A stretch of 64,000 nucleotides of DNA from Siphonodentalium dalli (lineage: Eukaryota > Mollusca > Scaphopoda > Gadilida > Siphonodentaliidae). The translations under genes and the position numbers were made by a program. The notes beneath the pieces were generated by a model, which worked only from the letters and a program-made list of their open reading frames with translations, had not been told where the DNA came from and searched no databases. The stretch is from NCBI GenBank assembly GCA_032622095.1, contig CP136062.1:151584875-151648874 (forward strand), written 5' to 3'. Positions 1-64,000 of the stretch are shown here, piece by piece (position 1 is the stretch's first letter; the number at the start of each line of letters is the position of its first letter).

Positions 1-15
1 GTTTTGATAAACATA

Positions 16-228
16 CAGTAATGCCCTAAGTAATCGACTCCATAACCACAGCAGAATTATGGGTAACTTTTCAGGATTTAGTCGGAAATATGGCTTGTTG
101 TCATTCATCGGAAAGCTCTCCCCGATAGCTTTCCGATGAATGGCAACAAGCCATATTTCCGACTAAATCCTGAAAAGTTACCCATAATTTTGCTGTGGTT
201 ATGGAGTCGATTACTTAGGGCATTACTG
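16..228. mobile_element. Foldback MITE, Tc1/mariner type (family A), copy 1
   Basis: Nearly perfect inverted repeat with arms of about 100 bp. Ends are CAGTAATGCCCTAAGTAATC and its complement, flanked by TA on both sides, as expected for Tc1/mariner-type elements. No coding capacity. Transcribed through the region, it would fold into one long hairpin. Confidence 0.88.
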
Positions 229-409
229 TAGCTAATATTATTCCATTAGGCCAATATAAATAAATTACTGCATTCTCATCCAAATTTTTGGAAAAATTGG
301 GGTGGGCAGGCAAATTCATTTTATATTTATTTTTGCTAACATAAGTGGTCATGGTCAGTTCAAGAAATTGAACCAGTATCGTACCTTATACAACACAAGG
401 TTATTTAAA

Positions 410-775
410 TTGCCCAATTTGATCACAATAGATTGATTACTCAAATAGAAGTGCAGGGTGGAATATAAGTACAGGGTGGAAACTTCTGACAAAATTAATA
501 ATAGGGCAGGGCGGTGTAGAAGTACAGGGTGGAAGCATGCATCAATTCTCATAAAAACGGCAAAAATTATTCAAATGCCCGGAAGTATAAACAATGTAAT
601 AACAACAATTCCACATGTTCTGATAACCGATATTCTGGTATTTTATTTGCACTTGCAGCCGTTATGGACTTCCACTATCGAGCCAACAATTTTCCAAAAA
701 AACATGCCGACCTGAATAAGCATCATGCAGGGTGGATTTTTTTTCATAAAATTAATAAATGTACAGGTATGTTTA
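410..775. repeat. ACAGGGTGGAA-type dispersed repeat
   Basis: Motifs such as GTGCAGGGTGGAA and GTACAGGGTGGAA recur with spacer AAAATTAATAA. The same motif family, in the other orientation, lies at 1290-1410, and again at 60460-60520, 62240-62300 and 62950-63040. The open frames here are not genes. Confidence 0.55.
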
Positions 776-1010
776 TTTGGCACACAGGAGTAAAGGCCAT
801 TGCAATGTACTTTTAAGGCTAATGCATGAGAAAACTACTAAAACTATCCAATCCTTCCCACTTCATCAGCCACTCCCCAATTATTGAAGGTGGGGTATTG
901 AATTCATCACATAGGAAAAGACTTATCAAAAGCAAATGCTTGTTGTATAATCCTCTATTTCTATATACCATCATCCTATTCCATTGTATCCTTGTACTCT
1001 TGAGTGCCTA

Positions 1011-1410
1011 ATAAACATACATGTACGATTATTAAAATCGAGGTAAAATTCCCACCTGTACGATCGTTATTTGGTCCTGTACGTTTATTAAATTAACCAA
1101 AAGAAATAATTCACCAATCTTAAATTGTGTTATTCATAGATAAATGAACTCTGATTGTTGACAGTGATCAGCACACTGTAGATTCACAGACCTGGCTATC
1201 CATAGATACTATTTTTGTCACATGGCATCAGTAAACCAGTCAGATGGTGCGTTTTGTTGGGATGTATGGTACTAATATTTCCAGTCTGTATGTTTATTCC
1301 GCCCTGTACTATTATTCAGTTATGCGACATTTTCCAACCTGTACTATTATTCAGTTATGCGACATTTTCCAACCTGTACTATTATTCCACCCTGTACTTT
1401 TATTAGGCAC
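1011..1410. repeat. CCACCCTGTACT repeat with a 43-bp duplication
   Basis: Between 1305 and 1400 a unit containing TTCAGTTATGCGACATTTTC and AACCTGTACTATTA is present twice in tandem. The ends GAGTGCCTAATAA (1003) and TTATTAGGCACTC (1398) are complementary, so 1003-1411 may be an inverted-repeat element. Confidence 0.5.
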
Positions 1411-1593
1411 TCAAGAGTATGTTCTATTGTATGTTTGCTATCGGACAGTTTGATTTGGAAATAAAAATATGTTTACACAAAGGCATGCAAAAAAAAGGTT
1501 ACATTAAAATTATCAAAATAAAAAAAATTGAGGCGGGGACCAAAAATAGGGTTGGGAGGGGATGAGAAACTAGCATTTAAATTATATTGGCCG

Positions 1594-1850
1594 TAACCCT
1601 TTCATGATGGGAGAAGCGCTGGTGAAGCATTAATGATCCTGTGTCAGAGCATTCTCTTATATATGCAAGTCTCCCATGGTAGCCTCGATTAAGAGAATGC
1701 ATTGGGTTACAAGGTCATGGTAAATATTGTTAGGCAAATGTATTCTCTTATATATGCGAGGCTCCCTATGGGAGACTCACATATATAACAGAATGCACTG
1801 TCATAGGTTTTTCGCAAAATTTCAGGAAGCTCCCATAATGAAAGGTTTAA
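1594..1850. mobile_element. TTAA/CCCTTTCATG-type MITE (family D)
   Basis: Ends read TAACCCTTTCATGATGG and CCATAATGAAAGGTTTA. The interior holds two imperfect palindromes built on GCATTCTCTTATATATGC. Same family as 11188-12581 (interrupted), 17468-17667, 23018-23122 and 58190-58409; related to family C. Confidence 0.65.
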
Positions 1851-2035
1851 AAAAATTTGACAAAAGAATAATCTTAGAATTGGAACATTCTGTGTCATTG
1901 GAACAATTTGCGTAATTGGAACATTTTGCATGATTGGAACAAAAGTAAGCAATCTGAAGCACTCTTTTCAGGAAAACATTGGATATAAATTAAAAATTCT
2001 GCTGTCACCAGTGTGGAGATTCACAAAGAATATTT

Positions 2036-2330
2036 AAGATTAAGTTCCCACTTAATTTTCGAATCACCAGATCACATTATATACAACATATTCCATATTA
2101 TATAGTATTTGAAAGGGGAAGCTCCAAAATCAACTTATCCGGTCGAATAAACTGTGAACATGTTGTTTTTGTCAAGGTACTGACATGTGTTCTGTGCTTA
2201 ATTTTGATCTGGTTGTACTGCCAGTCTATTATTCTCAATGGCAGGGGAATAACTCTATCTCTTAGTTGTGAATTATGATGCATTCTGGGTAAATAACGGG
2301 GGAAGTCTTCATGTGAATCTGAGAATTATG
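2036..2330. repeat. CCACTTAATTTTCGAAT repeat (family E), partial copy
   Basis: Shares the blocks CAGATCACATTATATACAAC, TTTGAAAGGGGAAGCTCC and ATAACTCTATCTCTTAG with the copies at 38355-38790, 48258-48732 and 62355-62826. The right end is missing. Confidence 0.6.
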
Positions 2331-2662
2331 GCCCAGAAGAGATAGTCTAGCTGCCTTTCACAAAGCCCCCATTTGAATAATTAATTAATAGCAACTTAAG
2401 AGCAACAGACCATCCATATTTGTTGCATACGTATGGGTTTTAATTTTGCCAAATACAGAAGATTTCTAAACGAGCAATAAAAGAAACCTTCTTGTCCTTT
2501 GAAAATACAGACGGATTACGTTCCCGACAACATCAACTCTAGCAGAAAAGGTTGTTATTATTATAAGGTATTTTGGAAATCTGCAAGACAGAGATCAGTC
2601 CCCTTGCTACACTGGTCTGACTGCTGCTATTATGTGTATTTTCGTAAATAAATCTAACATTT

Positions 2663-2668
2663 TTTATT
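2663..2668 (-). promoter_or_regulatory. Candidate polyadenylation signal
   Basis: AATAAA on the minus strand about 1.6 kb past the stop codon. No closer perfect hexamer was noticed. If used, the 3' UTR would include two foldback repeats. Weak, position-based evidence only. Confidence 0.25.
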
Positions 2669-2908
2669 TAAGTGATTTGTCAGTTACAATTATTCTGGCT
2701 TGATCTAGCCAATTTTTTAATGAATATGGACAGTTCAGTTTCTTAGAATAATGCAGAATGAATTTTGTACATGATGGAGTGTTCATTCCATTGCAGCAGG
2801 GGACAGAACTCTGCCTTGCACTTTGGTATTTTGGACTTAATTTTGCTATCGTTGTGAATCCCACTGGAAGCATTCAAAACCTGAAAACTAAATAATTTAT
2901 ACAACATA

Positions 2909-3141
2909 CAGTAATGCCCTAAGTAATCGACCCCTTAACCACAGCAGAATTATGGGTAACTTTTCAGGATTTAGTCGGAAATATGGCTTGTTGCCATTCA
3001 TCAGAAAGCTCTCAGTGAGAGCTTTCCGCTCTCAGTGAGAGCTTTCCGATGAATGGCAACAAGCCATATTTCCGACTAAATCCTGAAAAGTTACCCATAA
3101 TTCTGCTGTGGTTAAGGAGTCGATTACTTAGGGCATTACTG
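2909..3141. mobile_element. Foldback MITE, Tc1/mariner type (family A), copy 2
   Basis: Same TIR and arms as 16-228 with TA on both sides. The centre has a local duplication of GAGAGCTTTCCGCTCTCAGT, lengthening the loop. Confidence 0.88.
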
Positions 3142-3589
3142 TAATTATATCTAGGTTTAACTCTGCATATATGGTAATTTTTCAGATGATAAAAATTTAG
3201 TTCATCAATAATAAGTACAACAATCTTAAATTCTATGGAAGACAAAGAAACTGACAACAACAGTTTTACTGGTCTGGTGGTTTTGCTAAGACAATGGAAG
3301 AATTAGTGCAAGTGAGGCCCGTTTTATACAATCCTACGGCTCTACCATCAAGACACCTGTGACTATTTGGCAAAATAAAGGAAGTAAAGAAGAAACAGTC
3401 CACTTGCCTATGGCTCATAGAGAATTCCTCCTCTCCGATCACCATTTTGGTATATAGTTAACGACAATAAGTGTATTATTTATATAAAAATTTATCCATA
3501 AATTTGCAGTATAAAATGGCTAGGAAGTCTGTTTAACCAAATACAAAAACTGTAAGTGGTCAAGGAAGTTCATTTGAAGACATTTTAAG

Positions 3590-3769
3590 TAGTGACATGC
3601 GGTTTTACGGTTTCTTGGTTTTCTTTCGGTTTTATTTCAAAACCAAACTGCAACCGATATATTCTATAAAACTTATTCGTCCGGTTTCAATTAACCAACA
3701 CCGCTGGTCCAAAATGTCACTTTTACAAGACTTTAAACCGAAATGAAATTTCAAAACCGCACATCACTA
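3590..3769. mobile_element. Short hAT element, TIR TAGTGACATGCGGTTTT
   Basis: 180 bp with ends TAGTGACATGCGGTTTT and its near-complement, flanked by an exact 8-bp target duplication ATTTTAAG (3582-3589, 3770-3777). Rich in AAACCG/CGGTTT subterminal motifs. Non-coding; lies about 490 bp past the stop codon of the gene. Confidence 0.88.
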
Positions 3770-3796
3770 ATTTTAAGTGAGTAATTCTTATTAAGT

Positions 3797-4154
3797 TTAA
3801 AGGGGTACTGTACACTAAATTCGGGCATTCATCGGACCATCTCCTATTACACTGAACAGAATTTATGCAACAAATGAATGAATTTGAGCCATGGATGAGT
3901 GCAAAATACACTCATGTGCTCTATGAACGATGTAAACAACATGGTAATTATAATGAAAATGAGTTTATGACTCGAGTCATTAATTAATTTTCATTATAAT
4001 TACCATGTTGTTTACATCGTTCGGAGAGCACATGAGTGTATTTTGCACTCATCCATGGCTCAAATTCATTCATTTGTTGCATATATTCTGTTGAGTGTAA
4101 TATGAATGAAATGGTCCCATAAATGGTCAGATTTAGTGTACAGTCCCCCTTTAA
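3797..4154. mobile_element. 360-bp foldback element
   Basis: Long palindrome with ends TTAAAGGGGTACTGTACACT and the near-complement, and arms holding GAACGATGTAAACAACATGG. Flanked by 32-bp direct repeats (about 3770-3803 and 4149-4181), too long for a normal target duplication. About 105 bp past the stop codon. Confidence 0.75.
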
Positions 4155-4258
4155 GTAAGTAATTCGTATTAAGTTTAAAGAAATGAGTATCCTTTGGTTC
4201 AGTTTATGTCAATTAAAGGTAAATATATCACATTGGAAAGCTTTGTAATCTCTGATGG

Positions 4259-4406
4259 CTATTTAACTCGTTGCCATGGTTTTTTATCCACGCCCCTGTG
4301 ATCTGGTATGTGCTTGTAATGACATTTGTCTGCAAACTGACAGCCAGTCGTTCTCCAGAAATAGCACTCATCGCCGTTCACTGGGCCAGTCGCTTTTGGC
4401 AAGTTT
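4259..4406 (-). CDS. TTC31: Exon 22, terminal (CCCH zinc finger and stop)
   Basis: 148 nt ending in TAG. Codes for NLPKATGPVNGDE then CYFWRTTGCQFADKCHYKH, an exact C-x7-C-x5-C-x3-H finger typical of RNA-binding CCCH proteins, and ends KKPWQRVK. Acceptor tcttcag. Confidence 0.94.
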
Positions 4407-7400
4407 CTGAAGAGAAAAATGAAGAGAATAACTTTCAATTTATCAAGAAAATTGAAATGGACCAAAGAAGTCAAAACATATTTAGATTTAAAGGTACTCA
4501 ATCCGATCAGAGGGTCCCCATCTCAACAGATTCCAACAACAACAATCCGATCAGAGGGTCCTATATTACTATTTCTTTGGCTTTTAGGGTACAAAATATT
4601 TGATTCGAGTCGAGGAACCCATCAAACAAAGCTCAGAGTTATTAGATATTGATTTTTGAAATTTGTTATTTTCTCGAGATGAGTTCTAATAATTTCCTTC
4701 AACTTCGTAATATGCTCGAGATGTGTACACCAAAACACTATTCAAACAGACAAGAATGGATAACTCTAAAATCAAGTGGTAATAATAACGCAATTTTGAC
4801 TGTGTTCTGGGCCAGAAAGTATTCCCGATAATGAAAAATAATAGATTTCTAAAATCGATATCTAAAAAAATCTTAGCTTTGATGGGTGGCTTCCTCGACT
4901 CGAATCAAATATTTTTGACCCACGAAGCCATTGAAATAGTAATTGAGAGGAGTTTTATCGGATTGAGTACCTTTAAGCACATTTTCTTGTGTTAACCCTT
5001 TCTATTCTAAATGGATTGTCCAATTCAGCTGTAAAAGTATACATTGGAACAGTCTATTATTCATTTGAAGGTGTGTTGTGAAAGATCCATATACCCAATA
5101 TGAATGGAATTGGTTGACATTTGTTAAACTTTTCACACTTCCTGTCATAAAAATAGACAAACTAAGGCCGATGGGGTCATTGTCACAAGGCTCCGGTCAC
5201 ATTCGTAGCCAGCTTTTTAAATCGATCACAAATGTAGCCAGCTTTTCGCCGGCGATCACATTCGTAGCCAGCTTTTCAAATTCCATGCTTTATATGGCGC
5301 GAAATATGACGTCATCGCGTTCGTTACTAAAATATCGACGTCATGCTCGAAAACTGACTTCGTTTATCAACTTATATTGGAATATAATTCGAGCATCTAA
5401 CGACATTGATCGGAAACCTCAGGTTATTAGGTGAACTAATATTAAATTAAAATTTATGTTGATTTTCATTCATCAACTCAGAAAAATGAGACTAACATAA
5501 TCTTGTTCATTGAAGCTCGCATGAATATGAAAAGCTGGCTACAAATGTGATCGCCGTAGAAAAGCTGGCTACATTTGTGATCGATTTAAAAAGCTGGCTA
5601 CGAATGTGACCGGAGCCTTGTGACAATGACCCCATCAGCCAAACTAAGGGCCGTAAATTCTGGTAAAATAAATGCGACAAACCTGTTTTTCAAACTCGAT
5701 CGTGATATGGTTGTGAAAGGTCCACATATGAAATAAGAATGCAAACGGTTGACATTTGTTCACGTTTTTGCACCAACAGTCATAAAATTGCTAAAAATAG
5801 ACAAACTAAAGGCCATAACTCAGGTAAAAAGGATCGGACAAATCTGGTTTTTGAACTCGTTGAGATATTGTTGTCCATATACCAAATATGAATGAAATTG
5901 GTTGACGTTTGTTCATGTTATCTCATTAATGAACATAAAAATTGTATAAATAGAAACAAGTGGCATAACTCTGGTTAGAAGGTTGGGGCGGACCCAATTT
6001 TCTGTGTACAGCTGTCACACATGACAATTAACTAACATACCAAAAAATGGCAGAATCTATCAATAAACGGCTATGTTATATAGGTTTGTTGCTGCCCGCC
6101 GGGACACCCACCCCCAACCGTCCTTCGCCATACAAATAGTCAAGTATTGATGACTAAAATGGTACCTCTCCAATGTTTATTTTTAGAACTCAACGGGAGA
6201 GCATTATAAGGTGACAGATATTGTGTGGTTATGACTGCAACTGCCTTTCTGGATGGGCACTAGATCATGCCATGAATCTCTACTCTGGTTAAACCCATAC
6301 CTTACTAGTATTTAAATTCAAGCAGTACTATTTTTCGCTCATTCTTGAATTCGCGCACTTTAAATTCACGCACCTAACTGACAAAATTAATTTTGAAAAA
6401 GTCTTGGGTCTACATGAGGACAGTTTCAGTTCTTTAGTTGTTCTGAAGATATATGTATATATTAAACATGATCTGTAGATCATAACTGAATCAGTGAGAG
6501 CTTTCCGATGAATGGCAACAAGCCATATTTCTGACTAAATCCTGAAAAATTACCCATAATTCTGCTGTGGTTAAGGAGTCGATTATTTAGGGCATTACTG
6601 TACGCCCATGGTAATTTCAAAAATGGGCCATAACTCAGGTGAAAATTGGCCGGCGGAACTCCAATTTGAATTTGATCAGTATTTTTTGGCTAGTAAACTC
6701 ACATACCACATTTCATTCCATTCAATTCAGACTTACTAAAGTTATCATCCAGAAATGAAAATTAAATGCAAATTCCAACAAAAAGGGCCGTAACTCGGGT
6801 GAAAATTGGCCGACGGAACCCAAATTCGTCCTTAAACTGTATTTTGTGCAAGTAAACCGGGACCCACATGCCAAATTTCAGTCCATTCAGTTCAGATTTA
6901 CTAAAGTTATTATCTGGAAGCGAAGGGACGGAGAGATGGACAGATGGCGAGACCAATAACATAATAAATCGTTTTTTTTCAACGTTCCCAAGTTTTGTTC
7001 TGGTAGAGTATGATCTCTACACGCGTAGCCAGAGTACAGATTCATGGCATGATGTAGATGGGCACTAACAGAATAATAGTTTGTTTTCCAACATAAAATA
7101 AATAATTCTAACTGTAGAAGCTCTTCTCGTTCTCTTTCTCGTTCTTTTTCTCTCTCCTTTTCCTTTTCTTTTTCTATTTTCTCCTTTTCTTTCTCTTTTT
7201 TGGCCTTATCTTGTTTGGTTGTTGGCAAGGTTGTGTTGGAAGTTTTTCGTAATGTGGTGACGCCATTTAGACCCTCAGTGATAGGATTATCAGGAAATTT
7301 TACTAACAGCCTCTGACCTCCGCATTCATGAGACTGAAAAGCAATATATATATAAACATAAATATAATGAATTTTACTAGCAGATTTTGACCTCGGCAAC

Positions 7401-10400
7401 TGAAAAGCAATATATATATAAACATAAAACATAAATAGAATGAATACTTAGATCGTCTATTTCTTCCAGGCCACAATTACAACAACAACAACATAATTTT
7501 AATAAAACCTTATTTCAAGACTACAAATACTCTTAGTTTCTGCGTCTAATATTTTGGTGTGTCCCACTTTCACTTCTGTTACATGCTGAGGTGTGGGCAC
7601 AAAGATTGTTTCCTCTTTTGTTGAATTATGTGTGTTGTCCCATATAAAAGGTAATCTGGGAACCCAAAGAAATGCCATGTTTTTCTTTGGTATAAATCTG
7701 AGTATCACACTAATCCTGGATGCTTGGGTATATTTCTAATCAATTTCCAATCTGTTTTTACATGATACCTGTGTAACCTGTGATATTTCTGCAACCTGTT
7801 TAGGTGTTAAAGTCCTACCACTTTGAGAACACTTAATAAGCTTTTAAACTCAAGTTTCCAAAAAAGATTTTTGTTAACTGTGGGCTTTTGTATTGAAATA
7901 GGTATAAAACAGTCACCACAACACCCGAAAGTAACTCATTTATACCACATGGCTGCACAGCAGACTAGCATCACCAAATTCACCCTCTGGGGACCTCATT
8001 CTGCTTAAGCCTCATCTTATGGAAAGTACCTATAGTCTCAAATTAACATTTTTTAATTTACTTTTTCCCTTCTGTTCAGTTTCTATATCCCCTAATTTGC
8101 AGAAGATGAAATGCATAATCGAGGTGCACAATGGGTGAACATCACTAACTTCAACTGGAGAACTTCAATCTGATCCTAGGTCTCCCATAGCAGTTGAGGA
8201 CTAAGCAGAATGAGATTCTCAGATGGTGAATTTGGTGACACTAGCCAGCCGTGTGGGATAGCTTCACTAAATTCACCCTTCTCTCGGTAAAAACCAATCG
8301 ATTCATTGAGCTTCGGTTCCACATGGTTTATAATTTATAATTAATGATAATTGTCAACTAACTGAGATTTGATTTGCACTAAAACAATGCAATGCAAAAC
8401 TTCACATGTCTATATTGAAAGAGGAACTATTTTGTTTAGCAGCAGATAAAACTTCTACAAGTTTAGAAGTAACTTCTCTTTGTTCTCAACGGTCAGCCGA
8501 GTTAGTCAGTTTTATTTCGCACCCACCTTCCCACCCATTATTTTTGCTTCAGTTATTAAGAGTGGATATCCTTTCAGAACATTTTGATAACAGCTATGCT
8601 TAGTGTGTGTTTCAGGGTGTGCTTAGTGTGTGTTTCAGTGTGTGCTTAGTGTGTGTTTCAGGGTGTGCTTAGTGTGTGTGTTTCAGTGTGTGCTTAGTGT
8701 GTGTTTCAGTGTGTGTGCTTAGTGTGTGTTTCAGTGTGTGCTTAGTGTGTGTTTCAGTGTGTGCTTAGTGTGTGTTTCAGTGTGTGCTTAGTGTGTGTTT
8801 CAGGGTGTGCTTAGTGTGTGTTTCAGTGTGTGCTTAGTGTGTGTTTCATGGTGTGCTTAGTGTGTGTTTCAGTGTGTGCTTAGTGTGTTTCAGTGTGTGC
8901 TTAGTGTGTGTTTCAGTGTGTGCTTAGTGTGTGTTTCAGTGTGTGTTTCAGTGTGTGCTTAGTGTGTGTTTCAGTGTGTGCTTATTGTGTGTTTCACGGT
9001 GTGCTTAGTGTGTGTTTCAGGGTGTGCTTATTGTGTGTTTCATGGTGTGTGTTTCAGGGTGTGCTTAGTGTGTGTTTCAGTGTGTGCTTAGTGTGTGTTT
9101 CAGGGTGTGCTTATTGTGTGTTTCATGGTGTGCTTAGTGTGTGTTTCAGGGTGTGCTTAGTGTGTTTCAGTGTGTGCTTAGTGTGTGTTTCAGGGTGTGC
9201 TTAGTGTGTGTTTCAGTGTGTGCTTAGTGTGTGTTTCAGTGTGTGCTTAGGTTGTGTTTCAGTGTGTGCTTAGTGTGTGTTTCAGGGTGTGCTTAGTGTG
9301 TGTTTCGGTGTGTGCTTAATGTGTGTTTCAGTGTGTGCTTAGTGTGTTTCAGTGTGTGCTTAGTGTGTGTTTCAGTGTGTGCTTAGTGTGTGTTTCAGTG
9401 TGTGCTTAGTGTGTGTTTCAGGGTGTGCTTAGTGTGTGTTTCAGGGTGTGCTTAGTGTGTGTTTCAGTGTGTGCTTAGTGTGTGTTTCATGGTGTGCTTA
9501 GTGTGTGTTTCAGTGTGTGCTTAGTGTGTGTTTCAGTGTGTGCTTAGTGTGTGTTTCAGGGTGTGCTTCGTGTGTGTTTCAGTGTGTGCTTAGTGTGTGT
9601 TTCAGGGTGTGCTTAGTGTGTGTTTCAGGGTGTGCTTAGTGTGTGTTTCAGTGTGTGCTTAGTGTGTGTTTCAGTGTGTGCTTAGTTTGTGTTTCAGGGT
9701 GTGCTTAGTGTGTGTTTCAGTGTGTGCTTAGTGTGTGTTTCATGGTGTGCTTAGTGTGTGTTTCAGTGTGTGCTTAGTGTGTGTTTCAGGGTGTGCTTAG
9801 TGTGTGTTTCAGGGTGTGCTTAGTGTGTGTTTCAGTGTGTGCTTCAGTGTGTGCTTAGTGTGTGTTTCATTGTGTGCTTAGTGTGTGTTTCAGGGTGTGC
9901 TTAGTGTGTGTTTCAGTGTGTGCTTATTGTGTGTTTCGGGGTGTGCTTAGTGTGTGTTTCAGGGTGTGCTTAGTGTGTGTTTAGTGTGTGTTTCAGGGTG
10001 TGCTTAGTGTGTGCTTAGTGTGCTTTTCAGTGTGTGCTTAGTGTGTGTTTCAGGGTGTGCTTAGTGTGTTTCAGTGTGTGCTTAGTGTGTGTTTCAATGT
10101 GTGACACATCAGGATCATCTGGCAAGACTCTTTCCCTTTACGTCTTGATTTCTTATGGTTGGCACTTTGGTGGAACTAAAAAAGGGGCTTCATCAATAAT
10201 AAGAAAGTTGAAGTTCCATGCATGCTTCATTATTATTCAACAGAATGATTTACCTGTATTAAACACATCAGTAACTCAACAAAAACAACATGCTCTATTT
10301 ATTAGACAGAATGATTTACCTGTATTAATTAATTAATGATTTACCTGTATTAATTAATGAATTACCTGTAGACTAGTCATAGCCTTCCAGGCAGATTATA

Positions 10401-13400
10401 TTTAGACAGAATGATTTACCTGTGTTAATTACCTAATGATTTACCAGTATTAATTGATTAATGATTTACTGGCATTAAATAACTAATGATTTACCTGTGT
10501 TAATTACCTAATGATTTACATGTCTTAATTGATTAATTATTCACCTGTATTCATTTATTAATTATTTACCTGTATTAATTAATGATTTACCTGTATTAAC
10601 TGATTAATGATTTACCTGTATTAATTAATTATTTACCTGTATTAATTGATTAATGATTTACCTGTATTAATTAATTAATGATTTACCTGTAGACTAGTCA
10701 TAGCTTTCCCAGCAGATTCTTTAGTTTTAAAATTAATGAAAGCACAATATTTTTCAGGTAGACATCGAACACTGGTGACAGTTCCAAATCTGTGAAAGCA
10801 ACAAATTGATATGTTACAAACAGACCTGAGAATATGGTGCTGGAAATTTGCAGAATGAGGTCACCAGAGGGTGAATTTAGTGATGCTAACCAGTAGGGTA
10901 AATTCACCCTCTGGGGACCTCATTCTGTAAATGACAGACACACTATTTCAATGCTTGTGTCATATTAAGCTATTGTGGATGTACTCATGTTTGGCTGTGA
11001 TCCGATCAGATAAGAGGTTATCCTTGGTTTTTTGGGAATGGGTCCGGGGCCCGCAAATTGGGTATAATCGGGTGGTGAAGGGTTGAATTGGTAAATTTAA
11101 GGTCACCATTCATGATTAACTTATACTCCATGGTGAAATCAAGGATTTAGAGTTAAAGTCCCTTGCAATAGCAAATAGGCAACTTAACCATTTAATGATG
11201 GCAGCCGTGCTGGTACAGCATTAAAGATCATGTGCCAGTTAGTGATGAGCCGATAATCGGGAACGACAATCGGAATCGGCCGATTGTGGCCCATCGGATG
11301 ACAATCGGTACTCGGGTTTGAACATCGGGATTTCCGATTGTCTAAATAATAAATGAGTGCTTGTTTTTCTTTAATAAACTGTTTTAAATATGACGATGTT
11401 TTGTTGAATAAATGATACCAAACACAAACTTGATATACATACATGCCCTCTGCAATACCCCGGCCGTACCTGGGTCCATGAGTGAACAATATATTAGTGG
11501 GGGTCGCCGGGAAGCACGTGACACTTTGAGTTAGAGTGAGGCAGCGAGCATGACGCCGTGATTGCGCATAATAATTCGATTGATTTCTTTAGCATTGTGA
11601 TGTACACAATGTACATGTCATGGGACTCATGTACGCCCATAGGTAACTTTATTGTTCGTCAACATGTAGACATTTTGATTTATGTATGTCAAACTATCAA
11701 AAATCAAAATGTATGCATACGCAGTACAACAAAGGTATCTATATAATACATACAGCGTAACAGGTATAAACACTACTATAGAAACCGAAAGTGCATGTCA
11801 CGTGACTTTAAATAGTTGAAGACAACACCTAATCACGGATAGCAGCTATCCTCTACCCATCCAGTCAGCCTCGTGTGACGTCACGTACATGTCACCACAA
11901 ATGATTATTATGATGACCACGCCGAAATCGAATCGTGTCTGTGAAATTGACATGAACATGGTGTAACTTGCAACTAGTTCAGTCAGCTCATTTCCTTTGA
12001 CGTGATGTCTTTGAATTGGGATCAAATAAAAATGCCGTTTGATGAATTGTTATCAAAAACGGACCATGGACATGTCGTCATGCACGTGGCTACATCAAAC
12101 TTTCAAAAAATTTGTTGTGGAATAGCCTAGAATACATGGGTATGTTGCCTGTATTCGATCACTAGTCTGCCCATACCCACCTATCTACTTACCCAAACAT
12201 ATACTTATGTATACAGTGTACTGGCATATTACTACGTTTGTTGATAGCTTCTAATTCTAAGTATTATATAACACATATAACATATTCTGCTATACATTAT
12301 TGAAATAATCGGAATCGGCACCTGAATCGGCCGATTGTGATCTCAAATAATCGGCAATGGCGCACGGCTCTATTTGACAATCGGCTCATCACTAGTGCCA
12401 GTGCATTCTCCATAGGGAGCCTCGAATATATAGAAGAATGCACTGGCTTATAAGGTCAAGGTAAATATTGTTAGGCCAAAGCATTCTCTTATATATGTTA
12501 GACTCTCTATGGGAGACTAGCATATATAAGAGAATGCAATGGCACAGGGTTTTCGCAAAATTTCAGGAAGGTCCAGAAGGGTTAAATTAACACTGAAAGT
12601 ATGTGCGGATAGCTAAATTAACACTGAAAGTATATGCGGATAGCTAAATTAACACTGAAAGTACGCGCGGATAGCTAAATTAACACTGAATGTATGCGCG
12701 GATAGCTAAATTAACACTGAAAGTATGCGCGGATAGCTAAATTAACACTGAAAGTATGCGCGGATAGCTAAATTAACACTGAAAGTATGCGCGGATAGCT
12801 AAATTAACACTGAAAGTATGCGCGGATAGCTAAATTAACACTGAAAGTATGCGCGGATAGCTAAATTAACACTGAAAGTATGCGCGGATAGCTAAATTAA
12901 CACTGAAAGTATGTGCGGATAGCTAAATTAACACTGAAAGTATGCGCGGATAGCTAAATTATGGTGAACATAGAGTTATCAATGCACAGAGCGAATTAGG
13001 TAGAAAATAATAAGAATTCATACTTTGAAAATAGCTGAACTAATTGTTTTTCTTTGATATCTGGTAAAACATTGCCGACCCATAAAGCTGTCAATCCATC
13101 AGGATTTCTTGGACTGAAATGAAATAATCATAATAAATTACTATTGTGTCACAATAACTTGACCATGGGAACCTTCCCATGCAGATAAGATATAATACAT
13201 TATTATATTTACATCAACTTTTTACGTCAAAATATAAATCATATCCCCACTCCCAGAAGTCCAAACGTGTTATTCCACTCTCTAGATGTTATACTACTCT
13301 CAGAACGTCATACTTTTGCATCATTCGGTATCCTTGGGCATTATTTGAACAAAAAATTCTAGTGGTGTTGTAGCTTTAGGAATGTGTTAGGTCTAACCAC

Positions 13401-16400
13401 ATGTTACGATTTTTTTACCCTGTGCCAATGCATTCTCTTATATATGCTAGTCGACCATAGGTCGCCTCGCATATATAAGAGAATGCATTGGCTTAACACA
13501 TTAAAAATTATAAAATTGTTAAAGAATGTAAGAAAAAATGGTAAAAAGTGTATGCCAATGGCCAATGCATTCTCTTATATATGCGAGGCGATCTATGGTC
13601 GACTCGCATATATAAGAGAATGCATTGGCACAGGGTATATGGGTTGATTTGAGAAACATTTCAAAAACACACTGGTATAGAATATATAATAAACACAATA
13701 GTTAACTATTCTGAGTAGAGTACAGGTTTTTCTCCTCTCGCGAGATGCGAGGATTAGTTTCACTCGGCGAGCGCCTCATAAAAATAATCCTCCACATCTC
13801 ACTCCAGGAGAAAAAAAGTACGCTACTCAGAACAGTTATCTATTGTCTATTTATTATATACCTTGAGTTCACAGAGGGTCAAAAGTCTTCTGATTGGATG
13901 AAGCGCCATCAAGTGCCAGAGAGTAGTTTTGACTATCCCCGATGAGCAAACTATCGCCCGGGCTATAGTCTTCAAACAATTACCTGCCTGCTGATGTCAC
14001 AATCTGGTGCGAGGACCAGTGTTCACACTGGCGGTAAATAAATTGTAAATGGCGAAAAAAAATTCCATATGGCGAAAAAAATGGCTAAAATAATTTCCTC
14101 CAGACATGGAGGCGATTATAAACACGCCAGCTTAGTACTCGGTCTAATTACATCAAGCGCAGCTAACATCCGCACAACAAAAGCGTTGGCACCTCGTGTA
14201 TGTTATACGACCCGATGTGCTTGGAGCAATTAGTAATAGGTGTGCATTGGTGTTGATTTCATATCGTGTCAATGGCAAACGCTTTATGTTGCAATAAAAA
14301 CAACTTGTGAGTGGGGATCAGGGAATGATGCTTTAAGTACCCGGGGTTTTCATTGCAAGTCACATTTCCAAAATGAATCGTAAGAGAAAGCTAAATTTCA
14401 GTGACCATTCAAAGATAGTCAAAACGATGGCCGATGTGTTGCTCATGTTACATTGGTATTGTTTTATTTTGAAAATAAAATGTAATAAACATTCAATTTA
14501 TCTCAAAATATATTCCAAAATAAGTAGCTAAAGCAAATGCAAAGTGGCTAAAAAAAAGGCATTTGACTAAAAGAATGGCTAAAGGAATTTATGGGCCAGC
14601 GCGAACACTGGCGAGGACAGAATTTTTTTGAACTATCACCTTGGCTATAGTCTTCAAACTGTTTATCTGCCTGCTGACTTCACGATTGGCACAAAGTGAG
14701 AAATTTTCATATATAATAAACTGCCTATTGACTGTCTTGGGTGGAATAGTGAGTGCTATTTTCCCTTGATGGTGTCTTCTAACCAGCATGCAGTCAATAG
14801 TCCTGCTTGCTGTTCAAAAGACACTGCCTCGTGAATATAGTTCTCGCTATTCCACACCATGGTAGTCAATAGGTGTATAATAGATCATTAGGGAATAAGA
14901 GTGTCTCGCTATTCCACACCATGGCAGTCAATGGGTGTATAATAGATCATTAGGGAATAACAGTGTCTCCCACTGATACAGACTGATTCCACACCATGGC
15001 ACTTAATGGGTGTATAATAGATCATTAGGGAATAACAGTGTCTCCCACTGATACAGACTGATTCCACACCATGGCAGTCAATGGGTGTATAATAGATCAT
15101 TAGGGAATAACAGTGTCTCCCACTGATACAGACTGATTCCACACCATGGCAGTCAATGGGTGTATAATAGATCATTAGGGAATAACAGTGTCTCGCTATT
15201 CCTCATGGCAGTCAATGGGTGTATAATAGATCATTAGGGAATAACAGTGTCTCCCACTAATTCGGACAGAACATAAAATAGCCATGCATTGCAGCAAAAT
15301 GATATTTAGATTCCCGATCAAACAAGAGCTGGGCTGTTGCCCGGTGCATACCCCCATGTGGCATACCACTTAGTGTGGTCATACCTATAACCCAAGGCTG
15401 CGATACCCAGGCAGACGGAAAATAAATCAACGTTGACAGATATAAACAAAATTTAACAAGAGGTGTGACTGTCCCAATGGGACTAAGGATACCCCCCGTG
15501 TTTTTAAAATACTAAGATGTTTCACATGTCAGTAAACATTTAGCTAAAATAATAAAATAACAGTTCCCATTGCAGGTGCACAAACCTAACCGTAATCTTA
15601 AACCTATTGACTGAAAAATGTAGGAATAAAAGCTCGGAAAAAGGGAAATAACTCCACAAAAAAAGTCGGACAGACATCATAATCGCAGATGCACAGGTTC
15701 TCATGGTATTAAATATCAGTGCCAAGATTAAAAAAACATTGACCTAAAAATGTAGAAATAAAAGCTCCGAAAAATTAGGCATGTTGCAAAAAAAATTCTA
15801 AGTCAAAAAAGGGGGATAACTCCACCAACAAATGCCAGACAGACGTCATAATCGCAGGTGCACAGGTTCCCATGGTACTAAATATCGGTGCCAAGTTAAA
15901 AAAAAATTGACCTAAAAATGTAGGAATAAAAGCTTGGACAAAATTATACATGTTACAAAAAGGGGGAATAACTCCACCAAAAAAAGTCGGACAGACGTCA
16001 TAATCGCAGGTGCACAGGTTCCCTTGGTGGTTGATGCCTGTGCCAAGTTTCATGGAAATTGATAAAAAAAACGACTGAGAAAAACTCCGGACAAATTTGT
16101 GTCCACGGACGGACGGAGCGACGGTACGATGGACGGACGGATGGACGGTACAGCTGACTCCAGTATACCCCCCCTAACTTCGTTGCGGGGGGTATAATAA
16201 CTCTAGAACTGAAAACGATTGTTTATAGTGGAGAACATCCCTACCAAATTCCTAATTGAGGCCATTAAAATAAAATATATGTGTTCTCAGGAAATTAGAA
16301 CAGAATTTTGAGATGAGGGAGGGAGGCTATTTATTTCTGTTCTCAAAATCTAAAAACATACTCCAGAAACGAAAAAACTGAGTTTTATTTATTTGGCCTA

Positions 16401-19400
16401 ATCTGAGTGTCTTAGTTCGACATCTATCCACATCACAGCATGTGCGTGGGATTTATACCTATATCGAAGGACTCGTCATGGTAATGGGTCTAGAATAATT
16501 GAGTTACATAGAACATACCAACATATTAAAATACTCACTCCATTTTTATATCACAGGGTTTATTCATTTGTCTTTTTGGAGAGTTCTGTATATGAAGAGC
16601 GCTTTCTTCATCTACCATATGAATATCGTTATTATTCAAGGTCTGGTCAGCAACTACAAAAACAAAGAGCAAATTATTGATATAAATTATTGATTTTTTG
16701 TTTATTCTTTGGAAAAAATATTCAATGTTTTTATTAACTATGAGAATAAATTAGAAGAACAATAAAATTTGACAAAAAGTTAACTTTAATTTCGTCAATT
16801 AAATCTAACTGCCATATTTAAATATAATCTTAATGCATAATTTGATCCTCTACTGCAAAAAAACAATGGTCACAAGCAGATGTATACAAATGCCATTGAT
16901 CCTACAAATAACACTGGGCATTATGTTCACTGGAGTATTAAAAGAGTTTTACTGGTACAATGAAATCTTATAATGCCCTGCAGTGGTGGCCGATAATGTA
17001 ATTTTCGCTCAAGACCAGCCTGCCACATTAACAATGATGTCACGGACGTAACAATGGATCCAAAAAGGGACACCGGCATCTGGATCACAATTTTTCGTTT
17101 GTAAACAACACTTGATATAATGGTTTTGATAGAGTAGTGGTAATAACAGTAATTGATTGACTTGGGAGAGGACCTTACAAAACTAAAATTTCCAAGTAAA
17201 AAAAAGGTCATAATTCTTTAAAAACAAACTTTCATTTTATTAAAGTCAATACAAATTTAAATAGTATCATTCTAACATAAAAATTGTATGGACAGGCAGT
17301 ACAATAGACCAAAAACGGCCACCTAAAAATAAATCAAAATAAATAACGTACCAACACCAGCTAAGAGTGAGTCGAGCGCCGTCTGCACGGCACCGAATTG
17401 TTTTATTGCTGCTTCAGCTTGTTTTTGAGAGAAGCCCATCTCCTGAAAGGACAGAATGAAAAGAACTTAACCCTGAGGTTCATGACGAACGCTATGCTGG
17501 TGCAGCATTAAATATCCTGTGCCAGTGCATTATCATATATGCAAGTCTCCCAGTCTCCCATATAAGAGAATGCATGGATTACAAGGTCAAGGTTAAATAT
17601 TGTCAGGCCAATGTATATATCCCCCATAGGGAGCCTCGCATATATAAGAGAATGCATTGGACCCTGCTAACACGATTTACATATCATATACGCATTATCG
17701 CTGTTACTTAAGCAAGGTCCACCTTACTATTAGAAAGTGTTCTTTAATTGCCGTGCACACGCCTACATAACCATAACTATACATGTATATGTACATAATA
17801 CAACATTTTGATATTATAAATTCCAGTATTTCGTTATTAGCATGCCATTGATAAATTATTTATTATATAGACAACGGGGGTGACAGGAAGACAGCCAATC
17901 CTGGAATTTTTTTTTAAAACCCTGTGTCAATGTTAAATGTTAGATGTTTTTATTCACACAATAATTAGGTTACAACAAAACAAAAATAAGAAGCTCCAAG
18001 TCATGGAAGGGTTAATTAAATAAAACTAACATACATCAGGGACCAGCCAAGAGGGCGACTTGGGAGAGGCCAGCCTAGAGGGCGACTTGGGAGAGGACCA
18101 ACTTAGAGGGCGACTTTGGAGACATCTGCTCCCAAAAATGTGACAATTCTTCCTATATTTGTACCAGGGAGAAGTGACATCTCTCTCATATACCAGTATT
18201 CATATGTCCCAACAGCACATTTAAAGTATATTTACGCATTACAGCAACCACCAGGTGGTTGTTTATACCTTAGGCTAGTGCTGGGATGGTTGGGGTTTTT
18301 TCCTAACCTGTTAACCACGGGCATTAACCTAATCATAACCGGTTAACCGCAACCATCATTACCCTAAGTACGAGATTGAATACACTGGTCCCGGAAACGT
18401 TGATATACATGCGATCACAAACGATGTTTGGTCGTACAGTGTGGTCCCGTTACGGCGATCAAATTGTGGTAAATGTGTATAAATTAATTCAGTTTTAGCC
18501 CAAACAAACTAAGATATAATATATACTAGCGCATATATATTAGTAGTACGCTAGTATATCGATGTTTACGGGAGTTCCGCACCGCATAAACAACGCTTGC
18601 TTGCAAAACCTTCAGGGACAAAATATAGTTCCTTCCTAGTGTATATCCCAGGCACGATTAGCCCAAACATGTGTACTACAAGGTACTGTTGTTTAGTAAT
18701 GCTTACTAGTGTTTGGGTATAGGTAGGTATGTATTAATCACAGTGGCTCGACGATGTTACTTCAATTATTTAATAAACAAATTCAAAACAAAACTAAATC
18801 GTAGTGATTCATTACACAAGCCCCAGCCAGTGTTTAGGAAATAAAGTTATCGAACACATCACTAGATATACTCCGAGTTCCCACCCCCAATAGGCCTATA
18901 TATGTGTTTTTTTCTGGATGTGCGACTTCATATTGGATTTTGATCCAGAATAAACAAATCGCGTTTGGCAGGCCTTGCATTCTGGCCATTTCTTCTTTAT
19001 TTTCGTCATCTTCAATTAGGACTAAATGTCCTCAAACGTTAATTCGATTTCCGTTTTTGTAGGTCTTCTGTCATTGCTTTGAGACGAACTAATGATAATG
19101 ACAAGGGGGAGGCAGTTTCAAGAAAACAGACAGACTATTGATGACGTATTAAAAGTCTAGACTTGATTGCTTTGATGTATGCCGCGGTGCGCGTGCAGAT
19201 GGAACGTCATGTAATGCCGCCAAAGGAAATTGGCATTGAATGTGTAGCAAGTGATTCGCAGACTGACAGTGTAGTTGTTGGTTTCATGTCTAGAAAAGCG
19301 GACTTGTGTTGTGGGATATATGAATACACAAACATTTGTTCAAATCGTTTCTAAGCGGTTTCTTATTACTTACTTTCGTTACTTAAACTTCTGTAAATGA

Positions 19401-22400
19401 TTTCGGCAACATTTACACGATGATAGTACGATCGTTATCAATAGTACGGTTATCCGGTTGTGACCTCATCCAACCGGTTTGCACGCGTAACCGAACCGTA
19501 ACGGGATATCAGGACAACCGTCCCAGCACTACCTTAGGCCCAGGTGAACGACGTCATATATTTTTTTCTATATCCATCAGTGTTTTCCAAAGATCGCGGG
19601 TATGGATTTTGGAGAAATTGTCACGTGACTTCTGGTTAGCAATCGTGTGGAGATTGCCAAAAAAACACGGAATTAGGAATGAAGCATCGCGATAAAAATG
19701 AACGTAACTACTTCACAACTTACGAAAAATTCACATGTGATTTAGGTCTATTAATTTCATTTAGACCAATTTCGTTGGATAGCTTAATGAAAACGAAAAA
19801 TGAAGAAGTCATGACGAGAATCCAGACGAGATTTTACAATCAACGACACGTCTTGTCATGTTGTCTCCGTCGTGACCACTGCATGTTACATAAATTATTA
19901 TTAGCGTTATGTCGCCGAAAAAAGGCAAATTTGAGGCACATCATGTGTGGTTGCTCCACTACGTGTCACATACGATTCATATTATCAATGGTGTTTTTAC
20001 TCACTATAATGGTTTGATGAATGGGCTCTTGTGTTGCATAATACTTATTGGATCATAGAAGGATGATGTTGGGGTGTAAATTTTACATTATTAATACTCC
20101 CTGATAACAATCCACTACTTCCCAATAACCAAATAAGGAGAAGTGACTTCTCCCAATATGAAGCTTGCAGACTGCTCCCTGACATAGAGGTTTTAAGAAA
20201 CAGTTGACAAGGATTCATAAGGTCACTATTTCAACCAATTCTAGTTGCCACTCAGTGATGGATTGTCAATATTCTGCCAGCATACTAGCCGATTGGGGGA
20301 CATAAATAATAATTAAATATTCAGGTTCCAATCTAATATCTACATAGTATATTTTGAATTTTGTTTACATTCTAGTGTATAAAATAGCATGTTTGGGCTG
20401 CAAATTTAGTTAGAATTTTTGTCTAATTTATTGAATTTTTCTTATCTTTATTAGAGATTCAATTTCAATCATGAAAATTAGATTTTATACAAAATACTTT
20501 GTAACCCTGAATAAATCCTTAAATTATAGAATATAAATGCTTACAGTGATTTGGAACGTTCTGACACGTAGTAATTCCTGGACAGCCTCCTCACAATTTT
20601 TATCTAATTTTAAAACTTGCATAAATGACCGCTCGGCATCAGGAAAAAGCTGGAATTGGAGCAAAATAAAGTATGAACATACACAAAAAAAAGTCAATAT
20701 TTTATAAAAATGATTGAAATTTCAATCAAATAATTTATGAACTGATTGCAAACAGCAAGCTAACTAATAGTGTGTCTGTTATTTGCAGAATGAGGTCAGC
20801 AGAGGGTGAATTTAGTGACGCTCTCCGCTGTGAGCTAGCATCACCAAATTCACCGTGTGGGAACCTCATTCTGCTTAGGCCTCAACTGCTATGGGAGACC
20901 TAGGATCAGATTGAAGTTCCCAGAAGGAAAAAGTAACTATTTGAGACTATAGATACTTCCCAAAGATGAGGCCTAAGCAGAATGAGGTCCCCAGAGGGGG
21001 ATAGCATCACTAAATTCACCCTCAGGGGACAGACACACTATTTGCAAGCTTGCAAACGGCAATGTATATTCTCAGAGTTCTATCACAACAGCATAGATTT
21101 GGTTTATAAAATTCCAAAACAAACCTTTTCAAACTGTTTCCATGTTTTGTGTTGTAAACATATTTCATCAACACAACAGATATGAACTAACAGTAACAAG
21201 ATCATTTTCATAGAACTTGTTAGTTTTATTAACCCTTTACCCAACAGAAGGGCCCTGTGCCAATGCATTCTCTTATATATGCGAGTCGACCATAGGTCGC
21301 CTCGCATATATAAGAGAATGCATTGGCTTAACACATTAAAAATTATAAAATTGTTAAAGAATGTAAGAAAAAATGGTAAAAAGTGTTAAAAACAGATTTT
21401 TTTTAGGCCAATGCATTCTCTTATATATGTGAGGCGACCTATGGTCGACTCGCATATATAAGAGAATGCATTGGCACAGGGCATAACTGTAACTATCACA
21501 ATGTGGTCAAGGAGCCGGTTCCAATGATATCCATATTTGTATGGTTCTATTGAGACAGACCGAAGATATTTTAGGCTGTTGAAGCTTTATTTGGCCGGTT
21601 TTGGCCGGTTTGTAGGGTAAAGGGTTAAATAAATAGACCACATATGCAAATGGAATATATAATCAAATACTTTTTAAGGACCATACCAAAAAATGTCCTG
21701 TATTTCAAGAGGTTCGAGACATGGACAAAATTCAAATCCAAGCACATTCAAGGTGTTCAAGAACATGTAAGAATGCTACAATGAACTGCCTAGCATATAG
21801 CGAGTAACCAACTGATTGAATTAGTGACGTAAAATAATTCTTGAGAGGCGTATATGAACGAGTTCAAGGACAGGGTCGCACATGAAATTGGACCCTACCA
21901 TATTGTTCCCGGGATCAAATTAGGCCTACATACCAAATTTGAGCCGGATCGGTCAAGCAGTTTTCGAGTCCATAACACACATACATACATACATACATAC
22001 ATACACGCAGACAGAAGTTCCAAATATATATAATAGACTAGCAGGGTTACCGGCGTTACCCAGGTTAAAATGGTGTGAAACATTGCACTCAAGTGTTTTA
22101 CAAAATAGTCCCTGCCTCAAATGAATGATTTCATGTCACCAGTTGAGTAAGTGATTATTCTATTTATTATATTCCACAATAAACATCTGCCTTACCAGAA
22201 ATCCCAATAATACTGTCATTAGATGTCATATATAGAGGATCTCACATGAGTTTCTATTTTATACGGAATTTATCAACCGAGTTCACTAAATTCGATTTGA
22301 GCCGAGGTTTACCGAGGCTCAAATAGAATTTAGAGGACGAGGTTGATAAATTACGTATAAAATAGGACGAGTGTGAGATACCTTTTATCCCATGATCAAA

Positions 22401-25400
22401 TAAACCCGAAGCAACGCGAAATATTCATCGAAAACAACAATTATAAACTACAGCGATCCCAAGTTATTTGAAGAACGCCGTGACATCATCGCACGCGCTG
22501 ATATTAAACGTGTCTATTACCGATAATTATGAAACTGCTTTTATGGCCAAATTATGTGATAAAATGGTTTATTTCAGGCCTAAGTCGCCCATATAGTTAT
22601 ATATATGACATTATAACTAATCGGTCTAAATATAAAGGACATTACTCCAATGGTTAAACAAGATGATTTATTCATGATATCGGAAGCACATATTGCCCTT
22701 AAAATATTGTTTTCGGATTTGAACAATCTCTCACGAACACCATATATATTCTTTCTTATTAACATAGATAAAGAAGACAACCAGTCATACACATACATTC
22801 CACTCATGCTACAAAACCTTTCATACCCCACAAGTTTCCTGTAAGCATTATAAAAACTTACAATTAATTTCGTGAAATTTAACCCAAAGATGTGTGTAGA
22901 ATAATGGAGAGATATAAATATCTTTTTACATGAGAAGAACATCTATTCAATTTCCTAATAAGAATGTTAGAACAAGAGCAAATGGATCAATATTGGAGCA
23001 TCAAGAATAAGGATAATTTTAATCCTTTCATGCCTAAGTCTCCCCTAAGGGACCCGTGCATATATAAGAGAATGCATTGGCACAGGTTTGGTTTTCGGAA
23101 GCTCCAGTCATTGATGGGTTAAAGGATAGGAACTGTTTATAGTTTGATACTGACCTTGAGCCCTGCTAGCGCTCTGCCTTTCCTAAAGTAACCTTTTGGC
23201 CAATCAGGAGATAAACTTATTGCCTTTTCCGCATCTTTCAACGCTCTGCAATTAAAGCAGTGATAAAAAAAATTGCAAATTTTGAATTATTGCCAAAATT
23301 CCATTGGGGTTTATTCTCAATGATTTTATTACTCAGAGCAAGATTTTTCGTATTACGCGCGCTTACCTTTACGCGCGAACAGCTTTTGATGTTTGTTTAT
23401 GAACGTGTATGAATTTTTGTAAACAATTTTATCTTAACTGTTTTCACACTAATGTTAGTTTGTATAGTAATCAAGATGATATAAATGGAAGAAGTATTAT
23501 TTCTATTAAGGTTTACTGTTTGGTCACAGTTTGTTTTTTGGAATGAATGCGGAAGTGAAGAAGTAATGAGTACTGCGCAGGTAATTTTATTACTCAAGTT
23601 TTTGTTAGATCAGGTGCAAAATGTTTCATCAACCTCCTCCTCTTTTAGGTCAGTTGGTTTTCTCAATTTTGATGTTTATGTTTCATAATTTGTTTTTGAA
23701 TGTTTGGTTGTATGTCTGTGTGTTTGGTATTGTTGGCCATGTGATTGTGTGTTTATTGCCTGTGTGTTTGGTATTGTTGGCCGTGTGATTGTATGTTTAT
23801 GCCTGTGTGTTTGGTATTGCTGGCCAGTGTTCGCGCTGTCGGTAGCCAAATTAGCCAATGGCTTATCTTTTTCGAATTTGGCTAATAAAAATTTCATTTG
23901 GCTAAACTTTTTTTTACCCCAAATGGAGACGGAAAGCACGGAGTCAGAAAGCTAATTAATAAAAGTGCTCAATAGATCAACATTCAAGACGAAGTTAAGT
24001 TGACTAAAGTATTTTCGTACTTATGAAATATCGTAGCCTAACCAGCCTAATCATCAAAACGTATAAGCTGTATACTGGTTATGTAAATGATTAAACCGTC
24101 TGTAAGATAAAATACCTAAATGCTTTGTTCGTTATAGAAGAGCAGTTCTTAACTCAATGGTTACGTAATGGGTGTCATAAAGTGCATCCCATCTATTAAC
24201 CGGGCTTCACATCATAAAAGATTTGAATACAATAGATATTCATCAGTTAACACCTTACTACAGTATAATAAGCCATAGTTAGCGGCCGTCATGCCATGGT
24301 GTCAATAGTGTCAACGGCATAGAGTTATTACAATTAGTTTAGCGGATTATAATTATATAGAATGTTAGTTTCATGTTTGCGAATGCGAATGCCTGTGTGA
24401 TATGTGATAATATGTTCGTATAATATTGTTTTTAAAGTTGTTTTTTTGTGTTGTTTTAATTATGTTTTCATTCTGAGTATAACAAATAAAGTTTAAAACA
24501 AATATTTTAGTCATTAATTGTGAACCGATTAGAAAACGATGATTTAATTTGGGCAAATTTATTTTTAATTTGGCCAAAGAATATTTGGCTAAAGTTTTTT
24601 TAATTTGGCTAATAAAATTTTCATTTGGCTAAACTTTTGGCTAAAGTTTTTTTCGGTCCAGCGCGAACACTGTTGCTGGCCATGTGATTGAATGTTTATG
24701 TCTGTGTGTATGGTATTGTTGGCCATGTCATTATATGTTTATGTTATTCTGTTCTTATGTTTTGTGTAGGGTACAGCGGAGAGCCTCCACTCAGTCATTT
24801 GTATTAAATATATATAGTTAAGAAAATTACACATGGTAGTCAAAGAATGATTTTAGTTCTGTTTTTCTATCCATTTCAACTTGCTCATGCATCATAAATG
24901 AAATTTATTGGGACTAATATTATCCACCATCTGAGGTGTGGGACTAATGTTATCCACAATGAACTGAAGTGTGGGATGAAAAAATTTCAGCAGAAGGACC
25001 CAGTATATATTTTTTTATGCATTGAGGTATAAAAGGCTTTTACCAACCTATTTTGGTCTCACACAGGCTGCAAACAGTGTCTGTCATTTGCAGAATGAGG
25101 TCCCCAGATGTTGAATTTAGTGACGCTCTTCTGCACAGTGGGCTAGCATCAGCAAATTCAACCTATGGGAACCTAATTCTGTTAGTTTATAGATGTTTTA
25201 GGGCGAAAAGGCATATCCGTTTTATGCATTTTGTATCAATTACATTGAATTATGGATGGAAATATGTCCCAAAATCACAATGACGTCATTGAGACCATTT
25301 TTTTTCCCTAGTTACCTGCATAATTTGCATATATAATTACGTCACTTTCCAAATAAAGCTATGTCAACGTAATAAAGTTACATTGACGTAATAAAAGTAA

Positions 25401-28400
25401 GGCTTTATGTAGGCAATAGAAGTAATGAGCGGTGGATAAATATAAATATTTCCTACTAAAATACTCACTTTTCATACATTTGTGTTCTATCATAACAGTA
25501 TGATCTGTTTCCGAAGAACCTAAAAATACAGATGCATTCAGAGTTATAACAAAGTAACACAACTGACAATATGTTTGCTATCAACCTAATTAACGTCAGG
25601 TCAACTTATGAGTGTTCTGTTCCACACATTGGTAAGCAAATCTGCTAAAAACTGTGGTTGATAAGATAAATTATGTGGACCCTTGTGGGGTGTGCAAGCT
25701 TAATGTTTGAGTTTTTTATATAAAAGTGTTAAATTGAACAAGAGAATGACTGTCGTCTGGTGCATAACCCCTTGTGGCATACTGCCTAGTGTGGGCATAC
25801 CTATAACCTATGGCTGATATACTTAGACAGGCGGACCCAAAAATCAGCATTTTCAGAAAAAAAAATATGAATAACTATCCCAAAGTTCAAGACAAATATT
25901 TTCAAAAAAGAGATGGACTGCTATCCGGTGCATACCCCCTTGTGGCATACTGCCTAGTGTGGTCATACCTATAACCCATGACTGATATACTCAGACAGAT
26001 TGACCCAAAAATCGGCATTTTCATATAAACAAGGTTGAATAACTATAGAACGAAAAACCTAAACAAAATTATTGCACATGCCATTGAATGTCCTCATAGT
26101 GGTGAACAGCCATAACAAATTTCATTGAGATCCGAGCATTATTGTTCAAGTTATGGCCTGAAAGACATCGGACCGACCAAAAAGCCAACATTTCCAGATA
26201 AATAAATATGAATAACACTAGAATGAAAAATCCGAACAAAACGATAGAACCTATATTGAATGTCCTCATAGTAGTGAACATCCATACCAAATTTCATTGA
26301 GATTCGAGCACTACTGTTCAAGTTATGACATGAACAGACATCAGATGGATGGACGGATGCACGCAGGAATGCACGGATGGTCAGTGCAAATTAGTATATC
26401 CCCTTTTTTTTAAAAGGGGGTTTAATAAACGAAGAAGAAGAAAAAGGCCAACTCTTGGATGGAAAATGCAATAAAATCATTGGGCCCTCATTTGAAAGAA
26501 CCTCCAGTGGCTCCACACCAAATTTCATTGAGATAAGATAACCCATGGCTGTGACATATGCTTGGATTGACAAACAGACGGTCAGATATAATCCAATATT
26601 TCCCCCCATTTTTCTTCAAAAAGTGGGAGTATAAATAGATAAGTTTGAAAAAACAACCAGCCAGCCTGAAATTGATATGTTATCAATATTGGTATAACTC
26701 ACCTAAAATCACCAGTATCTAGATGGATGGCTTCAGAAAAGAGCTGGATAGCAGCTGAGTACTGGCCTAATTGTGCCATCTCATTTCCTCGTACTGCAAT
26801 CAAGGAATAATCACATAGTTTGAGGAGACTATTATTAAACAGAATTAAATTTAAAGCTCTGTGGCAGTTGATGATGTATTTTTCAAGATTTATTTAAGAA
26901 ATGAATGTAGTTTGAATGTGTTTTATTTAAAGGGTATAGCGCTGTGGCCATTGGATATAATTGAACCACGAGGCCATTCACACTAAATGTTCTCCAATGG
27001 CCACAGCAACATACCCCTCAATAGAACTCACTCAAACTACATTAATTTATTATATTTATATAGCTTTTTCCTTATTAATTTCTATAAACTCAGCTGAATT
27101 GTTTTCCTGAAATATATCTGCAGTTTGGATATTAAACCATGCTCACTGTAAGTTAGCCCAATATTCTACCTGTGAGTTATTGATTGATCAGTCTATGGCC
27201 ACACACTAAATAACATGTCCAGTTATCTATCCACCACATTTAGTCATCAATATGTGACATCAGTGTTTTATTGGTGTAATACACAAGCCTTGAAATAGTG
27301 TCTGACATTTGCAGAATGAGGTCCCCAGAGGGTGAATTTAGTGATTCTACATCTCACAGCAGGCTAGCATCACCAAATTTACCCTCCTGGGAACTCATTC
27401 TGCTTAGGCCTCACCTTCTGGGAAGTATCTATAGTCTCAAATTAACATTGTTTTTAGCTACTTTATCCCATCTGTTCAGTTTCTATAACCCCCAACTTGC
27501 AGAAGATAAAATGCATATTAATCACAGGGAACTTCATTCAACAGCTATGCTCTTATTAATGAGGTGATGGGCCAATACTTACTGCGGTCATATCACCACT
27601 ACACCATGTTTATCATTTTTATGTGTACACATACCATGTATGGTACACATAATGCCGACGTCCGGATCAACCATCCGTCGTTCGTCTGTCCGTCGAGCCG
27701 TCCGTCCGTCTGTCTGTAGACACTTGCTATCCGATTCAATTACTCGAATATTTTCTATCGGATCGTGTTCAAATTTTATGTGCATGTTTATGATAACACA
27801 CTCCTCACCTGTATAGTTTTTGGTATCGATCGGTTGATCGGTTTAGAAATTATTAACACTTTGCATCCGCACATAGGCATGAGCTATCCGATGCTGTAAC
27901 CAAAGTATTTTTTGTCTGATTGTTTTCATATCTGATATGTAGGTTTATGATGACACACCCCTCACCTGTATAGTTTTTGGTATCAATCAGTTGATAAGTT
28001 TAGAAAATAATTAACCCTTCACACATATGCTATCCAATGCAATAAATTGAACATATTTCTTCTGATCTGCCTCATATTTCTTACCTGAGTCTTTCTTAGC
28101 ACGTTCTTCATCTGTATGGATTTTGGTATTGTTTAGTTAAGCCTTTCCACTCTTGTTTTTAAATAGAATTCATCCAAGCCAGGATGACTCAAACATTTTT
28201 CATCTGATTGACACCAATTTTGGTATATGAATTTGTGACCCCTAAATACAGATCAAGTGCGAATATGGGTTTGATCCAGTATATTTTAACAGAGTTATGG
28301 CCCTTTATAATTCATACCTCTTTTCCATGCACTATTAAATATGAATAGAACAAGACACAACACACACCTGTGTTATTGGAAGGAGATCATTTATTGCTTT

Positions 28401-31400
28401 GGACACAGTGACCTGATAGCACCACTGGTGGCTGCAGAATTATAAACAACTGTCAAACTGTGATTGATTACAGACTCTTTATTCCAATTCTGTTGAATCC
28501 ATGCAGTTCATGGCATTATTGTTTACAGAGATACTGTTGTCATAACTTAGAAAATAATTAATACACCAATTCCTTAGTTCCATCATATGATGTCATTGAA
28601 AATGATTACTAGTAACCCTCTGCACACATGATATGGTCTTCTGATGTCTTTTATTTGATCATTCTCCTATTCTATATGTCCATGTTGATGATGATCCACT
28701 TTTAACTTGCATGGATTTGGGATTAAAATTAACCCATTCGATAGACTCATATTATCTGATAGACATATATTAACTTATCACTTTAACTTTGAGCCAGGTT
28801 CATCATTAGAGGATATGTCTTATTTTGAAATTCCCTCAATTGCATTTGGGCTACAGGATAATATTAACAGTGCTGGGTTTCTTGAGACTGACTTATTGTA
28901 TGGGTTTCTAAATTCCATTCTTTTTGTTGACTACTCTGTGTTTATCAGTTCATTAGTTTGGGTAAGATTAATTCCTTACTATCCGATTTGATAACTCAAA
29001 TATTTCCATTAATTATGTTTATAGTTCTGGCACAGTTTATGATAACACACCTCTTACCTGCATAGTGAGGGTCATTTGGTTTATTTGCTTAAATATATTA
29101 ACATCCTTCACCAATTCTGTTGACACAATGTGATAGCTAAATATTTTTTGCATGATCACTCTATAAATAATCACATCTGTGATAATCATGACACATTCTT
29201 CACATGTATATATTTTGGTATCGATCGAATCGTTTTGAAAATATTAACCTTAACTTTAATTATATTTAAACTGTTTACAAACATATCTTTCCAATGATCA
29301 AATTAGAAGAAAATTAACATTTATATCCAATCATTAGCAATCATATTTTATATCCTGGTCTATACATCCCTTCTATAGTTGATCAGTTATTGATTGTTTT
29401 TTTAGTGGTGAAATATTAATAGGTTGCTATGAATTTTTAATATGCAGCTGACACAAAATATAATGAACAAAAAATAGCAATGATGCTAAAAAGAAACACA
29501 CAATGTTATGTCTCATGTTCCAATGTAATAAGTAGATTAATTGAGTTGCTATGATGTTTGTCTACCTAATTTCGTAACTATTTGATATTTAACAGCTATG
29601 GTGCTTCTCTCCGACTATGGAGCTTCTCTCCGACTATGGATTGAGCTTAATTAGCTTTATAACTCTATAAGACATATATGTATCTGTGTTGGAGTCACTA
29701 ATAGGTTGAAATCAAAGCCAAGTCTGTGTTAACATAATGTTAATGTGAGCAAGGTGCCCGATAAGTGTGATTTCACTTGTGAATTAATAGTAAGGTGTGA
29801 ATTGTTTAAAGATTTGCACTCATGAAAAGGATGGGGTAAAGATATATGAAAATAGCTCATCGCTGTCGCCAAGGTATGGGTTAAACATCTGCCGATCGTG
29901 ATCGGCCTCTCGTTTAGGGTGGTATTCATATCGCAGGTCACTGCGTTCAATTTACCGCTAATTGTTCTCCACCACAGAGTTCTGCAAATATCAGACACAC
30001 TATATCCAGGCATGGTAATAAACACATGACCCAGCTTAAAAATGAATTACTTGTGAAACAAAAATTTAGTTTTTGATGTATGATCATATACATCTAATTT
30101 TTGAAAATCAGATTCTAAGTGACAAAAGTATATGACTATATGAGAGCCACCAGAAATTGTTTGCACATGATAAAATATTCAATACAGATAATGGAAACTG
30201 TAACTCACTTGCAAGTTGTCGACTCCTTAGTATGACTGGGTCAAGGTCATCTGATTGCTGGAAGAGACACAAATGGTAAGAAAAATTTTAATTGAAAAAT
30301 TGAAGAAACATAAGAGATAGAAATCAACATATGTATGTTGTTGGTCTATAGAAATTATAAGTTTCAATTGAAAAACCAGTTCTAATTAAAATTAGACTCT
30401 CGAACAAGCTACACGTTACAGATTATATAGAATTTGATTATCTTTAACCCTTAGCTATTTCCATCAATGTATCACATTATTATTTTCAAAAAAATTGAAA
30501 AATGATCAAGGAAATATGGGTTGATACAAAAATCGGACTTGGCACTGAAAGGGTTAATATTACTGCCTTTATAAATAGCTTCTGTATGCAATCCATGCAG
30601 AATGATGTCACAGCACACAAATATTTTTACGATTCACAGTATCACCTTTCAGTTTGGTTTTGGCGAATTTCATAAAAAACTCAGTAGTAACTATTGAATT
30701 ATTGAAGTTATTCTATTTTCCTTGCTAGGTATTATTGGTAAATTCTGGACTCTTCATAGCCTTGTTTTAGTATTTAATTAGTTGTCGTAATCTCCAAATT
30801 TGTAATGTGATAGGTAATTTATTACTCTATTTTAATCTCTGTGGCTATTGTGTGCCCACATCGGGGATAACTGAAGTGCTCGTGCAATCACACTGAGAAG
30901 GGTTAAATCTGATCAATCACACAACGCAATATGTATTAAGGTTAAACAGTGTGAATACTTTTTCATGCTCATGTCAGCAGCGGTGTCTATGATCTCGAAT
31001 TATCTTAAAACAGGCCTTCACATTTTTTGAACAGTCAAATTACAATACTCATATCGACAAGATAGAATCTGAGTGTCAAACCAAGTTATTATTTCATGCG
31101 AGTTCTGGATCTGCCAAAGAAACCTCTTCATCAGACTCCAATTCCGACAATTGAATAACCAGTCATATCATGTCACATGACTGTCACATGACTGCCAAGA
31201 GAAATGCATGGCAACACCAAGCTGTTATCAACTAACTCTCAGAATTATCAACTGGAAGTACCCTCTCGTTGACAATTTAATTTTGTGTCAGTTTATTTCG
31301 GGTGTTACAGGGCGTAAACATGTGTTTAATACACTTTATTATACCATTCTAATGTTAAACTTTCATTTATTCTCACTATTTAGCCAATGACAATGACAAT

Positions 31401-34400
31401 GTGTAGCTCACTCAAAACTGAAAGTATATCGGGAAAGTGCTTACAAGAAAAGTGCTATGTTCAAAATAAAAAATGTTCCAAAATCGAAGGTCTGCCTCGA
31501 TTCATATCTATTATGTTATAGCCCAGAATCTATTTAAAACTTTCTGGGAAGACCATCTTTAATATATACTTACTTCTTCTCCATTTGACTTGGTTTTTCT
31601 GTCTTTACCATTTGATGGCACGTCTTGAATAATTTGATTTTTCTTTTTTTTATTTACGACTGTGACAAAGAATGCTGAGGTAGGGTCAAAGTCCTGTTGA
31701 TGAAAATATATCAATCAAGATAATCAACAATCAAGGTAATCAAAAATAATTAATCAAGGTAATCAACTGGGGTCAATAAATTTATTAAAGATACATAATC
31801 CGATTTAACACCACTAAATTACTACTTCTACAGCTTCGGGGGTAAATATATTAGATTTGATTCGAGATGCCCAGAGTTATTAGATTTCGAGTTTTGAAAT
31901 CAGTTTTTTTCACCACCTCAATATATGGCGGCCTGGCATGTATTTGACGAATGCCGACCGACATACTCTCGATGCCAAATTGCATTGAACAAAAATGAGC
32001 GTCGCACAGCGACCGCATTTATCCCATCGGGTCGCTAAAACATGACAGCTAGAGAGACACGTTTGCAGTTGTTTACCAAAACTAAGAATAGAACCAAAAC
32101 AAGATCACGTGCCCGATTGGGTCAGTTGCTAAATAAAGATTTGATGGATCATGCGGATCGATACACAAATTCCATTGGTGGGATTAACATGCAGTACTAT
32201 ATGATCATTAATAAGATTTAATAAGTAAATATCTGCCTGGTAATTTATTCGCAAAGTTACCGAAAACTCTCAGCAGCATCAGGGTAATATATAACCAGGG
32301 TGCTGATCGTTCTCAGTAAATCGGGAGAGCGGAACTATATCGCCGGAGGCACGTGATCAAGTTGTGAGAGGGCCAAGGTCTTTTCGCAAGATTAGAAAAT
32401 TGGGGAAAGTATGTTTTTGTTTGAAATTAACCCCCCCCACCCTCCCCCTTTTTTTGTTTGTTTGTTTTGTGATCCTGCGGCATTCGCTTGGCACTGACCA
32501 GCAGACATCACTAACCAGGGGGTCTAGTGTCTTGTTTCAGGACTCCGCTTGTTTGCTTGTGGCCATGGCGCATTGTGGGCCAAAAAAGGAAGACGCGAAG
32601 CAAGAAATGGATAAATGGACAGTGAACATCCTACCAATAATTTCACAACTACCTTTTTGATTAATAATTCATTAAATAAAGGTAGTCAATCAGGCAGACC
32701 TGTCTTTGTTGTGTTACGACCCTGCAGGATAAATGTTGACATATAACACTTTTTGTGACTTTTAAATTTTTTTTATACATCGACAGTGGTTAGCATTATT
32801 TTTTGGCAATTAATCGATTCTGATAACTGAAGCAGCATTTCAAGAAATGTTGTTGTAGTTTCCTGAGTATAAAATAATAGATGAGTCGAATACACCTGTC
32901 GGGAAATGCTTTTGTCAATTATTATAGATTTTATATTGATATTTTCTTCTAAAAAGCAATAATCAAGTGTGACATTTTTCCATTACTATTTTTAGATAGA
33001 TTTATCCTGCATGGTATGCTCCAAAGAACGTGAGCCGAAAATTGTCCCAAAATTATTGTATGTATATTATACCAGAAAATTTCAAATAAAATTAATATTA
33101 ATTGAAAAGCATTTCCAGAAGGGGTCTTTGATTCATATTTATTATTTTATACCCAGAATATACACAAGGGCCCTACAAATCTTAAATTTCAGGTCAAACA
33201 AAATCTCTTAATAATTAACACAATGATTTAAAATGAAATCTTGAATCATAAATCCTAATTTAAATTGTTAGTCCTACGCCCTCAATTATGGATTCTCCAA
33301 CTCAGTTAGAAAAGTATACATTGGAAGGGTCTATTATTCATCTCGGGGTGTTCAAGAAAAAACGACAGACAAACGAAAAGATCATTTGTTGAACTTATTA
33401 TCTGAACATTTCCTGAGGGATAACTACTCATCAATGAGTATTCAGTATAGAAAAGGGTTAACTTATTATCTGAACATTTCCTAAGGGATAACTACTCATC
33501 AATGAGTATTCAGTATAGAAAAGGGTTAACTTATTGTCTGAACATTTCCTAAGGGAACTACTCATCAATGAGTATTCAGTATAGAAAAGGGTTAACTTAT
33601 TATCTGAACATTTCCTAAGGGATAACTACTCATCAATGAGTATTCAGTATAGAAAGGGTTAACTTATTATCTGAACATTTCCTAAGGGATAACTACTCGT
33701 CAATGAGTATTTAGTATAGAAAGGGTTAACTTATTGTCTGAACATTTCCTAAGGGATAACTACTCGTCAATGAGTATTTAGTATAGAAAGGGTTAACTTA
33801 TTATCTGAACATTTCCTAAGGGAACTACTCGTCAATGAGTATTTAGTATAGAAAGGGTTAACTTATTATCTGAACATTTCCTAAGGGATAACTACTCGTC
33901 AATGAGTATTCAGTATAGAAAGGGTTAACTTATTATCTGAACATTTCCTAAGGGAACTACTCGTCAATGCGTATTTAGTATAGAAAGGGTTAACTTATTA
34001 TCTGAACATTTCCTGAGCGATAACTACTCATCAATGAGTATTCAGTATAGAAAGGGTTAACTTATTATCTGAACATTTCCTAAGGGATAACTACTCGTCA
34101 ATGAGTATTTAGTATAGAAAGGGTTAACTTATTATCTGAACATTTCCTAAGGGAACTACTCGTCAATGCGTATTTAGTATAGAAAGGGTTAACTTATTAT
34201 CTGAACATTTCCTAAGGGATAACTACTCGTCAATGAGTATTCAGTATAGAAAGGGTTAACTTATTATCTGAACATTTCCTAAGGGATAACTACTCGTCAA
34301 TGAGTATTTAGTATAGAAAGGGTTAACTTATTATCTGAACATTTCCTAAGGGATAACTACTCGTCAATGAGTATTCAGTATAGAAAGGGTTAACTTATTA

Positions 34401-37400
34401 TCTGAACATTTCCTAAGGGATAACTACTCGTCAATGAGTATTTAGTATAGAAAGGGTTAACTTATTATCTGAACATTTCCTAAGGGATAACTACTCGTCA
34501 ATGAGTATTCAGTATAGAAAGGGTTAACTTATTATCTGAACATTTCCTGAGGGATAACTACTCGTCAATGAGTATTTAGTATAGAAAGGGTTAACTTATT
34601 ATCTGAACATTTCCTGAGCGATAACTACTTGTCAATGAGTATTTAGTATAGAAAGGGTTATGACAGTTCATAAATTGCCGATGTATCATGAGATGGAATT
34701 ATAAATAAAGACAGAACAGATTGAAGAATTTGAAGATCATGTTTAAAATAATGTATTATCTATGGAACTTACAGCCTCATCGGAAGAACGAGATTCAGTA
34801 TTTCTGCAAAAGATAAGATAAGATTTATAGAAGCAAATCATAATACAATGATGTCTGCCAACAATAATATACATGGAATGATGATAATATAATTATGTTA
34901 GAGTTATCAATAAATGGTCAAATAACTCACTCACTCATATAAATATATTACATACATCCTGGAAGAAGATAATCCCTGAATAACTCTGTAGTCTAGGTTG
35001 TCCAAAAGTGCTAAATTATAAGTCTGAATCTGAACAACATCTAATATACTCTCAAATTGCTCGTATATCTTTATGGTTTGTTTTGGATAACAAGGTTTTG
35101 AGTCGCTCAAATGAACATGAAGATCCTGGTATAAGATTGGTATGCAAGATACCAAGTGTTTTTAATAGGATGTCACGCTGGTGCCCATGTTTCGCAATAA
35201 AAGAAAGAAGTGCTCCTCGGCTTCCAAAATATTGCATGTTGCACATTTTCTATCAGGACGATCAATTTTCGGTCTTTTGTATCTGTCAGTATTCTCATCA
35301 TAGTCAAGTATCGAATGCAAGTTTTTGGTATGTGTAACTTAAGGCAATTTTGACATAAGAACAGTAATGATTTACCACATATATATACTTTACTCGCATT
35401 TAAATTCGCACAGTATATTTTTTGTTCAGTTTGAAATTCGCGCACTTTGAATTCGCGCAGCCTGATGCGCGAATTCAAAACTGACAAAATATTTTCATAA
35501 AATTTATCAAAATCATATACCCGAAGGTATAATAAATTACCTCCATGATATAAAAATACAACACACGCACAGATGATACAATGTAACTGCTATTAATTTA
35601 GTTGTGAAGATAAGTATAAAACGAGATCTACTACACTTGCACTGTTCCAATAACAATTATAGAATTTATAGTATCAATAGTTATGGGCATCCCTGATATT
35701 AACTCAAACAAAGTAATGTGACATCAACAGCCATCGATATAGTGTGCTGATTTCAAACATGTCACTTAGTAGTTTACTTCTATTTTGATTAATGCACAAA
35801 CCCCTTTAATTTTCCTGCTTGTTCACTACACTTATGAGTGAGTGGTACTATTTTTCCCCCAGTTTTAAATTCATGCATTGTATTGGGCGAATATAAATAC
35901 GAGTAAGGCATATAAGACCCGCCGTCAGTCTGTCTGTGTGCAACTTGGTCACACTTTTGGCACATTTATAACTTTTTAACCATGCGTCCAATGTAGCCCA
36001 AATTTGGAACCTACAATCTGAGACTTTAGAATATGACACGCAAATTTTCAGGCTGATCGGTTAAAGTCGGCCTGATATATCACATTTTCCAAGAGACGCA
36101 ATGGTGTTTTAGCATTACAAAAGAATGGGTACCACTGAGAGCACTAAGAGAACTGTACAGCGATTCTATGTCCTGTATCAAGTGCGTGATAGATATAAGA
36201 TAAGAGTTATACCGACGAAATGCTATAGACCCGTCATTTTTGATGGGCAATCAACTAGTATAAAGATGATTCAAGTTCATTCTGCAAAAGATAAGAACAG
36301 TAAATGATTTACCAAATATAAATATAATTCAAGTTGAATTTGTCACCGAAACACGCATTCAGATTGGCTGAAAGCGGCTAAGTTTAGTTTTTGAAACACC
36401 AGTATCGGCTGCTGATCAGAAAACAAATTTTGTATGGAGCATGGTGTCTTGACAAAGCGCATCAAATATTTTAAAGCGCTGCCAGGAGTTACGTAATGGA
36501 ATCAACCTGAACGTTGAAACAGACATGGTTAACAGGAAGTCATTCTGGGGCTCTTCCAAGCAAGCCTTGAAATAGAGTGTCTGTCATTTGCAGAATGAGG
36601 TTCCCAGAGGGTGAATTTAGTGATGCTACCCCGCATAGCGGGCTAGCATCACCAAATTCACCCTCTGGGAACCTCATTCTGCTGAGGTGTAAGCAGAATG
36701 AGGTCCCCAGAGGGTGAATTTGGTGATGCTAGCCCACTATGCGGGGTAGCATCACTAAATTCACCCTCTGGGGACCTCATTCTGCAAATGACAGGCACAC
36801 TATTTCAAGGCTTGCTTCCAAGTAACTCCAGATGGAACATTCCCAGTGATTTGATCATCGATAAAGAATACTTCACAGTATGTAATGTTGATCAAAATTG
36901 CTTTTAACCCTTTACCCAACAAACCGGCCAAAACCGGCCAAATAAAGCTTCAACAGCCTAAAATATCTTCGGTCTGTCTCAATAGAACCATACATATATG
37001 GATATCATTGGAACCGGCTCATTGACCACATTGTGATGGTTATTGTTATGCCCTGTGCCAATGCATTCTCTTATATATGCGAGTCGACCACAGGTCGCCT
37101 CGCATATATAAGAGAATGCATTGGCCTAAAACAAATCTTTTTTTAACACTTTTTACCATTTTTTCTTACATTCTTTAACAATTTTATAATTTTTAATGTG
37201 TTAAGCCAATGCATTCTCTTATATATGCGAGGCGACCTATGGTCGACTCGCATATATAAGAGAATGCATTGGCACAGGGCCGTTCTGTTGGGTAAAGGGT
37301 TAATATTTTTGGTGGATTGAATTACAATGGAGATAAACATACTATGTTTCATTGTATATTCAGTATGCTTGTCTCCTAAATGTATGCATGGGGAATTTCC

Positions 37401-40400
37401 CTTGACCAATTATGCACAAAAGTACATGTCATAGATCTGATACTGACAAAGCCCGGACATTTAGAAAAGTATACGTAGTATATAAACAGTCTGTTGAGTT
37501 GCATAATCGAGAATTCAAGCAGTTTGTGAACGAGTCGGCTGTTTTCATGCTAAAATTCCAGAATATCCAATGAAACAGGGTACGTTTATCTAAAAAAAAA
37601 TTAAAAAGAAACTGCAAGAAAAACACTGTTTATTGAAATTACATGCTTTGAACTGAGATATCCTTGTTTCGGTGATCAAATCTCTGGGTATGTTCCTTGT
37701 GGTTACTCATAACAGCACAGAACTGTTTATCTAACTACAAGTTACCTGTACAAGTTTACATGCTCAAACTCACTAATCATACACACTTGAACCATCTGAT
37801 CTCAATAAATATCCTTGTATTCTTCACAAGCTCTTCAGTGAGAAGTTTCATGATTATGTGTGTTGCATTCTATTAACCCTAGTGTCAGGTCCGATTTTTG
37901 TATCAACCCATATACCCTGTGCCAATGCATTCTCTTATATATGCGAGTCGAACATAGGTCGCCTCGCATATATAAGAGAATGCATTGGCCTAACAATTTT
38001 TTACAATTTTAATAATTTTTTCTTGTATTCTTTAACAATTTTATAGTTTCACCCATACAGAGCCCCAGACAAACATGAGCAGACGACACTCTTCTATATG
38101 CTTCTATATATGTGTGGGGCTCCCTGCAGGGTAATGGATGTTTTTTATTTTATGTCCTAAAAATTGTAAGAAACATTTATTTTTTTAAAATGATAAAAAA
38201 TTGTTAGGCCAATGCATTCTCTTATATATGCGAGGCGACCTATGGTCGACTCGCATATATAAGAGAATGCATTGGCACAGGGTAAAAAATCCTTCACAAG
38301 CTCTTCAGTGAGAAGTTTCATGATTATGTGTGTTGCATTCTGTTAAGAACAAATAAAGTTAAAGGCCCACTTAATTTTTGAATTCCCAGATCACTTTATA
38401 TACAACATATTCCATATTATATACTATTTGAAAGAGGAAGCTCCAAAACGTACTATCAACTTATTAAACTGTTAAAATGTTGATTTTGTCAAGGTACTGA
38501 CATGTGTTCTGTGCTTAATTTCGATCTGCTCTGTACTGACAAACTATTATTCTCAATGGAAGGGAAATAACTCTATCTCTTAGTTGTGAATATGATGAAT
38601 TCTCGTGTAAATAATGGGGGAAGTCTTGGTGTGAATCTGAGAATATGTCATTTGGTGGACACTCCTAGGCCACAGCTGTTCAGTATTCCGGTAGAATATA
38701 TATATTTTGGTTCCTCTTCCGAATGGTATATAATAAAGAATATGTTGTATATAATGTGATCTGGGCATTCAAAAATTAAGTGGCCTTTAAACATGCATTA
38801 TCTGAATTAAAACTCCTAAATTACTATTTCTTTGGCTTCGGGGGTAAAAATTATTTAATTCGAGTCGAGGAACCACCCATCAAAGTTCAGAGTGATCAGA
38901 TATCAATTTTTGAAGATTGTTATTTCTCGAGATGTGCAATTTTTTGTGGCCAAGACAACGTTGTCAAATGGGCGGTCTCGGAAAAAATTGCGGATGAAGA
39001 TGGATAACTCTAAAATCAAGTGGTAATACGGCCAAATTTAATGATACTCAAGTGATAATACGGCCATATTTCGTTGAAAAAATGTTGATAAATAACACAT
39101 TTTGGGAAATTTGGTACCATAGTTGACAGTGGTTAGCATTATTTTGTTGCAATTAATCGATTCTGATAACTAAAGTGTATTTTGAAGAAATGTTGTTGTT
39201 GTATCTTGATGGTATGGGGACCGGCTGATCGGATTGAGTACCTTTAATATTACTTACTTTTTATCACATTTCTTTATATTATCTGCAGCACTTTTATTTT
39301 TATGTTTACCACATTTTTTATCATCCTGAAATAATAAGTGAATAAATTATTAATTAAATAAAAGGTCAGCCGACCACAGTGTCCCCCGACAACGTGGCAA
39401 GTCGATGCCGCTTTGTTAAAAAAAAAAAATGTTGAAATTTTCTAAGTTGAAAAGGGTTAATAACTCTGTAAAAAAAAAAAAAATTCCGACATCTATATAC
39501 TTGTTGCACATCTCCAATATGTGGGTAACAATACTCGGAAGTTTCAAATATCTACGATCAAAACTGTAGGAGGAGTTGATTACAACATGAAGGTATCCTC
39601 ATACAGAAAATTATAACAATATTCTGAAGTTTCAAATCTCTAGGATGAAAATTGTAGGAGGAGATGATTACACCATGAAGGTACTCAAAATAACAAGCAT
39701 TAGATCTGCCTCAAGGGGGGGGGGGGGGGGGGGGGGGGGCGGGGGGGGGGGGGGGGGGGTCCCTTGAATTGATCAATCATTATTATTGCCTCAAAAGATA
39801 TAAATATTCTTGAAATGAGATTAAATATTTACATTGCCAGTCTGTTTTACACTAAATTGTGGTCAGTGATTGGTCAACTGCCAGGTGGGCCACCCGTTTC
39901 ATATCCAAATAACACACAGACCCCCCCAATAACACACAGACCCCCCCCCCAATAACACACAGTCCCCCAATAACACACAGGCCGTAACACGCACACAAAG
40001 TCACAAATTGTTGACCTGATCACTAAAAACGGTCAGCAGAATAATTGGGCGTGCTTTTCAAAGTTCAGCCGAATTGCATCTGAAGCCAGTTATTTATATC
40101 GATCACGTTATCTTTGCTAAGTGCTTGAAAATCTTATATTGGGCTAGTGTTGAAACATTTAGCGATTTTAAGGAATCGACTAGTCGCCAGAGGTAATCGA
40201 CTGCTAGTCGACTAGTCGGACCACTTCTAAGAGTTCCCGTTTCTATGCCCATATAAAATGGGCCATGTGCATCGCAGTTTTGAGTATCCAACTCTTCGTT
40301 TCAGAACGTTCAAACGGAAAGCACGTGAACTATATAATCTCCCGTTTTGCCCATGAGTCTCCCAATCTGATGTCTTAAAACCGGCTCTCCTACAATCTCC

Positions 40401-43400
40401 ATATAATCTCACGGTTTGGGGAATGCAGGTAATAAAAACATTTTATTTAAACAAAATTGTTGTAAGTCTCGCTAATGAGGTGTCAGGTGTGTTCTATTGT
40501 CTCTCTGAATAGGCACCTCATGTCGCGGGGGGGTATGGGTATTAGAATCTATTCAGTTACTGAGTTGACTTTACCAGCTTGACTTGTCGCGAAATTATGT
40601 TTCATATATCATTGAAGCCATTTTGTTGCATCATTACTCTAGTATTACATGTGCCACAGTGAGAAGTTATAACTGGTCAATTGCATAACATCGAACTAGA
40701 CAGTGTTCAGTCTGCAGCGACACTTCATGTCTTTGATGATCAACATAAAAGAAACCTTGTCTACATGTGGATACATTGGGTTCAGTTCAGCTCATGGAAT
40801 TCACCACCCGTGCATGACTGATGGCAGTGGCATCGTTAAAGGAACAATGCAATAAGCCTTTAAGAAGTTAATATGTGTTAACTGTTACAGATTACGTGAT
40901 AATATGAACGTTCAATGGCACTGCTGTCATGATAGCACATAGGTAGTGCTTTTTCCCCGACTAAACGACTAGCAGATTTCAGGATCGACTAATTTAATAA
41001 TCGCGTCGACTTCGACTAGTTGATTAATAAATCGTTTCAACACTATATTGGGCTTACTTAATGTGCTGCGTGGGCTAGTCTCAAATTCTCGGCAGATTTT
41101 GTGAGAACAAGGGGTACGCATCTAAGATGCTTTTGTCAAGTTTTTTGGCAGTTGAACCAAACTTCTGCCAATAAGGTGCACAACTCCGGGAAAAAAAGTT
41201 GGACGGTGGTATATTATTGCAATAGACCTATATACCAAATATCAATTGAATCCGTTAATATTTCATTGAGTTATCGCACTAACGGTGATAAAATTGTGAT
41301 TAAAATAGACAAACTAGATCCATAACACCGGAAAAAAAATTCGTCCGAGATATTGTTGCAATAGACTCATATACCAAATATTGTTTAATCGGTTAATATT
41401 TCATTGAGTTATCGCGTTAACGGTGATAACATTGCTAAAAATAGACAAACTAAGACCCAAAACTCTGCGAAAAAAAATTCGGACAAACCTGGTTTTCGAA
41501 CTCGTAGAGATATTGTTGCAGGAGTCTCATATACCAAATATTGTTGAAATCAGTTAATATCTCATCGAGTTATCGCGCTAACGGTGATAAAATTGCTAAA
41601 AATAGACAAACTAAGACCCAAAACTCTGCGAAAAAAAATCGGACAAACCTGGTTTTCGAACTCATCCGAGATATTGTTGCAGGAGACTCATATACCAAAT
41701 ATTGTTGAAATCGGTTAATATTTCATCGAGTTATCGCGCTAACGGTGATAAAATTGCTAAAAATAGACAAACATACCCATAATTCTGTGAAAAAAATTCA
41801 GACAAACCTGATTTTCGAACTCGTCCAAGATATTGTTGCAGTAGACTCATATACCAAATATTGTTGAAATCGGTTAATATTTCATCGAGTTATCGTGCTA
41901 GCGGTGATAAAATTGCTAAAAATAGACAAACTAAGACCCATAACTCCGCGAAAAAAAATCGGACAAACCTGGTTTTTGAACTCGTCCGAGATATTGAATT
42001 AACAACCACAGCGCTGTATCCCCCAATAACACACACTCCCACTACATTCATTAATGACCACAGCGCCGTATCCCCCAATAACATACACACACTACATTCA
42101 TTTCTTAAAGACATATTATGTACTTGTTCGGGTGCGTGAAACTGATAAGTTAGTATCCAGGCGCTATGTCAACTGGAGGAATGTGCCATTCTACTAACAT
42201 CGCCGAAAATCTTAAGCAAATCGACCTTGCCACACCACGTAAATATTTACTACTCGATTCGGGACGCATCTATCGGCGATAAACTAACAAAAACGATTTT
42301 GCCATCGAGAGTCACTGCATGTAATTAATATATAAGAATGACGGTGTGTGTTGTCAATTTGGATATAATATTTGTAAAAATTACTACTTTGAACAAGATT
42401 ATCCTCCATTTATATTTGATCACTCTACCGGAGTGTTTCACATCACTTTAAATAAAAGTAATCTTTACCAGTGTTACTTCTTTTACCCCTTCTAATTTCT
42501 CAACTTTCTTCTTTTCTTTTCTTCTCTGTTAATTAAAAAGAATAAAGGTGATGAGATAAACAGTAGCAAATAGTCCAAACAGCTGAAAATATGATAAACT
42601 GAATGATCGTTGCCAATATTGGAATGAATAAAGTACATGATAAACAATACGTCTGCCTGAAAATCCTCCCAAGACACAAATTTGAAAAGTTTCTCATATA
42701 CTCAGCCCTCGTAATGGAGGAATCGATGTCCAGGTAATACATATGCCTAGATGGAAAAAATCGTGCTGGGCTAAAACAGATTTTACCCAGGTAATATTGA
42801 AATAATACTGCTTTTTGCAACAATATTGCCATTCAAAATCAACAACCTTACAAGCCAGGTATGCTATTTTATTATGATTAGTTATCCAAGAAATTATAGA
42901 CAAAACATGCTTAAATCTAATTGAAACACAGTCACTGTCATCTAAAATGTTAGTTATTTTGGGTAACATTGTTTCCAGGCCACAGCTCAACATATGATCT
43001 ACCTTTTCCCCAACCATCTCCTAAACAATGCCCTTAAGGCGTATTTGCCATGCAATACGTGCGGCATGCTGCGGCACCTGCGTTTTCTGTGGCTACAGCA
43101 TTTTCTATGGTTACTCGTATATTTCCATTGAACTCATGGTTAACTTTGTTATTAGCATATTTTTGTTTAAAATGAATGCATGTTAAAGTGGTGTTTAAAT
43201 CAAAGCGGTGCACAATCACAGTCCAAAACTGACCTAGACCGAAAACTGGTGTGCTTCCAGTGTGATCTTTCTATACAGACATTGAAAATGGTGTAATATA
43301 CTGAACAACTGCAGACAAAAACACGCAATACACATGCTTCCACCAGGTTAGGACTCTGATGTAATCCTGTGGCAGCCCGCATTGCGCGCTGTGTGCAAAC

Positions 43401-46400
43401 ACTCATTGCCTACAGTGTGTTCTAATTCGATGAATCGTGTGGCATGCCGCACTGCAACAGCTGTGTGGAAGGGTCTTTATAGTTAATGCCCCAGTGCCAT
43501 GGATGCTTTTGTAGGAAAACATATGCAAAGAATGAAATGAAATAATTTTGGCTAAAGAGGCTGTATTTCTGATTGACCCAATGAAATATTAGTACAGTGA
43601 AACCTCTCCAAACCAGACCCTCTATAAACTGAATTGCTCTCCATTTCGAACAAATTGTCCAGTCCCGAATTCACACAAATGCACCGAAAGCTCTCTATTC
43701 CGAAAATCGGACAGATTTTTTAGTCCATAAGTGAACAAATACATTAATTTTTACCTCCGAAATCCGAACGCGGAAATCAATACAGACCGAACGCACGTGC
43801 GGTAGATTTGAAATACTTGATGCTGAGCTCTGAAATTGTTTACTTTGATGTAGACTGGATCTTTTATAAGTTTAAATTTCTTTTCTACAATAGACTACAT
43901 TCGTGACGGCTCATTCATTGTGGTAGGTTCATTAAAACTATATTGATGACAATCACTGCCATAATTATGTCACTAAAGATCCCCATTAATCCCAAAAATT
44001 GTGTCCCTGGTGCAGACTTGTTTACTTTGAAAATCAGAAATAGGGAGATTCACCTTCATAAATAGGGAGATTTGGATAAAAATAGGGAGATTTTATCTTC
44101 GATGGTAAATTACTAAAACATCACGTATAGAAAGGAATTTATGGGCTACTATAAATAAAGAATAAGTTATTATGATTATATATGATTTTATTTTATATAT
44201 AAACTTAAAAATCAATAATAATATATTACAACATTACTCGTCGCATCGTTGATCTTCATGGTTGAACTTTGGAAGATTTACTGCAGTTTTGTAGTCGATT
44301 AATTCGTCTGCGAGATCGTCGAATTGCTCATCTGTCTGAATTAGCCCAAAGCGTTTTGACAAACTTATCAACGATGATTCCGTAACATTGTCCCTGGCTT
44401 CTTCCTTTGGATTAAGAATGGTCAAATCATCAAATATGTGTTCCTCAAAGGGAAATTTCTGAATCATTTTGTCAACAATTGACTGATAGAACGTACGCGC
44501 ACTGTCATAAAATGTTTTCACTTCTCTTGGGCTTATTTGCCCTTTGACCTCCTTGATGTATGCGCGCGCTGTCATGCCAACTGCGAGACTAGTATCCGGA
44601 AGTTGATTTTCTGTTAACTCATATCCATTCGGCAAACATCGTCAGATTCCGTCACATCACCTTGGCCCACAAAGGTCACAGGTTGGGGAGTTCAGAATGA
44701 ACTCATATCGTACCGAGGTGATAGTGTCACTGGCTTTTATCACGATGCTTTTTTACGAACTTTCCTAAGAATTTCCTTAACAACCTTTCCATCTCAGTCT
44801 GCATGAATCCCAGCATGGTTTCGTCTGATTGAAATAGCGTATTAAATTCGTTCATTGGATGAAGAATGTAGTTTAGTAAATAAGTGATTTGTTATGACGA
44901 AAGAAAAATGTGTTTCGTTATATAGTCACACATAAGCTTGTAAGGAAATCCGCCGTTTATGATATTGACAAATACAGCTCAGTTTCCACTTACTCTTTCG
45001 TCACTTTCACAAAAGAATCAAAGCCGACATGAATACCAGTGTCGCTGGTAGGATTAGTCTAAATTGATTTATTGCACCCGCATGGCTTCATTGCGTGTGG
45101 TCAGCCGCTAGCTAATTGATTTTTGCGCCTGTTTTAGTCGCCACAGGGACAGCCTATTAATCACTGTAAATTATTTTTTTATTCTGGTATAGACATTTGA
45201 AATCGGGAGATTCTGTTTCCGGATCGGGAGCGCGGGAAAAGACGATTAAAATCGGGAGTCTCCCGCGAAAATCGGGAGGGTAAACAAGTCTGCCCTGGTG
45301 TCAGTCCAACTCACGGCAAAGGTGTGATAAAATTTAATCACACCACATTATTTTGACCGGTACTGTAAACACAAAGCAGGAAGCATGGAGCATGACACGT
45401 TATCATGACGTAACACTGATTACTGTTGGATACAGATTACACTGAGCGGGAATTCCCTTGATGCATTGTATCGTTGCTGAACTGGTCAATAGTGGTTATT
45501 GTCACTTTGCATAGTGGTTGCTAATTATCAAATTAAATCACTTGAGTATGACTTCAGCTGTCAATTAGTGAAAAAGGGGATGTTGTAAACACATTGTATG
45601 AGATAAACAATGGGTCTAGGCCGGAAATTTTACATATTAAATCGGAAGGTAGTTTACATAATTTGGAAATGCAGTTTTCTCATTTATTGTTATATTAGGC
45701 TTTGCGTCATTGGTTCAGTCATTGGATGATACAATAAACACTTTTGATAGCAATTTTATACCAATTAGAGTAAGTGATGCTCTAACTACTATGCACGCTG
45801 GATTTCCGTGGTGTTTTTCTAATTCATTGTTGATTTTTTCCTTTCGATTTAAGCATATATTTTAACGGATATATGATCACTGAACCATATAGAGCTAATT
45901 ACATTTTTAGTTCTGATTATACCATGTTTTATCATTTGTTAATTATATTATATTTGCTACTTAATTGAATGAACTTTAATTATTAAAAAATAAGTTGGTT
46001 GTGCTTCGACAATGCTTAGAAACGACGGAAATACATTCTGATTGTAGAACGATTTTCTATAAACTGAACACCTCTTTAAACCGAACAGAAGGGTCGGTCT
46101 GAAGGGTGTTCGGTTTGGAGAGGTTTAACTGTAACCCAATAAACTTATTTTACCTAGGTATTAATAGTATTTCCTTTGCAAACTGATTTTTCCTCTGCTT
46201 TTACCTAGGCATTGCATATGCTAATTCCAGGGCTGTATACTTAACAAAGTTTGTGATGAAAAACATGGCCAAATGGCTATTGAACATAACTAACTTATCC
46301 AGGAATTGATGAGATTATTTACCTCATGTGATTAGCAATGATCACATGACCAAGGAAGTGACCGTCACATGACAATTTGCATCAACATGCAAACTGATGC

Positions 46401-49400
46401 ATTAAAGGTGTAATTCTATGGTGTGATTTCATATGGTTACCTTCTTTTTCGCTCTTCTTTTCTCAGTTTTTCTCCTTTCTTTTTCCTGTTCATTAAGTTC
46501 TTCAGAATTTTTGGCTTCCTGGAAAAATAAATATTGAAAATATTTCAGCAGATGTAAACTTTTCAATCATGTGATAAAAACTGGACTCATTTGCCACTGT
46601 AAGTGTCCAGCAGCCAGTTATTACATGTCCAGCAGCCAGTTATTAATTTTGGGGTATGTTGGTTTTCAAAGGAACATTCAGTTGTAAAAGTATACAGTGG
46701 AATAGTCTATTATTTATCTGGAGGGGTTTTCAATAAAAATATGCAGACAACAGATAATAAAAGCGCAGAATGAGTCCTAATTATTGGTGGGAAATGTTCA
46801 GATATTAAGTTTGAGAAACGACCTATAAAGCAGGAAAATAAACAAGTTTGGCCTTATTGGTATCCAGGGTATATTTCTTGGTCGGGGAGATAGGATATAA
46901 ATGTTTTTTTACTCCCTATGGAATACTTACTTCTGACTTTGAGCCATGACTAGAAATATCTGAAAGTAGATGAGAAATTAACCATATACATTTCTACTTA
47001 AAGCAATTACGGAAGTCTTCAAATGATATCAGGCCTTGAAAAGTGAAAATAGTACATAGGTCCACACACAGTATGTGATTAAGTAGGCCTTTAACAACGG
47101 GGTGCTGATAAAGGTTCCAATAAGGTGTTGTTTTAGTGACTGAACACTTCTCATCAAGAACCCATTTGAAAGAAAAACAACACTCGCATTATGAGTGATG
47201 TCAGGTGACTTTGATAGACCATTTATCCGCCTCGGGGTTCAAAAAGAGACATCCAGGTATTAAATCTCCATGTACCCCACGATGTTGCCGAAGATAACGA
47301 TTTTGTCCCCACAACAATAACCATGTCTCCTTAAATAAAGTGTGTTTTTCAGAGGTTTTCCGATTAATTCACACCAATAAGAATAATTCAGTAGCTGACC
47401 TAAGGATCCGGCGTCAGGTGACGTCAAATTCGGCGTGCGAGAGCAACGTCACGATTGGTGGAAACTGCCAGTTCAAGGGTCATCCATATACCCCCGATTG
47501 GCGCACGTTCTCTTATACCCCGCTGTCAAGGGTGACGGGGGACATGGTGATTTAAACGTGGCGCTGTAGCCAATCAGATTGATAGTCACAACCAGATGTG
47601 GGGACAAGCCTCCATATAGTGTGTCTGACATTTTCAGAATGAGGTCCCCAGAGTGTAAATTTAGTGACTATATCCCGCACAGAATCACCAAATTCACCCT
47701 CAGGGAACCTCATTCGGCTTAAGCATAGGAAGTGTCTGTAGTCTCAAATTAACATTGTTTTTAGTTACTTTTCAGTTTCTATATCCCCTAATTACAGAAG
47801 ATAAAATACACAATCGAGGTGACTAATGGGTGAACATCATAGCAGAATGAGGTTCCCAGAATGAGGTGAATTTGGTGATGCCCAATGTGCGGGATAGCGT
47901 CACTAAATTCTCCCTCTGGGGACCTCATTCGCAAATGTCAGACATCTATATCCAGGCTTGCTACCAAAGAACTGGTCTGCAAAACAGAAGCTACAGGTAG
48001 TCACCTTAAGGCTTAGTAACACACCAATAATACTGATAATTCTTGCATATACTAGTAGAGTCAAATCTCGATAACTTGTACGTCAAACTCTCACAAACAC
48101 ACGACACTGAATATGAGTCCTGAATATACTGATTGCATATAAAACCTGTTCTATCACACGACTCAGTGATTAGGTAATTACTGAAACACAGATTATCACT
48201 GAAGCAGACCACTGGAGGTCATAATTGGTTTCATTGAGTAAGCATCTCTTGCTGATAATTAAAGGTTCATTTAATTTTCGAGTCACCGATTATTTTATTT
48301 TACAATGACTTGATATACGGTTTTAATAACAATCTATGCCATAGAATACTATAATTCATCACCATTTGAAACATATGTCTCAGAAGATGCACATAGAGAA
48401 ATAGAAATAGCTGAAATCATAGAATGATTCCCCACGTTTTGGCTCCCAGAATGGAACATAATTCAAACTAAAGATGTATTTTCAATGGAAGGGTAATAAC
48501 TCTCTCTTTTAGATATAGAGTTATTCCCCCTCCATTGAAAATAATGCATTTTTACTACAATGTAGATGACAAAAACACGTTGGAAACTCAACACAAACAA
48601 CATGTTCACAGTTTATTACACCAGATAAGTTGATAATACAAAGTTCTGGAGCTTCCTCTTTCAAATGGTATATAATATGGCATATATTTTATATATGTGA
48701 TCTGGGGGTTCGAAAATTAAGTAGGCCTTTAACAACGGGGTGCTGATAAAGGGTTCCAATAAGGTGTTGTTTTAGTGACTGAACACTTCTCATCTAGAAC
48801 CCATTTGAAAAGAAAAACAACACTTGCATTGTGAGTGATGTCAGGTGACTTTGATAGACCATTTATCCAGGGGGTATTTTCGATCTCTCGAACACTTCAG
48901 TAACTCGATTTAAACAACCGGTACTCAGGAAAAGAAGTTATTGAGACGCTTACCTGTTCTATTTTTGGTATTATTGTTTAGGTGTATATCATATTCCTCG
49001 TCATCTTCAGAGTCTGACTCATCGTCATCATCTGATGAGTGGTATGAACCATTTTGAGTAGCTGAAATTAGACATTAATCTCCTTAGAAAAGCTGAAAAT
49101 CAAGGCTAAAAAATGGTATTTAATTTTCAGACACCGCCACATTGAAATAAATGATTTTATTTAAAAAATTTATGTTATGGCAAAAAAAGGAAGAAAAAAA
49201 AATCCTATTTCAAAAAAATTTGGGTATGTTTTTACCAACATGCATTGAGCATTAATTGCAAAATACATAAACTCTTAACCCTTTACCCAACAGAAAGGCC
49301 CTGTGCCAATGCATTCTCTTATATATGCGAGTCGACCATAGGTCGCCTCGCATATATAAGAGAATGCATTGGCTTAACACATTAAAAATTATAAAATTGT

Positions 49401-52400
49401 TAAAGAATGTAAGAAAAAATGGTAAAAAGTGTTTTTTAGGCCAATGCATTCTCTTATATATGCGAGGCGACCTATGGTCGACTCGCATATATAAGAGAAT
49501 GCATTGGCACAGGGCATAACTGTAACTATCACAATGTGGTCAAGGAGCCGGTTCCAATGATATCCATATTTGTATGGTTCTATTGAGACAGACCGAAGAT
49601 ATTTTAGGCTGTTGAAGCTTTATTTGGCCGGTTTTGGCCGGTTTGTTGGGTAAAGGGTTAACATAGCTCTGAGTAATGTGTGAAGAGTGACTATCATGTA
49701 TATGCAGTGACATAGAAAATGAAGTAGATGACTCCAATGAAGTCATCTAAAAAAATTTGGGTATGTTTTTACCAACATGCATTGAGCATTAGTTGCAAAA
49801 TACATAAACTCTTAACCCTTTACCCAACAGAAGGGCCCTGTGCCAATGCATTCTCTTATATATGCGAGTCGACCATAGGTCGCCTCGCATATATAAGAGA
49901 ATGCATTGGCTTAACACATTAAAAATTGTTAAAGAATGTAAGAAAAAATGGTAAAAAGTGTTAAAAAAAGATTTTTTTTAGGCCAATGCATTCTCTTACA
50001 GTATATATGCGAGGCGACCTATGGTCGACTCGCATATATAAGAGAATGCATTGGCACAGGGCATAACTGTAACTATCACAATGTGGTCAAGGAGCCGGTT
50101 CCAATGATATCCATATTTGTATGGTTCTATTTAGACAGACCGAAGATATTTTACAATGAAGGATGTTTTATTTCGATTTTTGATATTATAACTAAACATT
50201 TTTTGGAAAAAAAATTTGTTTTTTGTGTACTGGTATGTTACCAATTTGTCCATACATATTGAGTATTAATTGCGAAATATATAACCTTTTAACATATATG
50301 CATAGTGACATAGAATATGAAGTAGAAGACTACATTTTCGAAAAAGATTAGCTGATCATCATAGTCAGGTGTACTAATTGTAGTTCCAGAACAATTGAAA
50401 TGCCTGGAGGAAATTTAGGATCCCATGTTAAAATGGAGAGGTGTCAATTTATAGACAACATTGAATAACAATTGTTAATAGTCAGGGGCATTATAACATT
50501 ATAGGGTATACACTTGTAGTACAATGTAATTTTTATATCAGACAAGCAGATTAGCCCGCCACTGGCGGCATTCGTCCCATGGCTTTGTTTGAAAAAGCAA
50601 TTGCTACAGCTTCCGAAACACGTGTGCTGCATTTGCAAAACAATTCGTTGAAATCCGCCAGTTTTACCCGATTTGACCTTGAATTGACCATTTTGAAGGT
50701 CAAGGTCAGGTCCTGGTAACGATTTGACCCGTCCATTACATTGCCCGGACAAAAGTACACCTAGGTATCAAATTTCGTCGAAATACGCCAGTTTTACCAG
50801 ATTTGACCTTGAATTGATCATTTTGAAGATCAAGGTCAGGTCGGGGTCACAATTTGACTGGTCCATGAGACTTCCCGGACAAAAGTTCCCCTAGGTAGCA
50901 AGTTTGCACTCAATCGGTAGGGCCGTTTTCGAGTTTATAACGGACACACACATACATATCATTTGTGGGTACCCGTTTCAAGGTGAAGATCACCTCGGGC
51001 GGAAAAACCGACGCGATGAAAATCTCCCCCATTCCTAGGAACCCCTAAGTATGAACACAGACATAAGGATCACACAACACGCTCATGTCTGGACACAGAC
51101 ACAACATGCTCATGTCTGGACACAGACACGCTCTTTATCAACGACACTGCAGATACGAACGCTCTTTAACTATCACGCGATTAACCCCATAATTCCAAGA
51201 CGGCGGCAGTGGGAATGGAGAATGAGTGATTGGAGCTTCTCAAAAGCAATGCGACGACACTTCATCTGGGTTTTTACCCTTAGATATGAAGTTTGGTTGA
51301 AATCCGTCTGGCAGTTTTCCCGGCCATAGCTAACACACAGACAGAAGTCCCAAAATATATATTAGACTAGCAGATTAGCCCGCCACTGGCGGCGTTTGTC
51401 CGAAACATGACATTTTTTTGCTTTTCAATGAGTTAATTGTGCCTTTTTAATCAAGAGAAATTATGATACCCGTCCCTAAAAGAGGTATGCCAACAATGTC
51501 GTTGTTGTTGGCATTCACGGCTTGGGTGGCCAACACGGCTATATTAACTAATGGTACCCGTCCCTAAAAGAGTCGTTGTTGTTGGCATTATGTAGTTGTT
51601 GTTGGCACCCGTTCCTAAAAGAGGTATGCCAACAATGTCTTTGTTGTTGGCATTCACGGCTTGGGTGGCCAACACGGCTATATTAACTAATGGTACCCGT
51701 CCCTAAAAGAGTCGTTGTTGTTGGCATTATGTCGTTGTTGTTGGCATTCACGGCTATATTAACTAATGGTACCCGTCCCTAAAAGAGTCATTGTTGTTGG
51801 CATTCACGGCTTGGGAGATCATGGCTATGTAGTTCCCGCTTGTTGTTGTTGGCACCCGTCCCTAAAAGAGGTATGCCAACAATGTCGTTGTTGTTGGCAT
51901 TCACGGCTTGGGTGGCCAACACGGCTATATTAACTAATGGTACCCGTCCCTAAAAGAGTCGTTGTTGTTGGCATTATGTCATTGTTGTTGGCATTCACGG
52001 CTATATTAACTAATGGTACCCGTCCGTAAAAGAGTCATTGTTGTTGGCATTCACGGCTTGGGAGATCACGGCTATGTAGTTCTCGGTAGCGAAAACTAAT
52101 AAAAAATGTAGAGTTACACCTCTTAGATCAATTCTGCCTTTTCGTCGAGGACTATAAAGAGCGTTAACCGTTTAAATCTCCCAATATGGAAGATATAAGG
52201 AGCGTTGGTGTGTTAACCCCCACGGTGCCATTTTTTGTGACTGGGAAGGGAGAAGCGGTGCTCTGAGCTTGTCCAAAATGCGACGTGGACGATCCCTGTG
52301 GGTTTTTACCCTTATATACGAAATTTGAGCTCGATCCGCGCAGCCGTTTTCGATTCTATGAAGTACCCACATACACACATATATATATACGGAAGTCTCA

Positions 52401-55400
52401 AAATATATAGGAGACTAGCAGGTTAGCCCGCCACTGGCGGCATTCGTCCCATGGCTTTGGTCGATCCATTAATTTTAGTTTTTCAATGTAACCCCGTACA
52501 GGACCGGGCTACTCAAAAACCAAATTTCAAGTCGATAGCTCCACCCGTTTCCGAGATCTGGTCTGCGCATGCGCGAATCTGGCGTCGCACGGGCTCGGCG
52601 ACCCGATAAAATTCGTATCCGGGGCAAGATACATTCACATACCAAATTTCAAGTCGATAGCTCCACCCGTTTCCGATATCTCGTCTGCGCATGCGCTGCA
52701 CGGGCGTCGCACGGGCTCGCCAATACGACAGCGACGACCACCTGGTCAAACTACACTCACGTACCAAGTTTCGTCCCGATCGGTCGAGGTGTTGGTATCT
52801 GATGCAAAAGACGAAATTGTGAGTGTTGGTCAATAGTCCCCGCCGTGAACCTCATCGTCGCAAAGAGCGGACAGTCAATTAACCCCGTTGTGAACCTCAA
52901 TCACCAACGCAACGTAAACATGTGTTGCGTTCTAAAAATAGGAAAGCACTTTCTCTCTGCATAATTCTGCAGATGCTAATAACGTTGCTCCCCGTAGGTA
53001 GCAATATCGTTGTTGTTGATATTTACGGCTTGGGGGCTATTTTCTTATTTAGCAAGTTTGAGCTCAATCGGTTAGAGTCTATAAAGGACACACTCATATA
53101 TATGTAGGTAGCAAGTTTGAGCTCAATCGGCATTCCCTGGAATTTCCCGTAGATTGGCAGATTCCAGTAGCTTTATAACGGTATATCTGGGGAGAAATCT
53201 GATGCTATATTCGTGATTATGTGGGATGATTTCGGTATATACCGAAGGTATATACTGTAAAAACAAAGCGCGCCATCCGTGCTCGCAGGGAATAAATTTC
53301 GAGCGATAACGTTTGCGTTCCCGTATAACTCTGCAGATGCGAATAACGTTGAATGGGAAACAGACGCTCTTTATAGAGATGCGTCAAAAACAAACGCTCA
53401 TTAAATAATCACTTGATTAACCCCCGCCGTGCCTTTGCGGTGATTTGAGATTGGAGAACGGGTGCTCTGAGCTTCTCTAAACCGCGACCACGGTCGTGTC
53501 GGTGGGATTTGACACTTACATAGGAAGTTTGAGCTCAATCTTTACACGCGTTTTCGATTCTATGAAGTACACACACACATATATACGAAGTCTCAAAATA
53601 TATAGTATAGACTAGCAGGTTAGCCCGCCACTGGCGTGGTTGGTCAAATTTTTTTTAATTAATTTAATGTTTTTTTAATTTAATTTATGTTTTTTGGAAT
53701 TTTTGAATATTTATTTAAATTAATTTAATTTAATTATTTTTTATAATTTAATTGTTCTTTAATTTAATTATTTGTTTCTGGCGGAAAAATTGACCCGATG
53801 AAATCCCCCCTTCCTATGAACGACAGACAACGCATTCTTTGTTTTTCAATGAGTTAATTCATGATACCCGTCCTAAACTTCCCCGTTATTTAACCTGCCC
53901 GTGGCCATTGAGCAGCCCCTGACAGAGGTTGTCCACCCTTACGAGATGGTCAATAGTCCCCGAAAAGAGCGGACAGTCAATTAATCCCTTCGTGAAATCT
54001 CTCTGCATAATATTTCGAGCGATAATGTTGCGTTGGATTGTAAACAAACGCTTCTTAGATCAATTCTGCCTTTTTAATCGAGATAATTGCATTTTGCGTT
54101 TCTCATCCGTATTTCGCATTCATGGGGTAGTCGTTTAGCTATGTCGATTGCAATAAAGAGCGTTCATCGTTAACATCTCCGTATATGGTCAATATAAAGA
54201 TCGTTAATGCCTTAACCCCCGGGGTGGCGTTTGCGGTGATTTTGATGATTGGGAAGGGAGAAGAGGTGCTCTGAGCTTCTTCAAAACGCGACCACGGCGG
54301 TGTCCGTGGGATTTTACACTTATATAAGAAATTTGAGCTCAATCTGTACACGTGTTTTCGATTCTATGAAGTACCCACACACATACATATATATATACGG
54401 AAGTCTCAAAATATATAGTTCTAGCAGGTTAGCCCGCCACTGGCGGCATTCGTCCCATGGCTTTGTTTCAGAAACATGACATTTTTGAATATGAATTTAA
54501 TGTTTTTTAAATTTAATATATTTTGTTTCTGAATTGTTTTTTTATTGTTAATTTTTTTTAATTTTATATTGTTTTAATTAAATTGTAAATTGTTTAAATT
54601 AATTTTTTTGTTTCTGGCGGAAAAATTTACCCGTAGAAATCCCCCCTTCCTAGGAACGACAGACAACGCATTCTTTGTTTCGTGAAATCTCTCTACGATA
54701 ACATTGCATTGAATTTAAAACAAATGCTTCCCGTCGGGAAATCTGTCTGCATAATATTTTGAGTCTGCCGTACCCGTCGTAATGTCGTGAAATCTCTCTG
54801 CATAATAGATAACATTGCATTGAATCTGTTGTTGGCATTCAGGGCTTCGGGTCGTTGTTGTTGGCATCACGGCTCCCCGAAAACTCTCACATTGCCGAAA
54901 ACGTGTATTTAGTAATATCGTTGTTGTTGATATTTACGGCTTGGGGGCTATTTTCTTATTTAGCAAGTTTGAGCTCAATCGGTTCGAGTCTATAAAGGAC
55001 ACACTCATATATATGACACTTCCCGTGGGTAGCAAGTTTGAGCTCAATCGGCATCAGGGCTTCGGGTCGTTGTTGTTAGCAATCACGGCTCCCCGAAAAC
55101 TCTCACATTGCCGAAAACGTGTATTTAGTAATATCGTTGTTGTTGATATTTACGGCTTGGGGGCTATTTTCTTATTTAGCAAGTTTGAGCTCAATCGGTT
55201 AGAGTCTATAAAGGACACACTCATATATATGACACTTCCCGTGGGTAGCAAGTTTGAGCACAATCGGCATTCTCTGGAATTTTCCGTAGATTGGCAGATT
55301 CCAGTAGCTTTATAACGGTATATCTGGGGAGAAATCTGATGCTATATTCGTGATTATCTGGGATGATTTCGGTATATAACTATATACTGTAAAAACAAAG

Positions 55401-58400
55401 CGCGCCATCCGTGCTCGCAGGGTTGGTCAGAAACAAATGTTTTTTAAATTTAATGTATGTTCCGTATATCTCTCTGCAGATGCAAATAACGTTGAATGGC
55501 AAACAGACGCTCTTTATAGAGATGCGTCAAAAACAAACGATCATTAAATAATCACTTGATTAACCCACGCCGTGCCTTTGCGGTGATTTGAGATTGGAGA
55601 ACGGGTGCTCTGAGCTTCTCTAAACCGCGACCACGGTCGTGTCGGTGGGATTTGACACTTACATAGGAAGTTTGAGCTCAATCTGTACACGCGTTTTGGA
55701 TTCTATGAAGTACACACACACAGATATACGAAGTCTCAAAATATATAGTATAGATAGACTAGCCGATGAGCCCGACGTTGTCCGGGCTATTCAAAAACCA
55801 AATTTCAAGTTGAAAGCTCTACCCGTTTCCGAGATCTGGTCTGCGCATGCGCGAAGCAGGTGTCGCACGGGCTCGGCGACCCGATAAAATTCGTATCCGG
55901 GGCAAGATACATTCACATACCAAATTTCAAGTCGATAGCTCCACCCGTTTCCGAGATCTGGTCTGCGCGAAGCTGGCGCCGCACGGGCTCGGCAACCCGA
56001 TAAAATTTGTATCCAGGGCAAGATACATTCACATAGCAAATTTCAATTCGATAGCTCCACCCGTTTCCGGGATCTCGTCTGCGCATGCGCGAAGCGGGCG
56101 CCGCACGGGCTCGCCAATACGACGTTGACGACCGCCTGGTCAAACTACACACACGTACCAAGTTTCGTCCCGATCGGTCGAGAATCGTAGATTTGTATAA
56201 ATGACAGACAAACATACAGACAGACAGAGGTCTTCAAAATATATATGAAACTAGCATGTTAGCCCGCCACTTGTGTGGTTGGTCAGAAACATGACATTAT
56301 TTTGTTTTTATTTATTTATTTTTTTTGAATTTTTTAATATTAATTTAATGTTTTTTTAAATTTAATTAATTATTTTTAATTTTTTTTAATTTTAAATTGT
56401 TTTAATTAATTTTTTAAATGAATTTTTTGTTTCTGGCAGAAAAATTGACCCGATGAAATCCCCTCCCCCCTCCTAGGAATGACAGACAATGCATTGTTTG
56501 TTTTTCAATGAGAAAATTCATGGTACCCGTCCTAAACATCCCCGTTCCTAGATTAGTCCCCGAATTGACCCGATGAAATCCCCCCTTCCTAGGAACGACA
56601 GACAACGCATTGTTTGTTTTTCAATGAGTTAATTCATGGTACCCGTCTCCCCGAAAAGAGCGGACAGTCAATTAATCACATCGTGAAATCTCTCTGCATA
56701 ATATTTCGAGCGATAGCGTTGCGTTGAATTGTAAACAAACGCTGCTTAGATCAATTCTGCCTTTTTAATCGAGATAATTGCATTTCGTCGCGCATCCGTA
56801 TTTCGGATGGATGGGGTCAGTCGTTTAGCCACGTCCCTTGCAATAAAGAGCGTTAATCCTTAACACCTACAAATACGGTCAATATAAAGATCGTTGATGC
56901 CTTAACCCCCGAAGTGACGTTTGCGGTGATTTTGATGATTGGGAAGGGAGAAGAGGTGCTCTGAGCTTCTCCAAAACGCGACCACTACGGTGTCCGTGGG
57001 ATTTTACACTTATATACGAAATTTGAGCTCAATCTGTACACGCGTTTTCGATTCTATGAAGTACCCACATACACACACATATATATACGGAAGTCTCAAA
57101 TTATATTCATGGTACCCGTCCTAAACATCCCCGTTCCTAGATTAGTCCCCGAATTGACACGATGAAATCCCCCCTTCCTAGGAACGACAGACTAACGCAT
57201 TGTTTGTTTTTCAATGAGTTAATTCATGGTACCTGTCTCCCCGAAAAGAGCGGACAGTCAATTAATCCCGTCGTGAAATCTCTCTGCATAATATTTCGAG
57301 CGATAGCATTGCGTTGAATTGTAAACAAACGCTGCTTAGATCAATTCTGCCGTTTTAATCGAGATAATTGCATTTCGTCGCGCATCCTTATTTCGGACGC
57401 ATGGGGTCAGTCGTTTAGCCACGTCCATTGCAATAAAGAGCGTTAATCCTTAACATCTCCGAATATGGTCAATATAAAGATCGTTGATGACTTAACCCCC
57501 GAAGTGGCGTTTGCGGTGATTTTGATGATTGGGAAGGGAGAAGAGGTGCTCTGAGCTTCTCCAAAACGCGGCCACTACGGTGTCCGTGGGATTTTACATT
57601 TATATACGAAATTTGAGCTCAATCTGTACACGCGTTTTCATTTCTATGAAGTACCCACATACACACACATATATATACGGAAGTCTCAAATTATATAGTA
57701 GATTAAATGAGTGTATATGCATATTAACAAAGTTCGCTATACATTTTCTGACTATTACTAGACAAGAGAAGGTATCATAATAAATTCTTACTGTGGCTCA
57801 ATTGGTCATTGTCGGATGGTATCATATAAAAAGACACCCAGGATATCTCAAACGTGCAAAAAAGACACCCAGGATCTCCAAATGTGCAAAAAGTCACCAA
57901 GCATATCGATATCTCATCAAAAACGCAATATTAGATTAGTCGTCTGCTTATTATTATTATATTAAGTATTGGATGTGCCTGACTTGACTAATGTTACAAT
58001 ACTCACTATTTGTTGAAGACTTGGAAAAGAAGACATCTTTGAAGAGTTTCAGTGTTCCTTCCTGATGAGAGAAGAATACAAAAATAATATTCAGGCCTCA
58101 ATATATGGTGCTGGACATTTGAAGAATGAGGTCCCCAGAGGGTGAATTTAGTGATATGGGCTAGCGTCACATAATTAATTCTCTGAGGAGCCTTTCGTGG
58201 CGGGAGCTGTGCAGGTGCAGCATTAAAGTTCCTGTCTCCAATAGGAAGCCTCGGGTATATATAATAATGCACTGGCTTAGAAAGTCAATGTAAATAATGT
58301 ATTCTCTTATTTTCTTATTAGGCTCCCTATGGGAGATTCGCATATATAAGAGAATGCATTGGCACAGGGTTTCGCGACATTTCAGGAGGCTCCAGTCATG

Positions 58401-61400
58401 GAAGGGTTAAGTTACGAGATAATAATTAATAATGCATATCATTTATATAGCGCTTAATCCCTGGTGTAGCTCTAAGCGCTCACATTATTACCCCAGCTGT
58501 TTTTTATGAGTAATGCCGAGTCTTGTGCCTGCTGCCATTTTACAGGCGCTTCACTAGAGCGGCTTACGGATACCCAACAACCAGGTACCTATTTCGCATC
58601 TAGGTACGACGAAGCGAGCACAGTACAAGTGACCTTGCCCAAGGGTCACAACCTGGCGCGAGATTTGAAACAGCTTGTGGCTATATATAGCACACACACC
58701 GCTCAATTCGGCCAAGCCACTGTTGTGGACACAATAGTCCACCGAGCGAGGCGCGAAATCACGCCGGTGCATTAACACCATTACAAGTCCGACACTCTAC
58801 CCACTGGGCTACCACATCCATGGTGAAGATGGTAAGGTGCACCCATTGGGCACCTTGATTATGCATTGTGCTGTCTGCCAATTTCGGAATATATAGAAAC
58901 AAAACTGAAAAAGAAACTTTCTAAAGTAGTTCCTAAAGAAATGCATGTGCGGCTTGTGCGCATATACAAAGAACTGCCGATAATATGATAATCAAACCTA
59001 AAATAGTATTTGACTGTGGCAGTGCCATCTACTAGGTTACGTTCTGCGAGAAGTCTCTGTATAAATGACGTAACCACAATTAATTGGTGTTGATTGGGTA
59101 ACATTTAGAACATATCGTGTAAAAACTCAACTCAAGACACCCGCTGACTATAGAATAAAATTAATAAATTTCTGCCATCTGTAAAATATTTTTATTCCCA
59201 TCAGATCATGTTAGACAGTGAAAGTTGGCATACAGTAATGCCCTAATTAATCGACTCCTTTAACCACATCAGAATTATGGGTAACTTTTCAGGATTTAGT
59301 CGGAAATATGGCTTGTTGCCATTCATCGGAAAACTCTCGGGGAGAGCTTTCCGATGAATGGCAACAAGCCATATTTCCGACTAAATCCTGAAAAGTTACC
59401 CATAATTCTGCTGTGGTTAAGGGAGTCGAATAATTAGGGCATTACTGTATTTTAGTTGAGTAACATGTTTTATTCCAGAGTGATGTCCATTTCCATTGGT
59501 ACTCACACCCCACACTTGGCATTTTGGTAAAGTTCTTGTTATTACTTCAGGCTAAACAAATCCCTCAAATACTGGAAATTTGAATACAGTCCCCCTTTAA
59601 AGGACCTGAAAAAAAATAGTACTCACATAGGACATCTCGCTGAGAGATCCACTTGTCAGCTTTTTATAAGCTTTACTGATGATCTGAAATTTCTGAAAGT
59701 AAAAAAGTAAATCGAAATTGAATAATATGATACAGGGACCAGTTCAAATTGGGAGCAGTCACTTCTCCCTGTTTGGTTATTAGGGAGAAGTAGACTGTAA
59801 TCAAAGTCACCCTTATACTGCTTATAGTATCATGCAATACAAGAGCCAATTTATAAAACCATTATAGTGAGTAACAACACCATTATAATCAGTAATTATA
59901 CTTAAAATATACTCAACATTAATGCTGTTGGGACATATGCATACTGGTATATGGGAGAATTCACTTCTCCCTAGGATCAAAATAGAGAGAAGTGGCACAA
60001 TTTAGGGAGAAGCTGTCCACCAAGTCGCCCTCTAGTCTGGACCCTGTCCCACAAGACGCCCTCAAAAATCTGTTTAATTTTATGAGAAAAACCACCCTCC
60101 ACAATGCTTATTCAGGTCTACACGTTTTTAAAAATTGAATGCTCTGTTCTAAATTTGATTAACAAATGCTTTACAAATAGTTTAATTATAAGAAAATGTG
60201 GATTTTTCATTTGAGATGTTGCGCACACGGGGCATGTCGACAACGATGGTCATATTTTCCTGTGCATGTAAGAATTTTAAGCATGTCAATTGTGAAAAAT
60301 TACTTTATACTCAAGTCTACAAAAATAATAGTTCCAAGTTATTTCTAGCAAATATTGAAAAATTTCCATCTTCCACATGATATCGACTTTTCTGTTAGAA
60401 TTGTTATGTTTCAACCACACACTTCTATTCCGTATTGCACTATTTTAGTATTATTACATTTTTCAGAAATTTCCGTCCTGCACTTCTCTTCCACCCTGCA
60501 CTTCTATTTGGCACACATGAGTCAAGTCTGAGGTTAATGTGCCTGTCGTTTGCAGAATCAGGTCCCTAGAGGGTGAATTTAGTGATGTTTTCCCACACAG
60601 CAGGCTAGCATCACCAAATTTACCCTCTGGGGACCTCATTCTGCATGGCCTCATATGCTATGGAGACATAGACTCAGATTGAAGTTCCCAAATGGTGAAT
60701 ATTGTGCTGTACACCCATTGGGAACCTTGATTATGCAATGTGTTGTCTGCCAATTGGGGATATAGAGTAACTAAACTATAAAAAGAAATAGAATCTATGT
60801 GAAGAAATTTCTATAGAAATTTGATAATAAAGAAATTTCCTTAGAAGATGAGGTCTGAGCAGAATGAGGTCCCCAGATGGTGAATTTAGTGGTGCTAGCC
60901 CTCTATGCAGGATAGCGTCACTAAATTCACCCTTTGGGGACCTCATTCTGCAAATGACAGGCACACTAAACTCTGGAGTACTCATGTCTAGAGGTCAGGG
61001 TTCATGCTCACCTCATGTCTAGAGGTCAGGGTTCACGCTCACCTCATGTCTAGAGGTCAGGGTTCAGATGGCCAGAAAAGTTTATTCACAAATTTTTTGG
61101 CCATTTTTGAATTTGTTTAGCCATTCTTCAAAAACTTTGATCAAATTTAGTATCCAAGAATGTGTGCTTATTGAGAAACCGAAACTAAACAAAACTATTT
61201 AACACTTGCATAAACAAACTGATACACAAGTTCCAGCAATTTTGGCCAACCTGGGAGTGGGTACTGTACTTCAAATCTGTGCTGAGCCATTATATTTGGC
61301 ATAGGTCGCATCAAGCATGTTTTATTTTAGACAGAAATGTTAGGTTTCATCAAATGTCTGTACTTTAGCTTCTTCGTACAATTTGTCAAGCATTATGTCC

Positions 61401-62224
61401 CTTGGTTTGCACATACAAAACATTTAATTTTACAGATTTGTTTACTCAAATTGACCATTTTCAACACAAAAACAGACCACGACAGGACGGGAGAATCCAT
61501 TAAGTAAAGAAAGTGTTAGACTGACCTTCTTAGCTTCAGCAGATTCACTGTGCTGCTCAGGATGCCACTTCAGTGCTAACCTCTTGTAGCTCTTTATTAC
61601 GGCATTATTGTTTGAATCTGAAAATAAAATGGATGAACTTTAAGTGTCTGACATTTGCAGAATGAGGTCCTCAGAGGGTGAATTTAACGACGCTATCCCG
61701 CACACCAGGCTAGCATCACCAAATTCACACTCTGAGAACCTCATTCTGGCATTTAGATCAGGAAATTGTATACTTTTATGAGATAACAATTTACCATCAT
61801 GTGCCCAATACAGTAATGCCCTAATTAATCGACTGCTTAACCACAGCAGAATTATGGGTAACTTTTCAGGATTTAGTCGGAAATATGGCTTGTTGCCATT
61901 CATCGGAAAGCTCTCGGCGGTTAAGGAGTCGATTAATTAGAGCATTACTGTACTTCATTAAGAACCAAGGAGAAGTGGAATTCCGAATCTAAGCTTATTC
62001 TCGGAATAATTAACATTCAACTAACGTAAACATGCAAACTTACCATGTTGTTCAAAGCATATCATTTTGTCATGCAGATGAATCGTGCTGTGCACTGACA
62101 TAGCAATATTTGAATAGACTAGAACATCTCGGACAATAGACCGATCGGATTGAGATGGTCTAGAGACAGGATAATCCAAACAAAATGTACACATCAAGTT
62201 TGTCTCATTTGGGTGAATGGTATT
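4259..62224 (-). CDS. TTC31: TTC31-like J/TPR/UBA/RRM/CCCH multidomain protein, 22 exons, 5' incomplete
   Basis: Gene-level entry; exons are listed separately. Twenty-two minus-strand exons (2031 coding nt including the stop, 676 residues) join with exact phase agreement and GT-AG boundaries. Domains by visible residue: Cys pair 12-15, J-like helix II/HPE/helix III about 61-110, acidic Asp/Ser/Glu run 139-151, Lys/Glu coil 182-215, TPR units about 306-412, UBA-like 415-451, RRM about 498-570 (RNP2 LWVGNV, RNP1 KYCAFINF), charged coil 597-627, CCCH finger C642-C650-C656-H660. The TPR block (GNRSYCYDR, LSPDWPKGYFRKGRAL), the Lys/Glu coil and FDPTSAFF resemble vertebrate TTC31 as I remember it; a J-like domain, UBA, RRM and zinc finger in the same protein are seen here, and their presence in other TTC31 proteins is not something I can confirm. 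Likely an RNA-binding adaptor using TPR/UBA contacts (inference). The initiator ATG and promoter were not found and probably lie beyond 64000. The TTC31 name is moderately sure; the gene model is very sure. Confidence 0.9.
4488..4976. mobile_element. TTTAAAGGTACTCAATCCGAT inverted-repeat element (family F)
   Basis: Ends TAAAGGTACTCAATCCGATC and ATCGGATTGAGTACCTTTA are complementary. Interior blocks (ATTTCTTTGGCTT, TTCGAGTCGAGGAACC) recur at 38808-39248 and in degraded form at 31790-32890. Confidence 0.72.
5078..5960 (+). repeat. Degenerate ~170-bp tandem repeat, interrupted
   Basis: Units share ATATACCAAATATGAATG, GGTTGACATTTGTT and AAAATAGACAAACTAA with spacing near 170 bp. The inverted-repeat element 5170-5635 sits inside. 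Clearly related to the array at 41195-42005. Confidence 0.65.
5170..5635. mobile_element. Long-TIR element with internal CGTAGCCAGC repeats
   Basis: Ends GATGGGGTCATTGTCACAAG and complement; TIRs run about 110 bp. Each arm carries three direct copies of the ~30-bp unit with ATTCGTAGCCAGCTTTT and GATCACA. Long TIRs with tandem subunits resemble Mutator-like or foldback elements; an exact target duplication was not identified. Confidence 0.7.
6491..6600. mobile_element. Family A MITE, right arm only
   Basis: Contains one arm of the foldback element from GAGAGCTTTCCGATGAATGG to the terminal GGGCATTACTG/TA. The left arm is absent. Confidence 0.8.
6603..6960 (+). repeat. Two diverged ~180-bp monomers with GGACGGA tail
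   Basis: Both units hold GGCCRTAACTCRGGTGAAAA and a CAAATTTCA...CATTCAATTCAGA block; the second ends in a GACGGAGAGATGGACAGATGG tail. Same architecture as 15320-16200 and 25735-26440. Confidence 0.55.
7113..7333 (-). CDS. TTC31: Exon 21 (end of RRM and Lys/Glu/Arg coil)
   Basis: 221 nt, phase 0 in. Begins SHECGGQRLLVKFPDNPI (last RRM strand), continues TEGLNGVTTLRKTSN and a run of KEKEKEK/REREREE coil to ELL. The donor chosen is gttaga, a weak GT donor, because it gives CA plus A (Gln) and the exact frame of exon 22. Without splicing the frame stays open to 6887. Confidence 0.86.
7962..8285. mobile_element. Family B hAT-type MITE, long form, truncated
   Basis: Holds the inward-facing modules AATTCACCCTCTGGGGACCT and GAATTTGGTGACACTAGCC plus the internal block CAGTTTCTATATCCCCTAAT. 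Neither outer CAAGCCTTGAAATAG end is intact. Confidence 0.7.
8596..10105. repeat. 23-bp G/T-rich minisatellite, ~65 copies
   Basis: Unit GTGTGCTTAGTGTGTGTTTCA with copy variants (AGTG, AGGG, ATGG at the end of the unit). The plus strand is nearly free of C and A apart from fixed positions, so the Cys/Val-rich open frames across it are artefacts. Lies in intron 20. Confidence 0.95.
10240..10686 (-). repeat. ~30-bp AT-rich minisatellite carrying exon 20 splice-donor copies
   Basis: On the gene strand each unit reads ATTAATTAATACAGGTAAAT with variants, about 15 units, directly adjoining the real exon 20 donor CTACAG/GTAAAT. At 10363-10400 a diverged copy of the last 30-odd bases of exon 20 itself is embedded. 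Confidence 0.88.
10687..10789 (-). CDS. TTC31: Exon 20 (RRM, second half, RNP1)
   Basis: 103 nt coding for FGTVTSVRCLPEKYCAFINF then KTKESAGKAMTSLQ. KYCAFINF is RNP1 (the usual Gly/Phe positions are Tyr/Cys, the two downstream Phe kept). Acceptor ttcacag. The donor CTACAG/gtaaat is reiterated many times in the adjoining minisatellite. Confidence 0.95.
10825..10957. mobile_element. Family B hAT-type MITE, short form
   Basis: Inverted repeat with CAGAATGAGGTCACCAGAGG and CTCTGGGGACCTCATTCTG arms and outer remnants of the CAAGCCTTGAAATAG end. It begins about 35 bases upstream of the exon 20 acceptor. Confidence 0.8.
11188..12581. mobile_element. TTAA-type MITE (family D) split by a hAT element
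   Basis: Outer ends TTAACCATTTAATGATGG and CCAGAAGGGTTAA with TTAA at 11184-11187 and 12582-12585 (piggyBac-like target). The interior is interrupted at GTGCCAGT by the element at 11240-12394. Confidence 0.8.
11240..12394. mobile_element. hAT element, TIR TAGTGATGAGCCGAT
   Basis: 1155 bp; exact 8-bp target duplication GTGCCAGT (11232-11239, 12395-12402). Ends TAGTGATGAGCCGAT and its complement. Both ends are packed with ATCGG motifs. No transposase frame; non-autonomous. Confidence 0.93.
12585..12960 (+). repeat. 31-bp minisatellite, ~12 copies
   Basis: Unit GCGCGGATAGCTAAATTAAC plus ACTGAAAGTAT, very homogeneous, with C/T change at the CpG in a few units. Begins right at the end of the TTAA MITE and ends about 65 bp before exon 19. 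Confidence 0.95.
13024..13113 (-). CDS. TTC31: Exon 19 (RRM, first half)
   Basis: 90 nt coding for PRNPDGLTALWVGNVLPDIK then EKQLVQLFS. LWVGNV is RNP2, with helix 1 following. Acceptor atttcag, donor gtatga. Confidence 0.95.
13417..13636. mobile_element. Family C MITE core, twin palindromes
   Basis: ACCCTGTGCCAATGCATTCT to the complementary GGCACAGGGT end. Two ~67-bp palindromes (GCATTCTCTTATATATGC arms) in opposite orientation are separated by an AT-rich spacer. Lacks the outer CCCTTTACCCAACA ends. Confidence 0.8.
13677..13866. mobile_element. Foldback MITE
   Basis: Arms of about 55 bp: AATATATAATAAACACAATA and TATTGTCTATTTATTATATA, with GTTAACTATTCTGAGTAGAG opposite CTACTCAGAACAGTTATC. 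No coding capacity. Confidence 0.7.
14017..14610. mobile_element. hAT element, TIR CAGTGTTCACACTGG
   Basis: 594 bp; exact 8-bp target duplication GCGAGGAC (14009-14016, 14611-14618). The ends match those of 23825-24672. Subterminal ATGGCTAAA motifs near both ends. Sequence outside (TATAGTCTTCAAAC...CTGCCTGCTGA) is present on both sides, an older duplication. Confidence 0.92.
14835..15262 (-). repeat. 60-76 bp tandem repeat, ~6 copies
   Basis: Unit ATGGCAGTCAATGGGTGTAT, AATAGATCATTAGGGAATAA, CAGTGTCTC, with an extra CCACTGATACAGACTGATT block in the central units. Reads open on the minus strand, but this is a repeat artefact. Confidence 0.9.
15320..16200 (+). repeat. Composite element: CCCGGTGCATACCCC head, ~160-bp monomers, GGACGGA tail
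   Basis: Head GGGCTGTTGCCCGGTGCATA, then three units with GTCGGACAGACGTCATAATC and GCAGGTGCACAGGTTCCCAT, then GGACGGACGGA repeats and a CGTTGCGGGGGGTATAAT end. A relative is at 25735-26440. Confidence 0.7.
16539..16653 (-). CDS. TTC31: Exon 18 (linker between UBA and RRM)
   Basis: 115 nt, phase 1 in and phase 2 out, coding for ADQTLNNNDIHMVDEESALH then IQNSPKRQMNKPCDIKM. No domain recognised; it restores the frame between UBA and RRM exons. Acceptor tttgtag, donor gtgagt. Confidence 0.85.
16654..17351. other. Intron 17, no recognisable element
   Basis: AT-rich with scattered homopolymers. A 94-codon minus-strand open frame here has no family resemblance and no phase link to the neighbouring exons. 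Confidence 0.5.
17352..17442 (-). CDS. TTC31: Exon 17 (UBA-like domain)
   Basis: 91 nt coding for EMGFSQKQAEAAIKQFGAVQ then TALDSLLAGV. The MGF loop, Ala-rich helix and C-terminal AxDxLL match UBA domains, which bind ubiquitin. Acceptor tttcag, donor gtacgt. Confidence 0.93.
17468..17667. mobile_element. Family D MITE, degraded
   Basis: Starts TTAACCCTGAGGTTCATGA and carries GTGCCAGTGCATTATCATAT, GGGAGCCTCGCATATATAAG. Begins about 25 bases upstream of the exon 17 acceptor; right end lost. Confidence 0.6.
18035..18270. repeat. GGAGAAGTGAC repeat with 29-bp tandem head, split by a hAT
   Basis: Three tandem units GAGGGCGACTTGGGAGAGG at 18040-18122, then CCAGGGAGAAGTGACATCTC. The same sequence in reverse lies at 59740-60075. 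Related sequence seems to resume after the hAT at 19532-20210. Confidence 0.6.
18276..19531. mobile_element. hAT element, TIR TAGTGCTGGGA
   Basis: 1256 bp; exact 8-bp target duplication CCTTAGGC (18268-18275, 19532-19539). Ends TAGTGCTGGGATGGTT and complement of AACCGTCCCAGCACTA. Both ends hold AACCGGTTAACCG-type motifs. No transposase frame. Confidence 0.93.
19540..20270. other. Intron 16, repeat-derived sequence
   Basis: An open frame of 112 codons at 19679-20017 and the block GGAGAAGTGACTTCTCCCAA (about 20140) are visible. The latter belongs to the repeat at 18035-18270 and 59740-60075. No gene supported. Confidence 0.4.
20545..20649 (-). CDS. TTC31: Exon 16 (TPR 3 end and linker to UBA)
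   Basis: 105 nt, phase 0: LFPDAERSFMQVLKLDKNCE then EAVQELLRVRTFQIT. The last TPR helix B and a capping helix. Acceptor ttccag, donor gtaagc. Confidence 0.93.
20756..21052. mobile_element. Family B hAT-type MITE, long form
   Basis: Ends CAAGCTAACTAATAGTGTG and CACACTATTTGCAAGCTTG around GCAGAATGAGGTCAGCAGAG modules. Flanks GCAAACAG and CAAACGGC are a possible imperfect target duplication. Confidence 0.75.
21233..21624. mobile_element. Family C piggyBac-type MITE, 392 bp
   Basis: Ends CCCTTTACCCAACA and TGTAGGGTAAAGGG, bounded by TTAA on both sides (21229-21232, 21625-21628), the piggyBac target. Interior: two opposed ~67-bp palindromes plus a unique tail with TTGGCCGGTTTTGGCCGG. Confidence 0.9.
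21880..22060 (+). repeat. Tail of the ACTAGCAGG/TTACC repeat family with ACAT microsatellite
   Basis: Has CATACCAAATTTGAGCCGGA, TCGGTCAAGCAGTTTTCGAG, then (ACAT)n at 21978-22002 and AATATATATAATAGACTAGC leading into a new head CAGGGTTACCGGCGTTACCC. Same head-after-tail order as the array at 50541-57700. Confidence 0.65.
22235..22395. mobile_element. Foldback MITE
   Basis: Inverted repeat with GATCTCACATGAGTTTCTAT and ATAGGACGAGTGTGAGATAC ends and AATTTATCAACC opposite GGTTGATAAATT. No coding capacity. Confidence 0.65.
23018..23122. mobile_element. Family D MITE, internally deleted
   Basis: TTTAATCCTTTCATG to GATGGGTTAAA with one remaining GCATATATAAGAGAATGCAT arm. Lies about 30 bases past the exon 15 donor. 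Confidence 0.6.
23155..23245 (-). CDS. TTC31: Exon 15 (TPR 2/3)
   Basis: 91 nt coding for ALKDAEKAISLSPDWPKGYF then RKGRALAGLK; TPR helix B followed by helix A of the next repeat. Acceptor attgcag, donor gtcagt. A TTAA-type MITE ends about 30 bases past the donor. Confidence 0.95.
23690..24760 (+). repeat. ~45-bp TG-rich minisatellite split by a hAT element
   Basis: Units GTGTGTTTGGTATTGTTGGC plus CATGTGATTGTGTGTTTATG lie at 23690-23824 and resume at 24673-24760. The hAT element inserted at TTGCTGGC inside a unit. Confidence 0.8.
23825..24672. mobile_element. hAT element, TIR CAGTGTTCGCGCTG
   Basis: 848 bp; exact 8-bp target duplication TTGCTGGC (23817-23824, 24673-24680). Ends CAGTGTTCGCGCTG and perfect complement. 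Subterminal TTTGGCTAA motif repeated near both ends. No transposase frame. Confidence 0.94.
25073..25190. mobile_element. Family B MITE, short form
   Basis: GCAGAATGAGGTCCCCAGAT and complementary AACCTATGGGAACCTAATTC around a CAGTGGGCTAGC centre. Outer ends eroded. Confidence 0.6.
25469..25519 (-). CDS. TTC31: Exon 14 (TPR 2, helix A)
   Basis: 51 nt coding for R-FFGNRSYCYDRTQMYE-K(part). The GNRSxCY motif is typical of the second TPR in this family. Acceptor tttttag, donor gtgagt. It was found by phase and by the 17 residues missing between exons 13 and 15. Confidence 0.92.
25735..26440 (+). repeat. CCGGTGCATACCCC element with ~160-bp monomers and GGACGGA tail
   Basis: Two heads (TCTGGTGCATAACCCCTTGT, ATCCGGTGCATACCCCCTTG), then units with CATACCAAATTTCATTGAGA, then GATGGATGGACGGATG and a CCCCTTTTTTTTAAAAGGGG end. 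Relative of 15320-16200. Confidence 0.65.
26703..26793 (-). CDS. TTC31: Exon 13 (TPR 1)
   Basis: 91 nt coding for RGNEMAQLGQYSAAIQLF then SEAIHLDTGDF, a textbook TPR helix A/B pair (GNxxxxxGxYxxAIxxFxxAIxLD). Acceptor attgcag, donor gtgag. Confidence 0.94.
26937..27015. mobile_element. 80-bp stem-loop element
   Basis: GGGTATAGCGCTGTGGCCAT faces ATGGCCACAGCAACATACCC; stem about 24 bp with one bulge. Confidence 0.55.
27284..27510. mobile_element. Family B MITE, left part
   Basis: Intact left end CAAGCCTTGAAATAGTGTCT followed by GCAGAATGAGGTCCCCAGAG and the internal block with TCTATAACCCCCAACTTGC. Right end missing. Confidence 0.7.
27640..29400. repeat. Strongly diverged ~160-bp monomers with CCGTCCGTCTG head
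   Basis: Starts with GTCCGTCGAGCCGTCCGTCC. Units with CTCACCTGTATAGTTTTTGG and TATCGATCGGTTGATCGG recur near 27800, 27960, 28100, 29050 and 29195. In reverse it has the same monomer-plus-GGACGGA-tail plan as 25735-26440. Confidence 0.55.
30209..30257 (-). CDS. TTC31: Exon 12 (entry into the TPR block)
   Basis: 49 nt coding for QSDDLDPVILRSRQLA plus one base of an Ile codon. Acceptor ttccag... gcag-type, donor gtgagt. Continues into the first TPR helix. Confidence 0.86.
30448..30553. mobile_element. 106-bp TTAA-flanked MITE
   Basis: CCCTTAGCTATTTCC to CTGAAAGGG, TTAA on both sides (30444-30447, 30554-30557). The smallest of the TTAA/CCCTT group in the window. Confidence 0.55.
31574..31693 (-). 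CDS. TTC31: Exon 11 (pre-TPR conserved segment)
   Basis: 120 nt, phase 0. Begins DFDPTSAFFVTVVNKKKKNQ, which resembles the LDLxSxFVS motif before the TPR block in TTC31, then a Lys/Asn-rich linker ending TKSNGEE. Acceptor caacag, donor gtaagt. Confidence 0.87.
31790..32890. repeat. Family F element, degraded and with inserted sequence
   Basis: Left end AAAGATACATAATCCGATTT and the block CTTCGGGGGTAAATATATTAG match family F; GGTTAGCATTATTTTTTGGC and GATTCTGATAACT (32760-32830) match the copy at 38808-39248. About 800 bp between them is unfamiliar and holds a 98-codon frame without support. Confidence 0.5.
33389..34660 (+). repeat. 67-bp satellite array, ~19 copies
   Basis: Unit GGGTTAACTTATTATCTGAA, CATTTCCTAAGGGATAACTA, CTCGTCAATGAGTATTTAGT, ATAGAAA. 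Length variants: 68 bp (early units) and 64 bp (GGGAACTAC). Each unit has the small inverted repeat ACTCRT-CA-ATGAGT. Confidence 0.95.
34773..34803 (-). CDS. TTC31: Exon 10 (31-nt microexon)
   Basis: Completes a Lys codon and codes for NTESRSSDEA. Acceptor tttgcag, donor gtaagt; the phase change 2 to 0 matches both neighbours. It lies just upstream, on the plus coordinate, of the 67-bp satellite. Confidence 0.8.
34931..36310. other. Intron 9 region, repeat-like, unassigned
   Basis: Motifs AATTCGCGCACTTT and TTTAAATTC recur at 35400-35480, 35860 and, elsewhere, 6310-6400. Minus-strand frames at 35052-35487 include a CGKSLLFLCQNCLK stretch that could be a decayed retroelement, but no family could be assigned. 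Confidence 0.35.
36561..36814. mobile_element. Family B hAT-type MITE, complete, nested palindromes
   Basis: 254 bp; ends CAAGCCTTGAAATAG and complement, with an exact 8-bp target duplication CTTCCAAG (36553-36560, 36815-36822). Each half is itself a palindrome (GCAGAATGAGGTTCCCAGAG to its complement), and the two halves mirror each other. Confidence 0.94.
36908..37299. mobile_element. Family C piggyBac-type MITE, 392 bp, reverse orientation
   Basis: Ends CCCTTTACCCAACA and TGTTGGGTAAAGGG with TTAA on both sides (36904-36907, 37300-37303). Same length as 21233-21624, opposite orientation, and highly similar. Confidence 0.92.
37824..38346. repeat. 57-bp direct repeats flanking a family C variant
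   Basis: TTCACAAGCTCTTCAGTGAG...GTGTGTTGCATTCT occurs at 37825-37878 and 38291-38344. Between them lies a core element 37913-38282 with ends ACCCTGTGCCAATGC and complement, whose spacer carries extra sequence (CCCCAGACAAACATGAGC). Confidence 0.75.
38355..38790. mobile_element. Family E inverted-repeat element
   Basis: Ends TTAAAGGCCCACTTAATTTT and AAAATTAAGTGGCCTTTAA are complementary, with CCCAGATCA subterminal on both sides. No coding capacity. Confidence 0.75.
38808..39248. mobile_element. Family F element
   Basis: Interior ATTTCTTTGGCTTCGGGGGT and TTCGAGTCGAGGAACC; right end ATCGGATTGAGTACCTTTAA. It ends about 10 bases from the exon 9 donor. Confidence 0.65.
39258..39325 (-). CDS. TTC31: Exon 9 (Lys-rich linker)
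   Basis: 68 nt coding for DDKKCGKHKNKSAADNIKK then CDK; ends in phase 2. Acceptor atttcag, consensus donor gtaagt. Confidence 0.82.
39360..39714. repeat. Degenerate tandem with CAATATTC..AGTTTCAAAT..CTA blocks
   Basis: Two units around 39530-39690 share GAAGTTTCAAATMTCTA and AACTGTAGGAGGAG/ATTGTAGGAGGAG. Probably part of the same monomer class as 41195-42005. Confidence 0.4.
39715..39759 (+). repeat. 45-nt poly-G tract
   Basis: Forty-four G with a single C at 39740. Could form G-quadruplexes on the plus strand; on the gene strand it is a poly-C run. Could also be an assembly or sequencing artefact. Confidence 0.9.
39900..39985 (+). repeat. Short CCCCCAATAACACACAG tandem
   Basis: Four units with a variable C run. 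The same AATAACACACA phrase reappears at 42019-42090 in two ~52-bp units with ACCACAGCGC. Confidence 0.8.
40145..41045. mobile_element. hAT element, TIR TAGTGTTGAAAC
   Basis: 901 bp; exact 8-bp target duplication TATTGGGC (40137-40144, 41046-41053). Ends TAGTGTTGAAAC and complement; both subterminal regions are dense in CGACTAGTCG/TCGACTAG. No transposase frame. Confidence 0.93.
41195..42005 (+). repeat. ~160-bp tandem array, 5 units
   Basis: Units with ATATTGTTGCAGGAGACTCA, ATACCAAATATTGTTGAAAT, CGGTTAATATTTCATCGAGT, TATCGCGCTAACGGTGATAA and TAGACAAACTAAGACCC. Spacing 158-166 bp. Related to 5078-5960. Confidence 0.88.
42469..42525 (-). CDS. TTC31: Exon 8 (Lys-rich coil)
   Basis: 57 nt, phase 0, coding for RRKEKKKVEKLEGVKEVTL; a likely basic nuclear-localisation patch (inference). 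Acceptor attaacag, donor gtaaag. Confidence 0.82.
42526..43594. other. Intron 7, no recognisable element
   Basis: Several minus-strand frames of 60-107 codons overlap in different frames, none with a known motif. The GCGGCATGC phrases at 43060 and 43440 suggest an unassigned repeat. Confidence 0.4.
44013..45292. mobile_element. hAT element with transposase remnant, TIR CAGACTTGTTTAC
   Basis: 1280 bp; exact 8-bp target duplication CCCTGGTG (44005-44012, 45293-45300). Ends CAGACTTGTTTAC and complement. Left subterminal AAATAGGGAGATT three times, right ATCGGGAG four times. The only hAT here that keeps coding sequence. Confidence 0.94.
44234..44885 (-). pseudogene. Broken hAT-type transposase, C-terminal part
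   Basis: A 133-codon frame (44234-44635) with RTFYQSIVDKMIQKFPFEEH and SKRFGLIQTDEQFDDLADEL resembles the C-terminal region of large hAT-like proteins common in molluscs. Upstream, another frame (about 44735-44880) continues the protein: MNEFNTLFQSDETMLGFMQT then EMERLLRKFLGKFVKKH. The two are separated by stops and a frame change. The N-terminal BED finger and catalytic core are missing. Family placement rests on the enclosing element's 8-bp target duplication. Confidence 0.75.
46441..46518 (-). CDS. TTC31: Exon 7 (Lys/Glu coiled coil)
   Basis: 78 nt, phase 0. Codes for EAKNSEELNEQEKERRKT followed by EKRRAKKK, a highly charged helix like the coil that precedes the TPR block in TTC31. Acceptor ttccag, donor gtaacc. 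Confidence 0.88.
46931..46959 (-). CDS. TTC31: Exon 6 (29-nt microexon)
   Basis: Microexon coding for D-ISSHGSKSE. Short but bounded by tttcag and gtaagt, and it converts phase 1 into phase 0 exactly as its neighbours need. Confidence 0.8.
47078..47236. repeat. 155-bp duplicated block, copy 1
   Basis: GGCCTTTAACAACGGGGTGC to TGATAGACCATTTATCC; repeated at 48721-48873 right after the family E element. Minor differences only. Confidence 0.75.
47306..47604. other. GC-richer island between TTGTCCCCACA and TGTGGGGACAA
   Basis: Complementary 11-bp ends and a more CpG-rich interior (GGCGTCAGGTGACGTCAAAT, CCCGCTGTCAAGGGTGACGG). Might be a small element or a regulatory patch; no gene. Confidence 0.4.
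47605..47960. mobile_element. Family B MITE, long form
   Basis: Ends CAAGCCTCCATATAGTGTGT and ATCTATATCCAGGCTTG around paired CAGAATGAGG modules and the TTTCTATATCCCCTAATTAC core. No intact target duplication. Confidence 0.78.
48258..48732. mobile_element. Family E inverted-repeat element
   Basis: Ends TTAAAGGTTCATTTAATTTT and AAAATTAAGTAGGCCTTTAA. The centre has a second inverted repeat: AATGGAAGGGTAATAACTCT opposite AGAGTTATTCCCCCTCCATT. Confidence 0.75.
48721..48873. repeat. 155-bp duplicated block, copy 2
   Basis: Nearly identical to 47078-47236. It overlaps the right end of the family E element, so the block seems to have moved with that end. Confidence 0.75.
48954..49061 (-). CDS. TTC31: Exon 5 (acidic Ser/Asp/Glu segment)
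   Basis: Phase 1 in and out. Starts TTQNGSYHSSDDDDES, continues DSEDDEEYDIHL and ends NTKNRT. Several Ser residues in an acidic setting are candidate CK2-type sites (inference). Acceptor atttcag, donor gtaagc. Confidence 0.9.
49279..49657. mobile_element. Family C piggyBac-type MITE
   Basis: Ends CCCTTTACCCAACA and TGTTGGGTAAAGGG with TTAA on both sides (49275-49278, 49658-49661). 379 bp, a shorter spacer than the 392-bp copies. Confidence 0.92.
49753..50290. repeat. Tandem duplicate of MITE plus flank
   Basis: The flank AAATTTGGGTATGTTTTTAC and ATTGAGCATTA before the MITE is present at 49216-49276 and again at 49753-49813; the second MITE copy (from 49816) breaks off near 50151. A third, diverged flank copy lies at 50200-50290. 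Confidence 0.82.
50541..57700 (+). repeat. Head-to-tail array of an ACTAGCAGGTTAGCCCGCC repeat family
   Basis: Heads (GACTAGCAGGTTAGCCCGCC, variants) start near 50541, 51364, 52413, 53610, 54420, 55757 and 56250; tails read ACGGAAGTCTCAAAATATAT. From 51364 on, each head follows directly after a tail. Units are 0.5-1.3 kb with shared modules (AAGTTTGAGCTCAATC, AAATTTCAAGTCGATAGC). Open frames recur only because the DNA recurs. Class unknown; Helitron-like or tail-targeting retroelement are options. Confidence 0.8.
51460..52080 (+). repeat. GTTGTTGTTGGCATT tandem inside the array
   Basis: Repeats of CCCGTCCCTAAAAGAG, TCGTTGTTGTTGGCATTCAC and GGCTATATTAACTAATGGTA in higher-order blocks of about 150-230 bp. 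Confidence 0.85.
57828..57905 (+). repeat. ~34-bp tandem, 3 units
   Basis: AAAAAGACACCCAGGATATC plus TCAAACGTGC, the third unit diverged. About 100 bp from the exon 4 donor. Confidence 0.75.
58007..58061 (-). CDS. TTC31: Exon 4 (linker after the J-like domain)
   Basis: Codes for EGTLKLFKDVFFSKSSTN and the first base of a Thr codon completed by exon 5. Acceptor tcatcag, donor gtgagt. No domain recognised. The following intron, about 8.9 kb, is the longest in the visible gene. Confidence 0.85.
58190..58409. mobile_element. Family D TTAA-type MITE
   Basis: CCTTTCGTGGCGGGAGC to CAGTCATGGAAGGGTTAA, with GCATATATAAGAGAATGCAT and GCACAGGGTTTCG inside. Left end partly eroded. Confidence 0.65.
58417..58820 (-). 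mobile_element. tRNA-derived SINE
   Basis: On the minus strand the head reads GGTAGCCCAGTGGGTAGAGT (Pol III A box TAGCCCAGTGGG), followed about 45 nt later by a weak B box (GTGATTTCGCGCC). The 3' part forms a hairpin AGCGCTTA...TAAGCGCT and ends in an ATTAATTATTAT tail. About 400 bp. Resembles V-SINE-like elements described in molluscs, which I cannot confirm here. Confidence 0.78.
59233..59447. mobile_element. Foldback MITE, Tc1/mariner type (family A)
   Basis: Complete copy: CAGTAATGCCCTAATTAATC to GGGCATTACTG with TA on both sides; arms about 100 bp, almost perfect. Confidence 0.9.
59627..59683 (-). CDS. TTC31: Exon 3 (J-like domain, helix III)
   Basis: A 57 nt phase-0 exon coding for IISKAYKKLTSGSLSEMSY, the helix III part of a J-domain (compare the family pattern I-x-x-A-Y-x-x-L-s). 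Acceptor atttcag, donor gtgagt. Confidence 0.9.
59740..60075. repeat. GGAGAAGTGAC repeat, reverse copy
   Basis: Shares GCTGTTGGGACATATGCATA, GAATTCACTTCTCCCT and AAGTCGCCCTCTAGTC with 18035-18270 in the opposite orientation. Confidence 0.6.
60530..60974. mobile_element. Family B MITE, long form
   Basis: Left GTGCCTGTCGTTTGCAGAAT and right ATTCTGCAAATGACAGGCAC with paired modules and the ACACCCATTGGGAACCTTGA core. Outermost ends eroded. Confidence 0.78.
60979..61070 (+). repeat. ~32-bp tandem, 3 units
   Basis: CTCATGTCTAGAGGTCAGGG plus TTCACGCTCAC three times. Immediately followed by AGATGGCCAGAAAAG, possibly the start of a degraded TTTGGCTAA-type hAT. Confidence 0.88.
61526..61617 (-). CDS. 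TTC31: Exon 2 (J-like domain, helix II and HPE loop)
   Basis: Phase 1 in, phase 0 out. Codes for AVIKSYKRLALKWHPEQ, matching J-domain helix II and the start of the loop, but the invariant Asp of HPD is Glu. Acceptor ttttcag, donor gtcagt. A palindromic MITE begins about 15 bases upstream of the acceptor. Confidence 0.92.
61630..61746. mobile_element. Family B MITE, short form
   Basis: GTGTCTGACATTTGCAGAAT and AGAACCTCATTCTGGCATTT around the GACGCTATCCCGCAC centre. About 12 bases upstream of the exon 2 acceptor. Confidence 0.75.
61811..61950. mobile_element. Family A MITE with one arm deleted
   Basis: TA-flanked, complete left arm up to CATCGGAAAGCTCTCGG, then directly the outer part of the right arm (GGTTAAGGAGTCGATTAATT). 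The deletion destroys the hairpin. Confidence 0.85.
62044..62224 (-). CDS. TTC31: Exon 1 visible (Cys-pair region before the J-like domain)
   Basis: Codes for residues 1-60 plus the first base of codon 61. The donor is a strong gtaagt after GAACAACATG. The acceptor is taken as CTCAAG before AATACC, which follows a T-rich stretch but sits beside a dispersed repeat (ACAGGGTGGAA family, 62240-62300), so this 5' boundary is the least certain in the model. Contains MCTFC (possible metal-binding Cys pair) and an amphipathic segment ending ICFEQH. No initiator methionine with good context is present, so at least one more upstream exon is expected. Confidence 0.72.
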
Positions 62225-62354
62225 CTTGAGTGCAAAATAACAGTACAGGGTGGAAAATTTTACAAAACTAAATAACAGCACAGGGCAGAATAACGGTACA
62301 GGGTGGAACTGCTTTGAAATTTTCATTCACAACATGTCCAGAGTTACAAACTGG

Positions 62355-62826
62355 TTAAAGGCCAACTTAATTTTCGAACCCCCATATCATTTTATATAAA
62401 ATATATGCCATATTATATACCATTTGAAAGAAGATGCTCCAAAACATTGTATTATCAACTTATTCGGTGTAATAAACTGTGAACATGTTGTTTTTGTTGA
62501 AATACCGACTTGATTTCTGTGCTAAAGTTACATTATTTTCAATGGAAGGGGAATAACTCTATATCTTAAGATAGTTATTCACCTTCCATTGAAAATACAT
62601 TTTTAGTTTTAATTCTGTTGCATTCTGGGAGCCATAAAGGGGGAAATATTTCTATGATTTCAACTGTTTTCTATTTCTCTATGGGCCTCTTCTGAGGCAC
62701 AAATGTTTCAAATGGTGATGAATTATAGTATTTTAATCATATTTAATGGCATAGATTGTTATTAAAACTGTATATCAAGTCACTATAAAAAATTATCAGC
62801 AACTCAAAAATTAAGAGGGGCTTTAT
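62355..62826. mobile_element. Family E inverted-repeat element
   Basis: Ends TTAAAGGCCAACTTAATTTT and AAAAATTAAGAGGGGCTTTA; central inverted repeat AATGGAAGGGGAATAACTCT opposite AGATAGTTATTCACCTTCCA, as in 48258-48732. Confidence 0.75.
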
Positions 62827-63239
62827 CCAGGACAAATTTTGTGAACTGTTCCGCTCTGTACTATTATCCCTATATGGATATAAAAGTGCAGTGTTTTTGT
62901 TTTAGTTATGATGTAATTTGTTTCCCCAATCTTGACACTCCTGTGTGACAGATAGAAGCGCAAGGCGGATTATAAGTTCAGGGCGGAAATATCTGAAAAA
63001 ATTAGTAATAGTGCAGGGGGAAATAGAATTACATATACAGGGTGTGTTATCGATTCTCACAGAAAAAGCAATATGTTCAGACCAAAGAATATTAAATGTC
63101 TGGTTGTGGTTACAAGTCAGAAAACATTAGGGTTGGTAGGTACTAGTAGGCTTAAGATTTGATATTTTTAATTCATTTTTTTATGTTGACATATTCTTAA
63201 GGCTATTTATATGGGAGGCCCTTTTCACATTTATTATTT

Positions 63240-63385
63240 ATTTGTGCTTAAGCGCAAATATTTGCGCTTAGGCGTAAATCATTTGTGCTTAAGCGTAAAT
63301 CATTTGTGCTTAAGCACAAATATGTGTCTATCAATTTATTTGTGCTTAAGCGTAAATAATTTGCACTTAAGCGCAAATACCTGTC
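63240..63385. repeat. Palindromic GCTTAAGC tandem, block 1
   Basis: About six ~21-bp units of ATTTGCGCTTAAGCGCAAAT, itself a perfect 20-bp palindrome in consensus, with G/A and C/T variants. Confidence 0.88.
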
Positions 63386-63904
63386 ACTCCCTTACTTCCC
63401 TCAGATTGTGAATGATTGAGTCCATCTCATAGTATATTATCATGGGCCCATAGTAGTAGCCCCAAACAGACTCAAAAGTTGAAGAAAAAACATATTTCCA
63501 TATGATATCAGCATCTATGTCCCTCTCTAGTATATTTTATTAAAGGGACATCTGCACAGATATATATCATTTCCATGGTCATAAATAGGGAATTAGGGGC
63601 TACTGGGGGCTTGCTTCCCTCATATGTGTACTTATTGACTTGAATTAGGGGAAAAAACCCTATTTTCATATTATCACCATCCCTGTCCCCAAGAATTTGT
63701 GTCTCCATCCCAGAGATCTAGTATCTTTTATAAAAGAGACATATCTTGCACAGATCTATACCATTTCCATGTCATAAAAGGGATCTTAGGGTTACTGGGG
63801 GATTGCTTCCCTCATATGGTGGGCCTATATAGACTTTAGTGATGTGTTTAGGCCTGTGCCATTTAAAATTAATTCAGGGGGGATCAATGCTTATTAATTT
63901 AAGT
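63386..63904. repeat. Diverged tandem between the palindromic blocks
   Basis: Two units of about 200 bp share TTTCATATGATATCA/TTTTCATATTATCACC, CTAGTATMTTTTATWAAAG and CTACTGGGGGCTTGCTTCCC. Confidence 0.6.
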
Positions 63905-64000
63905 TAAGCGGAAATATGATCCATTTGCGCTTAAGCGTAAATGATTTGCGCTTGAGCATAAATGATTTGCACTTAAGCACAAATGATTTGCGCTTAAGCT
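63905..64000. repeat. Palindromic GCTTAAGC tandem, block 2, runs off the window
   Basis: Units CATTTGCGCTTAAGCGTAAA and variants continue to the last base, so the array extends beyond 64000. Confidence 0.88.

Follow-up and report, generated by a model that had tools for sequence, protein, structure and literature searches.

A TTC31-family relative in the scaphopod Siphonodentalium dalli with predicted J-like, TPR, UBA-like, RRM and CCCH parts, possibly an RNA-tethered Hsp70/Hsp90 co-chaperone

Several described proteins combine some of the parts that we discuss here. RBM22 is a splicing factor that combines an RRM with a CCCH finger and is not known to contain a J, TPR or UBA domain, and proteins of the DNAJC17/Cwc23 type unite a J domain with an RRM and are not known to carry TPR, UBA or CCCH parts. 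A J domain and TPRs occur together in DnaJC7 and DnaJC3, with the TPRs placed N-terminal to the J domain; DnaJC7 acts on Hsc70 with both, and the contact of its TPRs with the EEVD tail of Hsc70 is essential for the J-domain interaction, according to the section of PMC13254874 that deals with it. Human TTC31 (519 residues) has a coiled coil at 147-197, three TPRs at 305-406 and long disordered regions, and the excerpted text of PMC7279152 names only the coiled coil, the three TPRs and the disordered tails. An excerpt of PMC3817404 calls TTC31 uncharacterised and reports a centrosome phenotype after its knock-down.

Judged from its sequence, the protein encoded at the locus we investigated is a relative of the TTC31 family, with an architecture unlike that of human TTC31. 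The locus lies in a 64,000-nucleotide stretch of a Siphonodentalium dalli contig, to which we refer as the window. The predicted order of parts is a J-like module, a disordered segment that is first acidic and then rich in Lys/Glu, three TPRs, a UBA-like part, an RRM and a CCCH finger. In human TTC31 (Q49AM3), too, a Lys/Glu-rich coil precedes three TPRs. The J-like module differs from the J domains of DnaJC7 and DnaJC3 in carrying HPE and in preceding the TPRs, and RNA-binding parts lie further downstream. We see about an even chance that this is one gene for a TTC31-family RNA-tethered Hsp70/Hsp90 co-chaperone, a gene that probably begins beyond the window.

The gene finder that we used combines splice weight matrices, codon scores measured against the window's own composition and phase-aware chaining on both strands; its weights were set from general knowledge and are untrained. 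From its output and by reading, we kept a chain of 21 exons that runs on the minus strand from 61617 to 4259 and encodes 618 residues and a stop codon, with no internal stops. Phases agree at all 20 junctions, the exons measure 29-221 nt, and the introns range from 412 to 8945 nt (mean 2775). All 21 acceptors are AG and score at least 1.4; all 20 donors are GT, and 18 of them score at least 0.8, the two poor ones being those at 13024 (-0.1) and 7113 (-2.3). Base composition did not help in calling coding sequence (GC 0.383 in the exons versus 0.371 in the window). The strict automatic chain has 26 exons, 17 of them identical to the kept model and nine discarded because we judged them spurious (e.g., those at 55663, 54774, 54631, 52765, 50994 and 11443). 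Four of the 21 kept exons stand outside the strict chain (20545-20649, 13024-13113, 7113-7333 with respect to its 3' end, and 4259-4406); two were placed through a relaxed run, 4259 through the gene-finder output and 7113 by reading. An initial annotation had described 22 exons without phase conflict and 676 residues. The absence of conflict stands for 21 exons, but the first exon, 62044-62224, is unsupported; including it would give 679 residues and a stop.

With the whole 618 residues as query, Pfam reports DnaJ, TPR and RRM, each above its cut-off, and UBA and CCCH, which fall below theirs, are absent at E up to 0.01; the profiles thus bear out three of the five parts named in the initial annotation. 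At the same E limit, ten other open frames of the window match no Pfam family. There is good support for a real gene on the minus strand, with a core that begins at the acidic segment and reaches the RRM. Two further pieces, the J-like module and the CCCH exon, probably belong to the same gene, each through one unproved junction. Together, phases, Pfam matches and the comparison with human TTC31 favour the earlier proposal of one gene with J-like, TPR, UBA-like, RRM and CCCH parts.

Phases and motifs might also arise by chance if one chooses among many weak exons, and the modest splice scores and the four exons placed outside the strict chain would fit such an origin. However, the best single-gene score in the strict run was 124.2 on the minus strand, a score that belongs to the automatic 26-exon chain and not to the kept model, and 12.7 on the plus strand, whereas 100 second-order Markov surrogates evaluated with the same score reached 27.2 at most (median 1.5). 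The Pfam E-values, from 1e-11 to 1e-17, also speak against chance. A phase-blind pick of non-overlapping internal exons scoring at least 9 yielded 15 on the minus and two on the plus strand, and 30 surrogate runs contained 0.9 such exon candidates on average and five at most, overlaps counted. One of the 15 (36662-36781) was removed as repeat-derived before the phase test. The remaining 14 form 13 neighbouring pairs, and phases agree in 11 of them (binomial 2e-4 for p=1/3, 8e-4 for p=0.38); in the two mismatched pairs the phase is restored by intervening exons, 58007-58061 and 46931-46959. We hold a chance origin to be extremely improbable, and for the core of the gene it is already refuted.

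The introns contain many repeats. The candidate exon 36662-36781 is phase-compatible, yet lies inside an eight-copy repeat family (D7), and was rejected. D7 is about 120 nt long, occurs at 36580-36802 and seven other places, and has an open frame with splice-like ends; its copy at 36662-36781 could be exonised. Three long intronic minisatellites were observed, at 8597-10103 (23 nt unit, 66 copies), 33392-34660 (67 nt unit, 19 copies) and 12583-12961 (31 nt unit, 12 copies), and the longest intron (49.1-58.0 kb) is dense in direct repeats of families D4, D9, D11, D12, D14, D15 and D16. An intronic open frame on the minus strand (44234-44641, about 135 residues) has a good coding score and no Pfam match at E up to 0.01; our guess is that it is possibly the remnant of a mobile element.

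Three exons encode the J-like module: 61526-61617 with helix II and the HPE loop (phase 2 in and 0 out, acceptor 3.4, donor 3.1), 59627-59692 with helix III, identified by Pfam DnaJ and splice scores, and 58007-58061 with the end of the module, placed by phase only. The DnaJ match to the joined exons (5.8e-11; 42.8 bits versus a cut-off of 27.8) covers profile positions 13-55 of 63, and a PDB search with the J part and an E limit of 0.01 returned 31 sequences, mostly J proteins, with DNAJB8 as the best (1e-7) and Cwc23 (5y88, 0.0052) among them. The motif is HPE and not HPD, and for this reason we call the module J-like. HPE is described as the seemingly sole tolerated replacement of HPD, with E. 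coli DjlB and DjlC, which serve a diverged Hsp70, as examples (PMC13254874, a 2026 review, in its part on this motif).

The DnaJ match starts at profile position 13, and helix I of the J domain is missing from the model. Of the 105 GT sites upstream in the window, two have a helix I-like motif, and both are unusable as donors, with scores near -4. Eight upstream exon candidates have a donor of at least 0, and six of these were scanned against DnaJ. The former first exon 62044-62224 is weak, the DnaJ score being 42.0 bits with it and 42.8 without. A candidate at 63678-63708 gave the best DnaJ score (45.7 bits), but its donor scores 0.2 and visual inspection places it in a local duplication, and we rejected it. 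Because helix I has no usable candidate upstream, the gene probably starts outside the window, and the protein is probably a partial one.

The 3' border of the J-like module invites another explanation, namely that the locus holds two genes, a J-protein gene at 61.6-58.0 kb and a TTC31-like TPR-UBA-RRM-CCCH gene that begins at 49 kb. The longest intron, 8945 nt and filled with repeats, separates the J exons from all others, the join to the acidic segment (phase 2 to phase 2) is spanned by no domain, and the J-like part has no counterpart in human TTC31 (score 29, a value that 164 of 500 shuffles attained). This intron also contains 29 poly(A)-like hexamers, though such hexamers are uninformative, being present in all five inter-module introns examined and once downstream of the stop codon. 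Against two genes, exon 58007-58061 ends in a donor and is compatible in phase with the exon that follows, and the gap offers no convincing terminal or initial exon, the candidates scoring above 5 being short and located in repeat-rich sequence. We consider two genes unlikely and keep the J-like module in the single-gene model.

The core of the gene begins with an acidic Asp/Glu/Ser-rich segment (48954-49061; 14.6 in the phase-blind scan), followed by a 29 nt linker from the strict chain (46931-46959; phases 2/0), a Lys/Glu/Arg-rich coil alignable to the one that precedes the TPRs in TTC31 (46441-46518; score 16.0) and its Lys/Glu-rich continuation (42469-42525). A basic linker (39258-39325), a linker of 31 nt (34773-34803), a linker 5' of the TPRs (31574-31693) and the start of TPR 1 (30209-30257) come next. 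The last five of these exons were recovered by splice sites and phase as well as by the phase-blind scan, and for 42469-42525 the TTC31 alignment is added. TPR 1 continues in 26703-26793, TPR 2 with the clamp Asn equivalent to HOP N43 is encoded by 25469-25519, TPR 2/3 with the equivalents of HOP K73 and R77 by 23155-23245, and TPR 3 with the next helix by 20545-20649. Pfam, splice sites and phase agree on the last three, and the phase-blind scan also finds the first two of them, 20545-20649 appearing in the relaxed chain only. Across the joined region the TPR_2 profile matches above its cut-off (8.4e-17).

In a PDB search the best match of the TPRs is STIP1/HOP (2.1e-38), and other co-chaperones are matched too. 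The TPR region is identical to HOP TPR1 at 39 of 103 positions and keeps four of the five residues of the carboxylate clamp (N12, N43, K73 and R77 in the numbering of HOP TPR1), while K8 is replaced by Ala. This replacement, the dissimilarity of the other domains and the higher score of TTC31 set the protein apart from HOP/STIP1 and other co-chaperones with clamp-type TPRs. The sequence that we take to be human TTC31 (Q49AM3) agrees with the excerpted PMC7279152 on two landmarks, the length of 519 and the position of REERP, 281. BLASTP against this reference finds 43 of 98 residues identical (91.3 bits), and Smith-Waterman alignment of the TPRs to the same sequence scores 216 with 44 of 104 identical, versus 185 for HOP TPR1, 187 for HOP TPR2B, 130 for RPAP3 TPR1, 146 for RPAP3 TPR2 and 125 for SPAG1. 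TTC31 is therefore the closest among the six TPR references compared, and its margin over the 125-187 of the five TPR domains from HOP, RPAP3 and SPAG1 upholds the TTC31-like TPR core noted in the initial annotation.

The similarity to TTC31 extends to the pre-TPR Lys/Glu-rich coil, whose score of 104, in low-complexity sequence, was reached by none of 500 shuffles. Exon 31574-31693 alone shows no similarity to TTC31 beyond that of shuffles (165 of 500), and the part after the TPRs has no counterpart in human TTC31 (472 of 500). The doubt, voiced earlier, that other TTC31 proteins share all these domains is borne out for the human one, which shows neither J nor post-TPR similarity, and the excerpt of PMC7279152 agrees. 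Among viral contigs we found no relative, and the ten pattern-matching stretches of genome contigs include none; animals are absent from both collections, so that the searches have no bearing on orthologues. One open-access library yielded no paper on such a combination of domains, and the architecture may have been published elsewhere.

Exon 17352-17442 encodes a Met-Gly-Phe loop and a putative UBA fold that remains below the Pfam cut-offs for UBA (15.4 bits versus 22.4, E 0.018) and UBA_7 (16.6 versus 27, E 0.0075), and we therefore label it UBA-like. With an E limit of 1 it matches four PDB sequences, all of them Dsk2 UBA, and these matches are weak (0.14 to 0.30). The candidate UBA and CCCH assignments are both drawn from motifs together with sub-threshold scores. 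A linker exon (16539-16653), recovered by splice sites, phase and the phase-blind scan, leads to the RRM.

The RRM is distributed over three exons, 13024-13113 (beta1 and helix 1), 10687-10789 (the centre, on which Pfam, splice sites, phase and the phase-blind scan agree) and 7113-7333 (beta4/beta5 and a Lys/Glu repeat linker). Joined, they match RRM_1 at 2.4e-14 (53.4 bits versus a cut-off of 20.7) over positions 1-69 of 70; the RRM and J matches both span exon junctions. The PDB search with the RRM returned 47 sequences, including poly(A)-binding protein, TIA-1 and RBM22 (8ro0, 4.5e-7), whose domain order differs from the one described here. The last exon, 4259-4406, ends with the stop codon at 4259-4261 and contains, as read from the translation, the spacing C-x7-C-x5-C-x3-H. 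The finger stays below the cut-offs of zf-CCCH_3 (18.8 bits versus 31, 0.0019) and zf-CCCH (11.7 versus 20.5), and its three PDB matches, all C3H1 proteins, are weak (0.38 to 0.93).

How the RRM and CCCH exons are joined is uncertain, and so is the 3' end of exon 7113-7333. To keep its frame, the last exon must follow a donor with two leftover bases; the one at 7113 (ACA|gttaga) is a poor candidate, and the next one, at 7308, would cut the RRM. If the donor at 7113 is not used, the open frame of the RRM exon reaches a stop at 6887-6889. The protein might end there, after the RRM and the Lys/Glu repeat, with the CCCH exon part of an alternative transcript or of another gene, and the lack of a good donor 3' of the RRM and the preference of the automatic chain for reading through to 6887 point in this direction. 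However, the strong acceptor of the terminal exon (5.4) calls for upstream exons, the intervening candidates that could bridge to it are weak (best 7.4), and the tail past 7113 looks repeat-like by eye. We regard the exclusion of the CCCH exon as improbable and retain it as the last exon of the gene. A 6-nt tandem repeat at 7124-7198 codes for the Lys/Glu/Arg stretch that links RRM and CCCH, and the length of this linker may for this reason differ between individuals.

The role that we infer for this protein is that of an adaptor of the co-chaperone type. Its carboxylate clamp would let the TPRs grip the EEVD tail at the C-terminus of Hsp70 or Hsp90, after which the J-like domain with its HPE would engage Hsp70 or at least touch it. 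The UBA-like domain may recognise ubiquitin or a partner that resembles it, and RRM and CCCH finger may tether the complex to RNA. The result would be chaperone action on RNA-protein particles or on aggregation-prone RNA-binding proteins, which would connect protein quality control with RNA. The tolerance of HPE and the dependence of the DnaJC7 J-domain interaction on its TPR contact speak for this role. Because clamp, HPE J-like module and RRM/CCCH are combined, an RNA-tethered Hsp70/Hsp90 adaptor would be the most economical reading. Counting against it are the Ala at clamp position K8, the failure to find helix I in the window, the fact that HPE is known from E. coli proteins with a diverged Hsp70 partner, the sub-threshold UBA-like and CCCH parts, the poor donor between RRM and CCCH and the low complexity of the pre-TPR match.

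The centrosome phenotype of human TTC31 lends no support to a chaperone or RNA role, and one could take the gene for an orthologue of TTC31 that serves mainly, as was seen for the human protein, in centrosome duplication and chromosome stability, with J, UBA-like, RRM and CCCH modules that are secondary or decayed. TTC31 is indeed the closest of the TPR references, and the knock-down phenotype was seen in HCT116 and HeLa cells (PMC3817404, excerpt). However, the RRM and the J-like module are well conserved in sequence, which argues against decay, and the excerpted PMC3817404 offers no molecular mechanism. We give a main role at the centrosome little credence next to that of an RNA-tethered adaptor.

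A wider proposal, which we put forward tentatively and with some doubt, is that TTC31 derives from a five-module co-chaperone with Hsp70/Hsp90 and ubiquitin contacts and an RRM-CCCH RNA tether, and that the human form is a stripped remnant that retains the coil and the TPRs. If this were the case, the invertebrate gene would allow the original purpose of the TTC31 family, the chaperoning of RNA-protein particles, to be tested. The protein would also be an animal J-like protein with HPE, a variant that the consulted part of PMC13254874 describes from E. coli DjlB and DjlC. For a family whose human member has been called uncharacterised, a relative that unites chaperone- and RNA-binding parts with a UBA-like one would provide a concrete hypothesis for its original role.
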